Part shown: positions 1 to 64,000 of the stretch, piece by piece
How the letters are laid out: every line of letters begins with the position of its first letter
How positions within the stretch are numbered: the first letter of the stretch is position 1
NCBI GenBank assembly: GCA_002118135.1
Contig: BDIU01000371.1
Location: forward strand, 142,530 to 206,529
From: Trebouxia sp. TZW2008
Taxonomy: Eukaryota; Chlorophyta; Trebouxiophyceae; Trebouxiales; Trebouxiaceae
Length of the DNA stretch: 64,000 nt
Direction: 5' to 3'
Translations under genes and position numbers: made by a program
Notes under the pieces: model-generated
What the model was told of the DNA's origin: nothing
Databases searched by the model: none
What the model saw: the letters and a program-made list of their open reading frames with translations, nothing else

Positions 1-389
1 CCTGGAGTAGTCTTCTCTGGATTGCTCGCGCCTATCATCACGATAGCTCTTGTTGTCATCATGTCTTGAGCTGTGCCTGAAGGCAACGCAGCCTGTCAGC
101 AGGAGTGACTGCGAAAGCAAGGCTGACAAAAGCACAGGCGTTCAAGTGCAATACCTCTGCCTGCTTGGAGAGTCACGGCTATCGTACTTCCTGCGCCTGC
201 AAATTCAGTTGCAACGCAGCGTTGAACATTGGCTTTCATTCGTCCATGATGGTGTACGTGGTGCAGCTGCTCACTGATCTGGAAGTGCTGAACATCGTAC
301 CTTGAGGGCGAAGGCGACCTTGAGTCCCGCCTGCGTTTTCGATCGTAGTTTGCGTCTCTGCCCTTCGATGCCGACCTCGACCGTGCCAT
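1..389 (-). CDS. Arg/Ser-rich (SR-type) protein, N-terminal exons only
   Basis: The start codon is at 387-389. Exon 1 (301-389) encodes an N-terminus dense in RS, RD and KR dipeptides (MARSRSASKGRD, then RKRRRDSRSPSPSR) and ends at a good donor (AAG|GTACGA). The next exon starts at about position 76 and runs off the left edge; it continues the same composition (SSRHDD, YRDDRREQSRED). Three acceptors 6 bp apart (76, 70, 64) all keep the frame, so the exact join is uncertain by two residues. RS-rich N-termini occur in splicing factors, cyclin L types and spliceosomal DEAD-box helicases, and nothing visible distinguishes these. A nuclear role in RNA processing is inferred from composition only. 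The rest of the gene lies outside the window. Confidence 0.6.
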
Positions 390-2268
390 TTATTGTTAGA
401 CAGCCCGAGCGACTGGCACAAACCAGTGAGAAATGTTCTGCATAGCCAAGCTCCAGGCAAAGCTGCTGATGTCACGTGATAGGGTCTGTGACCTTAAGCT
501 ATTTGACCTGTGAATTGTAGCTGAGAAATTGTCTTGGCAGGATAATCGCCGTCAAATCTCAAAGGGTCATTGCTCAGAGCAGCATGATCTTCACACTTTC
601 ATGCGCTCCTCGTATCATGCTGTGCAGTTTGGTCATGATCATGATCAAGACTACGTAGGTAGTCTTTAGCGAGGTCTTCATAACGATAATCATTGCAATT
701 GCAAAACGTATGACTTTGAGACAACTGCATGCTGACGACCTAAGTTGTTGCCAGCATAATGCCAGGCTGAGCGCTGTCTAATCACACATCAGCCGCTAGG
801 CAGCTAGCGCTTGCAAGGCAGCTAGTGTTTGCAATCACACCACCATCGTGACTCGTTTGTCAAGCTTGTCACTCAAAAGACGCGTATCTGTCATTTGTTT
901 GTACCCCTGCAGGACATCAATCACAAGCACACAATCGTCTTGACATGTTCAGTGACAGCTACTGCTATCGTCCCTTCACGGGTCACAGAACGACTCAAGC
1001 CATGGCCCAAGCATGACTTGACATGCGCAGCACCTTTGCGAGCCTGAGCAACGCAATGCCATGCAGCTTGACAACGCGAGCAGCAATTGCCAGTGACTGT
1101 TGCAACTGTTGCAAATGGTTTCTGCGCTTGCTGCCAGCTCGTACTGCTATCGGACGAAAAACGCGGGAGAAGTTGCTTAGTCATGCTCGTTGTACCAGCA
1201 ACGTCAGCGTCTTCCGTGTGTAGTTGCCGCCAGGAGTCACGTGGTCAATCCAATTGCACAACCCGCACATGGATGAGCATTTACAGGCAGCCTGTAAGCT
1301 GCTGAGCAGAAAGCTGATAGGTCAGCAAGAAGGTCAATCATCATGACTGTCTGCATGCACCCAAATACAGCTGGTCACCTACTCACCTACTTTTGCTCGA
1401 CAAAACACATGCGCATGTGCTGGGTTTGTGCTGTAAGATCTCCAAGTGATGTATTTAGCAATCGCCTACATTCGCAGNNGCTGTCGGCTTTCGCCCATTC
1501 GCCATTCGGCTGGGGCTCGTGACCTTTCTGCTCTCTCACTGGGTGCACCTAAGCCTTCTTTACGGATTCAGCAAAGCTTTTACGGTTTGTCCACATAAAC
1601 TCGCTGTTGAGCTAACAGTTGAGGCTGTTTCCATCTTTCCATACATAACATGTCCTGCACTAATGCCAAAAATCATCACCCCACAAGCCTTTCCAAACAT
1701 CTGCTGAGTATCTGCAATATGCACAGTATATAGACTAATATCAGTGCCTGAGCTAATTTGCAGTTCAGCTCAAAACCTTGTGTGTGACGAAACAAAAAAA
1801 TGCCACGACCTTGCTCAGCTACAACAGCGTTGTAATGAAATCCCATGCGTCCCCAGTCAGCGATCAGTCAAGTTCAGCAGAAGGCAAACAGCAAGGTGTA
1901 GCGGGCTACACTTGCTCCAAAACAGAGAAGAGATACATCATTTCCCTGAGCATGTCCAAAAGGCTGTCAAACAGGCTGGCATGGGAGCTGGCAGCTGAAA
2001 CATGGGCAATGGCAGTAGATACAGTACAAAAGAAGACATTTCTCTCTAGAGCTGAGGTAATCTGAGGGCTTCAGAGGGACTGCAGAACGCTGCATTTCCC
2101 TGAATGCACTACTCAAAGATTCAGTTTTGTACTGACAAATGACCACATATTGGCCAAGGACAGGCATGCTTATATGGTTTCGACATGCACATTGAATCAG
2201 GCAGAATTGGGCAGTGGTACTATCTTGCACACTGCCACAAGAAACTGTCAGAGCCAGATCTTCTTCCT
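390..2268. other. Intergenic stretch, no supportable gene
   Basis: This 1.9 kb lies upstream of the RS-rich gene and downstream of the UBP1-like gene, both on the minus strand. Open frames here are short, lack recognisable domains and have no convincing splice partners. Two unresolved bases (nn at 1478-1479) mark an assembly ambiguity. A TTACA (reverse complement of the chlorophyte TGTAA poly(A) signal) at 1281-1285 is far from the upstream stop, so its use is doubtful. Confidence 0.6.
1478..1479. other. Two ambiguous bases (nn)
   Basis: The only unresolved bases in the window. They may mark a joined contig gap or a low-quality call. Confidence 0.95.
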
Positions 2269-5200
2269 TCATTGCACGCCATACAGACCTCCATACATGT
2301 TAAAATACACACTGCTGCTGGGATCCATTTGCGCCCCTTGAGCTGCTAGCATCTGTTGTTGAACATTGCCCTGAGGGGCATTTAGCTGCGGCCCCAAAGC
2401 CTGTTGTGCATGCATGAGCGCCTGCTGCTGCAGCTGCGCAGCGTGCTGCTGAGCGTGCTGAGGTAGGGGCATTTGAATTTGGCCGGGCAGTGCCAAGCGG
2501 TTGGGCAGCTGCATCCCGCTTTGCAACTGCAGCATGGGGTTCAAAGAGCCCAGCATGTTCTGATTACCCACAAACCCTGCCTGGCTCTGCATGGGTAGCA
2601 TGTCCGAGAACATGGTGTTTTGTCGAGGCTGATGACGGCCCCAAGAGCACTTCAAGGCTTTGTTGCCTATCATCTGGCCGTTCATTGCTACTATGGCTTG
2701 CACCGCTTCTATGTGGCTTGTGAAGTTGACAAAGCCATAGCCACCTGCATGTGTGCAGATGCCTTGCTTGTACTCATGTCAAATGTAGCTCAATCAGCTC
2801 GGGTATGCAAGCATTGCTTAGAAGTCAGTTGGGCAGAGATTGCAAGTTGACTTGCAACAATGCACAGATCACGTCATGCACAGTGCTGCATGTGACAACA
2901 TAAGCAATACTGATCAAGGAATGGTCAAAAGCTGCTGACTGCTCAAGCGCTGTCATACTGAAAAGCCTGCTGCAAAGAAATAGCGCATGCATGCATTGTG
3001 TTGCATACAAAATCACAATTCATGCAGTCCTTTTTCCAGCAGCTCAAGCAATGTGCTGCATGCTTTGTGAACAGTTGATGCAACCGGGCATGCTGTTGAG
3101 CAGTTTGATGCAACGCAACTAAATTTGTTGTATTTGAGTCTTGTGGGTTCTGCAAAATTTGACATCTCAAACCCAAACAATGGCTATCTTCTCAACATCT
3201 CAAGGACACACAAGCTTGAGCTCAGTTTCCTCACCTTTCCTGTACAGTTTGACATCTATGACATGACCAAACTGGCTGAAGTGCTGGCGCAGCTCAGCAT
3301 CTGAAAGGTCTTGAGAAACATTGCCCACATATACATTGCAGCTTTGAGGGTCTGCTCTATCTACAGTGATATGATCTAGAGTGTTGGTGTTCTGTTTGTG
3401 CTGTGCCCAGCCACATCTGACACGCCTGCAAGTTGTAGTATCCAGGGCTATATATATATAGAGAGTATATCCAGGGCTTCAGCATCTGCCCTCAACATAT
3501 GCATTTGACACTCGCATCAATCTTTGGAAGCTAGACCAATGCTGACGGCAGGGCTCACTGATGCTTGTACAAACCACTTGTGCACAGTACACATCAACTC
3601 CTGCATTCACTCATGCAAAGTACGATTGAGTCATGCTCAGCACAGTATAGCTGCTTTGCCAAGCAATGTTGGCAATGAACAGCCCATGCTAGCGCTGCTT
3701 GCTGACATCTGTGCAGGTCAGACAGGCATTGTCTGTACTGCAGCGAGTCAAGGGCAACAGGGATTTGAAACCTCAATTGCCTGATTCATTAATGAGTTGT
3801 TGCCAAACATTCCAGCTGTTGTATTCACCACCTGATCCCAATTGTCTGCAGGTCTGGTCACTTTATTGATGCACGCAGCTCACTGCTGCCTGGTTACAGT
3901 CTGACTGGCAGGACAGCAGCATGATGAAAATTCAAGACCACAAGAAATGCACATTCTTGTGCTGTTCTGGTCGTTTGCAATGTTTTGCACACAGCAGATC
4001 CATATACTGTTCAGCCATGTAATGAGCAGGCGAGAGGGACTTATTTGTGGTCCACAAACTTGTTGTTCATCAGCAACGTGCAGCACAAAGCATGCAGATG
4101 CATGTGTCATGCAGAGAATCATGCAGCCATATGGCGGCAGCTTGAGAGAATGCTTACTTGTGAAACACAAAGCTTGTTGCTCATCAGCAGTCTTCAGTAA
4201 AAGCGCGCAAATGCATGTATCATTCAGGGAACAGTTTGGTCATGTCATGAGGAGTTGAGAGTGCTTTTTTGTGACACAGCCTTACTCCACATCAGCAATC
4301 TTCAGCACAAGGCATGCAGATGTGTCAATCATTCGTTGAACATGTCCGTCCTGTCATAAGATGTTGAGAGGACTTACTTGTGACCCACAAGCTTGTTGCT
4401 CATCAGCAACAAAGCAGCATGTTGAACACTACAAAACAGTGCTACTGCTTTTGCAGAATAAAGCAAATTGCATGCAAACTCATGCACTTTCTTCAAAGAC
4501 ATGTCAGTCATGCACGAACAGGTTGAGAGAGCTCACTTATGACCCACGAGCTTGTTGCTCATGAGGGCAATGCCGTTCTCTGCAGCCTCTTTGGTTCTGA
4601 AGGAGACGAACCCATATCCTTTGCTCCTGCATATTCAAAAAAATGGTCAGTGCTGTCATGTTGGCTGCGCGCGTCGATGTCGGCAGCCTCTTCAATTTTG
4701 AAGGAACCGAACTCATACCCTTTGCTCCGGCATATACAAGACAAATCAGTGCTGTTACGACTGCTTATACTCATGTCAAATCATTTCTTCATGTGCTCAT
4801 CACACAGACTTACAAAGACTTTGAACCATGACAGAAAAGACTTGTTCTTGTTGCTAGCACAAGCTGTGCAGACTAGCTGTGAAACTTTGCATGTGCGCAT
4901 GGCTTGTGCTGGCAATTTTCACAGTAACGTGTATGCAGGACAAGTCCACATTGGCTGCAACCAACACAGATTGGCTGCCACTTACAACTTTGTGATCATG
5001 AGCTTACCTGCCAGTTGCATGATCACGTTTGACTTTGGCATCTGAGCAGTCACCACGATGGACAAGTAGATTAGATATGTGCAAGTTTCAGGACATTGCA
5101 CTGGCAGGACATGACAAGACCATAGCTGGCTGCCACTTACAAATTGTATGGAGAAACTTAGCTCACCTGCCAGTTGCGTGATCCCATTTGACTTCAGCAT

Positions 5201-7425
5201 CTGAGCAGTCGCCACAGTGGACAAAGGCCTCAAACAGGGCTCTGTCATTGATCTCACTGCCCAAGTCACCCACAAAGATGTGGAAGTGATGCGAGGTGTC
5301 TTCCCGCTGATCCTTCTGATATGCCCAATTGACGCGGAGCTGCATGACAGAAGATGAATCAGCTCAAACACCTTCTGAGTACATGCTTCACTGTCAAACC
5401 ACAAGAGAATGCAATGCAAACAGACACAATTCACAAAATGGTCATGCAGCATCATCACACAGAGGCCATGTTCTGCAAGGGAGCAGCATGCGCATTTGCT
5501 GTGCAAACGTGTGCTTGACAGCTTGTGAGGAATGATCCAAGCATGAAGAGCTCACAGCACTGTGCTCAACAGGCATTGAGGCTACTTCTTTTCTGTACAC
5601 AAAGCGCAACTGCACCGTCAATGGTCAATGATCTCAACAAGTAATGTTTGCTATTGACTAGATGATCATTCAGCTAGGCACTGGGTTGAGCATTCTGATG
5701 ATCCAGGAGGGCTGAGCCCAGACTGGGTTATGAGTCAGCTGCCGCGACTGCAAGCTGTCAACTTGAGCGGTCAACTCAAAACGCACCTGGCATAGATGCA
5801 GACAATCATAGGCAAGCCTCTGGGCTTGGTTTGCACATGTGCAAGTGGCATGCAAACATTTGCAACATAAGACATGGTGGGGCATACCTCCAGTCCGCAA
5901 ATGACTCTGGTGTTGAGGCTCTGCATGGCTATCTCAGCTGACCTGCAGAATTGAGTCATCCAGTTGTCAAGAGCTGCACATGTGTCACCACAGTTGTGCA
6001 CATAAGCATGTGTGCATGCAAGCCATTCTGGCACTCTGTGGTTTGGCAATCCAACCATTAGCTGCGATATGAGCGATAATGGGTATTGTGCACACAAACC
6101 AGATCTCATTTGAAATCTCACCTGTGGTCAAAGAAGTTGACAAACCCATAGCCTGCGCTCATGCCAGTCGCCTTGTCTCTCTTGACCTTGACTTCCATTA
6201 CTAAGCCTACAGTGCCGAACACATTCTGCAGCTGGTTTTCTGTGACATATGGGTGGAGATTGCCCACATACAGTGAGCAACAGCTGCTGGAATCAAATGG
6301 TCCTGCAGCAGGCAGCTGTCGTGGTAGCTGCCGCTGAGCCTGCTGCTGCTGCTGCTGTTGTTGCTGTTGCTGCAGGCTCATGGGTGGCGGAACTTGCATG
6401 GCCTTAGCTAACAAAAGCTGTGAGGTAGTATCCTTCACCAGACCTCTTGAAGACCCAATGGTGACCAGTAGTCAGGCAAGCAGCTGGGTGTGAGCCCGTA
6501 GGAGTGGCACTGACGCTAACATGCACAGCAACAGGCATTCCAAGCTGCTATGTTGGGAATCTGTGGGCACAAGGCGCCTTGGTCTTCCAGCACTGAGTGC
6601 TTGCAAAGAGGGCTTGGTGCTGGTTTGGTCTGAGAATTGTTGATGCTGGTGAAAAGGCTGCTGCTGTACTAGTATATGGAAGGTCCACAGCAGGTACTGC
6701 GTTGCAACGCGCTAGCGGCCCTGTGCACAGGAAGTGATGCTGCACGCACGCTCAACGCCCACGTCTCTGAGGTGCCGCGGATTCCTACGTCAGGAGCGGT
6801 CTTGCAGCCTGCATTAGCAAGAGCGGTTGCCACTCCAGCATTCCACTCCGAGGCTGCGAATGTCAAGCGGCGTAGTTTCAGCTTGTAGCTTTTGTGCGAG
6901 CCAAGACTGGACGCTGAGAGCAGAGCAACTACGAGAAGCCGGGCTACGCACCGCCGAGGGTCCCAAAGGGATTTGAGAGCCATCTGGGTCAGCCGTCAGA
7001 GCAGAAGCTCACGACCAAGGGGGCGAGCAACCCCCTCACCTGTGAGACAACGAGCTAGTTGCTACAATCGTGCAGCAAAGCACCGGGCTCGAAGCCCATC
7101 AGAGCGCTAAGTTAGCGCATACGATTTGCATAAAAGTTTTACCTCCACGTCAGCTGCGTCGTACACAACCTGACGCAGGCTCGACCAAGCCAGTTCAACA
7201 AGCAGCTGCAAAGGCAAGCGTGGTTTCACGTGAGAGTGCTCACTTGTACGACACGCACTGACGAGTACGAGATACAGCTAGACGCGCAGATCTGTACCTG
7301 GCAAGCAAGTACGCATCGTTCTCTGGCGCGGTCGCGGTGATGCTTGTCCTCTGGCCGGCGATTGTGTCAGGTTCTGAAGGGACTGGAATTGCCTTCCTTG
7401 TCAGGGGCTCATACTCCCCCGCCAT
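2269..7425 (-). CDS. UBP1: UBP1/TIA-1-type RNA-binding protein with three RRMs
   Basis: Seven exons on the minus strand: 7298-7425, 6122-6445, 5888-5942, 5167-5339, 4537-4626, 3235-3425, 2269-2744. They total 1437 nt (478 aa) with every splice phase matching. RRM1 (about residues 100-175) has RNP2 SLYVGN and RNP1 GYGFVNF. RRM2 (about 189-265) follows the family hallmark linker VNWAYQKDQREDTS and has HIFVGDL and SKGYGFVSF. RRM3 (about 286-360) has NVYVGN and GGYGFVNF, then CSWG. An 11-Gln run precedes RRM1, and the C-terminus is rich in Q, M, A and L. Plant UBP1 and animal TIA-1/TIAR bind U-rich RNA in splicing and stress granules; that role is assumed here. The first exon is the weakest part: it joins in phase at 6445, but translation could instead begin at the ATG at 6399. 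Introns 4 and 5 contain duplicated exon pieces. Confidence 0.9.
4019..4565 (-). repeat. Tandem echoes of a UBP1-like exon 3' end plus donor
   Basis: The 3' end of exon 4537-4626 and its donor recur four more times downstream in the following intron. Seen on the plus strand, the block 'acttrtttgtg...caagcttgttgctcatcagc' starts near 4037, 4153, 4264 and 4374, and the real one near 4531. Spacings are about 116, 111, 110 and 157 bp. The sequence between blocks is also related (repeated gttgagag and catgtcat words). The copies are frame-broken or diverged. I infer old tandem duplications spanning the exon/intron boundary. Confidence 0.8.
4580..4745 (-). repeat. Duplicated 5' half of UBP1-like exon 5 with acceptor
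   Basis: The acceptor and first 35 or so bases of exon 4537-4626 (encoding SKGYGFVSF) are repeated about 95 bp upstream in the transcript, near 4690-4740. The copy reads SKGYEFGSF: the key RNP1 residues are altered and the frame is lost afterwards. The copy nearer the 3' end is the one that continues the RRM correctly. Confidence 0.75.
4937..5222 (-). repeat. Tandem duplication of UBP1-like exon 4 end and intron start
   Basis: About 160 bp at 5104-5222, covering the 3' end of exon 5167-5339 and its donor, is repeated at 4937-5064. The shared plus-strand words include 'ctgccacttacaa', 'acctgccagttgc' and 'catctgagcagtc'. The downstream copy no longer encodes the correct RRM residues and lies inside the intron. 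Confidence 0.8.
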
Positions 7426-8324
7426 CTTGTTTGGTAATCAGTCGTTTTGTACTGACGACCACGTGCAGCTTTTGTTTTCCAATTTTCTGGAAACGAATAA
7501 GGCGCCGTTTGTCAAATTGCAGCCTTGCAAGTTGAAGTGTCGACCCTGGCAAGTCAATTTGAACAAATGAAATGGTAGCAGCACGCTTTGACATGCAGCC
7601 TATGCGAGGTTCGATGAGGCTCGTGTACATCATAGGCTGAACGTGTTTTCTTCATAGCAATGCCATGCAGATTCATAGCACAATCTGAATCACGAATCTT
7701 TGCAAACTAATCGTCATGGGAACACGTTGATTTGCAACTGTAGGGCGTACATTGCGCAAAGCTTCACTTGCATGGGAAAGTGCTGGCCCCAGAGGTCCCC
7801 AGGTCAGGCCACATTAGTATTGGTAGTATGTTATTGCAATGTTAGCTGAGGACTCGCTGACGGCCATGCATCACTCATGCCAGATCTCATGATCGCGGCA
7901 CAGTGCTGCGCAACTGACCTACGCTTGAACAGCTGCAGCCTGTTCAGCATAAGGTATAGCAAGCTTGCTTGCCTGCTTTGCCTTGCGAGCAGTTTTGGTT
8001 TGCCTTTTGGTTTGCCCAACTAACCCAAACAGTATGATGCATGGTGACGTGGCTATCACACTTGTCTTGGGCATCTTGAGCCCATCACAATCAATGCGCA
8101 GCTGCATTGCATACTCAGTGTGCAGGCTCTTGCGTTGTCGACAAGTGGTTCCAGAAGTGCTGCCTAACACCCCTGCAGGAAGCATGAATGCAGCTATGCT
8201 TTTACATCACCATGCTGAAGTATGACTCAAGAAGAAGGTTCAGGCAAAAGGGCAAAACCGCTCTTGCAACTAAGCCTTGCAGGTGATCCCTGAGCAGGCG
8301 TGTCAAGGCCTCGCCAAAATGTGG

Positions 8325-8892
8325 TCAATGACCTTCAAATTGTGAGCAATAGCCACACAGCTTGAAGTGCTGGTTGCCGAGATCGAGGCAGTCTGCTACG
8401 CCTGCTGGTGCAGATAGTTGTTCTGCAACAGCCCTGATGTGGTTCCAGTCTCTGCTTGCAGCCAGTCCGATCCGCCACAGACTGGCATATTTTCCTTCCT
8501 GACATCTGCGTTTAACCATATCTTGCAGCCAAAATGATTGCTTGCCGCCTCCCAATCCTGGGCCTGCCAATTGCACAGCTGGCCTCAGAGCTGCCAACTT
8601 CGCATAGGCAGTGATTCAGCCTTTGAGCTTGTTTGAGAGGAATGCAGTCAAACCGCCAGCTACGCAGGACATCCAGCAAGCCTGGTGATCTTTGAAAGAG
8701 TTTCTGCTTTGCAAGTGAGGCAAAGGTTCTGTTGAAATCTTTGCGCCTGGGGCAAAGGAAAAACAGAAAGTGCATGACAACATTGCATTGCACACTCAGA
8801 AAGCCCAGAGCATTGCCCAGCAACATCAGCTGCTTGCTGAGCATAGCAATCAGAAATGAGACTTGCGCAACCTTTGAGAGTACAGCTGACAA
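8325..8892 (-). other. Unassigned minus-strand open stretch, possible gene relic
   Basis: Two overlapping open frames on the minus strand (8325-8597 and 8512-8892) contain passages that look protein-like, such as AGPGLGGGKQSFWLQDMVK and EGKYASLWRIGL. No start context, splice structure or domain could be established, and the plausible reading changes frame near 8590. It could be a decayed gene, a transposon-derived fragment, or chance. Confidence 0.2.
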
Positions 8893-9244
8893 TCAGCGCA
8901 GCTGCTTAGAGACTAGACGAGGGCATTCAGAATTGCTTTATGCATAGCTGCGCATCACACGTCATTGATATAAAGCTTGTGTATGATCAGGTCAGTGATG
9001 GAGCGCTTGCTGAAATTGAGTGTGTATCTGAGCTGCTTGGCTGAATCATACTCCTGAAGGTGATGTTGTGTGCTACCAGCACCATGCTTGCACTCAAAAA
9101 CAGGGCAGGGCAGCATAACTTACTTTGTCACTGCTTATGCTGATGTGTGAAGCATTCTTCAATTACGCAAGCATGATCAGGACACAATGGGCATGTGGCT
9201 GCTTGTTAGACATCATTAAAGGTGTAGGCCAGCATGACACATAT

Positions 9245-9352
9245 GAGTCAGAGCTGAGCTGCGGTCAAACGACATGAGCTGGCTTGAGCTGAGATGAGCC
9301 AGATTGGCTTGCGTTCAGCTGATTTGAGCTGTGCTGTGCTGTGCTGAGATTT
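9245..9352. repeat. GAGCT-rich low-complexity repeat
   Basis: Irregularly repeated GAGCT/TGAGCTG words run for about 100 bp in the intergenic interval, ending in a short gctgt(gct)n run. No coding potential is seen. Confidence 0.6.
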
Positions 9353-10380
9353 GCTACACAGAGCTGACCATGCTGCTCTCCAAAGGGGTAGCAACTGAAA
9401 ATGGTAAAACCGTACACATGAGACTAGAAACGTACAACACCATTTGAAACTGCTGCTAAAACTTCACCTGCTAGTGATCTCCTGCAGACCGCACCTTGGC
9501 CGTTGCAGGGTATGTAAAAGGCACTACCTTGGTGTAGCTAAGCACAAATTCCTGATGATCAAGACAAGACCTGTTCAGCCAGCGCACTGTATCATCTCAG
9601 TAGACTGAACGTCTGCTTGACGTGCACCAGTAACTGCCACCACAACTGTAGAGAGTACGGGTCTAGGCTTGACAACAACTTTGAGTTGGATGTAGGAGCG
9701 CTCATCAGTGATCAGTGCTATGTGAGTGAACAATTTTGGACTGAAATTGCAAGCTCTGATGACACAACTGCGAGCCCGAGGAGTGCAACTTGAGGAGGCA
9801 TGCACACCTTTGACATTAGCGTTATCTCCCTGTGGGCAAGTGCATGTTCGCACAAGCTAGAAGCTGAATGCATGCTCCTACGCCATCTACCGCATTCCAC
9901 GCGAAAAACAAACAGAACGAGCAATGCAGCGGCGAACGCTGTCAACACCGCAGGAAACTCTACTACTACGAGGCAAAAGAAGAGCGTCGGACGAGAGGAG
10001 CGTCACATGCGCGACCAGCGTAATGCCCGGCTATGGTATTACGGGCGGGAATGACATGCTTGACGAACGAATGCGTGGCGGGACTCACGGCACATGCATC
10101 GTGGCTGCCCTCCTCGTGCCTTCTCATCAGCTCAGCATACAAGCGAGTTTTCAACGCGCTTCGTAGCACAGTTTGGACTGCACCACAGCGTTGCAGTACC
10201 CGTTCGATTAATCAGTGAGTTCTGTGGTGATCATACGGAGACTTCGTATTGATTGTGTGCTCCGAGAACGCACACCATGGCTAAGGTGTGTGATCAATAG
10301 TGCAATCAAAAGCTACCTCCGCCGATTCCGCCCTGCGGAGTGTGCCATCACTGCTTTGGCGTACGTGCTCAATATACCAT

Positions 10381-13300
10381 ATGTCTCTGCAGGCCGGCAT
10401 GATGATTGCGCTACTCGCACTTGGTTTCACTGCAGTCTTGGCACAGCCATTTGCACCTGGTCAAGGCGTGCTGCCCTCAGGTATGCAGATGTTTGCATGA
10501 CATGACAGATCATACAATGTCAAGGAATTTTACCCGCTAGCAATACTTCGTGCGAATCCCATGATTGTGCTGACGTCTGGTCGTGCCTTGGTCTACAGGC
10601 AATCTGCTGACAAACGACCCCGGCGGTCCATACAACTTCAGTCTTCTGAACACGCAGACGACCGAAGTCAGAGGTATGACTTGTTGCTCTCGCTCAACAC
10701 CCTGTCTCGTCAATCTGGAGCTGAATGTGCGACGCTCATCTCTGTTGTGCTGTTGTGCAGCTGCCATCGCTTTCAAGAAGGACTTGACCGACATGGACAT
10801 CATTCATTTTTTGACCAACGTGGAGTGTCTGGAGGGTCAGTTTGACACCTGGGGCACTTTTGGGTAAGGTTTCATATGTTCTCATTTCTTCTTGCTCAAC
10901 AGCATGCAGCAGTAAGCTGAAGCAAGTAGTCTTGCAAGTCATGTCGTTTGAAGATGCTTGTGCTGCTGCAGCCATGGGTTCATTGACAACCTGCAGCTTG
11001 GCGGACCCACTCCCATTGGCGCTCGCAAGGCTCCTCTGAGTGAGAAATACCTGTCAATGATGCAGGAAGTTGCCTTGAACGAGCAGGTCAGTTGCTCATC
11101 GCATCACCTGCTACATTTGCTAGCACTTCCTAGCACTGAGCTTTGTTTGGCATTTTGCACAAAATGCGTTTCATTTTTTGTAGAATCTGCACAGACCTTT
11201 TGCATGTTGTAGTCTCAAGGTGTGTGCTCAAGTATGCTTGCATGTGTGTTTTGCTGCAGCTTTGCGACCATGTGATTTGCAATCATCACTACATTGATTG
11301 TCTTTTTATGTCAGGACACCAGTGGTTTGTAATGTCAGCTTTGAATGTGTATTGTTCCTTATGCAGGGCCATGCCTTGATGACCAGGCACTCCGGTAGCG
11401 CCAACCCTTGCCCAGTCATTGACTTCGATGCTGGCTTTAATGCCTGGATGGCATACGCCTTTGGCTTGTCCAAGGGTGTCACAGTCGAGCAGAAGTTTGG
11501 CAAGCCTTTTGGTACGAGCTTTTAACTGGTGTCATGTCTCACGCTGTCAGAAATGTACATTTGTATTGCATCAAGTCAAGCAAGCATGCATGCAACCCAT
11601 GGATCTGACGGATTTAGCATGGCTGTCAATTCAAGAAACAGTGTGCCAGAGCTTTGTAACTTTCACATTGCATGGCACTTTGCGTTCACTGTCAGTTGCT
11701 TACTGCATGGTCTTGCTTACTGCATGGTCTGCTGCAGAGTCTGTTTCATGCTGATTAGCTGAATGCCAGTAGGCATCATGGCCTCTCTATTCATGACCTG
11801 CGCTGTTGCTGCAGACCCATTCTTGAATGACCAGAACTACATCTTGTCAGTCCTGTCTTTGGAGGAGTTGGGTGCCACTGGCAACAAGGGTTTGGCCGGC
11901 ATTGTTGGTAACCCCGTCTTGTCTCAGGCCATTGCTGGTCTAGCAACCAGTGCCACTGCTCAAGCCACCCTGGAGCGTGTCATGCTGTTTGACCTGAAGG
12001 ACAAGATCATTGAGCCCTTTGGCGAGACTGCTCAGCAAGTGTTTGCCCGCATTTCAGCTATGCGCGACAGCCTTGATGGTCCTCAGGTAAGCTTGTCACA
12101 TAAGCAGTTCACCTTGCAATCTCTAGGTGTTGCCTCTAGGTGGTGCTGCAACCTCTACATGTTCCCGTAAGTTGCCACATGCTGCTGCAATCTCGCAACT
12201 TGCATCTGGCAACTGTTTTGGTTTAGGGCTGCAATGTTAGTGTGACTGTGGTGAGTATCGCCCACATCTCTGTTTTGTCGTGTCAGAGCTGCTGTATCAC
12301 ACAACTGTACCTGCAACCCTAACTTTGTGCTATTGTGTTATTCATGCAGCTGCTGCTCGGGTGTGCATCATGCCATACTGTGCTCTTGATTGCTGCCTTG
12401 CGCTAAGACTGACTATTTGCCTCTTGTGTTTTGCAGTTTGATGACCAGGGCATTGTCAACAGTGACTCCCGCACCATTGCTGTGCCCCATGACTACGCCA
12501 ACTACATCCCAACTGACATCCGTGGTCTGACCTTTGCCAGGACCCCTGCTCAGGTAGGCTTGCAATTTCCTCTTCACCGCAATGTTTTGCCTTGTCTGTC
12601 CCTCATGGGTGTGCACCTTGTGTTTTGTAGCTGCTGTTTTGTAGTTGCTTTACCAGAGGTTTCTGTGTAGCCTGCCTGCGTATCCCCTCGATAGTCTGCT
12701 TTGTTCCTCTTTTATTCATCAGATTGCTGTAATCTTTGCTTTGGTTTCTTGAGCTGTGTCTTGCCTGTCTTCTGACGGCTTGGGTAGAATTTTGCTCAGT
12801 TCTGCAGATTTGGCGTTTCATGAGTCAATATAGATTTTGGTGTGATGCGTACATGCAGGCACTGAACATCATCTTTTTGGGTGACCAGAGTGGTAAGGGC
12901 ACCTTCTTCCCTGAGGGCATTTTGGGCAAGATCAACACACCCAAGGGCTTTGATGAGCTTGCCTCAGGAGTTGAGAACTTCCCTGTATGGCCAAAGAAGG
13001 CACCTCAGGTATAGTTTTCATTCACTACTGCCATGCGCCAAGACTACTGCTTGTCATGTGTGTGTCAAAGCCTGTCCCTGTCCTTGTGTTTGTAAATCTT
13101 TCTGTGTTGTCTGTCGGCATTCTTGTCTGTCCAAATTAGTGTGTCTTTGTTGACTTGAGCATTTTCAATTCGCCTGTTTGATGTGACCTCGCTTTCCTAG
13201 CCAATCTCTCCTGATGTTTGCGGCTTGAGGATACTGATGTTGTAAGTTACTTTGTTTTTCTTCAATAACCTGAAGCTCTCTTCTGGTGGTGCAGATGACT

Positions 13301-13543
13301 GTTGCTGAGTTTGGTGAGGTCTTGCCTCCCATCACAAAGGATGGCCCCAAGAACGTCACTGGAGAGCTAGACTTGACACAATCCCTGGTTGGAGTCAAGG
13401 CCGACGAGACCAAGGACACACGTGGCTACAAGCCATCACCAATCGGCGAGCCAAACTTTGCTAATCTCAGTCATGTGACGGTTGCTGAGCCTGGACGTGT
13501 CAGCCCAGGAGTCAAGACACACCTTGACTACTCTGAGTTGTAG
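10381..13543 (+). CDS. Desiccation-related protein, pcC13-62 family (ferritin-like)
   Basis: Nine exons: 10381-10480, 10599-10673, 10761-10863, 10972-11086, 11367-11511, 11815-12086, 12437-12553, 12859-13008, 13295-13543. The total is 1326 nt (441 aa) with consistent phases. A second ATG at 10399 gives 435 aa and is preceded by an acceptor-like tctctgcag. Both starts yield a signal peptide (MMIALLALGFTAVLA). The body matches the plant desiccation-related protein layout: a helix with VECLEGQFDTWGTFG, then GGPTPIGARKAPL, a helix ending NEQGHAL, then the LGATGNKGLAG region and EPFGETAQQVFARISAMRD. The Glu and His residues in the first two helices resemble ferritin-like metal ligands. The family accumulates during drying in resurrection plants and is abundant in lichen algae; its biochemical activity is unsettled. 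Secretion is predicted from the signal peptide. Confidence 0.9.
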
Positions 13544-13645
13544 GCAGCTGATCTGCTGCTCATCACAACTCTGAGTGCAATGCCTGTTAGTGGTGGCTGA
13601 ATCAGGACTTGTCAGCTCAGGAGTCAAGACACACCTTGACTAGAG
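13496..13645 (+). repeat. Direct duplication of the desiccation gene's terminal coding segment
   Basis: The segment at 13496-13535, just before the stop codon, recurs at 13606-13645 in the 3' UTR. Both contain 'aggagtcaagacacacctt' followed by gacta. The offset is about 110 bp. The second copy lies after the stop and is not translated. Confidence 0.8.
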
Positions 13646-14526
13646 GTTCAGCTGCCTGAACCTTTATCTAGCTGATTCGTAGTCCTAGGAGTGCTGAGTG
13701 CAACCTGGTGTAGTCTAGCCTACTGAGTCCTACAGGATTGTCAAGTGCTCAGTCAGGACTATCTAGCCATTGTGAGTAAAGTGCAAGGCGCTGCCATGTG
13801 GCGGCTTGGCGGCATCTTTCCATACTGTGTATGTGCGTCAAGTTCATGAAGCCCTTGAAACAGGTTTTCATGTTTTCATTCCTGCTGAACTCGTATTTAA
13901 TTTATTTTAAACTCGACTGTCTCGACAATGTAACAATCTTAAATGCATCGCTGTCTGGCTGGTTGATCTCGCAGCTTGCAAAGCAAGTAAAGACTTTGGT
14001 GCATCGCTGTAAATACTGTGGGCATATCTGACCGAAAAGTGCGAGGAAAATCGCGACGGAGATGAAGCGGCATAATCGTCAGCTTCCCTCACTCGTGCGC
14101 GCATGTGAGCTGAAGGTTCCGGCACTGCATTGTTTGCGCCCAGTAGCATACATGCTGCCCAATTGTAGTGTATAAGTGCATCACTAGTTTGCGTGACTGG
14201 GTCGCCGCATTTACTTTTGCACCTGAGCGGCAAAATTAGGGTGCATCCTGACACGTACAGCCACGCGCTTGTTCACGTACACGATCTGTGTGTATTGTTT
14301 TGACACATGACTGCCGCTCAACTTTGCTGCACGCATAAGCAGTGACGGTTCTGTATCAACGTAGTCCCTGCGCTTCGTGCGCGCTCCATTTGCGTATCGA
14401 TTTGGGGTGAGAGTTGTCGTTCACGACTGTCGACGGTTGTCTGCGCAACAGAGCGGTAGCAACGCACACGGTGCCGTGCAAGAGGACCTGGTTTCTTGAC
14501 TGCACAAAGCTAGAATTGCAGTCGCC
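13646..14526. other. Intergenic: 3' flank and promoter
   Basis: This is about 0.9 kb between two plus-strand genes. TGTAA at 14009-14013 is a possible poly(A) signal for the upstream gene, but it is 466 bp past the stop. No open frame with recognisable content is present. Confidence 0.5.
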
Positions 14527-17500
14527 ATGCCGCAGAACAGCAAGCCGGAGGTGAGTCGACCATCAAGCGAGTCTGGCGATCTCAGCTATGCGACCTGGGC
14601 CTCAGACTTGCGCACTTTGCTAATGTTCCCTCATATATCGAAGTTGAGCCGGCTGCATCGCAGGACTTAGAACAAGGCAGACATCATGCAGAAGAGGAAC
14701 TCCTCCTTGCAGAGAGGCACACAAGCAGTCAGGATCAAGAGCTAACTGCTCGCCCAGCCGATCATGCGCTCACCACCCTGCATGTGATCTCCAGCAAACC
14801 AGGGTCTGATGAGCTCAACACAGAGCATGCCTTGAGGCTCAGGGGCGTTGGCCTGGCTGCGCTTTCCACGGTGTTCCAGGCAGTCATGAGCGTGTGTGCC
14901 AAAAGCCTGGGTATGCTTTCTTTTGCCTTATCAAATCTGCCCTGCCCTGCCCTGCCCCGCCTTGCTGTTGCTCTGCCACCCAACCCTCTGTAGAGACTGC
15001 AGCAGTGACAAACAAGTCACTGCTGTATCTGCTTTGCAGCACATAGGCACTGTGTCTGCTGACAGCACGCGTATTTTGCACGTGCATCACGCCACAGATT
15101 TAGTCACACCAAAGGGTCTAGCTCCCTGGAAGTCAATCAAGCTCTAGGCAGTTGAGATTAGATAGGCTTGTTTGTGCCCTGTGACATAAATCGTGAGCGA
15201 ATGTACGCCTCAGCTGGTGAGTTGAGTGGATCTGAGGGTGTCTGCAGTTGAGACTGCAATGAAGCTGTCTGTGCTGTCTGCTGCGCTGCTGCTGTCGGTC
15301 ACGAGCGATAATGCACAGGCAGTAATCCAGGTGATGTTATGAGATTAGATAGGCTCCAAAAGATCAACATGGCTGTAGGCAACTCATTGAGTTGACAGCA
15401 ACAGCCCTTGCATGTTGGCAGCTAACATCTTGAGAGTTCGCAGCCCATGTTCATGCTGCAGCTGAGCACTGCAGCATGCAATCATGAAGTACATGCCATA
15501 TCAGTATGTACATATATGAATACACGGCACCATGCCAGCCAGCAGGCAGTTATGCCATGCAGTACATGCCATGCTAGTGCACAGGATCAGTTGCATATAA
15601 TCACGCCATCCTGGCACACAGGACCAGTTACATACTGTCACGTCAGCCAATACACAGAACTAGTCACATAGATCTACGCCATGCCAATACGCAGAACGAG
15701 TCATGCAATGCAGTACATGTAATGCCAATACAGAGCTGATTGCATGGCACATGTGTTGGGCAATCTTGCCACCAGACTGAATGCATTGTCCTGTGCCTGC
15801 ATTTGAGTTCAATCGCCTATCTCCGATGCTGTAACAGCAACTATATCAGCTTTTCGCTCAGGCGGCAAAGCCATGGGATGCAGCACTACTTTGGGTGGTT
15901 GTCATTGTGGTAAAGTGAATCACCACACTCTACAATTCAGTGATGAGTTCTCTGAAACACTTGCACATCCAATTCCCTGTGCTGCATATCCTTTATCAAA
16001 ACTGCACCTGAGCGCTCCATCCTTGCAAATCTTTGCGCACTGCGCATGACCTATTGCGTATCATTGCGTACGGTGGGTCACTGTTGCAACATGTGGCCAG
16101 AACATGATACGTTCTGCCCTGTCCAGTCATGGGACACAGCATTGGTTTGGATTGTTGCCACTATGACAGTTGGTCAGATCATGATGTGCTTTGCACTGTA
16201 CAGGGCAATCCGGCATACCTGTGTTCCAGATTGCTCTAGTGCGGGGTATAATGGTCCTGACCATCAGCTATGTCAAGGCTGTCAAAGGCACTCACCATGC
16301 CTTCCCACACGCTCTGGGCAAGAGGTGTGCTGACACACTGATGAGTGTTGCATATTCTGACATGCTGTTGAGACATATGCGCTGAGACACTCTTGAGGTC
16401 ATAGTCTGCCCAAATCTGGCTTTGCTCAGAGCAACTTCAACATGCCTTTCCACATGCTGTGAGCTAGAGGGTGCTGACACACTGAGTGTTGATATGATGA
16501 CACAGTCTGAAAAATTTGCAATCTGCCATGACAGTCAGCTATGTCAATGTTGTAAAAGGCCTTTATCGCGCCTTTCCACATGCTCTGGCCAATAGGTGTG
16601 CTGACACACTCTCAACGTTGTACATTCTGCTATACTCAACAGCTAACAATCAATGGGGACTGACTGTCTTTGGGATCGAACAGCGGGTCATGCAGACAAT
16701 GTCGAGAGAAAAGTTTGTGGTGCCTCAAAAGAACAGAAACCTGTAAAGCGTTGTATGTACATCATACACTGCAGAAAATGTACTGGACCATTTCAAGGCT
16801 GTCAAAGGCACCCACCATTCCTTTCCACATGCTCAGGGCAAGAGGTGCTGACACACTGAGCGATCATTTGCTAAAACACCCTGAAGTTTCATACTCTGCC
16901 ATGACCTCCAGCTGAGACCATTTGCAGGCGACGTCCTTGCAGCACACAGCTCTGGGTGCTGCTGCCATGAAACAGTATACAAGTTCAAGTGCTGCAAGAA
17001 GCGCTGCATGGCAAACATTTTGTGAGCTACAGTCTGCACTGAGCAGAGCTTGTCATCAAAACAGTCACAGAACTCCAGGCAGTAGTACATGATAGGGCTT
17101 ACATGGCTAGGATGGCTTTCTCTGGGCCCTTTGCAAAGAAACCTGCTGCCATTCAGCAGCTCCTTCACAATAAAGCTGGTTTCAAGTATTTGGATGTTTG
17201 GTGGCTGTGGGTGGACTCACGCTGCCTGTTGCAATGCCTGTTGCTTGGTGCAGCAAGTGGTTGTTGGGTGAGGGGCTTCCTGCATTTTATAAGTGTATGC
17301 TCACTTACATTGCCACTCCTCTTGCTGCTTGTTGGAAAGAGTTGCTGCAATGCCTTGTGGACAGTGCAGAGAGTGGTCAGGTGCTTTTTAGCCCTGCTGT
17401 GCCAAACACCAGTTTCAGCTATCATAACACCTCTTCCTGCATGCAGGAAATGGTTGCTAGTGTTGAGGGGATCCCTAGGATTTGGCGTGGTGTGCAGCCT

Positions 17501-20500
17501 GTACTGGTCTCTGCTGTACCTCCCCCTCTCAGACGCCCTGGTATTCATCTTCTTATCCCCTCTGCTGGTTGCCGCGCTTTCCCCTTTCATCAACAAGGAG
17601 CTGCCATCAGTGTGAGCTCTCAGCTGCTGTGACACTGCTGTCATGCTGCTGTCTGAGCAACTGGATTCAATCCTTGATGAAGCCATCAGTCACAGTAAAC
17701 TCGCAACTATGCTGAGCTGTAGACTTGCATTGCTGCTGCTGCTGCTGTTGCTGCTGCTGATGCTGCAGGCACTTGCTATATCAAAAGCGATTGCGCTGCC
17801 TGTTGACTTGTGGTGGCTGCAATGGTGCTTTTGCGAGGCAGCGTGGCAATGTTTGCGCAGCCTTCCTGTTTGGCAACAATGTTTGCGCAGTGTGACGTCT
17901 CAGGACCGTCACTTCTGTATCAGGCACTCGTGGGTACTTCTGACCTCAACAACAAGCTAAACCAATAACAAGCCTCGCAAAACAATCAGGTCTGCATACA
18001 GAGCCAAACGCTATCAGTTTCAGCAAAATCTTGCTTGCTGCAGACTTGTTGTGGTGGCTATGGTGTTGTCACTGGGCGGTGTGGCAATGATTGCTCAGCC
18101 TTCCTTCCTGTTTGGCGGGCAAGGCCTCAACAGGCTGGGCCTCCTGTTTGGTCTCATGCAGGTCAGTCGTCAGCCTCATGCAGTCAGTTTTCAATCAGCC
18201 CTGTATGGTTGTTCAATGGCTGGGCCTCCCATCCGGAATCTCATGCAGATTAGGCATCCGCCAGTGTACATAGTTAGCTTAGTCATCAGCCTTGTCAGAC
18301 TACACCAACTTTCAGTCACTTGAGGTTCCAGCTGATGTCGTAACTCATGTAAGCAGCTCAGAGCTCAGGCACAGGGCTTTTATTCAGAGCTGTGAGGGTC
18401 TGAGGCAGAGCTCGGAGCTCAGATGTTGAGCCAGCTTGCATGTTGTGGAAAGCTTGTGCCCCATGCATCTAGCCTGTGTTTGACGCAGCATGGCTTTGCA
18501 ACTGCATCTTTTGGCTGCGTGGACATACATGAGAAACCTGCACAGAAGTCAGGCCACTGACACACTGTTGTTGTATTCTGCAGTTCCGAATTTCAAGCAT
18601 TGCGTGAATGATTTGCAATTCTGCAACAGCTGCCCTGAAAGTATACTTACCTCTGCAGGCTGGGTTCAATGCATCTGCCCGGATGTGTGTGAGAGACTTG
18701 CGCAGGACTGAGACCACAGACATCATCATGGTTTACAGCGGCACAATGCAAGCCTTGCTGGCCCTGACTGCCTGTGTGACCATTCCTAGAAGCCTCGTGG
18801 TGCCACAGCATGCCTGGCAATGGGTTTTGCTGCTGGTCACAGGTGAGTCATTTCACTTTTGTTTCGCTGTTGCTTTGCGTTGTGAGGTCATTGTTGCATT
18901 ACATGTAGCTGGGTGCCTGAGTCAGATATTGATGTACAGCCAACACTCATGGACTCTTTTGTGAGGGAAAGGTCTTGATTTGCTGGCTGCATTCAAGTAC
19001 TGGAAGATTTCACATGCGTAATCAGTACGCTGCTATATGACCTAGCTGTTTATGACAAGAGGTTGCCATGCTTCTGCACAATGCTTTTGATCTGAGCTGT
19101 TTTGAACGCTAGTGAATGCATTCCTGATAGTTGTAAGCTGCTAGCAGCTGCTCTTTTTAGCTTGACCTGCAGTGAGTATGCTTGTGAAGATCAGGCTCCA
19201 CATCATTCAGCTCAGTGACCTCCCAAAGAACAAGTGTGTTTGCAGCTTCATGACAAGAATTGAATCTGCCCAACATTTACAAACTGGCTTAGATGCCAAG
19301 TACAGTGTTCGTTCCAGGAAACAAAATGTCATTGCAGCAGGTGCTTTGCAACCTTCAGGGTCAAGATCACACAAACCCAGCACCTGTGCATGTGGGTTTT
19401 GTGCATTTGATACAATCAGTGATCTAAGAATCATCACTGGTCATCATCACGGCAATCAATACTTTTAGTCATTGTCCATGTTATTGTTCCTTTCATTATG
19501 TGCAGCAGAGGTAGCCTGTGAGAAGTAAATTGTGTTCTCTGTGCAGGCTCTTTAGCTTATGGAGGTGCAGTGATGCTGACAGGGTGTGACAAAACCCTCA
19601 CAGCAGTATGGTGCCATTTTGCTCCTGCTACATGTACTTTCTCTGATCATGTTCACTGTATCATTGATAGCAGAGTCAGCCTGCAAAACCCAATTCCGCA
19701 TGTCATGTTTACTGCCAATATTTATAGCAGCCTGTGATCAGCCTGTGAGGTCAGTCCTGCATTTCCTTTGCAGGCTCCCTAGCCTATGGAGGTGGAGTGT
19801 CCCTGACAGCTGCCCTGCGACTCATAGAGGCTTCCCTGGCAACTGCCATGTCATACCTCACTGTCGTATGGGGCCTGATTCTGGGATACCTCTTCTTCTC
19901 TGAGGTACTCAGTCATGCTGTGAGCACGCAATTAGTTAAGCCAGTCATGCTACATAGCTTCTTGGCGTGTGCTCAATTGTGTTGACAATGGTTCAAGCAT
20001 GCTGCCAAAACATAGAGGGCGGCAAACTCTGTCTACAAGTCTGCTAGTATTGCTACACCCGAGAGGAAATCCATGCAAAGCATGCCAGTGCTCATGGCTT
20101 TGCTTGCGCTGTAGATTCCCTGTCTTTGGTGTCTGGTTGAAGCAGCAGTGGTAGCACCCCTGTTTTGCAAGACTCAGACGTTTTCACAGATTTCCAAGGG
20201 AGCTGATAACACCAGAGCTGCTGGCATAACTTGTGCTATGTGATGGATGCTTCTTCGTCACGTGTGCTGTAGGCTCCTGGTGTGTGCTTTGTACTTGGAG
20301 CAGCATTGGTTTGCAGCACCGCTTTCAACGCTTAGCTGTGTTGGGGGTGTTTGCAAGACTGCAAGTCATGTGACTGCTGATAGCATCATTCCAAAGTCGC
20401 TGATCATATTTCCGCTGATGGCCTTGCTTGTGCTGTAGGTTCCAGGCGTTTGGTCTCTCCTTGGAGCTGCAGTGGTTTGCAGCACAACCACCATACTGGG

Positions 20501-20618
20501 CTGGGATGAAAGGCGCCAACACAAATCCAAGCTTGAGCGTTCACAGCCTCCTACAGATCAGACAGACAGTATGCCTGCAGAAGAGCAGCAAAGCAGCGCA
20601 CAGGAAAGACATGTGTAG
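14527..20618 (+). CDS. EamA/DMT-superfamily membrane transporter (SLC35-like)
   Basis: Eight exons: 14527-14550, 14664-14910, 16204-16324, 17447-17611, 18044-18161, 18659-18842, 19774-19904, 20439-20618; 1170 nt, 389 aa, phases all consistent. A hydrophilic N-terminus of about 75 residues is followed by about ten hydrophobic helices in two EamA-like halves. Helix 1 contains GVGLAALSTVFQAVMSVCAK. The middle has RKWLLVLRGSLGFG and LSDALVFIFLSPLLVAALSP, then LSLGGVAMIAQPSFLFGG. The second half ends with EASLATAMSYLTVVWGLILG and YLFFSE. The last exon gives a short helix and a charged tail (EERHV-type ending). Family members move small organic metabolites; the substrate and membrane cannot be told from sequence. 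A small extra exon between exons 4 and 5 is possible because that loop is unusually short. Introns 3 to 7 are full of junction echoes. Confidence 0.88.
16250..16915 (+). repeat. Four tandem echoes of transporter exon 3 end
   Basis: The 3' end of exon 3 (gtcaaggctgtcaaaggca ... ggcaagaggtgtgctgaca) recurs at about 16430-16500, 16527-16640 and 16775-16915 inside intron 3. Each copy retains the 'cctttccacatgct' and 'gtgctgacacactga' words. Only the first copy (ending 16324) keeps the frame into exon 4. Confidence 0.85.
17255..17362 (+). repeat. Echoes of transporter exon 4 acceptor
   Basis: The segment gtgcagcaagtggttgttgggtgagggg at about 17258 resembles the real acceptor and exon start at 17441-17475 (tgcaggaaatggttgctagtgttgagggg). 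A weaker copy follows at about 17325-17360. Both sit in intron 3 upstream of the real exon. Confidence 0.6.
17795..18120 (+). repeat. Whole-exon echo of transporter exon 5
   Basis: The segment at about 17800-17885 resembles 18043-18120, the real exon 5. They share 'gacttgtggtggct' versus 'gacttgttgtggtggct', 'gtgtggcaatg' words and 'cagccttcctgtttggc'. The upstream copy lacks a consistent frame. A partial echo of the exon 3' end also lies at about 18170-18250, downstream. Confidence 0.7.
18505..18742 (+). repeat. Whole-exon echo of transporter exon 6
   Basis: The upstream block at about 18505-18580 is translatable as LLAAWTYMRNLHRSQATDTLLLYS. It parallels the real exon 6 reading GFNASARMCVRDLRRTETTD and IIMVYSG at 18659-18742. 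The offset is about 155 bp. The upstream copy does not splice in phase. Confidence 0.65.
19500..19830 (+). repeat. Tandem echo of transporter exon 7 acceptor region
   Basis: The segment 19545-19590 (gtgcaggctctttagctta then tggaggtgcagtg) is a diverged copy of 19767-19815 (ttgcaggctccctagccta then tggaggtggagtg). The flanking 'agcctgtgag' words are also repeated. The unit is about 225 bp. Confidence 0.75.
20090..20480 (+). repeat. Three copies of transporter exon 8 acceptor and 5' end
   Basis: Blocks with a 'gctgtag' acceptor start near 20108, 20263 and 20432, each followed by related sequence (a gtgtctgg/gtgtgtgc/gtttggtc word, then gcagcagtgg or gcagcattgg or gctgcagtgg, then ttgcagcac). 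The spacing is about 155-170 bp. Only the last one (exon start 20439) continues the protein. Confidence 0.8.
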
Positions 20619-21185
20619 GTGTCTCTGTGGTCCAATAGCACTAGCTCAGTGCAAGGCGACAACACATATCCAAGCTTGAGCATGCACAGCCCCCTAGAAC
20701 AGACAGATAGTCTATCGACAGAGGAGCAGCACAGCAGCACGCAGGAAAGGCATGTGTAGAGCAGCATGCAAGGCAGACATGTGTAGACATCTCTATAGCC
20801 CAACAGCACTAGCAATATCAAAAGCAATGGCTTGTGGCAGCAGCGGCTCCTGTTGAGATGCCTGACAACAGTCAGCTCCTGTTGCCTTCCGTCTGAAGGG
20901 GCCAGAGGATTCAGAAGAGACAGGTAGTCTACCTGCAGAAGAGCAGCAAAGCAGTGCGCAGGAAAGGCATGTGTAAGCAAATGTAAGCAAATGTGCAGTG
21001 GAACAGCAAGCGGTGCAGCAACAGTCTGCTTTTGAAAACAGAGGCACCTGATGTGGTGCCTGATGGCAGTCAGCTCCTGTTCCTTTCCTTCTCAAGTAGC
21101 AAGATGGTTCAGTGCAGACAGCTGGTGTCTCAGTGGTCCAACATCACTAGCAAGAATTTAAGGCACTAGGCCTGCTCATGGGAAC
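20619..21185 (+). repeat. Tandem echoes of the transporter's terminal exon, downstream
   Basis: The 3' coding end of exon 8 (aagcttgagc ... gaggagcagcaaagcagcgca ... caggaaaggcatgtgtag-like) recurs at about 20655-20760 and 20905-20976. The downstream flank (ctcctgttg ... gatggcagtcagctcctgtt, and ggtccaacatcactagca) also recurs two or three times up to about 21185. TGTAA at 20972-20976 is a candidate poly(A) signal that lies within one of the copies. Several minus-strand open frames here are mere antisense shadows of the repeats. Confidence 0.8.
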
Positions 21186-22265
21186 AGAGGCTCCTGTTGT
21201 GGTGGCTGATGGCGACGAAGTTTTCTGTTATCTCATGTGACAAGGAAGAAGGTGTCTCTGCACTCAGGCAGACGATGCTGCAGTCACCTGCAGTAAGCAT
21301 CAAATTTCTACTCAAAAAACAATCAGTGTACAGGCCTCTCAACAAATTTGTTTCAAGGCAATCAATTAGCATTAGTACAGGAACTTGCAGCAGCAATACA
21401 GAGTGCTTCTGCAGCAGAAGAGCGCTGAGCCACATGCAAAACATCATGATCATCGATCACATCACGCGGCTTTTTAATATGATGGTCATGTTAACACAGA
21501 AGCTTGGTTACTTTCCTCAGGTACTAGTCTGTGTTGCAGCCGGCATTGAGTACAAGTTTGTGTCTGTTAGTGGGCATAGGCCATCCTCAGAAACGCGCCT
21601 CATAGCAATCTTGCTTACATGTTTTGTGCTGCCATTGCACTCATATACTTTGATATTCAGTGCCAGGGGACAATTTTGTGCAATATAGCACACGTAAAAC
21701 AAATGGCTGAAGTTGGTGCTGATTGGCTTCAGAGCCTTGTCAGCTGTGCTTGTGTAACACTGTAACTATCACTCAGCAAATTTGAATGCAGCCCAGTCAG
21801 CTTCCGTATGCTGTTTGCAGTTACTGTACCCCTTTTATCACAATTTATTGACAGTAAAAGAAGAATATCATAGTATGTATTACAGTAGTGGACAGCGACA
21901 GCACCATTGTTATGGATTGCTGCATAACTGCCAATGATGAACGTGTTGAATTCTGCAGCCACAACACTGAGCCTAGCGTGCTGGACCTGTGCGATTGCTA
22001 TGCATTATCATCAAAATTGTTGCACAAGCAGCACAGTATGCACACAGATCAAACAGGTTCACACGCACTACAGCGGTTGATGAATCAGACGATATTACGA
22101 GTGCGTCAGTTTGCACTGCGTACGACAAACTCAGGAGAATCAACAGCTTTGAAAATGCTGCTGTCTTGTGCACATTCTGCGAGGATACCTGGCACTTCAA
22201 AATCGATACCACAGCAAATCATTATGCAAGATTCGTTTGACATGAATTCATCAGCATAACAGCTC
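21186..22265. other. Intergenic between convergent genes
   Basis: This is about 1.1 kb between the 3' end of the transporter (+) and that of the ZCCHC8-like gene (-). An open plus-strand frame at 21197-21688 has no recognisable domain. TTACA at 21880-21884 (minus-strand TGTAA) lies 382 bp past the ZCCHC8-like stop and could be its poly(A) signal. Confidence 0.5.
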
Positions 22266-25200
22266 TCAGTATGGGTATGCAGAAGGTGGCCAGAGGGGAG
22301 GCGGAGGAGGGGCCTCAGCAGCTGCACTCAGTGATGTTGCTGACTGTGCTTGTTGATACTGGTAGGGATATGATGTTGGAAATGGAGCTGACATCATGGC
22401 AGTTGCAGCATGCATGGGTGCAAAAGGCGTGTGATAGCCAGCCACCCTGGCATGCATGGCAGCCTGAGCAGCATACAGCGGGTGAACCCCAGCAAAAGGG
22501 TTAGAGAAATGGGATGGGTATGGGTTACTGAAAAACCCAGGAGTCTGGTGTGAAGCGAAAGCGTGACTGCCAGGGAAAGACTGATCTGCTAAACCAAGAG
22601 CTGCGTTCTGTTGAAGTAACATATCTTGCTGGCTGCTCTGATTGTACCCATTGACAGCTTGCATGTTATCGTACAACTGACCACCGGGCAGGCTGGCAAA
22701 GTGACCAGAGCCCACATCCCCCGTGGGGAGTTCAGGGGGGTCAGGGGGGGCCTGCTCAGCCGGCGGTGGCCACTGCTGCTGACTAGCTTGGTAGGGCTCC
22801 TGCTGCAGCCCCCTGTGCTGCTCTGGGTTCTGCCTATCGCTATGCTGCAACTCATGAACCCTGTTGGCTCCTGAGTCTTGCCTATGCAAAGATCCTTGCA
22901 TGCCGCCACCAAACACAAAGGGCTGCCTGTCATGCCCAGCATGCTCTCTCTGCTGTTGAGCTGAAGCACTGTCTGGCTGTTGTGGGTGTTGGAAATTGAA
23001 GGCAAAAGGCTGGCTGGGCGCTACTTCAGCCTTGATGCGCTTCAAGGGAGGTTGAGTGGCGATGTCATGCTGGGTGGGGTAGTCAGGCTGAGCACGCTTG
23101 GAGCCAGCTGCTGACGGCAGCTCAGGCAGAGGCTCACCCTGCAATTTAGCCATTCTTTGTGCTTGTTGATATCCTGTGACGCAGACTGCAAACAATGCAA
23201 CATCTCACAGAGCACCTAGCCCTAAGCGCAGCTAAGATCATGCTGGGCTGGGCTGTGCTGTGCTGAATGCCCTTGATGCCAATTCACTTTTCATGGTGAA
23301 TGTGCACCACACTGCCAACCCACCAAGTTTGCTCAGTAGCATGCATGGCCTTACCCACACAGCAGGGTCTGTGCCATGTGAATGGCGTGTTCAGCCCAGG
23401 AAAACCATGCAACAGCAAAAGCAGCTTGAAGAGCTTCATGTATCAGTTTTTTGTCACAGCATGCCTGACCCATAACGCAGGTTCAGCACCATGTGAAATA
23501 GGGCACCTCTGAGTGTGGTACTTTTTCGCCTTACTTTCATGGTAGGCCTTACCTGTAGTGCAGGCTCTGCGCTATATGGGATGATTGCATTCAAACCCCC
23601 AATCAAAACGCATGTAATCTCAGGTGCATGGACTGCCTCACCCATGAAGCAGAGTCTGCGCCATGTGGGATGGGTGCATTCAGCCCAGGAAATCGATCAG
23701 GGGAACCTACAAGTTAAAGCCCAAGAAACTACACCATGGGGAACAGAAAAAACACGATACATGCAAGTTCAGTCTCAAGGAAGACCTTACCCATAAAGCA
23801 GGGTCTGCGCCATGTGGGATGGGTGCATTCAGCCCAGGGAACTGCACCATCTGTTGTCCATGTTGAGGCTGATCTTCAGCTGCCTGACTTGCAGCAGCTT
23901 GACTGGGCTTGGCAGCAGCCTTGCTGGGCTTGCCACCTGTCTGGTCATCAAAAATGAATAGCTCTTCATCTTTCTGCTTGCTGTGCCTGCAAAGAGCTGA
24001 GAGGTGGGGAGCCTGGGACAAGCTTGTGAGGATATCAAAACAGGGTATCAGCACCAGAAGTGCCTGGTCAAAATTGTTGAGGGTTGAGATGAGTTAGTGC
24101 ACAAAAGAAACAATGCAGGGCATGCTCTGGCGCTCCATCTGGGGTTTCAACTCAAAGGCTCCCCTGATGTAGTAATGTTTGCGACATAGCGCTGACGCCA
24201 GGGTTATTGATCTGAAGCTGTCATGCCATGCCATGCCACTCTCCTGACTGATGGCTTGCTGAACACCAGCTATATAGCTGACAATTGCACGCTAGGAAAA
24301 GCAGACAGAGCTCTCACTTGTACATGGGTGGGTAGCCAAGCTGCTTCATCTTATCTAGCCAGGGAGGGGGGTCAAGGGGACCCAACCCCAGGGCATCTCT
24401 GGTCTCCGGTGACAGCTGCCCCGGTTTCAAATCTGCAAAGTATTCCTCACCGTCTGGCAGCACTCCATGTGCCATGGCAGCGGGGTCCTGATAGTACCTG
24501 CATATCAGTTGCATGATGTTGCTATGTGACAGCTGCCACGTTTTCAAATCCAAAAAACTTTCCTCACTTTCTGGCAACTCTTTATTTGCCATGGCAGCAG
24601 GGTCCTGGTAACACCTGCGTGTGAGTTGTATGGTTTTGTTTGTTAAAGGGGAGACATCTTTGATGATGTGACACCCTCAATTGGCATTCAAATATCCTGG
24701 CATTGGCAACATCTTCCTGGACATCTGGCACAGTGGCAGCAGAACTGAGATAGTACCTGCAAGTTGCCCTGGATTTCAAGATGGCAAAGCTTTTCTCACT
24801 GTCAGGCAGTACTCTGCCATAGCAGCAGGGTACTGACTGATCCTGCATGAAGATCTGGGCTCTGGAACATGTATGGTCTGGCTATATAAGGGCGAGAGGG
24901 GTATGTCGTTTGTGGACATGCTTGGTCCTATTCTGATGTTGTGCTCTGAGGGGAGTGATATTGTGCAGCATCCGTGCTGCGCAGCAACTCGTTACATGGG
25001 GCATCAAAGCATATGTGCACAATGCAGTGTTGACCGATCACTTGTAGCAGACCAGCGACACTCCAGATTCACCAGAACAGCGATGTGCAACCAAGCAGCT
25101 TGACAACGACAGCAGGCATACAACGCGCGAATATAAGCTTGAACATGAGCTTGAAGAAGAGCAAGGCATTCCACCACTCCGATGTAACAAGATGTTGTGA

Positions 25201-26550
25201 GCAGAAGGGCTTGGTGTTGATGTTCTGGGTGGGCTGCAAAATCAGGCATGTCAAACAGTGCATCTTATTGTTACAGATCAACTGCAAGCAACAGCAAATG
25301 CATGAGCAGCAAGTTGAGCCTTGATGTGTGATGCTCAATGGCAATGGTGAGCCATGTCAACACATGCACATGCAAAGCCTAATGCTTGAGTTGTTGCCCT
25401 TGTTGTATAGAGCAGCACACAAGTCATGGCTCTTGAGGCACAAAATGATCTGCTGCACGGAAGATAGGTAGATCTGCATCATTACATGCACAGCGTGTCC
25501 TGAGCTGCTTCTGCTCATAGAACTTCAGTCATGACACCTGTGGCAGAGGCCTTGCACTTCCTGATAATTTCCATGCAACAGATGGGCTCCGATGATTGCC
25601 TACCTGACAGTGTTAGAGCAATTGGAGCGACCACCACCACCACGCTCCTCCCTTCGCTGCCTGATCTGCAGAGGGTCCTTCTCATGCGGACAGCTCTGCA
25701 GCACAGCAAAAACCGACATAACAAAACTGGGGGTGTAGACACAGAGCTTCTGTCAAGAAGATAGCCCGCTGACACCTTCAAGGTAGTGGTGCGGATGGGG
25801 TAATGGTGAGGGTACACGATCTGTTTCATTGGCAGCACAGCTTCGCAGGCAGCCAAGAAGCCTACAACCAGAATTTGTGTATGTGTCCACAAACTTGGCT
25901 TGGTGATCTCCTTGAGAGCCACCACAAAACAGTGCTGAGGCAAAGATGAAAGCTACAAAAAGCTCGGTGCTATATATGCTCCACACAGCATATGCTAAGG
26001 TCAAAATGCAGCATCATGCAAGTTTGCTTTGCGACCAGTTTTGCACACATGTTGCAGATGCAGTAATGCAGAACACGTGTTGAGACATGAACAGTTGTAC
26101 ACCTGGAGCACATGTGCATAGCTGCCACAGTTATGGCAGCGCTTCTCTGGCCTGTCTGTGCTGAATGCCATGGGATCCCCATCCTTGTCAAACCTGACTG
26201 GCTGCAAAAGTGCGTCAAAGCTGCGGTCATACTTTGGGACTTCAAACGCCTACAGCAAAACCAAATCATGTTTGTTCATTTCGCTTTGTGGCAAAGCATT
26301 CCAAACAACATAAGGCAGAGCTCAGGGACCCTACTGATTCATACTGTATATTGAAGTGCTCAGCAGCCTTAGTGTCAGTCTGTAATCCTGGCTTGTCCAC
26401 AAGGACTACGACGTCATTGGCGGCAATTTCGGCAGGTGAGTATTCGTACTGGCCTGTCTCGCACGCTTCTGCGCTGGCACGCTGCAAGGCATCGGTGTTG
26501 GGAGATGCAGCGTCGTGATCAGTAGCTTTCGACTCCAGGCGCTTGCGCAT
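22266..26550 (-). CDS. ZCCHC8: ZCCHC8-like zinc-knuckle and PSP-domain protein
   Basis: Six minus-strand exons: 26335-26550, 26103-26249, 25604-25695, 24318-24497, 23791-23986, 22266-23138; 1704 nt, 567 aa, phases consistent. A CCHC knuckle split by an intron spans residues 110-123 (CHNCGSYAHVLQSC: C110, C113, H118, C123). It is followed by HEKDPLQIRQRREERGGGG. The PSP segment (about 152-212) has ADLKPGQLSPETRDALGLG, then DPPPWLDKMKQLGYPP. Next comes QFPGLNAPIPHGADPALW, matching plant zinc-knuckle/PSP proteins. The last 290 residues are disordered, rich in Q, P, S and aromatic residues. ZCCHC8 is the scaffold of the nuclear exosome targeting (NEXT) complex that recruits MTR4 to nuclear RNA; plants have homologues. 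That role is inferred from the domain pair. Introns 4 and 5 in particular are built from exon-junction copies. Confidence 0.9.
23340..23842 (-). repeat. Five tandem copies of ZCCHC8-like exon 5 donor end
   Basis: The 3' end of exon 23791-23986 plus donor (plus strand: ccttacccataaagcaggg ... gccatgtgggatgggtgcattcagccc) recurs downstream in the intron. Copies lie near 23345, 23462, 23548 and 23634; the real one is near 23784. Spacings are about 117, 86, 86 and 150 bp. The copy near 23634 is the most similar. Copies are not in frame with the last exon. Confidence 0.85.
24411..24842 (-). repeat. Tandem echoes of ZCCHC8-like exon 4 5' end
   Basis: The 5' half of exon 24318-24497 with its acceptor is repeated upstream in the transcript at about 24528-24628, 24715-24762 and 24759-24838. 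Shared plus-strand words include 'gacagctgcc', 'tttcaaat', 'tcctcac', 'tctggcag' and 'ccatggcagcagggtcctg'. Only the 24497 acceptor gives the residues of the PSP segment (RYYQDPAAM). Confidence 0.8.
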
Positions 26551-27266
26551 TCATACCTGTGCCTTATACGTCTCTGCATGCCACTTGGCCCAGGCTTGTA
26601 GTACGTTGTCCAAATACTGTTTGCTTCGGCTGCAGCGGTCGAGCAGATTGTGAGTGTTTAGGGATGTTATCATCGTGCACGAGGTGCATGGTCACACACG
26701 GTCGAGTTGCAGGCACTTGCGAACCTTGGGAGTTCTCTGTAAGTGAGGTGAACTCGCGCGCCAGCGTCTTCATCCGATCTGACCGCGGTTGAAACCAGCT
26801 GTTGAGCTGCGCGCAGGCCTTCAGGCAGCCTGACGTGCGAGTCGGTACCGGTGCTCATGGACACTTCCACCTCACAGATGTGATCTGCATATGCTATTGT
26901 GAGGAAAAGCAGGTGACAGCTACAGCGCTACAGTCATGCGCCCGCGTAGAACGGCAATGCACAAGCAGCTTACAGCAATGATGCACGACGTGCGTAAAGA
27001 ATTCACGTATGGAGTGAATTTTGCAAAAACGCATGTAAAGCTGCACCGTAACGAAGTTTAACGGACTTTGATGCCTGCGATGCCCCAGACCAGTTTGGAC
27101 CCTGCATGCTGTGTCGCAGATGCGGAGCTCAGCACTGCACATCGTAGATCGGCTGTGAATCTTGTTTGCTACTGCATCTGATTGCGCTTGCGGGCGTCAC
27201 CTCTGAGGTGATAGGCAGCCGATACTGCGCCTTGGATTGAACGCTTGAAGCGCAACAGAAGGCGCC
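26551..27266. promoter_or_regulatory. Head-to-head intergenic region, ZCCHC8-like / V-ATPase E
   Basis: The start codons of two divergent genes are 716 bp apart. The interval must hold both 5' UTRs and promoters. No individual element such as a TATA box could be assigned with confidence. Confidence 0.45.
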
Positions 27267-28981
27267 ATGAACGAGACGGAGGTCAGTCACCAATACAAAT
27301 TCTTTCGCGGCCACATGTGATGCCAGTCGTATCCAACTGTGGAGCGATTTTGTGACAGGTCGAGCGCCAGATCGATCAGATGGTTAAGTTCATCAAGCAG
27401 GAGGCCGAGGAGAAAGCTAACGAGATTGGTGTATCTGCTGAAGAGGTACAGAGCGCAACTAAACACGAGCAGAAACGCCTGCAGTGACGCATTGTGCTGG
27501 GGCTCCACGATTGTATACAGCTTCCTTGCTCAGAGCATGCACAGCTCGCAGAAAGTCTGTGTCACGCTGCACAGGAGTTCAACATTGAGAAGCTGCAGCT
27601 CCTAGAGGCAGAGAAAGCCAAAATACGCAAGGACTATGAGAGAAGAGAGGGACAGATAGACGTCAAGAAAAAGATGTAAGCTGCTCAACCCTAATCTGTG
27701 ACGTGCAGCCTGTCAAGCAATCATGCAAGCCATATTATTCATGCAGAGAGTACTCAAAGCAGCTCAATGAGTCAAGAATAAAGGTGCTACAAGCAAGGGA
27801 GAATGCTGTGCATGAACTTGTTCATGATGCCCAGCAGAGTCTGGCGAGCATCTCCAAAGATCAACAGAAGTACAAGACACTGTTGATTGACCTGCTAGTA
27901 CAGGTACAGCCCTTGCACTTAAGCTTATACTATATTTTGAATGTTTGTGACGCATGCAACATCTCAGCTTGTCAAGGTGTATAGCAAGATGCAATGGTTT
28001 TCAGCATCAGTGGCAGCATGCATTTGTTTAGCTGCTTCTGTCTCTGCAAGCAACACCTGCTGCATGCACAGACAGCACTGGCCTGCATCCTTTAATCAGT
28101 TGCGTTGCTGGCTGATGCTGTTGCACTTTGACTTCGAGGGACATTTGTCAAAACAGTCACAAGCATGTCAAGCTGAACAGCTGGCAGGTTGAGCTGGTAA
28201 TTGCAGCGCTGCCCACTAGACGCAGCAAAGCGCTGGAGACTGACTGATGTGTCATTGGTATGCAGGCCTTTGCCAAGCTGGCAGAGCCAAGCGTGGTGGT
28301 CAAGGTGCGAGAGGCAGATCAAAGCCTGACTAGGGATGCACTTGAGGCTGCAAGGAGCAAGTACAAGGACACGTTTGGCCGAGATGGGCCAGAAACAAGC
28401 CTAGACACTCAGAACTTCCTGCCACCTGCTGGGACAGGCAAGGAAGGCGAGGAGGAGAACTCCTGGTAAGCAGCTAGCCGACTTTTGCAGAAATCCACGC
28501 CTTGTGTCGTGTGAGTGATGCACAGCCACTCAGTTGGATGTGTGCTGCATGAGCTTCTATATGTCATTGCATGTCATTACCCGATGATAGGTCTTGCGCA
28601 TGGATCTCTCCATCTGTGCTTACTATGCATTCAAACCATTTGTGTCATCACTGGACTGCATCACGGTCTCAAATGCTTTTGCACTACACGTCATTCTCCT
28701 GTCTCGTTTCAGAGCTTTGCAAGTAGCATGAGTGTCTCTGCTGGCTCATTTTACACACCACAGTGTCTGCAATAGGATTATCAATTGTGGTGCAAGGTGC
28801 TGACCTGTACATGGTGTTGTGCAGCTGTGGGGGCGTTGTGGTGTCTTCCAAAGATGGAAGAATTGTGTGTGCAAACACTATTGATGAGAGGCTGAAGATT
28901 GCATACGGTCAAAATCTACCCATGATCAGGGGCACGTTCTTTGGCGTGGAGGCTCCAGTGCGTGAGGAGATGCATTTGTGA
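27267..28981 (+). CDS. VHA-E: V-type proton ATPase subunit E
   Basis: Six exons: 27267-27281, 27359-27445, 27575-27675, 27747-27903, 28266-28465, 28825-28981; 717 nt, 238 aa, the usual length of subunit E. Family signatures run in order: VERQIDQMVKFIKQEAEEKA at the N-terminus, EFNIEKLQLLEAEKAKIRKD, KKKIEYSKQLNESRIKVLQA, an LLVQAFAKLAEPSVVVKVRE segment, and the C-terminal CCGGVVVSSKDGRIVCANT with LPMIRGTFFG. Subunit E forms the peripheral stalk with G and holds the V1 head on vacuolar and endomembrane proton pumps. The first exon codes only five residues (MNETE), a common green-lineage arrangement. The introns show no junction echoes, unlike neighbouring genes. TGTAA at 29216-29220 is a plausible poly(A) signal. 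Confidence 0.96.
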
Positions 28982-30036
28982 TTTTGTGGCAGACCACGTT
29001 GCTTGCAACTTTATCTGATGCTTGCAGTGTGATGAAAACCCTACTGTACAACTGTCGACTCTTGGCGTCCTGTCAAATGCGTTCTGTGAGCCAGTCAAGC
29101 TAAGCTAGAGCTTAAGTCTCGACAAATAATAAGCAACATACTGAGTGTGAGCGTTGTGAGCCCGACACTGGATCGAGTCTGCTAAGTGCGTGCATTGCAT
29201 GATGTGTTGTACATGTGTAAATGGCTGTTACATCAGACTTTCTCACGCCTTTGCTTGCCAAGCGAGCTGAGATGTCTAGCCCGGGCGCTCGTTGTCGGTA
29301 GTTCATTGTCCTGTTGCTGCCAGTATCAAGTTTTCAGCACTTGGTCATATGATGCATCCAAATCCAAAGATGGGATTCAGCAGCAGACCGTCAATTTGTT
29401 GCAACTAGGCAGTTCGCACATCATGTAGCAAACAAATCACATCACAGTAAGGTGGTGACGAGCTTAAGTCACATGAGCAGTGCACTTGGCTTGATGAAAA
29501 TGATCTTACAAGTGACCATGTTTAATGACAAAGCAAGGATGCCTATCAAAATAACTAATAGTCCATACATCACCCTCAAGCTCAAGTCCGTCATGGGGGT
29601 ACAAAAGCAGCTAATGAAATGGTCTGAAACAGAAGTCTGCCATTCATATATGCATGCAAATCAGAGCAATGATGATCAGTACACCAAACAAGCTCAACAA
29701 CAGGGCTCAGTTGTGCAGACACAGCACAACTACCAAAAGACAGTGTTGGCTGTAATATGGCAGCAGATCCTGCCTGAAACCAGCAATGCTTGTATTTGCA
29801 CTTAGTAAGTAGCCAATGAAACTAAATATGAATGACCAAACAAACACACGCCAAATCTGCCTGCTGTCTAGCTGATTGCACAGTTGCTTCCTGTGCATAT
29901 GGAAGCAAAGCATGTGTCAAGAATGCAGCGCCTGCGCTGCACAAGTGCGCAGCAGCGTGACTACTGCTTTAGTAGCAGGATCAAAATGGTATCAAGCCAT
30001 CATTCCGTGGATCTTGCTAGAGTTGACAAAGGCCTT
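28982..30036. other. Intergenic between convergent genes
   Basis: About 1.05 kb separates the V-ATPase E stop (+) and the oxidase stop (-). Besides TGTAA at 29216-29220 on plus and TTACA at 29506-29510 (possible minus-strand poly(A) signal), nothing is recognisable. The frame at 29452-29805 has no domain. Confidence 0.5.
29216..29220 (+). terminator. Candidate TGTAA poly(A) signal, V-ATPase E
   Basis: TGTAA is the usual polyadenylation signal in chlorophyte algae. This one lies 235 bp past the stop. The pentamer is short, so chance occurrence is possible. Confidence 0.35.
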
Positions 30037-33000
30037 CTAGACAGCAGCAGCAGGAGTCTGGCTAGCTCCACTTCCACTGGTTCCAGAGCCCTCTCCATAC
30101 TGGTTGCCCATGAGCGCCTCAGCCTCAGCTGCCCTTCTCCTCTTCTTCTGCTTGTGCTTCATGACAGGTGCCACAACACCCACCACTACAATGACAAGCA
30201 CCATGATAGACAGCCCTGCCTTGCCGTCCTGGGAGTGTGCACCAGAGGCTTTGTGCTCTGGAGCATATTCTTTGGCTAGGATCTGAGTACGCATCATGCA
30301 GCCCTCATCCTCATGGGGCAGAATGTGGCAGTGAAGCACTGCATAGCCAGTACCTGCAGAGCAGCATGGAATGTCAGCACACTGCAGGGCCAGAGTGCTT
30401 CAGCTGGAAAAGATGTATGTAGTTCAAATGGTGCAGCTATACTCAAGTTCTGCCACACAAGCCAAAGTGAGCAGTGATGTACAGCAGCAAGGGCAGCTAA
30501 GATTATCAAAAGTCTCTGTCAACCTTCTGAGAAGTGCATGGCATGGCAGATGCTTGCATACACATCATGCCAACAGCCGTCAAGCAAACTGCCAACTCTG
30601 CTGAGTGGAGCCATTTGTGCGCTTGCTTGTGTTCACGATGTTGTGCCTCACAGTAGACAATGCTTTGCGGTGGAAAATGCTCACTAGTGAAACTCCTGAG
30701 GCCCAGGCACCCAGCATACAACAGCCTGTGTGTCAATGCATGATGAACATACGCCTGTGAAAGCCACCAGAGATCCAAAAAGGCAGGAAGTTGCGTACCA
30801 GTGATTTCCTGTGGGCCAGGCACCCAGCGCACAATAGCCTGGGGCCCAATGAAGGGAAGCTCCAAGGTGTCTGCCCAGTCACCAATTCTCCATGACCCAT
30901 TGTTGGCATCGCTGTCAACAGCACCAGGAAAGTCTATGATCTGGAATCTGCAGGCACAGCAGCATGTGTGAACAAGCTGCAGCACTCATGGCTGCAGTGT
31001 TTGGCGGCTAGCATCAACAAATTGCATCGAGCACTTCAAGAAGCTCAGGCATGCACCAAGTTGATGCAACCCCTGTTACTCGAGTGAGAGACAGACTGTT
31101 CAACATGCAATTGGCTTCAAGCTGCACACAACAGCAGTGAATGCATGCTGGAAAGCTTGCTCAGTCTGCATTGCACTGTGCAGTCAAGAAGAATTGGCTG
31201 CAGCAAAAAGGTGCAAGCAGAGTCAAAACGCTGAACAACTCATGGCTGGGTGTGGTGGTGGTATGGGTGGACGTCAATGCTCCACATGCAGACACATCCT
31301 ACTATGCAGAAATACATTCACGAGCTGAGTGACTCACGGCTGAGTGTGGTGGTGGTATGGGTGGACGTCAATGTTCCACAAGCTGAGCTCATGCAGCTCG
31401 CCAATGATCTCTTGCAACACATTGGTGTCCTGGTAAGTAGCACCGTTCAATGCACATGCACTGGATCCAGGTCCTGGCACTTGTGGGTTGGTGAAGTTGA
31501 GCAGGCCAACATTCCCAGACAGAGGGATGATCTCGTTTCTGTAGGTGGCGTTCAAAGCAGGGTCCCTGCAAGCAGCAATAGCATGCAGTGATCCCAGGAT
31601 CAAGATAGTTGTGTTGGCATTAGGCGGTGACACTGCTCCGATCCTGGATAATACGCTAAAGCAGTGAATTGCATTGGTTGCATTAGGGCCAGAAGCGCAA
31701 CAGACTTTGCTGAGACATTACTGGAAGGCATGTGACGTGCTGAAAGAATCCTTTCAGCTAGTCCGATGGCAATGTGTACCATTTAGAACCATCATGCTGT
31801 GCATGCGGTTGATGTATGCTGTGCATACGACTTGGTGCTATATAAACAGTTGAGGCAAGGCACACTACCTCACGACCATGCATGGCAACTCTAGTAGCAT
31901 GGTGTATGGTTTGTAGTGCAAATCCAAGCACCAGACATGATGTACCTGAGATCAGCCTGGTAGACAGGCCTTTGAGGGATACAGCTGCCAAAGGGGTCAG
32001 CTGGAGTGGGAGCAGCACCAGCCACAGCAGCCTGCAATGCACACCCAGTGTCAATCAAGGAATGCTGCACGAAAACTGAATTTGGCAGCACAAATCTTTT
32101 GCACACAGTGTTCCAAACAGGCATTTGTAGAAAGACTGATGCCAGCTACTGGAGGCATCTGACACGTGTCAAACTTCCAACTGGCACAACCAAAGCATAG
32201 AGGCTGGTGGGGTCAAAGTCAGGCTTGGCTCTCAGAACCTAAATTGACAGTGCCTCCATGCAAATGCCTTAAGCTTGACAGGGCAACAACTTCAAACAGC
32301 CTATGAAATGCAAACGGGCAACACTACCTATAATTGCATTTTGCTATGCCTGCCCAAATGGGTTGCACAGCAGAAACCAAATACAGATGTTGCAGTTTAT
32401 GCCCAGCAGACAAGGCAATCGACAGGACTGTAAGACTCACCACTTCAAACGTAGCAAGGATGGTCTGATTGATGACATTGCAGTGGGAGGAACCACAGGC
32501 GGGGTCAGGACCTAGGCCGTTCTGTCCTGAACCAAGGTTGTAGGTTCCAGCATCACACTGAAGCAGGATCTCCAGCCTGTGCCAGACATGAATGCAATCT
32601 TACATCAGACCCCACAGTGACAACATCCTCAACTGACATTGTACATGATGCCCTTTGTCTTTACACCCTTGGTATATAGCATGCACAAGCGTCTATCAAT
32701 CAAACAAACAGATCAGGCATGTAGGGCAGCAGCCGACACAAGTTCATTTTATTGAGAGCTCAGCCAAAAGTGCACAACACACGCTGCCATGCTGCAAGCC
32801 AAGCGAGCATGTTGCTCATCAAGTGTACCCCATGTGAACGCTGATGAAGCTAGTCAAATTCATTACAGACATCGTCTGTTGACCCCCCTGCTAAGTTCCA
32901 AAGACACTAAAATAAATTGATTGAATTGATTGATAGATGCAAGTGCAGCAATTTGCAGGCATCAAAAAGCTTGTTTGCTCACCTGTTGGCGGCTATAAGC

Positions 33001-35852
33001 ATGAGGTTGTCAGCCAGGCGAGGCATGGACTGCAGATAGTTGGCATCCCTAGCGTACAAGCCCATGACACAGCCAGGCCTGTCGAAGGTCATGCGCATCA
33101 ACAGCATAGTGGAGGCTTCAATCATCACAATCCTGTACACCTTGCCAGCCTGCACACCAGCATTGTCTCCGTCACAACATTGACTATCGCAAGCCTTGTC
33201 AGTATGTATACTACAGCACACATGGCATCCAACTGGGTTTACGATTGGGTAGACCTTGACAAGCGCTGAAGCCAAAAGCAATGCAGACCTGACAGCTGGC
33301 CATAAAACCTGAATTGAACAGAGCCACTACTTGCATCAACGTTGACAACAGGCGGGTAAATCCCATTTGCAAGGGCAAAAGCAGCCATTGCTCACGTCAA
33401 TGCTGATGACAGGTTGCGAGGCCCCATTCACAGCAGCATATTCATCAAAGAAAGTTGGCAAACAATAGACAGCTGGCCAACACCAATACTCACATCAATG
33501 TTGATAACAGGCTGGTATGCGCCATTGACAGTAGCAAACAAAGCGTTGACACCGCTGGTGTAAAAAGGTAGCAGGGAGCTGGAGTTGCCGGCGTCTGGAC
33601 CAGTGTCACCAGTGTTGTCCCATGTTGTCAGGTTGTTGTCTGCAGCAAGGCACATCATTGTATGTCATGCTGTATCAACAGTACATTGCAAGTGTGATTG
33701 TTTTGCAGCATCAATATGTGTGCTCTGCTACAACATGAAACATGCAGTGGAAAACAGGTTGCCACACCAGCACCAGACATCTCTGGCAATCTGTGGTGAT
33801 GCTCATACAGGCACGCACTGTTGAAGCAGCCATGCAGAAACATGGATGTGGGCAAAACCCCTGAACGAGTTGAGCTCAAGATGCATGTATGCTCAGCAGA
33901 TACAGTATTGGTACATATGATGGTGCATGGCACACATGACGTTGTGAAATGTGTACAGCTGTGAGACTGCTGCAGCATGTTGACAACTGTGCAGAGTTGG
34001 GACATACCGCCATCCATTTCAGGCTCAGGGCCAGCACAGCAGAAAGGGTCACCAGGCAGGGAACCCACAGCATTGGCAATGTAGCCGTCATCTATTGGGC
34101 CAGTGGCGTTCTGGACTGACTCCGCAGCATCATCAAAGACAGCGAACATGAACGTCTGCAGCGACAAAAACAAAAAAATCAGAAGTTTGCATTTGCTGTA
34201 AAAGTCCTCAGAATTGGGCAGCCCAGATAGTGCATTGATATAGGATGACTGCATTGCTGCAATTCAGCACAAAGAAGACAAACAACCCTGCAGCAATCGC
34301 TCACATGCTGAACAAGCCTGATTCTAAGGACTTTTCAGCGCACTAAGCTTGTTGGGCAACAACATGACATTATGCAATCTGCAGCAGCAATAGAATGCTT
34401 TGTGGGTTGCAAAGGAATTACCTGGAAGTGCATAATGATCCTGTTGCTGTTGTCAATTGGGAAGAACCTTCTCATGGCTGTACATGAGTCACTGCCCAGA
34501 GGGTCTAGACCACCATTGGTGTTGACATTGATGACAACTGGGACTGTGGCTGTGTGCGTCTGTAGGGATGAGGAACCGTGGTGATGTGGATGTATCCTGA
34601 ACATTGCCAGAGACAGATTAGTGAGGAGTAGTGAGGCTGAGCTGCAGCAATGGTGGACTAAGGTGACTGACATCCCACTTTGCAACAGGATACAAGTTTG
34701 CAGTCAGTAAGAGCTGATGGATCCCTTCAGCATGCTTCAACACAGCCTACTCCATGCTGCAGTACACATGTGCAGAGATAATGCCAGGTCAAGTGCAGGC
34801 TAAGATTGATCAGCATGCGTGCACCGAGGTCATGCACAGGAACACCACTGATAAGCCAAGTTCAGGAGCTGCAAGTGTTTGTGAAGTGAAACCCATGCAA
34901 TTGTTCTTACCACAAAGCGCCTGGTGAAGCAATCAGTGGGATGTCGTACTCCCAGTAAACACATTCCCCGGGGTACATGTCCTCAAAGATGTTGTCACCC
35001 ACAAAACACCTTGAGCCAGCTGGAAGGGGAGTAACACAGTCCTTGCTGTCTGTTCCTGGTGGGCCAAAGAATCCATGCAGATGGTTTGCCAAAATGTTGA
35101 CATCCTTGAAAATGCTGATGCCTCCAACCTGCAAAGCGTGGAAGTGTTTTTGCACGGTCTATAATGACCTAGCAATGACATCTTTGCCCCCATTAGTAAG
35201 AAGGAGCTTGCCAATGCAATGCAAAGTAAAGAGCAGACAACTTACGTCAAGAGGGTTGGTCTTCTTGCCATAAGTGCTGTTCAAGTCACCATTTGCAGTT
35301 GGCTCATAGGAGCTCAGGTTGTTGCAGACCTTGAGCTTGAAGGTCGAACCTGCATGAAGCGCGTTCGCTGATCAGACTGCGCTCAGTTGATTAGCACTAA
35401 GGTTTTTCGGCATATGACTGACGTGACCGTCGAGCCACATATGCGTAGCCTTTTGCAACTGTACGCGAACGAAGAGCAGAGTGATCCGCCTTGTACCTTG
35501 GTTGACATTCACTATGCCGGCAATCAGCTCCTGATTGTAGGTTCTGCCATAGTACTGAATGTATGGTGTATCATCGCTGGTGTTGTCACCGGGTCCCTGC
35601 AAATTCGAGGCTGCGTTCACGACCTTGCACGTTCAAACGCAAGACTGCTGCCCAACAGCTGAGCGTCACCTGAATCCCGGCGGGTTGCATGTTCAATGTA
35701 ATCCAGCCGTCACTATCTGGCTGCATCTCTTGCAGCACGGGCAACGGCTGCCCCTGTGTGATATTGAGGATCGGCAAGTTCGTCGTTTGTGCAGAGCCAT
35801 AACTGATCGTGGCGGCAGCGACAAGCAGCAACAGCACGTTTCGAAACGCCAT
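30037..35852 (-). CDS. Membrane-anchored multicopper oxidase (laccase-like)
   Basis: Fourteen minus-strand exons: 35670-35852, 35497-35596, 35246-35349, 34911-35128, 34422-34596, 34008-34155, 33494-33639, 32983-33149, 32441-32576, 32191-32238, 31946-32031, 31338-31643, 30799-30947, 30037-30353. They sum to 2283 nt (760 aa) in phase. A signal peptide (NVLLLLVAAATISYGSAQ) leads into three cupredoxin-type domains. All four copper motifs are present: HLHG (145-148), WIHPHHHG (202-209), HPYHHH (598-603), and HCHILPHEDEGCMM (663-676). A transmembrane helix (about 702-720, LSIMVLVIVVVGVVAPV) is followed by a basic tail (KHKQKKRRR), so the enzyme is probably tethered facing outside. Such enzymes oxidise phenols or metal ions with oxygen; the substrate is unknown. 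The axial T1 position appears to be Cys 674 rather than Met or Leu. The 48-nt exon 10 has a weak donor. Confidence 0.9.
30686..30850 (-). repeat. Echo of oxidase exon 13 donor end
   Basis: The plus-strand segment at about 30690-30730 (ctagtgaaactcctgaggcccaggcacccagca...) is a diverged copy of the real exon end and donor at 30798-30845 (ccagtgatttcctgtgggccaggcacccagcg...). The offset is about 108 bp, in the following intron. Confidence 0.8.
31240..31392 (-). repeat. Echo of oxidase exon 12 donor end (T1 copper motif)
   Basis: The 3' end of exon 31338-31643, encoding the HPYHHHTQ copper motif and its donor, is repeated 94 bp further downstream at about 31242-31300. Both share gtgtggtggtggtatgggtg and gacgtcaatg. 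The copy still encodes a DVHPYHHH-like stretch but lies in the intron. Confidence 0.85.
33325..33545 (-). repeat. Three copies of oxidase exon 7 donor end
   Basis: The real exon end at 33488-33540 (plus strand actcacatcaatgttgataacaggctgg...) is followed downstream by copies near 33392-33440 (gctcacgtcaatgctgatgacaggttg) and 33330-33372 (cttgcatcaacgttgacaacaggcggg). Offsets are about 97 and 61 bp. Confidence 0.8.
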
Positions 35853-36305
35853 TGTTGCTGTCGTCGACGAGCTCAGACGAAGTGCGTATTGTGTATTGGA
35901 CTCAACAGCGACCCATCATGACGCCGCTGATCGCTTAAGCGGTTATTGCACGCATAGCATGCGTTTGGCACACGCCTCGTGATGACTAACTGCTTTATCG
36001 AGTTTCAAGGGCGGTTCGAGCTGGATCCAAGGATCTAGGGCAGGTTTTGCTGTTGTGCCCTATGGCGATGAGGTAATACAGCAGGAGTGCAAATTCAGTC
36101 ATTTTCTGCAAGGCGAAATCGAGGAGCGGGAAGCGACTGTTCAAGCTTGACTGCGCAACGGCGTGCAAAGAACGCACATTACTTGCGGTACTCGTCGCAT
36201 TGACTCTCTCGCCATTGGCGCGCCTTTGAGAGGCCTGCTTGGTCCTCAATCCTGCTCGGATTGGAGAAGACTACAAGTTCGCATTCGATGCCGTAAGCAG
36301 TCAGC
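35853..36305. promoter_or_regulatory. Head-to-head intergenic region, oxidase / coiled-coil gene
   Basis: The divergent start codons are 453 bp apart. Both 5' UTRs and promoters must lie here. No specific element was assigned. Confidence 0.4.
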
Positions 36306-39300
36306 ATGGCGGACAACAGCAGACAAACTGACCGAGAACCAAGGCGAAGATGGCGGGAGTTGTCGCACCGCCTGTTGCCCGTCAAGCGCATCCGGAACTT
36401 GGTAGGTCAAGCTCTCTTTCATCGACTGTCTGGTGCTGCAGCCGAGCGTGATGCTCTTGCAAAGCAGACCTTTATTCACTTGCACTGGATCTGCAGCGTG
36501 GCCCGAGCAGTGTCGGCACTAATCAGCTGCATGAGACACAGCAGGATGCAAGTCTCCACTCAGAGCCTGTGCACGAGCAGCAGAGCATCGCAGCTGTTTG
36601 GTACGTCTCACAAAGAGCTGCTGCATGCTGCTTGTTTGCCCGTTTGTGCAGCTGATTCAGAAACCCGCTCATTTTATGCCAGATAGGCTGCAGCTCAAAA
36701 CTTATCAAGTGCTTTCCTGCAGGACCAACAAGCTGAAGAGCAAAGTCTCTCTGCGCAGGTCGCAGCTTTTTCAGGGCAAGAGCACAACACATGTTGAGGA
36801 TCCCAGTCAGGGTGCAGTGAGGAGCAGGTATACACTGAAGCTGCAAAGGCTGTCTGCTGATGCACTGCGCTTCATATACAATTCAATAGTGCAACAGTAT
36901 ATGTACAGCTCATTGACAAACATGACTTTGCTTCGCAGGCCAAGCGCTGAAGTCAGCGCCCACGGTCAGCACCCATATCTGCCAGCCCCGACAACCCCTA
37001 AGCAAGCCATGCAGGCTCTTACGGCAGACCATGCAGCATTGCAGCAGCAGCTGCAAACCACTCAGGGTGATGCTGAGGCATCGCATGCAGCTCATATACA
37101 GGCTGAGCAGCAGTTGGTCTCCATGCAGCAGCGCTACTCTGTGCAGCTGCAGCGTGTCACCTCAGACTTGCAGAGTCAGCTTGATGCTGCACACAGACAG
37201 TCTAGCCAAGAGTTGCAGTCTGCCCAACTCGTCACAGATGCTAAGTGGTTTGGCTACGTGACAGACCTCAAACATCAGCTGCAAACTGCTTCTGAATATT
37301 CAGCAAAACAGTCTGAGCTTGCTCAGCAGCGCATGCAGCAGATTGAGTCATCTCAAACTGAGCAGAGTGAGGCTATTTCAACCCTGGAGCAGCAACACAG
37401 AGATGCTCTGGCAGCCCAACAGGAGACCCACAAGGGGGTCCTGGCTGATGCAGAGGGCCAGCATCAGTCAGCCATTGCCAGCTTGGAGCAAAAGCACAGT
37501 ACCCTTCTAGCGACCCTGGAGCCGCGCTACTATGGAGGCTTGGCAGCCCAGGCCAAGGAACACACTGTCGTCTTCGCTGACATGGAGGCTGAGTATTCCA
37601 CTGCTATGAAGTCAGCAGCTGACAGGCATAATGTAGCCTTAGCAGCCCAACAGGAGTCACACAAGTACACCATTGCTGCCATCAGGCAAAGTCACACTGA
37701 CAATGTAGCGACCCTGGAGCGGCGCTACTTTGAAGGCTTGGCAGCCCAGACAAAGGAGCATGCTGTCGTCACTGCTGACATGGAAGTCACCCACAGTGCA
37801 GCCTTGGCAGATCAGTCTGATCACTATCAGCGCGCTACGGCAGATGCCGAGGCAGAACATACCCGGGTTGTGGCCGGTAAAGACCAACAACACTCTCATG
37901 CTGTCCTGACCCTGGAGCAGCAGCACACTAATGCTGTGCAGACCCTGGAGCAGCAGCACAGTGAAGCCTTGGAAGAACTGAGGCAGAGTCACCAGGACTT
38001 CATTGCCAAGGTCCAACAGCAGCACAGTGCTGCTCTGGCGACTGAGAGGGAAGGGCGTCAGCAAGCCTTGGCTGAGCAGGCCCAGAAGCACCAAGATGCC
38101 CTGGCTGAAGAAGAAGAGAGGCACAGGGAGGATGTGGATGGCAGGGAGTGGCAGGTGCAGCGGTTGCAAAAGCAGCTGCAGGAGCGCTCACAAGACTGTG
38201 AGAGGTGTGACATCACCTGACAACTATCACTACTGGATTGCAGTTCATGTCTATCACCATTGCTTTCTGCTTGACAGTAGCGACAAGAGGCCTGTGAGAG
38301 GTATGGTGTCTTGCATCTGAACACTGTCACTGTCATGGTGTTGTTGGCTTTGGTTGGCATTGGCGGGGGTGGCTTGAGTGCTTTCTGCTTGACAGGAGCA
38401 CAACGATGATTGAGGGGGGTTTGTCTCTCCACTGAACGATATCACTGCTGTGGTGTTGCTGGCTTGATGTTGCATTAGCAAGCCTGCCTTCATTGGTTCC
38501 AACTGGTCAGAAGTTCAAAGAGCAATGTGGCAGCGGTGTCTACAGAGCCGAAAATTGTCCTTGCGTTTCTCCCGCCTGTCATTGGCAATGTTGTGACTGT
38601 CTTTGTCTGCATCAGCAAGTGTGGGGCGTTTATGTCATCCAACTGACAAGCTCTCTTTGAGTAGTTGCTGTAGCCATCACATCCACATTGGCTTGTTCAG
38701 CTTTGAGGCGCAAACGGTATCAAACAGAGTCCTGCCTCTATGCACACCTAGCATAGCCATGAAATGGCATTGATGAATGCTGATGTCAACTGCTGTGGCA
38801 TGTTCAGGTGTGAGGCGCAAAACAACAATGCTGACTGCAAGTGTTGTGGCTTGCCTAGATTTGAGATGCAATGTGGTACGACTGCCATCAAGTGCCATGC
38901 CTTATTCAATTTCCGTGTGTAAAAGTTGGCATGAACAAGACAGTTGGCAGACAACTGTGTTGCTCGGGCTTCTCCGCCCTTTCAATGCAAGTGGTTCAGG
39001 TTGAGCACAGGACCAATCTGGTTGGAGACAATTGATACATCCAGTACTTACCTGGCTGGGCCTGCTGAGCCTGTCTAGCATGTGTGTTGATTGAGTGAAA
39101 CATAAAATCATGAGCGCTGATATTAAGCTTTGTGGCTTGCTCAGGTCTGAGGCGCTAATTATTGAGCTTGAGGAAGAGCTGCGCGGGACCCTGGGTGGCC
39201 TCAGCAAGGCTGAAAGGGCTCTCAAAGAAGGGACAGCCACCCAGACACGCCTTGTCAACGACAAGATCAGGTAGACAGACTCCGCTCATTGTTTACTTTC

Positions 39301-42300
39301 TCTCCCTGTGGCATCAAAGCCAGGCTCACCTCATCTGAAAAGGCTGCAGAAGAAGAAGCTGCCATCCACCATGCCTGGTCACCAGAAGAATCAAGTAGAT
39401 AGCCTTTTCGCATGCTTTGCTGTTTTGCACAGTACAAGACAGCCTGATTGCCAAGAAATTGCCAACACAGGCAATGCAAGCACGGAACATAGCCAAAACA
39501 GCCCTTGCCTTGTCCAGCTGACCAATCGTCCGTAAAAATCGTCCAAGTCTCCAGCCAATTTTGTACTGACAGTGTGATGTGAAACTGCAGCGTGGTGATT
39601 GAGCTGCACCAGCCGCACTTGAAGGGGCTGAGGTGGAAAGCAGGGGCAGGTACCTGAAGCGCCAGCCCCACGTGTGTGATATGTCCGCACCAATTGCTGT
39701 GCTGACAATTTGATGTGAAATTTCAGCGTGGTCAATGAGCTTCATGAGCTGCGCACAAGGGTAGCTGAGCTGGAGGGCAGGGGCAGCTTTCTCAAGGGCC
39801 AGCCCCACCAGTGGGAACAGGTGCCACCCCTCAACGGCCCCAGCTACAAACCCCAGGCCACCTACACCTCACATGATGTAGTCCCCCAGGTAGACCCCTC
39901 TTCAGTCCCCCATCCCCTCCCTCTCCCCCTTCTTGTTGTTGACTCACAATACCCTGCTTGTGCTGGGTTGTACCAGTGGAAACAGGTGCTAGCCCCCAAC
40001 TAATCAGCTTCAATTCCCAGGCCAACTGCACCTCACATGATGTGGACCCCCAGGTATGCCCCTCTAGAACCCCTCCCCACCGCCCTATTTGTTGTTGACT
40101 CACGATGCCCTGCATGTGTCCCTCCAGTGGGAACAGGTGCAACCCCCCACTACTCAGCTTTAGCCCACAGGCCAACTACTTCATGCATAACGCGATCCCC
40201 AGGTATACCCCATTAAACCCCCCTGACCCCCTTCTTCTTGTTGCTGACTTATAATGCCCTGCTCAAGTCTTTCAAGTGGGAACAGGTGCTGCCTCCCAAC
40301 AGCCTCAGCTACAACTCTCAAGCCAATCAACCCATGCATGACGTGACCTCCTATCAAAGCCCCTCTACTCTGCTACCTTCTTGTTGTTGACTCAGAACAC
40401 CTTGCTTTGGCCCTTGTATCTTCTGTATACGATTCCCACCACCCTCTTGGAAGCACACCCACACACCTATGCACATGCTATACCATGCTGTTTCTATTTG
40501 ATCTGAACACCATCCTGACAGCTCTCAGCCTGATCAGATATGTCAGGTGTAGCAAGGATGCTTTTCTGTGTGCACAGATTCACCAGGCAATATCTGTCAG
40601 ACAGTCATTCATGCACCCTTGTTTGCATAGCTGCCAAAGCTTCACCCCTTCTGGGCAGCAACAACTCTTGGCTAGGTGCTCACTTCTGTGCTTGTGCAGA
40701 AGTTCAGCATATCTCTGCCATATGTGTCTGTATTGCAGCCTCTGTTGATCTTGTGTGGTCTGTTCTGCCTGCCTGCCTGCCTCTGACTGTCTGTTTGTCT
40801 GTCTGAAGCCTCTCTGTAACCTGACAAGATGTATGTTGAAACCGTAGTGGCCTTTCTTGACAGGCAATGTCAGGCATTGAGGAAAATGCACGAGTGTGTA
40901 CTGTCTCTCTTCTCAAGCCTGTTTACATGACATTACGCAGCCTTCCTTCAATGTGAAGAGCCGTTGCCTGGGTGTCTGGTTGTCTTTCAGTTTTGCTACG
41001 TCTTTTGCCTGCTGCAGGCATGCGCCAACAGCGCACAACCTTCTTTGACAGATCATGTCCTCTAGCTGTATGCCTGTCTGTCTGCCTGCCTATCTGCTCA
41101 TCCATTTGTCTGTCATCTGAAGCCTCATCGTGCCTTTTGCAGATACGTGCAGACACCCCAAGGCCTTCCTTTACAGGCGATGAGCCAACAGGCCATCTGA
41201 CTGCCCCTGCACCACAGCCACAGAGCCAGCCATGTGAAACTTCAGCACAATCACAGCTGGCAGTTACTGCACCAGCCTCTTCAGACCCATCTCAGGAACC
41301 TGACAGCCCCCCCTTGGCAACTTTTGCCACCTCTGAGGTGTCATTTGAACCTGGCACCTCTGACTTCCTGGCAGATGCTGCTAATCGCGCTTTTGCTGAG
41401 GGGCAGGGCACATTTGATGCTGATTTTGATGGCTCTGGGGCAGGGCTAGATCTAGACAGCCCTGCTGAGGACTTCAGTGGCTTTGTCTGTGATGAGGTAG
41501 ACATGGAGGCTGGGGCTGTCAGCTGCAGCCCTTCAGACTGCTTTAAGAGCCCTGATGAGTTCAGTGAGGTGGAGTCAGGCGTCCTGGATCTGCGGGCTGG
41601 GGCTGCAACCAACAGCCCATCTGGCAACAGCCCCTTGACCAGCCCTAGCAGTGCAGGCCCTGATGCTGGGCATCTGTTTGCATCAGCCCCGACCCACTGC
41701 AGTAAACTCAACTCTTCTTCTCAGGCAGCCACTGCTGGTTCTAGCAGCTCTGATGGTGGCAGCACTGAGGCTGTGCCCAGCAGTCCTGCGGCCTCAGGGC
41801 AAACGCCCCCATGGTGGAAGCAGCCATGCAGCTTGTCACATGATGACTGGCAGGCTGCATGTGAAGAAGAGGAAGAGGTCAGCGGCTCTGCAGCTCAAGG
41901 CCATGAGGAGGGCTCAGCCCCTGCAGCTGGGGCCGTCCCAAACAGCCCTGACAACGGCCTGACTGGGGCTATGCCTTCCAGCCCTGCAGCTTCAGGGCAG
42001 TTGCCCTCCATCTTGCTGCAGCCGTCTGCCCTGTCAGATGATGACTGGCAGGCTGAGGTGGAAGAACAGCAAGAGGACGCTGCTTCAGACCCTACACTGC
42101 ATCATGCTGAGATGCACAGCCAGCCTGTGCCAGTCAGCCATGAAGAGGAGGAGCAGAATCCATGTGCCGGCAACCCTGCGGCTGGTGAAGAAGAAGCTCA
42201 GGCTCACTCTTCACAGCAGTATGCTCAGGGTGACTTTGCTGATGAAGAAGAGGGCCAGGAGGGCATGTCACCTGGGCATGAGTATCCCCAAGGGGATGAG

Positions 42301-44143
42301 GGGGGTAGTCCTCAGGGTGGCTTACATGATGAAGAGCACCAGGAGGGCATGTCACCCGGGCATGAGTACCCCCAAGGAGGTGAGGGGGGTGAACCCCTTG
42401 AGGAAGGAGAAGAAGGGGAGCCCCAGGCTGTGACCATGGGCATGGTGCAGCAGTGGTGCAATCAGTACCAGGCTGACATTGACCAGTAAGGGCTTTTGTG
42501 CCTCCCAAACAACCATGCTTGTCCAGCTACTTTACAAATTGCTTGTGTAGGTGACCTGTACTGACACACATCGCTGTGTGCTCAAGCGTTAACTGCATTG
42601 CAGTCACATGTGTGCTGGGGTTGGCAAACTATTGTGACCATGTGACCCAACTTTGCATTAATGATGAAGCCAAACACAGCCATCAACTTTACACTTACAT
42701 AGTATTGTGGACTGATGCAGGTTACATATCTTTGTGTTACACATGGCAGGGTGCATCTGCTGGCCTGAATTGCAGTTGCGTTGCACTTGCACTTGCACTT
42801 GCACTTGACGCCTGCAAAGCATGCTGCTTTGTGCATTCCTAACTTGTGCTTGGCCACAATACATTGCAATGCGCCTTACTGGTTGTGCCTCTTACCTGCT
42901 ACATGTCTGGCTTTTGCGAGGCAGTCCAGCCCTCTTGCACACTGCGAAAGAAAGCTACATGCCTTCCGCTGCTACCCTGTGACAAGCTGTTTGAAGCTGT
43001 TTGAAACTCAGAGGTCACTTGGGCATGAGAGTATCTGTGACACCAATCACATCTAAGCTGATGCTGATGTATATCTGACAAGCTGTTTGCTGTCTTGCAG
43101 TTGGCGTGGCGCCTACGATGCTCTGGACCGCCAGCACAACATTCTGCAGCGGATGTTCACCAGCCAGGTCAAGGAGACCCTAGGGCTTCAACTGCTGGCT
43201 TGGGACTGCGTCAACTTGATCCAGCGCCCCCAAGGCAGCCTCCCAAGATATGCTGAGTCGCCCGTGAGTGGTATGACTGTGGACATGACTCACCCACAGA
43301 TCATTCAGCACCGCTTGTTCAACATGTTGGATGGTAATGCGGATGGATTGATCAACCAGGAAGACGTACGGGGCTGGATGCAGCTGCACGTACGGGTGGG
43401 GACTGTCATGTGGGATGGGGTGATGGATGTCAAGCTCCTGAACCATGGGGGTTACAGAGAAGATGAGCATGGAGTTCAGTCTGAGGGTCAGGTGTGGGGT
43501 TGGCTGGAGGGGATGGTGTGGGGCCTCATGAAAGAGGCCTTTGAGCCTCAGAGCAGCCACCCTGACTGGAAGGTGAACTCACCTTTACCTGTTATCTGAT
43601 CATGTTGACGCGACAGCATTTTCTTGACCGTCACATGAATGCAGCCAAATGATGTGCGTTTGGCATGGGTGCCACTGTTGACACCTGCCATCATGCATTG
43701 CCTTTGTGTACAGCAGTGGTCACTTTGATGAACCCTTGCTTCATACTTGCAGCATACATGCTGCATACGGCAGACATGCAAAATGTGGCCAACATTTAGA
43801 TGCATAAGTGCTTCTAGATGTCACTCCCAACTTGGTCACATCGCTCAGTGCTGCCTGGCCATCTCTGAGTGGACGTCAGTTGGAAGTGTCTACTTCACTG
43901 TGCGCTGCTCAATGTTGTTTGCTGCATTTGCAGGGGATCTCATCTGAAGATTTCCTGAGGACAGGTCTAGGCTACCACGTGGCAGGTTTGCTGTGCTCAC
44001 CCCTTGAAGTCATTGAGGATTCTACTGGGGGCAAAAGGGCAGTGAGTGTGGGGGCACAACACGTGCGGTGGGGAGTCCAAATAGCGGAGGCATGGAGCGA
44101 TTTGGACGCAACTGCAGACTATTATCAGGGCTTTAAAACTTGA
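36306..44143 (+). CDS. Large acidic coiled-coil protein with an EF-hand, function unknown
   Basis: Ten exons: 36306-36401, 36497-36600, 36723-36827, 36939-38204, 39145-39270, 39324-39377, 39727-39889, 41143-42485, 43101-43572, 43934-44143; 3939 nt, 1312 aa, all phases matching. The basic N-terminus (RRRWRELSHRLLPVKRIR) precedes a long coiled coil, about residues 110-560, rich in Q, A, E and H with repeats of LEQQH and AAQ.ESHK type. Exon 8 encodes about 450 low-complexity acidic/Ser/Pro residues with internal tandem repeats. Exon 9 contains a canonical EF-hand loop, DGNADGLINQED, followed by an unfamiliar C-terminal domain with WDGVMDVKLLNHGG. I do not recognise the family. A calcium-responsive scaffold is conceivable, but that is speculation. 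Exons 1-3 and the exon 6 donor are the least certain joins. TGTAA at 44186-44190 lies 43 bp past the stop. Confidence 0.75.
37370..37815 (+). repeat. Internal coding repeats in the coiled-coil exon
   Basis: Within exon 4 a unit of roughly 65-70 residues recurs. It contains 'LAAQ(A/T)KEHxVVxADME', 'ALAAQQE(T/S)HK' and 'ATLE(P/R)RY(Y/F)' motifs. DNA blocks near 37505-37590 and 37705-37790 are clearly related. This is coding-level tandem duplication. Confidence 0.75.
38165..38420 (+). repeat. Echoes of coiled-coil exon 4 donor
   Basis: The exon end 'gcgctcacaagactgtgag' with its 'aggtgtga' donor has a diverged copy near 38275-38305 (agtagcgacaagaggcctgtgagaggtatgg). A partial copy also lies near 38390-38410. 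They sit immediately downstream in intron 4. Confidence 0.6.
38688..39165 (+). repeat. Echoes of coiled-coil exon 5 acceptor
   Basis: The acceptor and exon start at 39135-39160 (ggcttgctcaggtctgaggcgc) is preceded in the intron by copies near 38690 (ggcttgttcagctttgaggcgc), 38799 (ggcatgttcaggtgtgaggcgc) and 38848 (ggcttgcctagatttgagatgc). Confidence 0.8.
39575..39805 (+). repeat. Tandem echo of coiled-coil exon 7 5' end
   Basis: The block at 39582-39680 (gaaactgcagcgtggtgattgagctgca ... gcaggggcag) is a diverged copy of 39717-39795, which spans the real acceptor at 39727. The offset is about 135 bp. It is not in frame. Confidence 0.8.
39806..40372 (+). repeat. Four tandem copies of coiled-coil exon 7 3' end
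   Basis: The segment 'agtgggaacaggtgc ... cccaggccaactacac ... catgatgt ... cccccag|gta' begins near 39810 (real), 39975, 40127 and 40274. The spacing is about 147-165 bp. Each copy includes the donor and about 50 bp of intron with 'ttgttgttgactca'. The downstream copies are frame-broken. Confidence 0.88.
40755..41115 (+). repeat. CTGT/CTGC low-complexity echoes before exon 8
   Basis: Two pyrimidine-rich blocks (about 40762-40815 and 41070-41130) contain runs of gcctgcctgcctg and tctgtctgaagcctc. They resemble each other, with the second just upstream of the exon 8 acceptor at 41143. Confidence 0.55.
41745..42400 (+). repeat. Coding tandem repeats in the acidic domain
   Basis: Exon 8 contains two copies of an approximately 75-residue unit with 'PSSPAASGQ', then 'DDWQA', then Glu-rich sequence (from about 41770 and 41970). 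It also contains two copies of a 24-residue unit with 'EGMSPGHEYPQG' (near 42262 and 42340). All stay in frame. Confidence 0.85.
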
Positions 44144-44973
44144 CTGCATGTAGGCTTGCTGTTTTGAGACAAGATTGTCTTATTCTGTAAACGAGCTTGC
44201 TGCTTGTGTCTGCCACTGTGCCAAATGCACTCAGGTGATGCAGATGGCTCTCTGTATGGCAAGCTACCGTATCGTGACGCCAATTGGCAAATGCAATTCG
44301 AGGATCGACTGACTCATGCAACATTTATTGCAGCAGGTACAGTACAACAGACTTGCAACCACTCTTGATAACATGCCAATGCCTGAATTGTCCTGCAAGA
44401 CCAAAGGAGCACAGCCAAGTACTGACCGTCATCAAAGCTCGCTTGATGCATTGGCAACATGCCCTTCACCATTTGCACGTTGGCTCAGCATGGAAGCCTG
44501 GTTTTCACAATCAAGACCAGACGCTTCACCTGCCGAGCTATAAGAATCTATAATCAAACATATGGAATTCCTAAAATGAAACAAGCTTTCGGAATTGCAA
44601 GATCTTCAGGCACCACAGTTTGAGTTCAGCAATCTTTCAGCAAGCACAACCGTGTAACATGCCAAGTTGTGGTAAAGTTGATCGAAGATCACCTCAGAGT
44701 GCTGTCAATAGCACAATTGCTCACTGTGCACTTGCCACAGCCTTGACTCATCGGTGCTCCAGCTGGCAGTCAGTCAGTCATATTGGATTCACGTGCAGGC
44801 TCACCAACTGATAATCGCCATAGCTCTCGCGTGTGCTGCACCACTGCAGATTTGACTTGCCGCATCGCTCGACTGCTTGAGCGCTTTGCCGGTGTATCAT
44901 TTCTCAGACCTTTTGGATAGGTGCTTGCAACAGTGTCAAACGCGTCCCCGTAGCTCGAGTGTCGCAGGTCAGC
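44144..44973. other. Intergenic: 3' flank and promoter of protease 1
   Basis: This is 830 bp between two plus-strand genes. TGTAA at 44186-44190 fits a poly(A) signal for the upstream gene. No other feature is supportable. Confidence 0.5.
44186..44190 (+). terminator. Candidate TGTAA poly(A) signal, coiled-coil gene
   Basis: The pentamer lies 43 bp downstream of the TGA stop, a suitable distance. It is a short motif and could be fortuitous. Confidence 0.4.
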
Positions 44974-47900
44974 ATGCAGATGCTGGGTTTTGCGACTGCT
45001 CTGACGCTTGCACTGACCGCCGTAGCCGCGAGACACGAAACCTTCACCACCAACGCCAGCAGCAGAACTCTGCTAGCCGATGCTCAAGCTGGTAGTATGC
45101 ATGTTTTCGGCTCAAAAAGGTCAGCCTCGCAACTTCGCTTTGATCCCCATGGCATGTGCAGAGCCGGCGGACAAAGTCATATGTTTGAATGTCACCGTTG
45201 CACCGGATGTGTATTGGCTTTTGATCCGGTTCCTGTCAGAATGTCGCATGCGTCTCCCAATCGAAATGTTTCCGCCTGACTAGGTCAAGCAGTTTTTGCA
45301 GGGTGGCTTATTCGTGTTTGCTTGCTCTGTATGCACTCTCTTCTGACCTTGTTCGTGATTTTGCAAATCTGCAGATCGGGCCTTTCAGATCAAAGCAGTC
45401 AGCAAGCAGCTTTGCAGACAGCAAGCAAGTGGGTTCTGTCGTTCAAGCCGGAGGTAGATGTTCGGGCCATCGAGGCTGTATGTGTCGAAGCCGAGCTGCC
45501 TTCTCAGGGCCGATTCGATGGCAAATGCAGAAGGCTGCACACTGGGAGCGTGCTCAGAGGCATTTCGGGTGCGCGCGCTTGCTTTGCCCCAATGTGAACA
45601 CCATTGTGTGCTTGCGTGCCGATTTGCCTGCTTGCTTGCTTGCCTGCTTGTTGGCTGGCTTGCCTGCTTGCTTGGTCGCTCGCTTGCTTGCTTGCCAGAA
45701 TCTACAGCGAATTTCATATGGCTGAGGAGGGTGCTGTCAGAAGTTGCGCTGCAAGGCTCACCATCATCTGGTTTGCAGGGTCATTCACGTCAGCTGACAT
45801 CCAGCGCATCCAAACAGCTTTTGGCGATAGCCTTGTGTCTGCAGAGAAGGATGGTGTCATCAAGGTACACAAAAGTGGTAACCAAACCTGATAGATGTAC
45901 AGTCATTGCCAGTTTGTGGCACATGCAGTCAGCCTTGTCGATTGGCAAAAGCATGTAAGAAGTTGGGTTTTGCTTTGGTGCATTAGCCGTCACATGCAGT
46001 GCTGCTTCAAGCTTTCAAGTTTGTGTCTTGTCTGACTATGAGCTTGTATGCGTATAGCATTGAACCAGTCACATCGCATGATGCTCAGAAGCTGCATTGC
46101 AGGGCATGTCACCATGCTTTCCTCAGCTCTCCTGACCCAGTCATTTGGTGTCTAGAGATATCATACTGATATCATATGCCACGCTGCTCTGCCATTTCTG
46201 ATCCAGTGTATACTGCTGTGTTTCAGATGGCCTGCTGAATAGTCACCCACCATGCACAATAAACTACAACCAGTACTGACTGAAGGAATGTCAAGATAGA
46301 AGTATAGTAAGCGTTCCATAGTTGAACATGACTGATATTATGTTAAGTGGGAGCATTCTGCTGACAGGTTGCGCAAGATGTGTCCCTGGCCCTCTTCAGC
46401 CCCAACCCCTCTTCCCCTTCCTCTTCTTCCGCCTCGCCCTTCCACTCTGCCCCTTCCTCTTCTTCCCTTTCCTCTTCTTCCCCCTCATGGGACAGTCCAC
46501 CTGACCAGTACAGCGAAGACGAGGACGCATCTGGCAACGGAACTCCTGGAATTGAGAGCAGCAGTCTAGGAAATGGCACTGTGCCCTGGGGATTGGACAT
46601 GATTGACCAACGTTCTCTGCCCTTGGATGGCCTTTACCGCTATGCTGCACTAGGTATGTACATGACACCAGCTGCATACCATGATATGCATACCACACAT
46701 TACATGAGTACTGTACTGGCTGAAGCTGAGAGCAGCAGCCTAGGAAAGAAAACTGTGCCTTGGGTATTGAACATGATTGACCAACCCTCTTTGCCTCTGG
46801 ATGGCCTTTACCGCTATGCTGCACTAGGTAATGTACATCACACTAGCAGTAATCCATGCTATGCACATGATGCAGTAACTGTATCCCACTGGCAGAACTG
46901 TGCCTTGTGCATTGGACGTGGTGGCCCAGCGCTCCTTGCCTTTGAATGGCCTGCACTGCTATGCTGCACTAGGTATGTACACACTGCAAGAATGCCAGCT
47001 GGGCACAATCAATCAGCGCTCCTTGCCTTTTGAAGGCTTTCACTGTTATGCTGCACTAAGTGGGTGTCAGTAATGCTGCATTTGGTAACTGATACTTTGA
47101 AACATCTGCATGTTGCAGTTTTCTCACCAAAAAAATGCATATTCAGCAACAAGCTTGCCATAATGCTGTGCAGGGACTGGTGTGCATGTGTACATGATTG
47201 ACACCGGCATCAGACTCTAACATGAGGACTTCATCACATTAATGGCTCTCCCTGCAGCTGAAAGAGTTTTCTTCAACAAAATCAGCTTTCCCCTTTCCCC
47301 CCCAACTAGGTCCTTTGAGCTTCTGGATCAAGGAACAGGCTCAGTGTGATGCTGTGCGTGGACAGGAGTGCGTGTGTACATGACTCACGTCAGCAGCAGC
47401 TGAGACCTCTTTCGATGATCTGGTCACATGGACGGCTCTCTTGGTCACATGGACGGCTCTCTTGGCAGCTGGATGAGCCAAGGTCACAGTCAGCTTACTT
47501 GGTCTCCAAACTAAGCTTTTTTGACAGCAAAGGCTCAGTGTGATGCTGTGCAGGGACAGGAACGCATGTATATATGATTGACACCGACATCAGACTCTCA
47601 CATGAGGCCTTCAATCAAATCGACGGCTCTCCCTGCAGCTGAAAGAGTTTTCTTGAACAAAATCAGCTTTCCCCTCCCCCACCCCCAAAACTAGGTCCTT
47701 TGAGGTTCTGGATCAAGGAACAGGCTCAGTGTGATACTGTGCAGGGACAGGAGTGCATGTGTACATGATTTACATGAGCATCAGCTTCTCTCGTAAGAGG
47801 TCTGGTCACATGGACGGCTTTCTTGGCAGCTGGATGAGTCAGATTCACAGTCAACTTACTTTGTTTCCAAAATAATCTCTCTTGACTAGGCAAAGGGTCA

Positions 47901-50900
47901 GTGTGATGCTGTGCAGGGACCGGGGTCCATGTGTACATGATCGACACTGGAATCAGGTTTTCACACGAGGAGTTTGGTTACATAGACGGCTCTGCCGGCA
48001 GCCGTGCTCAACCTGGCTTCTCAGTGTTTGGCGACAACAACAGCAGCGACTGCTATGGACATGGCACCCACACTGCAGCAACTGCAGCAGGTAAGCTTGT
48101 TGGGAACAACACAAACAGTGCATTTACTGCAGCAGGCTAGAGAGTGTGAGAACCTCAACAGTGTCTGGGGTTGGCGACAACACCAGCAGAGATTGTAACG
48201 GCACCCACTTTGCAGCCACTGCAGCAGGTATAATTTTCTTTTGCGTTTCTGATGTTTTGAGTTTCTTGTGCACCGCCTGACGGTTTGGTCTTTGGTCATG
48301 ACAACGGCAGCAGCAACTGCAATCAGCACGGCACACAAACTGCAGCAAGCCTGGCAGATCACTTTTGTGAATACCTTCATTCTTGACAGGCACAGTCCAG
48401 CTTCTCTGTCTTTGACGATATCAACAGCATCAACTGCCACAATCAGGGCACACACACACTGCAGCAATTGTGGCATGCAAGCTGCTGTGTTGACGCACTG
48501 TTGATGAGCACAGCCAGGCTTCTGTATTCGGCGACAACAACAGCAGTGACTGCTATGGACATGGCACACAAATTGCAGCAACTGCAGCAGGATAGTGTTG
48601 CTGCTGCTGTTCTGAGATTGATGAAGTCTTAATGTGCACAGCCAACCTTTTGTACAATTGATGACAACAGCAGTCGGTTGCATTGTGCTCACTTTCCTTG
48701 GTCTGCTTCTGCTCAGTGTTCCATTGCTTGTGCTCCTTTTCTTCAAGCTGCCGTTTTCTTCTTGTGTACAGGCTCCTCTTCTTGTTTACAGTGCGCCTCT
48801 TCCAAACAGTGTTGCATCTCTTGTCCAGGTTTGACATATGGGGTGGCCAAGAATGCAACACTGATATCAGTGAGAGCCTTGGATTGCACAGGTCAAGCCA
48901 GCTATTCTGACGTCATTACGGTAAGCACTGAGCAAGCTTTTGCTTGACGTTCACTTGTGTCATTGACACGGCACCGTATGACTATTAGGCAATCCCAGGG
49001 TCTGCAGCTTTGCCCTATTGACAGCTGCTTTCTGCTCATATTGATGCGTGAGCAGAACTTCTGAGTTGATAGCTCAAAATAGACGGGTGATCTCACTTGT
49101 TTCAACACCCTGCGATGGGTTGCAACTTGCAACAAGCAGCGGTCACTGTGGATGCTTGCATTGTGTAGACTGTAAATGCTTGCATTGCTGACCCAAGTAT
49201 TGCAAGTGTCATCCAAGCAGCTCAGTTCTGCTCACATCAGAAGGGTCATTTCCTTCAGGCTTGCTGATGACTAACAGGGTTGCTGTCATGCAGGCTATGC
49301 AGTAGGTTGCAGACAATACCCAGCAGTGGTCAGCACTTACATTGCTGGAGCCAAATGTGCAGCGCTCAAGCAGGCTGTTGACACAAAGCCTCAAACTTGA
49401 CTATTCCCTTCCTCCCCTTTTGCAGAATGCCTACTGCCAGCAATGCTGTGTTGCAGGCTATGCAGTGGGTTGCAGACCATGTGCAGTACCCAGCAGTGGT
49501 CAGCGCTTCCATTGCTGGAGCCAACAGTGCAGCGCTCAATCAAGCAAGTTTAATGACAAACAATCAGGCTTGAGTGTTCACTTTTGCTGTTCACAGACTA
49601 CCTACTGACAGCAATGCTTCTGTGCAGGCTATGCAGTGGGTTGCAGACAATGTGCAGTACCCAGCAGTGGTCAGCGCTTCCATTGCTGGAGCCAACAGTG
49701 CAGCGCTCAATCAGGCAGCAGAATCCCTGGTCAAAGACTTTGGCATCACAGTGGTCGCAGCAGCTGGTGAGTCTGTGCAAAGCAGTGCACAACTTTGCTG
49801 CTTTGGCCTCATCAGCACACTTTACACTATGCAAGAAAGCGTCAGTATGGAGCCCCATTGCAACCTGTGCAGCTACAACACAAGCCACCTTGTTGGTGAC
49901 CACGAGTGAAAGTGCGGCAGCTAATTAGTTGGGCACAAGTATGCTCACCTGGGTCATTGTTGTAAGCTCTTCAACATGTTGCGCACATGTTGCTCAAGGT
50001 CTGCTCTTTTGGTCACCTGCAAAAGATGCCCAGTGAACTGAATCTTGTTTTCTGTCCTGCCGTCTTCCAGCTTCTATCCTGTACACTGACAAATCATGCA
50101 AGACGTGTGGACTTGTGCATGCTCCATTGTCTGTACATTGCTGACTTGCCTGCACAATACTGTTACAGGCAACAAGAACGTTGACACATGCGACAAGTCT
50201 TCAGCGGGAGCAGCTGGGGTCATTGCTGCGCTCCTGTATACTGAATGATGCACCAGCAACTCATGAAAGATCTGCAATTTTCTCAAATTATATTGCAGGC
50301 AATAACAACATGGACACATGCGGCAAATCGCCAGCAGGTGCAGCAGGGGTCATTGCTGCAGGCGCTGTGGACAGCCAAATGCGCCGCTGGTACTCCAGCA
50401 ACTGGTGAGCCTTTTGTCGCCTTCTTCCTTCATGTTTCCTTTCCGCCTTTGTCACTGTCTCTCTTCTGCTTGAATTGTCTTGTTGTGATCATTGGCGATC
50501 ATTGGCCATCATTGAGTTTGCCAGAGAGTTCTGTTTGCGACGGTACACTCAGGATCCTCAAAACATTGCGCAACTGCTATAGCAATTGTACGCCCTGTTT
50601 GGAACTGTATGCATTCAATGCATTGAATGTTCCAAAGAACGCTTAGGGTTTAGGGGTTCTTTAGACCAAATTCGTTGAGACAGTGTGAGGTGAGACAGGC
50701 TGATGGCCTGCAGGTGCAACTGCACAGCTGTACATGCACAGGGCGTTGATGTGTTGAGCGCTGACTTCACCTGAGCCACAGCTTTGGCTGTGAAGAACGG
50801 CACCTCAATGTCAGTACCCATTGCAAGCACAACTGATGTTGTTTGATGCTTTACAGGGGCAACTGCACTGCTGTGCATGCACCAGGTGTGGATGTCTTGA

Positions 50901-53900
50901 GCGCTGGTTTCACCTCAGACACGGCTTCAGCCGTGAAGACAGGCACCTCCATGTCAGTGCCGCATACAAGCGGCGTTGCAGCCCTGTTCCTTGAAACCAA
51001 TCCAGTAAGATTGCTGCTGTTACTGAAGCAGTCACGGTACAAAGACCAGTTGGCCTGAAGCCAGTGTTGTGCAAATGCAGCTGTTGCTGCTATTGTGCTT
51101 GTTGCTATGTCCTTTGCCTCACAGCAAAAATCAGCGAGTGTGCTGCTATTGTCGCTTTTGGGTCGCATTTTTGATAGACGTCCTGTTGATTTGTTCTGGA
51201 GGACTTGAGATCAGCTCAGTGACAACTTCGCTCTGTTGATGGCGCTCCAGCATGCCAGCAGCAACCTGCCTGTCCTTGTTGTGGTAGCTGTGAAGCCAAG
51301 CTAGCCTTCCACAATTATTAGCCTACATGGCAGCATGTCACCTGACGGCGAAACCGCTCCTGAGACCCATCCAATGAATGTCCATCTTTGTCTGCCCCTG
51401 CAGATTTGAAAGCTCAAATGATGGCGAGTGCAGCTCTGGGATTTTCCAGGACAATCCACAATGACGCTTGCAATCATCACTCAACAGCCTGCATGGCAGC
51501 ATGTCATGTCACAACTGTCTTCCTGTTCTCACTCAGTCCACCTGCTGCATGCTCACTCTGTTCTTCTTCTGTACAGGAAGCTTCCCCGACAGATGTCAAA
51601 GCATCACTTTGATCCAGGATGATCCTTATATGGCTGACAGCCTGAGTGGCAACTCAGAGCAAAAGTCTTTCTCTGCTCAGGCAGAATCATTGTAGCATGC
51701 TCATCTTCTTGTTCTACACAGGGAGCTTCCCCAGCAGATGTGAAAGCCCACATGATGGCGAGCGCAACCCATGGGTTGAGCCAGGATGACCCCTCCGTGA
51801 TTGACAGCTTAAATGGCAGCTTACTGCAAAAGTCTGGTCAAATTCACTATAACATGCTAACCTTCTTCTTCTGTACAGGGAGCTTCCCCAGCAGATGTCA
51901 AAGCCCAGATGATGGCAAGCGCAACCCATGGGATGATCCAGGATGATCCCTCGATGGTAGACAGTCTGAATGGCAGTGTGCCTGGCCTGTTGAACATCTC
52001 CACCACTCCCAACTTGCTGTTGTACAGCATGGTCAGCAGCCAGGTAAAAGATCTTGTGGGATCACTTGAACAATATGAACGTCACTTGTCATTGACTGTC
52101 ACAGCTGCTGCGCTGCTTGCTCTTCACCTTGATTGTGTTCTTACATGCATTAGCATCTGCAGCATGGCGACATGGTTGTCACATGTCTTGTTAGTAATGT
52201 ATCTGCAAAGGACATGCCACACAATAGATTGCCTTTAGACAATTGAGCCCATCTGAGGTTGCTGCTATGCCTTCTCAGCTATGTCTTGAACTCAAAGTCC
52301 CAAAAATACTTTTTCAAGTGACCTTGCATCCATACTTGCCTGCAGTCTGCATTGACAGAGGTAATACAAGCATCTGCCATATGTTGCAGATGCATTCAAT
52401 GTGGGATCTGCAACTTATGCTCTCATCCATCATTTAGCAATGATGAAACACATGCAATGAACTTCGCTATTGCTGTTGTGAATGCAGGGCATCATCAAAC
52501 CATCAGTGCTCAACTTGCTTCCACCCCCGTCGACTTTCATATTCACAATCACTCTGGCAGCAGCACCGAGTCAAGATGTTCAGGTCAGCATTGTGCCACC
52601 TTCTGCCGCCTGGAACCCTAACCAAGCCCTAGCTGCTATCACCCCAAGTGCCCTCACCTTGACTGGGGTTAATTGGAACACCCCTCAGCAGGTCTTCGTC
52701 TCACCAAGTACAGTTGCTGTGGGAGACTGGTTCCTTACCATCAATTACAGGTAAGCAGGCAATCATCTTCTTTGTGGAATGATGGTATTATCTGTAGTTC
52801 AAGATGATGTCGTACTTGTTTTCGTGTCTTTGCCAGTGCACAGATCTACTGCACATTTGCAGCAAATCTGAAGTCAGTTATGTCACATAAACCCTGCAGT
52901 ACAAATCACTCATAACCTTGACGTGAATGTGTGCAGTCATAGTCATAGGCATCATTACGGCCTTTACAGAATCCTAAGCCCTGAAAAATATCTGTTGCTG
53001 CCCTGTCTAGTCACTCTGCTTGCAGGTTGCTGAGCAAATTCGAGCTCAGGTTGTCAAAACGGGCTGTCCAAGAAGCAGCATTATCAATACAGCTTTTGCA
53101 TTCAATTGTTGCAGCTCACACCACCTGCTGACATCAAAGTTGGCCAATATTCATTAGTAAAAAGAAGGTGTTTGTTCTGCCAGAAGCTGACACGATTACA
53201 ACCAGGATGTACATCTCACAGTGGAAACAGCTTCTGTGATGATGACTACCAAACAGCGAATGTCATTAGCCATTTGCTGACATCATACCTTCCAAACAGA
53301 CTACACATGTTGCAATGACAACAACAAGCACAGTGAACAAGGCTGCACTCTGCAGGAGTGGAGACAGCTTCTACAATGGTGCATATCAAACAGTCAAGGT
53401 CAACAGCCACCAACCCCTGACAGGTCAGACAGCTGCAAACCCTAGAGTCATCCCACAGCTGCCCTTCTCAGTCACAGACAGCCTCAGCAGCTTCTCAGAC
53501 AACATCACGCAAGCCTGTGCTGAAGTCACTGGCAGTGGTCTATCAGGTGAATCTCAAACTCAGAATGAAGCATGTCACACGCTCTGCAGCTGTCTGAGTA
53601 CATATCAAAATTTCATGACAATGGTCTGAAGATTGTTGCACATGCCAGCGTAAGTGCTACAAGAGTGCAGCCTAAGTACTATCTTGTCGGTCCAGCTTGG
53701 TTCAGTGTCGGGCTTACTCAATCATAGCCTGCATGTGATTGATAACACAATCTCGGCTGTATTTGTGCACTTCAATGTGCGTTTGTGTGTGTATGTGCAT
53801 GATGTGCATATGAGCAGGAGGTAGCATTGCTTGACATGTTGCTTGTGGCATGCACGCCTCTTGCAACAAGCTGATCAGTCATGACATGCAAGGCCTGATC

Positions 53901-54332
53901 TTCTTCCTCCTGCTCTTCTTCCTCCTTTCCTTTTTCAACCCCTTCTTTATCTTCCCTGCCTTCTTGCCCCTGCCTCCTCTTCCTCCTCTTGTCCTTGTGG
54001 AATGCGTCTCAGATGTTTGAATGAATGCAGGGCCTGAAGTCATTTATGCCTACACACCGCCTGTCAGCACCTATGTGGACATCAGCACCTGCAATTCCAC
54101 ATTTGCAGCCTCTGTCTACACTTTCACAGATGCACAGAATCCATCGTCATACTCCTGCAGCAACAGCAACATCACATGCGGCGCATCAGCTGCGATGCCA
54201 TGGGCAAATGCCATGAGCAATGTGCGCCTGTTTGGTGGTTTGACATACTTCATTGCTGTTGAGGGCGCTGCAAATGTCCTGGGAGACTATGCATTGACAA
54301 TCACGGAGTCAACATCGCGACAAAGCGCTTGA
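44974..54332 (+). CDS. Secreted subtilisin-like serine protease (S8), protease 1
   Basis: Thirteen exons: 44974-45119, 45375-45568, 45779-45864, 46368-46653, 47917-48090, 48829-48920, 49628-49766, 50299-50404, 50857-51004, 51879-52043, 52488-52750, 53356-53546, 54031-54332; 2292 nt, 763 aa, phases consistent. After a signal peptide (FATALTLALTAVAA) comes an I9-type propeptide (KWVLSFKPEVDVRAIEAV ... GSFTSADIQRIQ). A Ser/Pro linker follows, then the junction VPWGLDMIDQRSLPLDG. The catalytic domain has Asp247 (YMIDTG), His286 (GHGTHTAAT), oxyanion Asn374 (AAAGNNN) and Ser439 (GTSMSVPHTSG), so it appears active. The layout resembles proteinase K-type enzymes. Downstream of ASPADVKAQMM ... TTPNLLLYS are two beta-rich segments. 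The last exon resembles the pre-peptidase C-terminal domain (GPEVIYAYTPP, YFIAVEG). It probably acts outside the cell. Introns 4 to 11 are packed with exon-junction copies. Confidence 0.92.
45615..45705 (+). repeat. CTTG/CCTG microsatellite in protease 1 intron 2
   Basis: About 90 bp of imperfect gcttgcctgcttg tetranucleotide repeat lies inside intron 2. Confidence 0.8.
46545..47062 (+). repeat. Four tandem copies of protease 1 exon 4 3' end
   Basis: The real exon end at 46653 (ttggatggcctttaccgct then atgctgcactag|gta) is followed by copies ending at 46827 and 46972, and by a decayed one near 47060. The second copy begins near 46727 (gagagcagcagcctaggaaa) and is about 85% similar by eye. 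The donor-to-donor distance is 174 bp (58 codons). The frame is open from exon 4 through the second copy, so use of the second donor would stay in frame. Confidence 0.9.
47165..48005 (+). repeat. Five tandem copies of protease 1 exon 5 5' end (catalytic Asp)
   Basis: Copies of the acceptor and exon start (tgctgtgcagggac ... catgtgtacatgat then gacac) begin near 47170, 47357, 47549, 47739 and the real one at 47912. The period is about 173-192 bp. Alternate copies are more alike (those near 47170 and 47549, and those near 47357 and 47739), suggesting a later doubling of a two-unit block. Upstream copies carry stops or a lost aspartate; some still read YMIDTGI-like. Confidence 0.9.
48015..48700 (+). 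repeat. Tandem copies of protease 1 exon 5 3' end (catalytic His)
   Basis: The exon end (ggcgacaacaacagcagcga, then the GHGTHTAATAAG coding region, then ag|gta) recurs downstream near 48163, 48286, 48402 and 48517. A remnant lies near 48655. The spacing is about 115-140 bp. Several copies have lost the donor GT or the histidine codon. Confidence 0.88.
49275..49735 (+). repeat. Three tandem copies of protease 1 exon 7 5' end
   Basis: Copies begin near 49283 (gtcatgcaggctatgcagta), 49445 (gttgcaggctatgcagtggg) and 49622 (gtgcaggctatgcagtggg, real). All run through 'tacccagcagtggtcagc' and 'attgctggagccaa' to 'gcagcgctcaa'. The first has a stop; the second is very close but loses frame. Confidence 0.9.
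50155..50372 (+). repeat. Echo of protease 1 exon 8
   Basis: The block 50160-50232 (tgttacaggcaacaagaac ... gacacatgcgacaa ... ggggtcattgctgc) is a diverged copy of the real exon start at 50293-50365. The offset is about 132 bp. Confidence 0.85.
50700..50962 (+). repeat. Echo of protease 1 exon 9 (catalytic Ser)
   Basis: The block 50717-50818 (gcaactgcacagctgtacat ... gttgatgtgttgagcgctga ... ggcacctcaatgtcagtacc) copies the real 50859-50960, offset about 142 bp. The echo has an in-frame TGA after 'ttcacc' and lacks an acceptor. Confidence 0.88.
51400..51985 (+). repeat. Four tandem copies of protease 1 exon 10 5' end
   Basis: Related blocks lie near 51401 (cctgcagatttgaaagctca), 51570 (tgtacaggaagcttccccga), 51715 (ctacacagggagcttcccc) and 51872 (tgtacagggagcttcccc, real). 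Each continues with 'gatgtcaaagc...' and 'ccaggatgatccc...gacagc'. The period is about 145-170 bp. Confidence 0.9.
53170..53402 (+). repeat. Echo of protease 1 exon 12 5' end
   Basis: The block at about 53215-53265 (cacagtggaaacagcttctg ... gactaccaaacagcgaatgtc) parallels the real 53353-53400 (caggagtggagacagcttct ... gcatatcaaacagtcaaggtc). The offset is about 135 bp. Confidence 0.7.
53895..53998 (+). repeat. Pyrimidine-rich intron tract, protease 1
   Basis: About 100 bp of almost pure C/T sequence on the plus strand (cttcttcctcctgctc...) lies shortly before the last exon. It may serve as an extended polypyrimidine tract or simply be low-complexity expansion. Confidence 0.6.
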
Positions 54333-54595
54333 GTCAGGTGGTGTCAGGCCCTGCCAATGCATAACGTACTTGCGGAATGGCCTGAATTCATTTCCAAGTG
54401 CAACTTGGACCTCAAGATCCTGCCTTGCAGGCCGCTAAAGCGGCCTGTCTACATAGCTAACTTAGCTAAGCTAAGTATAGCATAGTATTTTTTAAGCAAC
54501 ATAGGCCAACCTGCCTTTGTATTTGAAGGCGAGCCTGGCACTCATGTTGCTGCAATGTCGACCCAACTTTCTTTCAGTCAGTGTAGTGTTTTGGG

Positions 54596-54600
54596 TGTAA
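54596..54600 (+). terminator. Candidate TGTAA poly(A) signal, protease 1
   Basis: The pentamer lies 264 bp past the stop in the sequence gggtgtaatatg. Assignment rests on the chlorophyte consensus alone. Confidence 0.35.
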
Positions 54601-55205
54601 TATGCGCCGCAATGCGCCAGTGTATGTGAACGTCAGATTCTAAACAGTCGGCTCCATACAAACTAGCGTCATGTAGTGTTATCAGTCACACCATGTCTCG
54701 ATAGATTAGAGTGATTGAACTCTTGATGACAGTGATAAATAGCGGGTTTCATGCTGTATGCAACAGTGTGCAACCAAATGAATCGCTACTTTCTCAGCCT
54801 TCTAGCTATTCTTGATTCAGAGGCATCTGAATTCGAATTCTGCATCTGAACTGTTGAAGATCAAGCTGACAGTAGTCAAAGCAGTTCAGTTGATTCACGA
54901 CTCTTCAAGGCCAGAGCTGTAGAATGCAGTCAATTCCATCAGTGTCAAGATTTACCAATTAAGCTGTAATGACCTTGTCATGTTCAAATACCAAACAGGA
55001 GCAACTGCAAGTACAGCCCACTGGCATCAGGCGACATTACATGTGATGTGCATCAGCACACAAGTTGTCAACTTCACGGCATAAATTTATCAATGACTTT
55101 GCTCAGAGCAATTTGTCAAAGTTGCACATCCAAGAGCATTTGCCTGCAAGTCAATCTGAAGCATTTCGACTGCAGACTACAATACCATTGCCTGCTCTTG
55201 TAATG

Positions 55206-55210
55206 TTACA
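55206..55210 (-). terminator. Candidate TGTAA poly(A) signal, membrane protein
   Basis: TTACA on plus is TGTAA on the minus strand, 127 bp past the stop of the 55337-57152 gene. Confidence 0.35.
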
Positions 55211-55336
55211 GAAAATTGCATGTTTTGTGTGCTGCCTATCCTCTGTAAAAGCCCTTGCGCCAACAAACAGGCCAAAACCAAAGCCAAAATCAGTAATCAC
55301 CAGAGGCTGCTGTAAGATAACTGTGAACTTGAAGTA

Positions 55337-57152
55337 TCAAGCTACACTCTGCATGTGCTGTTTATACTGTTGCTGTGGAAGCCATTGAGCCATCAAACAA
55401 GCCAAAATTGGCCCTGCAAATGCAATTACTGAAGGCTGCTGCCACAATGCAAGCGTTTCTCCAGCAGTTGCAAGTTTTGTAAGGCCTCTCCAGAGAACCG
55501 TGATGTAGCATATGTGAAGCAACAGGTCAGCAAAGTTGACCATGTTGACTAATGTGTGCCAGATGCCCACCAGCCCAGACGTGTTCCAGCCATTCTGCAA
55601 TAACAGCACAAATGACTTCAAGGAACACTGCAAAAGAGAAAGAGAACACTGCATGCCAAGCCGCTTTTTGGGCGCAAAGGCTTCATTACACATCATCATT
55701 AACTGTATAGTCTGTTCTCATTTACAGTTTCTGTTCTGCAGTGCTTACTGCCTGCTAGAATGGCATTGCATTGTCTTGCCTGCAGTGCAGCTTTCATGAT
55801 GCAACGTAGCATACCTGAATCCTCTTCATTTGCTGCTGTAGACACCATTCAGGCGCAAGCCCAGCTAGTCCCACAAAACCTATGTGGACCACACCATGTG
55901 CTGCAAGTATCACACTTGGAACACTGCCCCTGCATAAGACAATGCAATCAATCCTTGCCTGCACGAAAATGTAAGCATAGCAACAGATCATATACACATT
56001 CACTGATCTGGACAAATGTGAATAACGTAGCTTTGCCTTGATCTTTGCAGCGCAGACAACAAGGAGACAAGCAGTATGTCAGTCCAGAATCTCAGGCAGG
56101 GATGATCATGATTGCAGGCAGCGGGGGCTGCATGATCATCTGGCTGTGACGAGCGAGTTTATTGTTACAACCTACCTGATGACCTGGCTTGACAGCAACC
56201 AGAGAAGTATCAGGCATTCACTCACAAAGTACCAGGCTCTCGTGTAGCAGTGCATGAACGCAACATCTGGGCTGCTGCTATGTTGTAGCAAAGGGAGGAG
56301 AGGCTGCAAATGTAGACCTGCAGCAGTGCAAACAGTGTGAGCTGTACAACAAGAGTATTGCACGTTGCACACCTCTGCAAGTGTGCCCAGACATGTCACG
56401 TTGTAAAGGATCTTTTGACTATGGCCTCTTGCCTGCATATACGATGTCAAGCAGCAACAAAATGCTGGTCTGTGTGGCAGTGCCGCATCTGCAAACAACA
56501 CGCAAACGTACTGATTCTCAGCAGACCTGGCGTGTACGCAAAGAGACTCGTTCATGAAGGAGTACACTGAATCCACGCAGCTTCAAACACCTTGCCGTAC
56601 CTCAGAGTGCATGCGCAGGCTACGCTCAGCCCAAGCAGCAAGCCAAACGGGATCGAAGCGAAGGACTGTTTGGACGAGGGGGATTCCTTCGATCCGCTAT
56701 TTGTGGCACCAACCGCTGCGACCACAGTGTTGATGCAACCGCAAGACTTCAGTTGCTTTTGCACCGGTCGGGCGACCCCCGCGAAGCTGTGATGTGAGGG
56801 CTGTGGCCTATACGCACGGGCGTCCAAAGCACCAAAGCCTGCACGTGTCGCTTTCAACTGCGGACTCTGGCGGCAATGGGCCGGTGAAGTAGGAGTGACT
56901 TGCAGTGTTGGGAGAATACTGCACAACATCCACACGCGCACAAGCCCGTGCAGACCGATGCGGGAGGCAGCACCAACGCAAGTCACAAAACGCCATAACT
57001 TGTTGTTGAGTCATATTAGTAACGATGTGACTAATAAGGTGTAACGCCAGTGGACTGTTCACCTTCACCCTGACCTGCGCTGTGGCGCGCAGCTTGGCCG
57101 GCATTAGGATCGCCTCGGCCTTGGTCGTCGCACCAGCTGCTTTCACGGTCAT
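55337..57152 (-). CDS. Unrecognised multi-pass membrane protein, probable plastid targeting
   Basis: Five minus-strand exons: 57075-57152, 56591-56866, 56226-56317, 55815-55929, 55337-55594; 819 nt, 272 aa, phases consistent throughout. The N-terminal 95 or so residues are poor in acidic residues and rich in A, S, R, K and Q (KLRATAQSPQLKATRAGFG), typical of a transit peptide. Hydrophobic segments follow: ASIPFGLLLGLSVACACTL, VYICSLSSLCYNIAAAQML, SVILAAHGVVHIGFVGLAGL, TLVNMVNFADLLLHICYITV and PSVIAFAGPILACLMAQWL. I do not recognise the family and no catalytic motif stands out. The first exon is the weakest part: an alternative start at 56927-56929 would skip it. Its start codon is 247 bp from that of protease 2 in the opposite direction. 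Confidence 0.65.
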
Positions 57153-57398
57153 CAAGCATTGGTCTGCAAGTGTATGCCGCGAACCATTTAAAACGCACGC
57201 CAGCTTGGCTAATCAGAAGTCCTGTCAGACTGTCGTATAGCTTGCTCGACGATATATGTGTTGAAACAACGATTGCTTGTGGGCTGATGCTTTATTTGTT
57301 GACGCTACTCTGTTGCATGCTGGCGGGTCGTGGCCGACGCTAGCGCCCGAAGAACTGCACCATCACAGACACGCAACGTGCCTTGCCTTCGGCAAGAA
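57153..57398. promoter_or_regulatory. Short bidirectional promoter region
   Basis: Only 246 bp separate the divergent start codons of the membrane protein and protease 2. Both promoters and 5' UTRs must fit here, unless the membrane protein starts further in at 56929. A 'ttaaaa' run near 57187-57192 is AT-rich, but I cannot call it a TATA box. Confidence 0.4.
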
Positions 57399-58952
57399 AT
57401 GCGTGCGTCAGCACTCGGCTCACTTCTAGGAGCGCTCTTGTTGCTGTCGCACGCGAGCTTGCTCGTTGCCAGGTGCGAATAGCAGAATCGACGCCCTGCA
57501 GGGCCTTGACCTAACAGCAAAGCTGCATATAGCCTTGTTCATCAAAGCGCCTATTCTGCACTTCACCAATCACCCCACACTGAAGTCCAGCTGTGCTGAA
57601 TGCATGTGCTGTCTCTGCAGTGATGCCAACCCCCATCAGCGTGTACAGGCTTTGCAGCAGCTGAGTATACAGAGTGCATCAACCCAATCTGCATCCACTT
57701 CTTCAGCGCAATGCAGCGATGCAGCCTGTACAGAGAACGCTCAAGCTGTAGCACCTCAGCATCGCTCCAGCCTTGCGCGCAAGCTCCTGACATATGCCAG
57801 GCAGCTTGTAACTGACCTGAGCCAGAGCGATGTTTTTCTTGGAGCAACCAGCCTTGCAGATGAGCTTCAGGCTGCCCTCAGCAGTGGCAGCAGCGCCAGC
57901 AGCAGTGGCAGCAGTGGCAGCAGCGCCAGCAGTGGTGTTGCACAGGGGGGTGATTCCAGCAGTGTGATTGGGGGTTTGCGGTCCCCAGAGCCCCCTAGCT
58001 TGCAAGATGAAGGCAGTGGCATGGTTTGGATTGGCAAGGGAGTTGCCCCTATCATCAAGTAAGCATGCTTGAAGTCAGATCATTGGTCACTGCAAAGAGA
58101 CAGAATGTGCCACCATGCATCATGCATGCATGCCATGATGCTCACCACGTGCAGCAGTTACACTTTTGTATTTGCCACTGATTTTGGGTCAGAAGGGAGG
58201 ATGGGCAGATGTGCAATGGGCCAGAAAGGCCCTCCAAATCAGCAAAAATCCGTTTTACATTGTCTAACACCAGCAAACTGGCCAAAATGTATGATTTGTG
58301 AGGCAGGCTTGTTTGTGTTGCATGCGACATCTCCTGGCCCAATGCCTCAGGCCATGCGTCTGACTCCAAATGCTAGAGACTTGCAAGCTGCAACCCACGG
58401 CAAAAGCAATACATTCAGAATGCAAGCCTCACCGCATTGTAAGCATGAAATTTGCATGCCACAGCAATTGTTGAAATCTTCCTGTGTAGAAGTGCTAGCA
58501 TGCATTGCAAGCCTTCCCAGATGCTTGTCATGGCCAACACCAGCAATCTCTTTTCTTGATGGCCATGTTGCAAAGGGTCAGCCCGCACCAACTGACTGCA
58601 ACTTGGCGTTTGCAGGTCCTCAAACAGCACAAGCACCAGCAGTGGCGCTATGTCTACTCAGTCAGTAGCCCACACCAAGGCAGCTGTCACATATATGGTA
58701 GTCTTCCAGGATGCTGTTTCCAATGCCAAGATCGAGCAGCTGTGCAGCAGTGCACCCTCCAACTATGGTTTCAGCTGTGATCAGATCTTCAGCAAAACCT
58801 TCAAGGGCTTTACAACAACTGTAAGTTGCAAGACGCTATTGCATCAGACCAAACACAGTGACTTGCGGTTCAGCAAGGCCTAAGCGTCGTGGTTTCTCCG
58901 TGCATATTCTCTTGCACAAAACATATAGCACTTTGAAAGGACATCTGGAGAA

Positions 58953-58987
<35 letters not shown>

Positions 58988-61900
58988 GACTAACTGCCTT
59001 CCACATACCACACTACATCATGTCTGCCAAAACTAAGAACCGTTTGATATTGTTCCAAATCAGAAACTTATACATGCCATGCCAAATGCAGCCGTTAGAC
59101 CTATGATATATGAACAATGCCAGAGCAAGAACAAATGTGCCATGTGCAGACAAGTAAGAAGCAGCTGCAGAATTCCTGATGGCTGTTGGGGGTTATGGCA
59201 CAGCGCGCATGTGAGGATTAGTCGGTACAGCTGCCACCTGCACTGCATCATCTGTGCCAAAACAAGACTGCCAAACAATGACGTGTCACAACAAAAGTGC
59301 TGTTGATGAAAATTGGCTTGAGCTGATGTCTTGTGCAGACAAGTCAGGAGAAGCTGCAGGTATTTCTAACGGCTGTGGGGGGCATGGCACAGTATGCACG
59401 TGAAGATGAGCCTGTGCAGCTGCAAACAGTGAGTACTGTTTCCTGATTTTGCTTCGTTTTCTTGTCCCTGTTCTTCTTTCTCCTTTTCTCTTTCCCTTAC
59501 TATGCTTCCTCTTTATCTTCCTCTACCTTTTCATCACGGCGCAGTATGTAGTGAAGATGAGCCTGTGCAGCTGCAGACAGTGAGTGCTTATGTTCTCCCT
59601 TGCTTATTCATTTTGCTCTTCCTCTTTTTGTTTTGACTCTTTCTTCTTGCCGGTCTATCTTCTGTTCTTCTTCTTCTCCAGGCTTCTGTGGCTTCCTTTG
59701 GTTTTTCTTCTTCTGCATTCTTGATCCTCCTCTTCTCCCTCACTGTTTCACAAACCGTTCTGTTGCACTTCTGCTCCACCTGCTGTAGCTGCATCAGTAC
59801 ATCTGCTTATGTAACTCCTGTGTAACAGCTGGTCAAGGCATGATTTGAAATCGGCTCCTCAGCTCCTGCCTTTGAAGCTTGTTTATGAGTTCCCTGTTCT
59901 TACTCAATCAATCGATCGATTGATCAATCGATCGATCAATCAATCAATCAATCAGTCAATCAATCAATCAATCTGTGTTCTTACTGGTAATGATTGTCTC
60001 CACCGTGCGCTTCTTCTTGGTCTTTGCACATCAGCGTGAAAGCTGCCATGTGTGCCCTGCAGACAACTGTGCAGTCCTTGAGTGTCAAGTCCACTGGAGA
60101 CATAGTCAGCGCTGGGCTGTGGGGGCTTGACCGTATTGACCAGAAGCCCATAAAGCGTGACTACATGTACCATTACTCCTCCACAGGCTCTGGTGTGCAT
60201 GTATACACTGTTGATACGGTAAGATATACCAACAAACACAGAAGTCAGCAATATGATGATTTCCTTGATCATTGGAGGCTGTGCTAATGCTGATGCTGCT
60301 GAGGTTGCATGAATGCCTGCACGGTGACACGTGCTTCACTGCACGTGAAACAAAAGGTGTCTAATATTGTATTGATAGCAGTCATGAATAGATTCGAAAG
60401 TGTAAACTTGCAAGCCTGTGCTCAAGCCTGAACTGCTGAGTTGTTGCAACAGCTGACCCGTGTGCTGTGTTCAAAATGCATGCCTGAACAGTAACACCTT
60501 TTTTGTTTCTAGCGTGGGCTTTCAATTTGTCTGACATTCTTTGCAAGTTACATTGGATGTTCAGTTCTCTGCCCTTATGTACAGGGCATCAATCCATATC
60601 ATGAGGAGTTCACAGATGCTTCAGGCAACAGCAGAGTTAGCACTGCCTACAGCTATGACACCACACAGTATGACGACTGCAACGGGCATGGAACTCACAT
60701 CACTGGAACCATGGCTGGCCGTCACTATGGCCTGGCTAAGGATGCTACTATACACTCAGGTAACTAGTTGACCATACAATGGAACTTGTATCTCTGTGTT
60801 GTGTATGACAGACAACTCTGTCAGCAACAGCAGAGTCAGCACCGCTTACAGCTATGACACCACACAGTATGATGACTGCAATGGTCATGGGACTCACATC
60901 ACTGGCGCCATGGCTGGCCGTCACTATGGCCTGGCTAAGGACACAACCATTCATTCAGGTGATGTGGTTTTGCCTGCTGACAAACAGTCAAGATCTGTCC
61001 TTTTATGTCACTGCACAACATGACATGACATGACATGACAGCAATGGTCATGGTCAACCTTTCTTGTTTGTCCTTCCTGCTTTCTCCTTCTTATCCTTTA
61101 TTCATGCTGTGCATGCTGTGCAGTGAAGGTGATGGACTGTGATGGAGAGGGTGCCAAGTCAACCATAGTCACATGGCTGAAGTGGATCCCAGACAATCTA
61201 AAGCCGCCTTCTCTTGCGTCTGTTCTTCTTGTTTGCTGCTGCTTCTTCTGCTTCTTGTTCTCATGCTGTGCATGCTGTGCAGTGAGGGTCATGGACTGTG
61301 ATGGCGAGGGTGCCATGTCGACCATAGTCACAGGGCTGGAATGGATTCTGGCCAACTTGCAGCTGCCAGCAGTGGTGCTGATGTCCATTGGCGGTGACGG
61401 CACACTTCTTCTTGACCAGGCATGTGAAGCCTTAGTCAAGGCTGGAGCAACTGTGGTGGTGGCTGCTGGCAATAGCGCTGAAGGTGAGAAATCCGTAATG
61501 ATTCATCAAATTGTTGTGATTCCTCGACACAGATGAAGTCTGTAATCATTTGTGACGGATGATGCAACATACATGCAACAGCATCATGTTTAGGAAGAGG
61601 AGTTCCTGAAACCAACTTTTGAAAATGTGACGACAGCCATCAGAATTGGTTCATTGAGCCTTGAGTACTTGCAGAACATTTGCTTGCTGGGCTCGGCCAG
61701 ATATGTATTCTTATCAAAGTGAGAAATATCAACAGCACAGACCAAATGAGTGCCTTCTCAGACAGTAGACAAATGGTGGACATTGCCCAAACTGAACAAG
61801 CTGTGGTCTTTTGAAGTGATGTCTGATGCTGATTGCAAGTGACAGCAACTGCAGGGGTGCAGCCATGATCACACTGGCAGCCATCAAAATCGGGGACCAG

Positions 61901-64000
61901 ATGCCTACCTGCTCAGATGGTGGAGTTGGTTCTGCACAATTGTTGATCAGGGTGCTTGGGCAGCAAGACCAGGTTCTTGTAAGACTTTAAGTCGTGACTG
62001 GTGTTGATTTCAGTGTTGTGTGATTGCAGATGCTTGCTTGCTGAGCCCAGCCAGAGATGCAGCGGTGATCACAGTAGCAGCCATAAAAAACGGGGACCAG
62101 ATGCCTGCCTACTCAGATGGTGGAGTGTGCGTGGACATCCTAGGACCAGGATCTTCAGTGCTGTCAGCCTACTATGGCAGCGACTCTGGCACATCGTAAG
62201 CGTTACTTCTTTGCAGAAGTTATAAGTTGACAGACCCTGTAACATGTCCATGGTGTGACTTCTTGGATCAGGATCTGCAGTGCAGTCAGCATACTATGGC
62301 AGCGACTCTGGCAGGTCGTAAGCTGTCCTGACTGTGGCTATACATTTTTCTCAGATAGCCACTTGTCAATGACTTATGAATTGCGTATACACATTTGCAT
62401 CACAGTTGCATCACAGGTGCTCTTCAGTGCTGTCAACATACTACGGCAGTGACTGTGGCACATTGTAAGCTGTCTTCTGCCTGTGTCGATTTGTGTAGCT
62501 ATTGTGAAGCAGATTTGTCAGTGTGTGTGTCTGTGTGACAACTGCTTAGCTGTCGTATAGTTGGTGATTACACACTGCCTGCTCCTGCTCCTGCTCCTGC
62601 CCCTGCCCCTGCCCCTGCCCCTGCCCCTGCTGCCTTTGCCCCTGCCCCTACCCCTGCCATGCTGTTGCACACGCAATTGCATCTCCTCACTGCTGTATGC
62701 GCATCACATGGGTCTTGCAGCCGTGTACTCTCGCGTGTGACGCCTCAATGCAGCATGCTACTGTCAACACTCCTGGGCATATTCATCATGACCATCCAAT
62801 ATTGATTTGTGTAGGGTGTTGAGTGGCACGTCAATGGCGGCGCCCCACATTGCTGGCATTGCTGCCCTGTACCTGCAGACCCACTCCTCTTCTGCCCCCT
62901 ATCAGGTTTGCCCATCTGCCTTTTGACTTGCCTTTGTTTTCTGCCTATTTGCCAATGAGCAGCCACCTGTTGAGCATGCATACATGCTTTTTGACTGGGT
63001 GACATCATTTGTTGGGTCTCAGACCAAACCCACTTGGGTGTCAAGCTGAGCTGCTTTTGGCAACAGTATGTCAAAGTCACCACAAATTATCAAAACCCCA
63101 AAGTTTTGCACTTTCAGCTGTCTCTTCGCAGGTGCAATCAGCTATAATGTCCTTAGGCACATGGGAGTCAGCGACCCAGCACCACTGAACACCGACACCC
63201 CCAACGTCATTGGCAACAGCCTGCTGGTACAATTATCATATAATTGTTATATAAAACTGGTCAAACACAACAACAAGATTAACTGGTACCTTGAAATTGT
63301 GTGCAGGTGCGGTTGGCTATCATGTCATCAGCCACATGGGGGGGTCACCGACCCAGCAGCACTGTCACAGACACCCCCAACGTCATTGGCAACACCCTGC
63401 TGTTGCAAGTTTCATACAACACCGGTCAAACACAACAACAAAATTTACTTATACCTTGAAATTGAGTGCAGGCGCGGTCAGCTATCATGTCATCAGCCAC
63501 ATGGGGGGTCACCGGCCCAGCAGCACTGAACACAGACACCCCCAACGTCATTGGTAACACCCTGCTGTTGCAAGTTTCACATAATACCAGTCAAACACAA
63601 CAGCAAGCTTCACTTATACCTTGTAATTGTGTGCAGGTGCGGTCAGCTATCATGTCATCAGCCACATGGGGAGTCATTGACCCCTCAGCACTGTATGCAG
63701 ACACCCCTAACGTCATTGGCAACAGCCTGCTGGTAGACCATGTCGTGACGCAGTGCAATGGAGTCGACTTTGTCAACATCACTGAGGCAAATGCCAGGTA
63801 CGCCTGCTCCTCTTCTTCCATGTGCAGAGTTTGTCAACATCATTCAGGCAGACTGCACATAAACACCCCTAACGTCATCGGCAACAGCCTGCTGGTAGAC
63901 CCTGTCGTGACACAGTGTAACGGAGTAGACTTTGTCAACATCACTGAGTCAAATGCCAGGTGCGCCTGCTCCTCTTCTTCCATGTGCAGAGTTTGTCAAC
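57399..64000 (+). CDS. Secreted subtilisin-like serine protease (S8), protease 2, 3' end outside window
   Basis: Ten exons seen: 57399-57472, 57621-58058, 58616-58820, 59339-59428, 60063-60218, 60585-60759, 61283-61483, 62030-62195, 62815-62905, 63637-63797. All join in phase, giving about 585 residues so far. A signal peptide (LLGALLLLSHASLLVA) and a Ser/Gly-rich N-terminal region (SSGSSASSSGSSGSS) precede an I9-type propeptide (TYMVVFQDAVSNAKIEQL). The mature-domain junction is AGLWGLDRIDQKP. Catalytic residues are Asp320 (YTVDTG, split by an intron), His356 (GHGTHITGTMAG), Asn443 (VAAGNSAE) and Ser508 (GTSMAAPHIAG), all intact. It is a diverged paralogue of protease 1, 3 kb away on the same strand. 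Exon 6 has an in-phase tandem copy. The C-terminal part is missing because the window ends. Confidence 0.9.
58952..58987 (+). repeat. (CTG)n microsatellite in protease 2 intron 3
   Basis: Twelve consecutive ctg units lie inside intron 3, followed by a cga interruption. Confidence 0.95.
59140..59590 (+). repeat. Echoes on both sides of protease 2 exon 4
   Basis: Upstream, 59146-59215 (tgtgcagacaagtaagaagc ... ggttatggcacagcgcgca) is a diverged copy of the whole exon 59339-59428. Downstream, 59541-59586 (gcgcagtatgtagtgaagat then gagcctgtgcagctgcagacagtgag) copies its 3' end and donor. Pyrimidine-rich tracts (59440-59535, 59595-59745) surround the downstream copy. Confidence 0.85.
59905..59973 (+). 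repeat. (ATCA/ATCG)n microsatellite in protease 2 intron 4
   Basis: About 70 bp of imperfect tetranucleotide repeat (tcaatcaatcgatcgattga then related units), partly self-complementary, sits about 90 bp before exon 5. Confidence 0.95.
60600..60958 (+). repeat. Near-identical in-phase tandem copy of protease 2 exon 6
   Basis: The segment 60812-60958 repeats 60631-60759 with few differences (offset 199-200 bp), including the GHGTHITG catalytic-His coding region. The copy has its own acceptor (tgacag) and donor (tcag|gtgatg). Both exon ends are in phase 1, so the 147-nt copy could be included as a 49-codon cassette after exon 6. Confidence 0.9.
61016..61041 (+). repeat. (ACATG) short tandem repeat
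   Basis: Five imperfect acatg units lie in protease 2 intron 6. Confidence 0.85.
61118..61370 (+). repeat. Echo of protease 2 exon 7 5' end
   Basis: The block 61119-61205 (gtgcagtgaaggtgatggac ... gagggtgccaagtcaacca ... aagtggatcccagacaatct) is a copy of 61278-61360 (gtgcagtgagggtcatggac ... gagggtgccatgtcgacca). The offset is about 159 bp. A tgctgtgcatgctgtgcagt stretch precedes both. Confidence 0.9.
61665..62472 (+). repeat. Echoes on both sides of protease 2 exon 8
   Basis: Upstream copies of the 5' part are at about 61672-61705 (cttgcagaacatttgcttgc) and 61846-61920 (gcagccatgatcacactggc ... cggggaccagatgcctacc). Downstream copies of the 3' end and donor are at about 62268-62322 and 62412-62470 (ctacggcagtgactgtggca then cattgtaagctg). 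The real exon is 62030-62195. Confidence 0.85.
62577..62659 (+). repeat. CCTGCY hexanucleotide minisatellite
   Basis: About 83 bp of cctgct units grading into cctgcc units lies in protease 2 intron 8. Confidence 0.95.
63120..64000 (+). repeat. Five to six tandem copies around protease 2 exon 10
   Basis: Copies of the acceptor and 5' part (gtgcrggtcagctatcatgt ... cacatgggg ... cccaacgtcattggcaaca) begin near 63131, 63305, 63471 and 63635 (real). The spacing is about 165-174 bp. A copy of the 3' part with donor (cccctaacgtcatcggcaac ... aatgccag|gt) follows at 63866-63960. The 'cttcttccatgtgcagagtt' flank is repeated at about 63812-63832 and at the window end, so another copy probably follows. 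Confidence 0.9.

Follow-up and report, generated by a model that had tools for sequence, protein, structure and literature searches.

Why do the introns of this stretch of DNA contain degenerate copies of the exon ends beside them? The window, that is, the whole 64,000-nucleotide stretch from Trebouxia sp. TZW2008 that was analysed, forms the end of a 206,529-base contig in a 68.5 Mb assembly, and an earlier note on it described tandem echoes of exon/intron junctions. The window was compared with itself by BLASTN. The first pass, which counted pairs less than 3 kb apart, gave 61 direct and 0 inverted pairs in that range among 68 pairs in all, and the second pass, at a cut-off of 45 bits and within 1 kb, gave 69 direct and 0 inverted local pairs. 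Five shuffles of the window in 2-kb blocks, searched at 45 bits and 1 kb, yielded 0 direct and 0 inverted pairs. The observation is confirmed. The pairs formed 30 arrays, where the note had counted more than 25, with minimum periods of 87-241 bp and up to 6 pairs per array, and at least seven credible genes, the number it had given, carried arrays:

1906-6399, minus strand: RRM gene, supported by P0125 (tblastn)
10277-14993: ferritin-like gene
15201-20509: EamA gene
22266-24514, minus strand: PSP gene
30037-35852, minus strand: multicopper oxidase gene, supported by P0001
45031-54329: subtilase 1, supported by P0005
60120-64000: subtilase 2, supported in part by P0005 and by solved structures

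The individual echoes and arrays were as follows:

4016..4565, minus strand: donor-side echo array, downstream of RRM exon 4536-4628
4579..4755, minus strand: acceptor-side echo, upstream of RRM exon 4536-4628
4972..5224, minus strand: donor-side echo of RRM exon 5166-5342
13480..13642, plus strand: echo of the interior of a predicted exon in the ferritin-like gene
16258..16913, plus strand: donor-side array, three echoes of predicted exon 16204-16324, EamA transporter
23332..23841, minus strand: donor-side array, downstream of predicted exon 23786-23986, PSP-domain gene
24409..24848, minus strand: acceptor-side and inner echoes of predicted exon 24318-24514, PSP-domain gene
31230..31386, minus strand: donor-side echo (31230-31292) of multicopper-oxidase exon 31337-31576, the echo being absent from P0001
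46553..47061, plus strand: echoes of subtilase-1 exon 46518-46694
47163..48002, plus strand: acceptor-side array, echoes upstream of subtilase-1 exon 47916-48090
48006..48615, plus strand: donor-side array, downstream of subtilase-1 exon 47916-48090
49281..49717, plus strand: acceptor-side array, echoes upstream of subtilase-1 exon 49622-49786
50163..50359, plus strand: echo linked to subtilase-1 exon 50295-50405
50711..50961, plus strand: acceptor-side echo of subtilase-1 exon 50858-51001
51392..51976, plus strand: acceptor-side array of subtilase-1 exon 51879-52043
59143..59588, plus strand: acceptor-side and donor-side echoes of predicted exon 59339-59428
60625..60960, plus strand: duplicated subtilase-2 exon end, with splice sites on both copies
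61061..61346, plus strand: acceptor-side echo of subtilase-2 exon 61279-61482
61852..62126, plus strand: echo upstream of subtilase-2 exon 62030-62200
62140..62485, plus strand: donor-side echoes downstream of subtilase-2 exon 62030-62200
63128..64000, plus strand: multi-unit array of acceptor and exon start, period ~165, running into the contig end, the live copy being assigned by the gene model

Some arrays were not intron echoes: by gene-model labels, 5 of the 30 window arrays were exon-internal, including coding repeats at 41764-42076, 42224-42390 and 37508-37784, and 2 of the 30 (20090-20485 and 38261-38465) were intron-only. The gene models underlying the arrays at 20507-21213 and 39555-40346 were not trusted. 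The repeats at 41764-42390 are acidic, lie within an exon and are tandem in the protein, and are distinct from the intron echoes. Since a 94% identical tandem repeat (63701-64000) runs into the end of the contig, the assembly probably broke there.

Gene models were obtained with a purpose-written hidden Markov gene finder trained on the window and 23 stretches from the same genome (285,100 bases, with the genes of one AT-rich stretch, L005, excluded), which converged on a donor like CAG/GTGAG and an acceptor TGCAG/G. Introns starting with GC made up 31 of the 407 predicted in the window and the sampled loci, which may reflect overcalling by the gene finder. Comparison with P0001 showed that the main exons were recovered and that false pieces were added to several of them. 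Since the gene finder also takes up some echoes as exons, counts by gene-model label are approximate. Homology served as a further basis: tblastn was used to map P0001 (multicopper oxidase), P0125 (RRM) and P0005 (subtilase 1 and partly subtilase 2), and solved structures back subtilase 2 and, outside the window, METTL3, ALDH12, a kinesin and a Sec7 GEF. P0001, a protein of 718 residues, was predicted on a contig of 2779 bases, which is less than the span of the gene at 30037-35852 (minus strand). With the false predicted exon pieces set aside, 716 of the 718 residues of P0001 are identical to that gene's product; it therefore appears to derive from a spliced transcript of this species. The remaining three matches of the multicopper-oxidase protein were from Trebouxia strains, at 56-62%. 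A GC content near 50% agrees with published Trebouxia genomes (PMC11523091 and PMC12712428). For the subtilase and the RRM gene, no same-species transcript was found among the best 120 protein matches of each. An Rfam scan at the gathering threshold and a tRNA scan of the window found nothing.

We then sampled the genome at 20 stretches, one position per 26th contig. L005 was removed from all counts after the first survey of the stretches, and the evenly spaced part amounted to 181,100 bases; 30 kb (L024-L026) was added beside two of the densest stretches, so that the sample, window included, came to 275,100 bases. The evenly spaced stretches contained 191 direct and 5 inverted pairs in 70 arrays, with a local duplicate in 69 of 261 predicted introns, and the added part contained 85 direct and 9 inverted pairs in 24 arrays, with a duplicate in 27 of 44 introns. 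Over the whole sample there were 345 direct against 14 inverted pairs, with an offset peak at 130-170 bp, and the minimum period per array peaked at 140-160 bp and dropped sharply above 200. Local direct pairs occurred in 15 of the 18 full-length spaced stretches (L005 aside) and were absent from L008, L016 and L023. Coverage by local copies ranged from 0 to 50% in the spaced stretches, one 10-kb stretch reaching 50%, and was 14% in the window, which is ordinary for this genome. Of the 124 arrays of the sample, by gene-model labels, 79 combined exon and junction, another 14 joined exon to other sequence, 12 were exon-internal, 18 were intron-only and 1 was intron/intergenic; none was intergenic-only, with 28 kb labelled intergenic.

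The position of the echoes relative to their exons was directional. Among the 159 echoes that were classed outside predicted exons, 118 copied one exon end only, and 107 of these lay on the expected side: 56 were copies of exon 5' ends located upstream and 51 were copies of exon 3' ends located downstream. The other classes were wrong-side echoes (6 and 5, 11 of 118), inner echoes (10 and 6) and whole-exon echoes (11 and 14). The side rule, which the earlier note had stated for the window, was obeyed there by 23 echoes against 2 (the window also held 1 whole-exon echo and 6 exon-internal ones). The note had made its reading depend on whether the pattern holds across the genome; in the spaced stretches it held, with 65 echoes on the right side and 8 on the wrong side, and the added part gave 19 and 1. 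This direction split is the signature of tandem duplication in which the live exon end stays contiguous with the rest of its exon.

The arrays were also anchored to exons. The exon part of an echo had a median of 71-73.5 bp, and 105 of the 124 arrays (85%, by gene-model labels) touched an exon. In the four homology-supported genes of the window, all 16 of 16 arrays, found across 16.2 kb of intron, shared at least 20 bp with a listed exon. One exon of this set is a weak call; exon 62030-62200 is supported by a solved-structure alignment, and exon 63633-63735 was assigned by the gene model. Uniform random placement under the same detection (300 placements each) left 42-53% of arrays touching exons at t up to 0.16, and geometry was rejected as the whole cause of the anchoring. 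At t 0.2 the figure reached 77%, but the exon parts would then be near 0.78 identity (interpolated), which is too diverged. Introns that were shorter when the events occurred could narrow the gap between observed and uniform placement.

We investigated how the echoes change after they arise. Gap lengths divisible by 3 made up 15% in columns that aligned exon with echo and 16% in non-coding columns (overlapping pairs counted), and gaps per mismatch were 0.073 and 0.112, respectively, the lower rate being as expected if indels hit the echo side only. The echoes thus decay like non-coding sequence. Many decoy splice sites were left behind, as the note had claimed: the GT was retained in 42 of 64 donor echoes, 34 of which reach the 10th percentile of predicted used donors, and the AG in 58 of 80 acceptor echoes, 49 of which reach the 10th percentile of predicted used acceptors. 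The decoy GT and AG change roughly as fast as the exon part of the echo, so the decoys look neither protected nor purged. The one echo that lies under transcript-like evidence, 31230-31292, is skipped by P0001, and in alignments of our gene models with the solved METTL3, ALDH12, Sec7 GEF, kinesin and subtilase homologs the duplicated segments of the models are extra. Very young echoes were scarce, with an exon part at least 0.92 identical in 8 of 72, which points to a burst in the past, a collapsed assembly or some other process.

The explanation we favor, and regard as reasonably probable, is that short tandem duplications (~60-200 bp), retained wherever the additional copy is removed by splicing, lengthen the introns. 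Segments of ~60-200 bp would be duplicated locally and frequently, now or in the past. A duplication across a junction would cost little, because the first copy on the donor side, or the last on the acceptor side, would stay contiguous with the exon, and the surplus exon end with its splice site would be absorbed into the intron. Every event would then produce a longer intron and a ghost exon end that carries a decoy splice site, left to decay as non-coding sequence, and repetition would build the multi-unit arrays. Splicing would ignore the decoys, as was seen in one case, and fill-in repair of staggered breaks may be the molecular cause. A local duplicate of at least 30 bp was present in 128 of the 407 predicted introns of the 275,100-base sample, and the median length of predicted introns was 389.5 bp with a duplicate and 314 bp without. 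This difference agrees with the note's proposal that existing introns are being enlarged, and the cases we inspected read as enlargement of an intron that was probably there before.

Neutral junction-crossing tandem duplication accounts for most of the pattern. The note's interpretation stands as far as in-situ tandem duplication across splice junctions is concerned, but plain duplication followed by decay does not reproduce the data in full: the offset between exon part and spacer, the 85% anchoring, the lack of any intergenic-only array, the 11 wrong-side echoes and the scarcity of young echoes all speak against it. What stands out most in the results is the excess of arrays at exons and the unequal preservation of the unit's two halves, for which possible causes are gene conversion, duplication aimed at exon ends, shorter introns in the past and gene-model errors.

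The uneven halves were examined in 72 pairs, in which mean identity was 0.837 for the exon part and 0.672 for the spacer, against a spacer baseline of 0.60-0.62. Neutral single-age simulations gave spacer identities of 0.758 at an exon part of 0.847 and of 0.733 at 0.819, and a simulation with a very high indel rate came nearer to the data (0.701 at 0.803). Exon-part identity is therefore too high for the spacer identity under neutral single-age decay, by a moderate offset; an earlier mixed-age simulation had given a far stronger mismatch, and the weaker single-age result was adopted. In pairs with well-conserved spacers, the exon part was no better conserved than the spacer, which argues that exon-like sequence is not simply less mutable. 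Spacer identity exceeded 0.75 in 20 of 144 real-echo pairs, and most others were near the baseline.

This offset could arise if the junction-crossing duplications are old and the live exon, held constant by selection, would template its own ghosts, so that short gene conversion refreshes the exon half and the intron half drifts past recognition. We regard this as possible but unlikely. It would explain why the exon part is far better conserved than the spacer and why spacer identity is flat across exon-part identity, but a flat relation is also produced by single-age neutral evolution, which leaves the moderate offset. In 31 pairs with unlike spacers the longest clean run was 0.336 of the length, compared with 0.289 (sd 0.015) after shuffling within codon position; none of 500 shuffles matched this patchiness, which unequal constraint along the live exon can also yield. 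In an ALDH12 array, two echoes have a common spacer (0.90), yet the exon part of one is 0.90 identical to the live exon and 0.84 to the other echo. A test of such incongruence, found in 9 of 12 comparisons, is biased toward incongruence by the slow live exon and by taking the better of two values.

Copying may instead have been aimed at exon ends, with ~70 bp of exon and ~10-35 nt of splice site duplicated around new filler, perhaps through staggered-nick repair with filler insertion or a process linked to transcription or splicing. In the pairs with unlike spacers (39 donor-side and 43 acceptor-side), similarity by distance from the junction was near-flat across the exon part and was lost within ~15 nt of donors and ~35 nt of acceptors, as such copying would leave it. 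The 16 of 16 arrays that touch an exon in the homology-supported genes fit as well, as does the share of bases in local copies, which was 21% for exon, 17% for intron and 6% for intergenic sequence as labelled. Against it, distal spacer similarity exceeded the cross-pair null in 21-23% of the unlike-spacer pairs, with 5% expected, and part of the intron was therefore copied; moreover, full-unit copies with well-conserved spacers account for 11 of the 64 echoes on the donor side and 9 of the 80 on the acceptor side, and 18 of the 124 arrays are intron-only. We consider such aimed copying unlikely. More generally, we tentatively entertain the idea that live exons keep templating intronic ghosts, gene conversion or exon-end-aimed duplication renewing the exon half as the intron half drifts. 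If so, introns would hold a standing, locally renewed store of exon variants with working splice sites, which could feed mutations back to the exon or seed new introns.

Tandemly duplicated mutually exclusive exons are exon copies that lie side by side, and the echoes might be functional alternative exons of this kind, or RNA-level splicing decoys under selection. Between the copies at 60625-60761 and 60824-60960 (137 aligned bases), 13 of 15 differences fall at third codon positions by eye count, and the segments 60586-60760 and 60812-60959, each with an acceptor and a donor, are candidate mutually exclusive exons as judged from the sequence. Third positions also account for 8 of 9 differences at 48508-48590, though with one frameshifting gap, and for 15 of 19 at 8207-8305 of the sampled stretch L010. 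The third-position share was only weakly heterogeneous among echoes (p 0.06). Mismatch by codon position was 0.166, 0.142 and 0.247 over all pairs and 0.063, 0.055 and 0.148 for the better-conserved junction echoes, and this stronger third-position lead may point to a small subset under coding constraint. A coding function of the echoes in general was rejected, since the frame is not kept and 66 of 117 independent echoes are broken by a frameshift or stop (51 are intact, with 41.5 expected). Stops were found in 40 of 1737 single-difference codons (overlapping pairs counted), about the neutral rate: 3.3% is expected if the echo holds all changes and ~2.2% if it holds two thirds, a share estimated from the proportion of synonymous changes and from the spectrum assumed for the live exon. 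Unlike mutually exclusive exons, the echoes are mostly one-ended (118 of 159) and broken, and only a minority, such as 60625-60960, may qualify; as a general explanation, function is very unlikely.

An assembly or gene-model artefact is hardly credible: the window does end at a contig end within a 94% tandem repeat, and the models of the self-trained predictor do include false exon pieces, but most copies are separated by many independent mutations, their orientation is almost purely direct, and the pattern is also present on homology-supported exons.

We also searched for sources elsewhere in the genome. One array and one echo (the latter in L010) were searched genome-wide, and each matched at its own locus only; in the window, no pairs at least 1 kb apart were found at a stricter cut-off, and 7 of 68 pairs were at least 3 kb apart at the looser one of the first pass. 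Mobile elements and introners were rejected, as no dispersed copies of the searched array and echo were found. A paralogous donor was rejected for the subtilase case, in which matches elsewhere in the genome were at most 55% identical in protein, and for the L010 echo, which occurs only at its own locus.

To our knowledge, junction-crossing tandem duplication is known from isolated cases. Vaughn and Bennetzen reportedly studied small tandem duplications from staggered-break repair in rice. The nearest published event that we found is in the potato RdRp gene, where a junction-crossing tandem duplication made a new intron from a cryptic donor in one event, with ten differences between the copies, and where the gene also has an 83 bp intron-internal duplication (PMC4974935). 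The resemblance lies in local tandem duplication over an intron-exon boundary, which yields an extra acceptor and exon start, but the Trebouxia copies are many, diverged and often multi-unit, involve both exon ends and appear to enlarge existing introns. According to a review, tandem genomic duplication was the only mechanism of intron gain that had been demonstrated in vivo when it was written (PMC3443670). In the model of AGGT exon-segment duplication (Rogers; Hellsten et al.), as outlined in PMC3443670 and PMC4974935, tandem duplication likewise supplies the splice sites, but the duplicated segment is exonic and splits an exon, whereas the Trebouxia segment spans an existing junction. Small tandem duplications arise by fill-in of staggered breaks (PMC8355091), which gives short direct tandem copies from filled complementary overhangs; the insertions in that paper are <100 bp and the duplications in this genome mostly 60-200 bp. 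Introners also remodel introns en masse and have green algae among their hosts, but they insert copies of themselves genome-wide (PMC9860276), unlike the copies here, which are local as judged from the one array and one echo searched.

We found no earlier report of dense junction echoes in searches of openly licensed full-text papers. Among lichen-alga genome papers, the text of PMC11523091 lacks 'intron', 'exon' and 'tandem', PMC12712428 lacks 'tandem' and has 'intron' once, in a reference, and PMC11126685 lacks 'tandem dup' and has 'intron' once. Single events are already known, and what is new here, as far as these sources go, is the density of junction-crossing copies. In this genome, junction-crossing duplication appears to be one of the chief sources of intron length, affecting about a quarter of predicted introns (69 of 261 in the spaced stretches). 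The echoes offer a natural series of copies for studying intron growth and the rate at which copies turn into new introns, and they raise the question of how the spliceosome distinguishes a live exon end from the adjacent ghost. Automatic gene prediction in such genomes will include ghost exons, which happened here too.

Several sampled stretches showed further features. L005 (1-10000) is AT-rich, with 41.5% GC, and contains many direct and inverted repeats, unlike the other stretches. L017 (1-10000) is the densest sampled stretch by pair count (L005 aside), with 50% of it in local direct copies that fall in a long multi-exon minus-strand gene model. In L004, positions 6692-9858 encode a predicted gag-pol-like retroelement protein, named from a reading of the sequence. 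At 400-1100 and 8000-8800, L010 contains adjacent related genes, each of which has upstream echoes of apparently one same exon.
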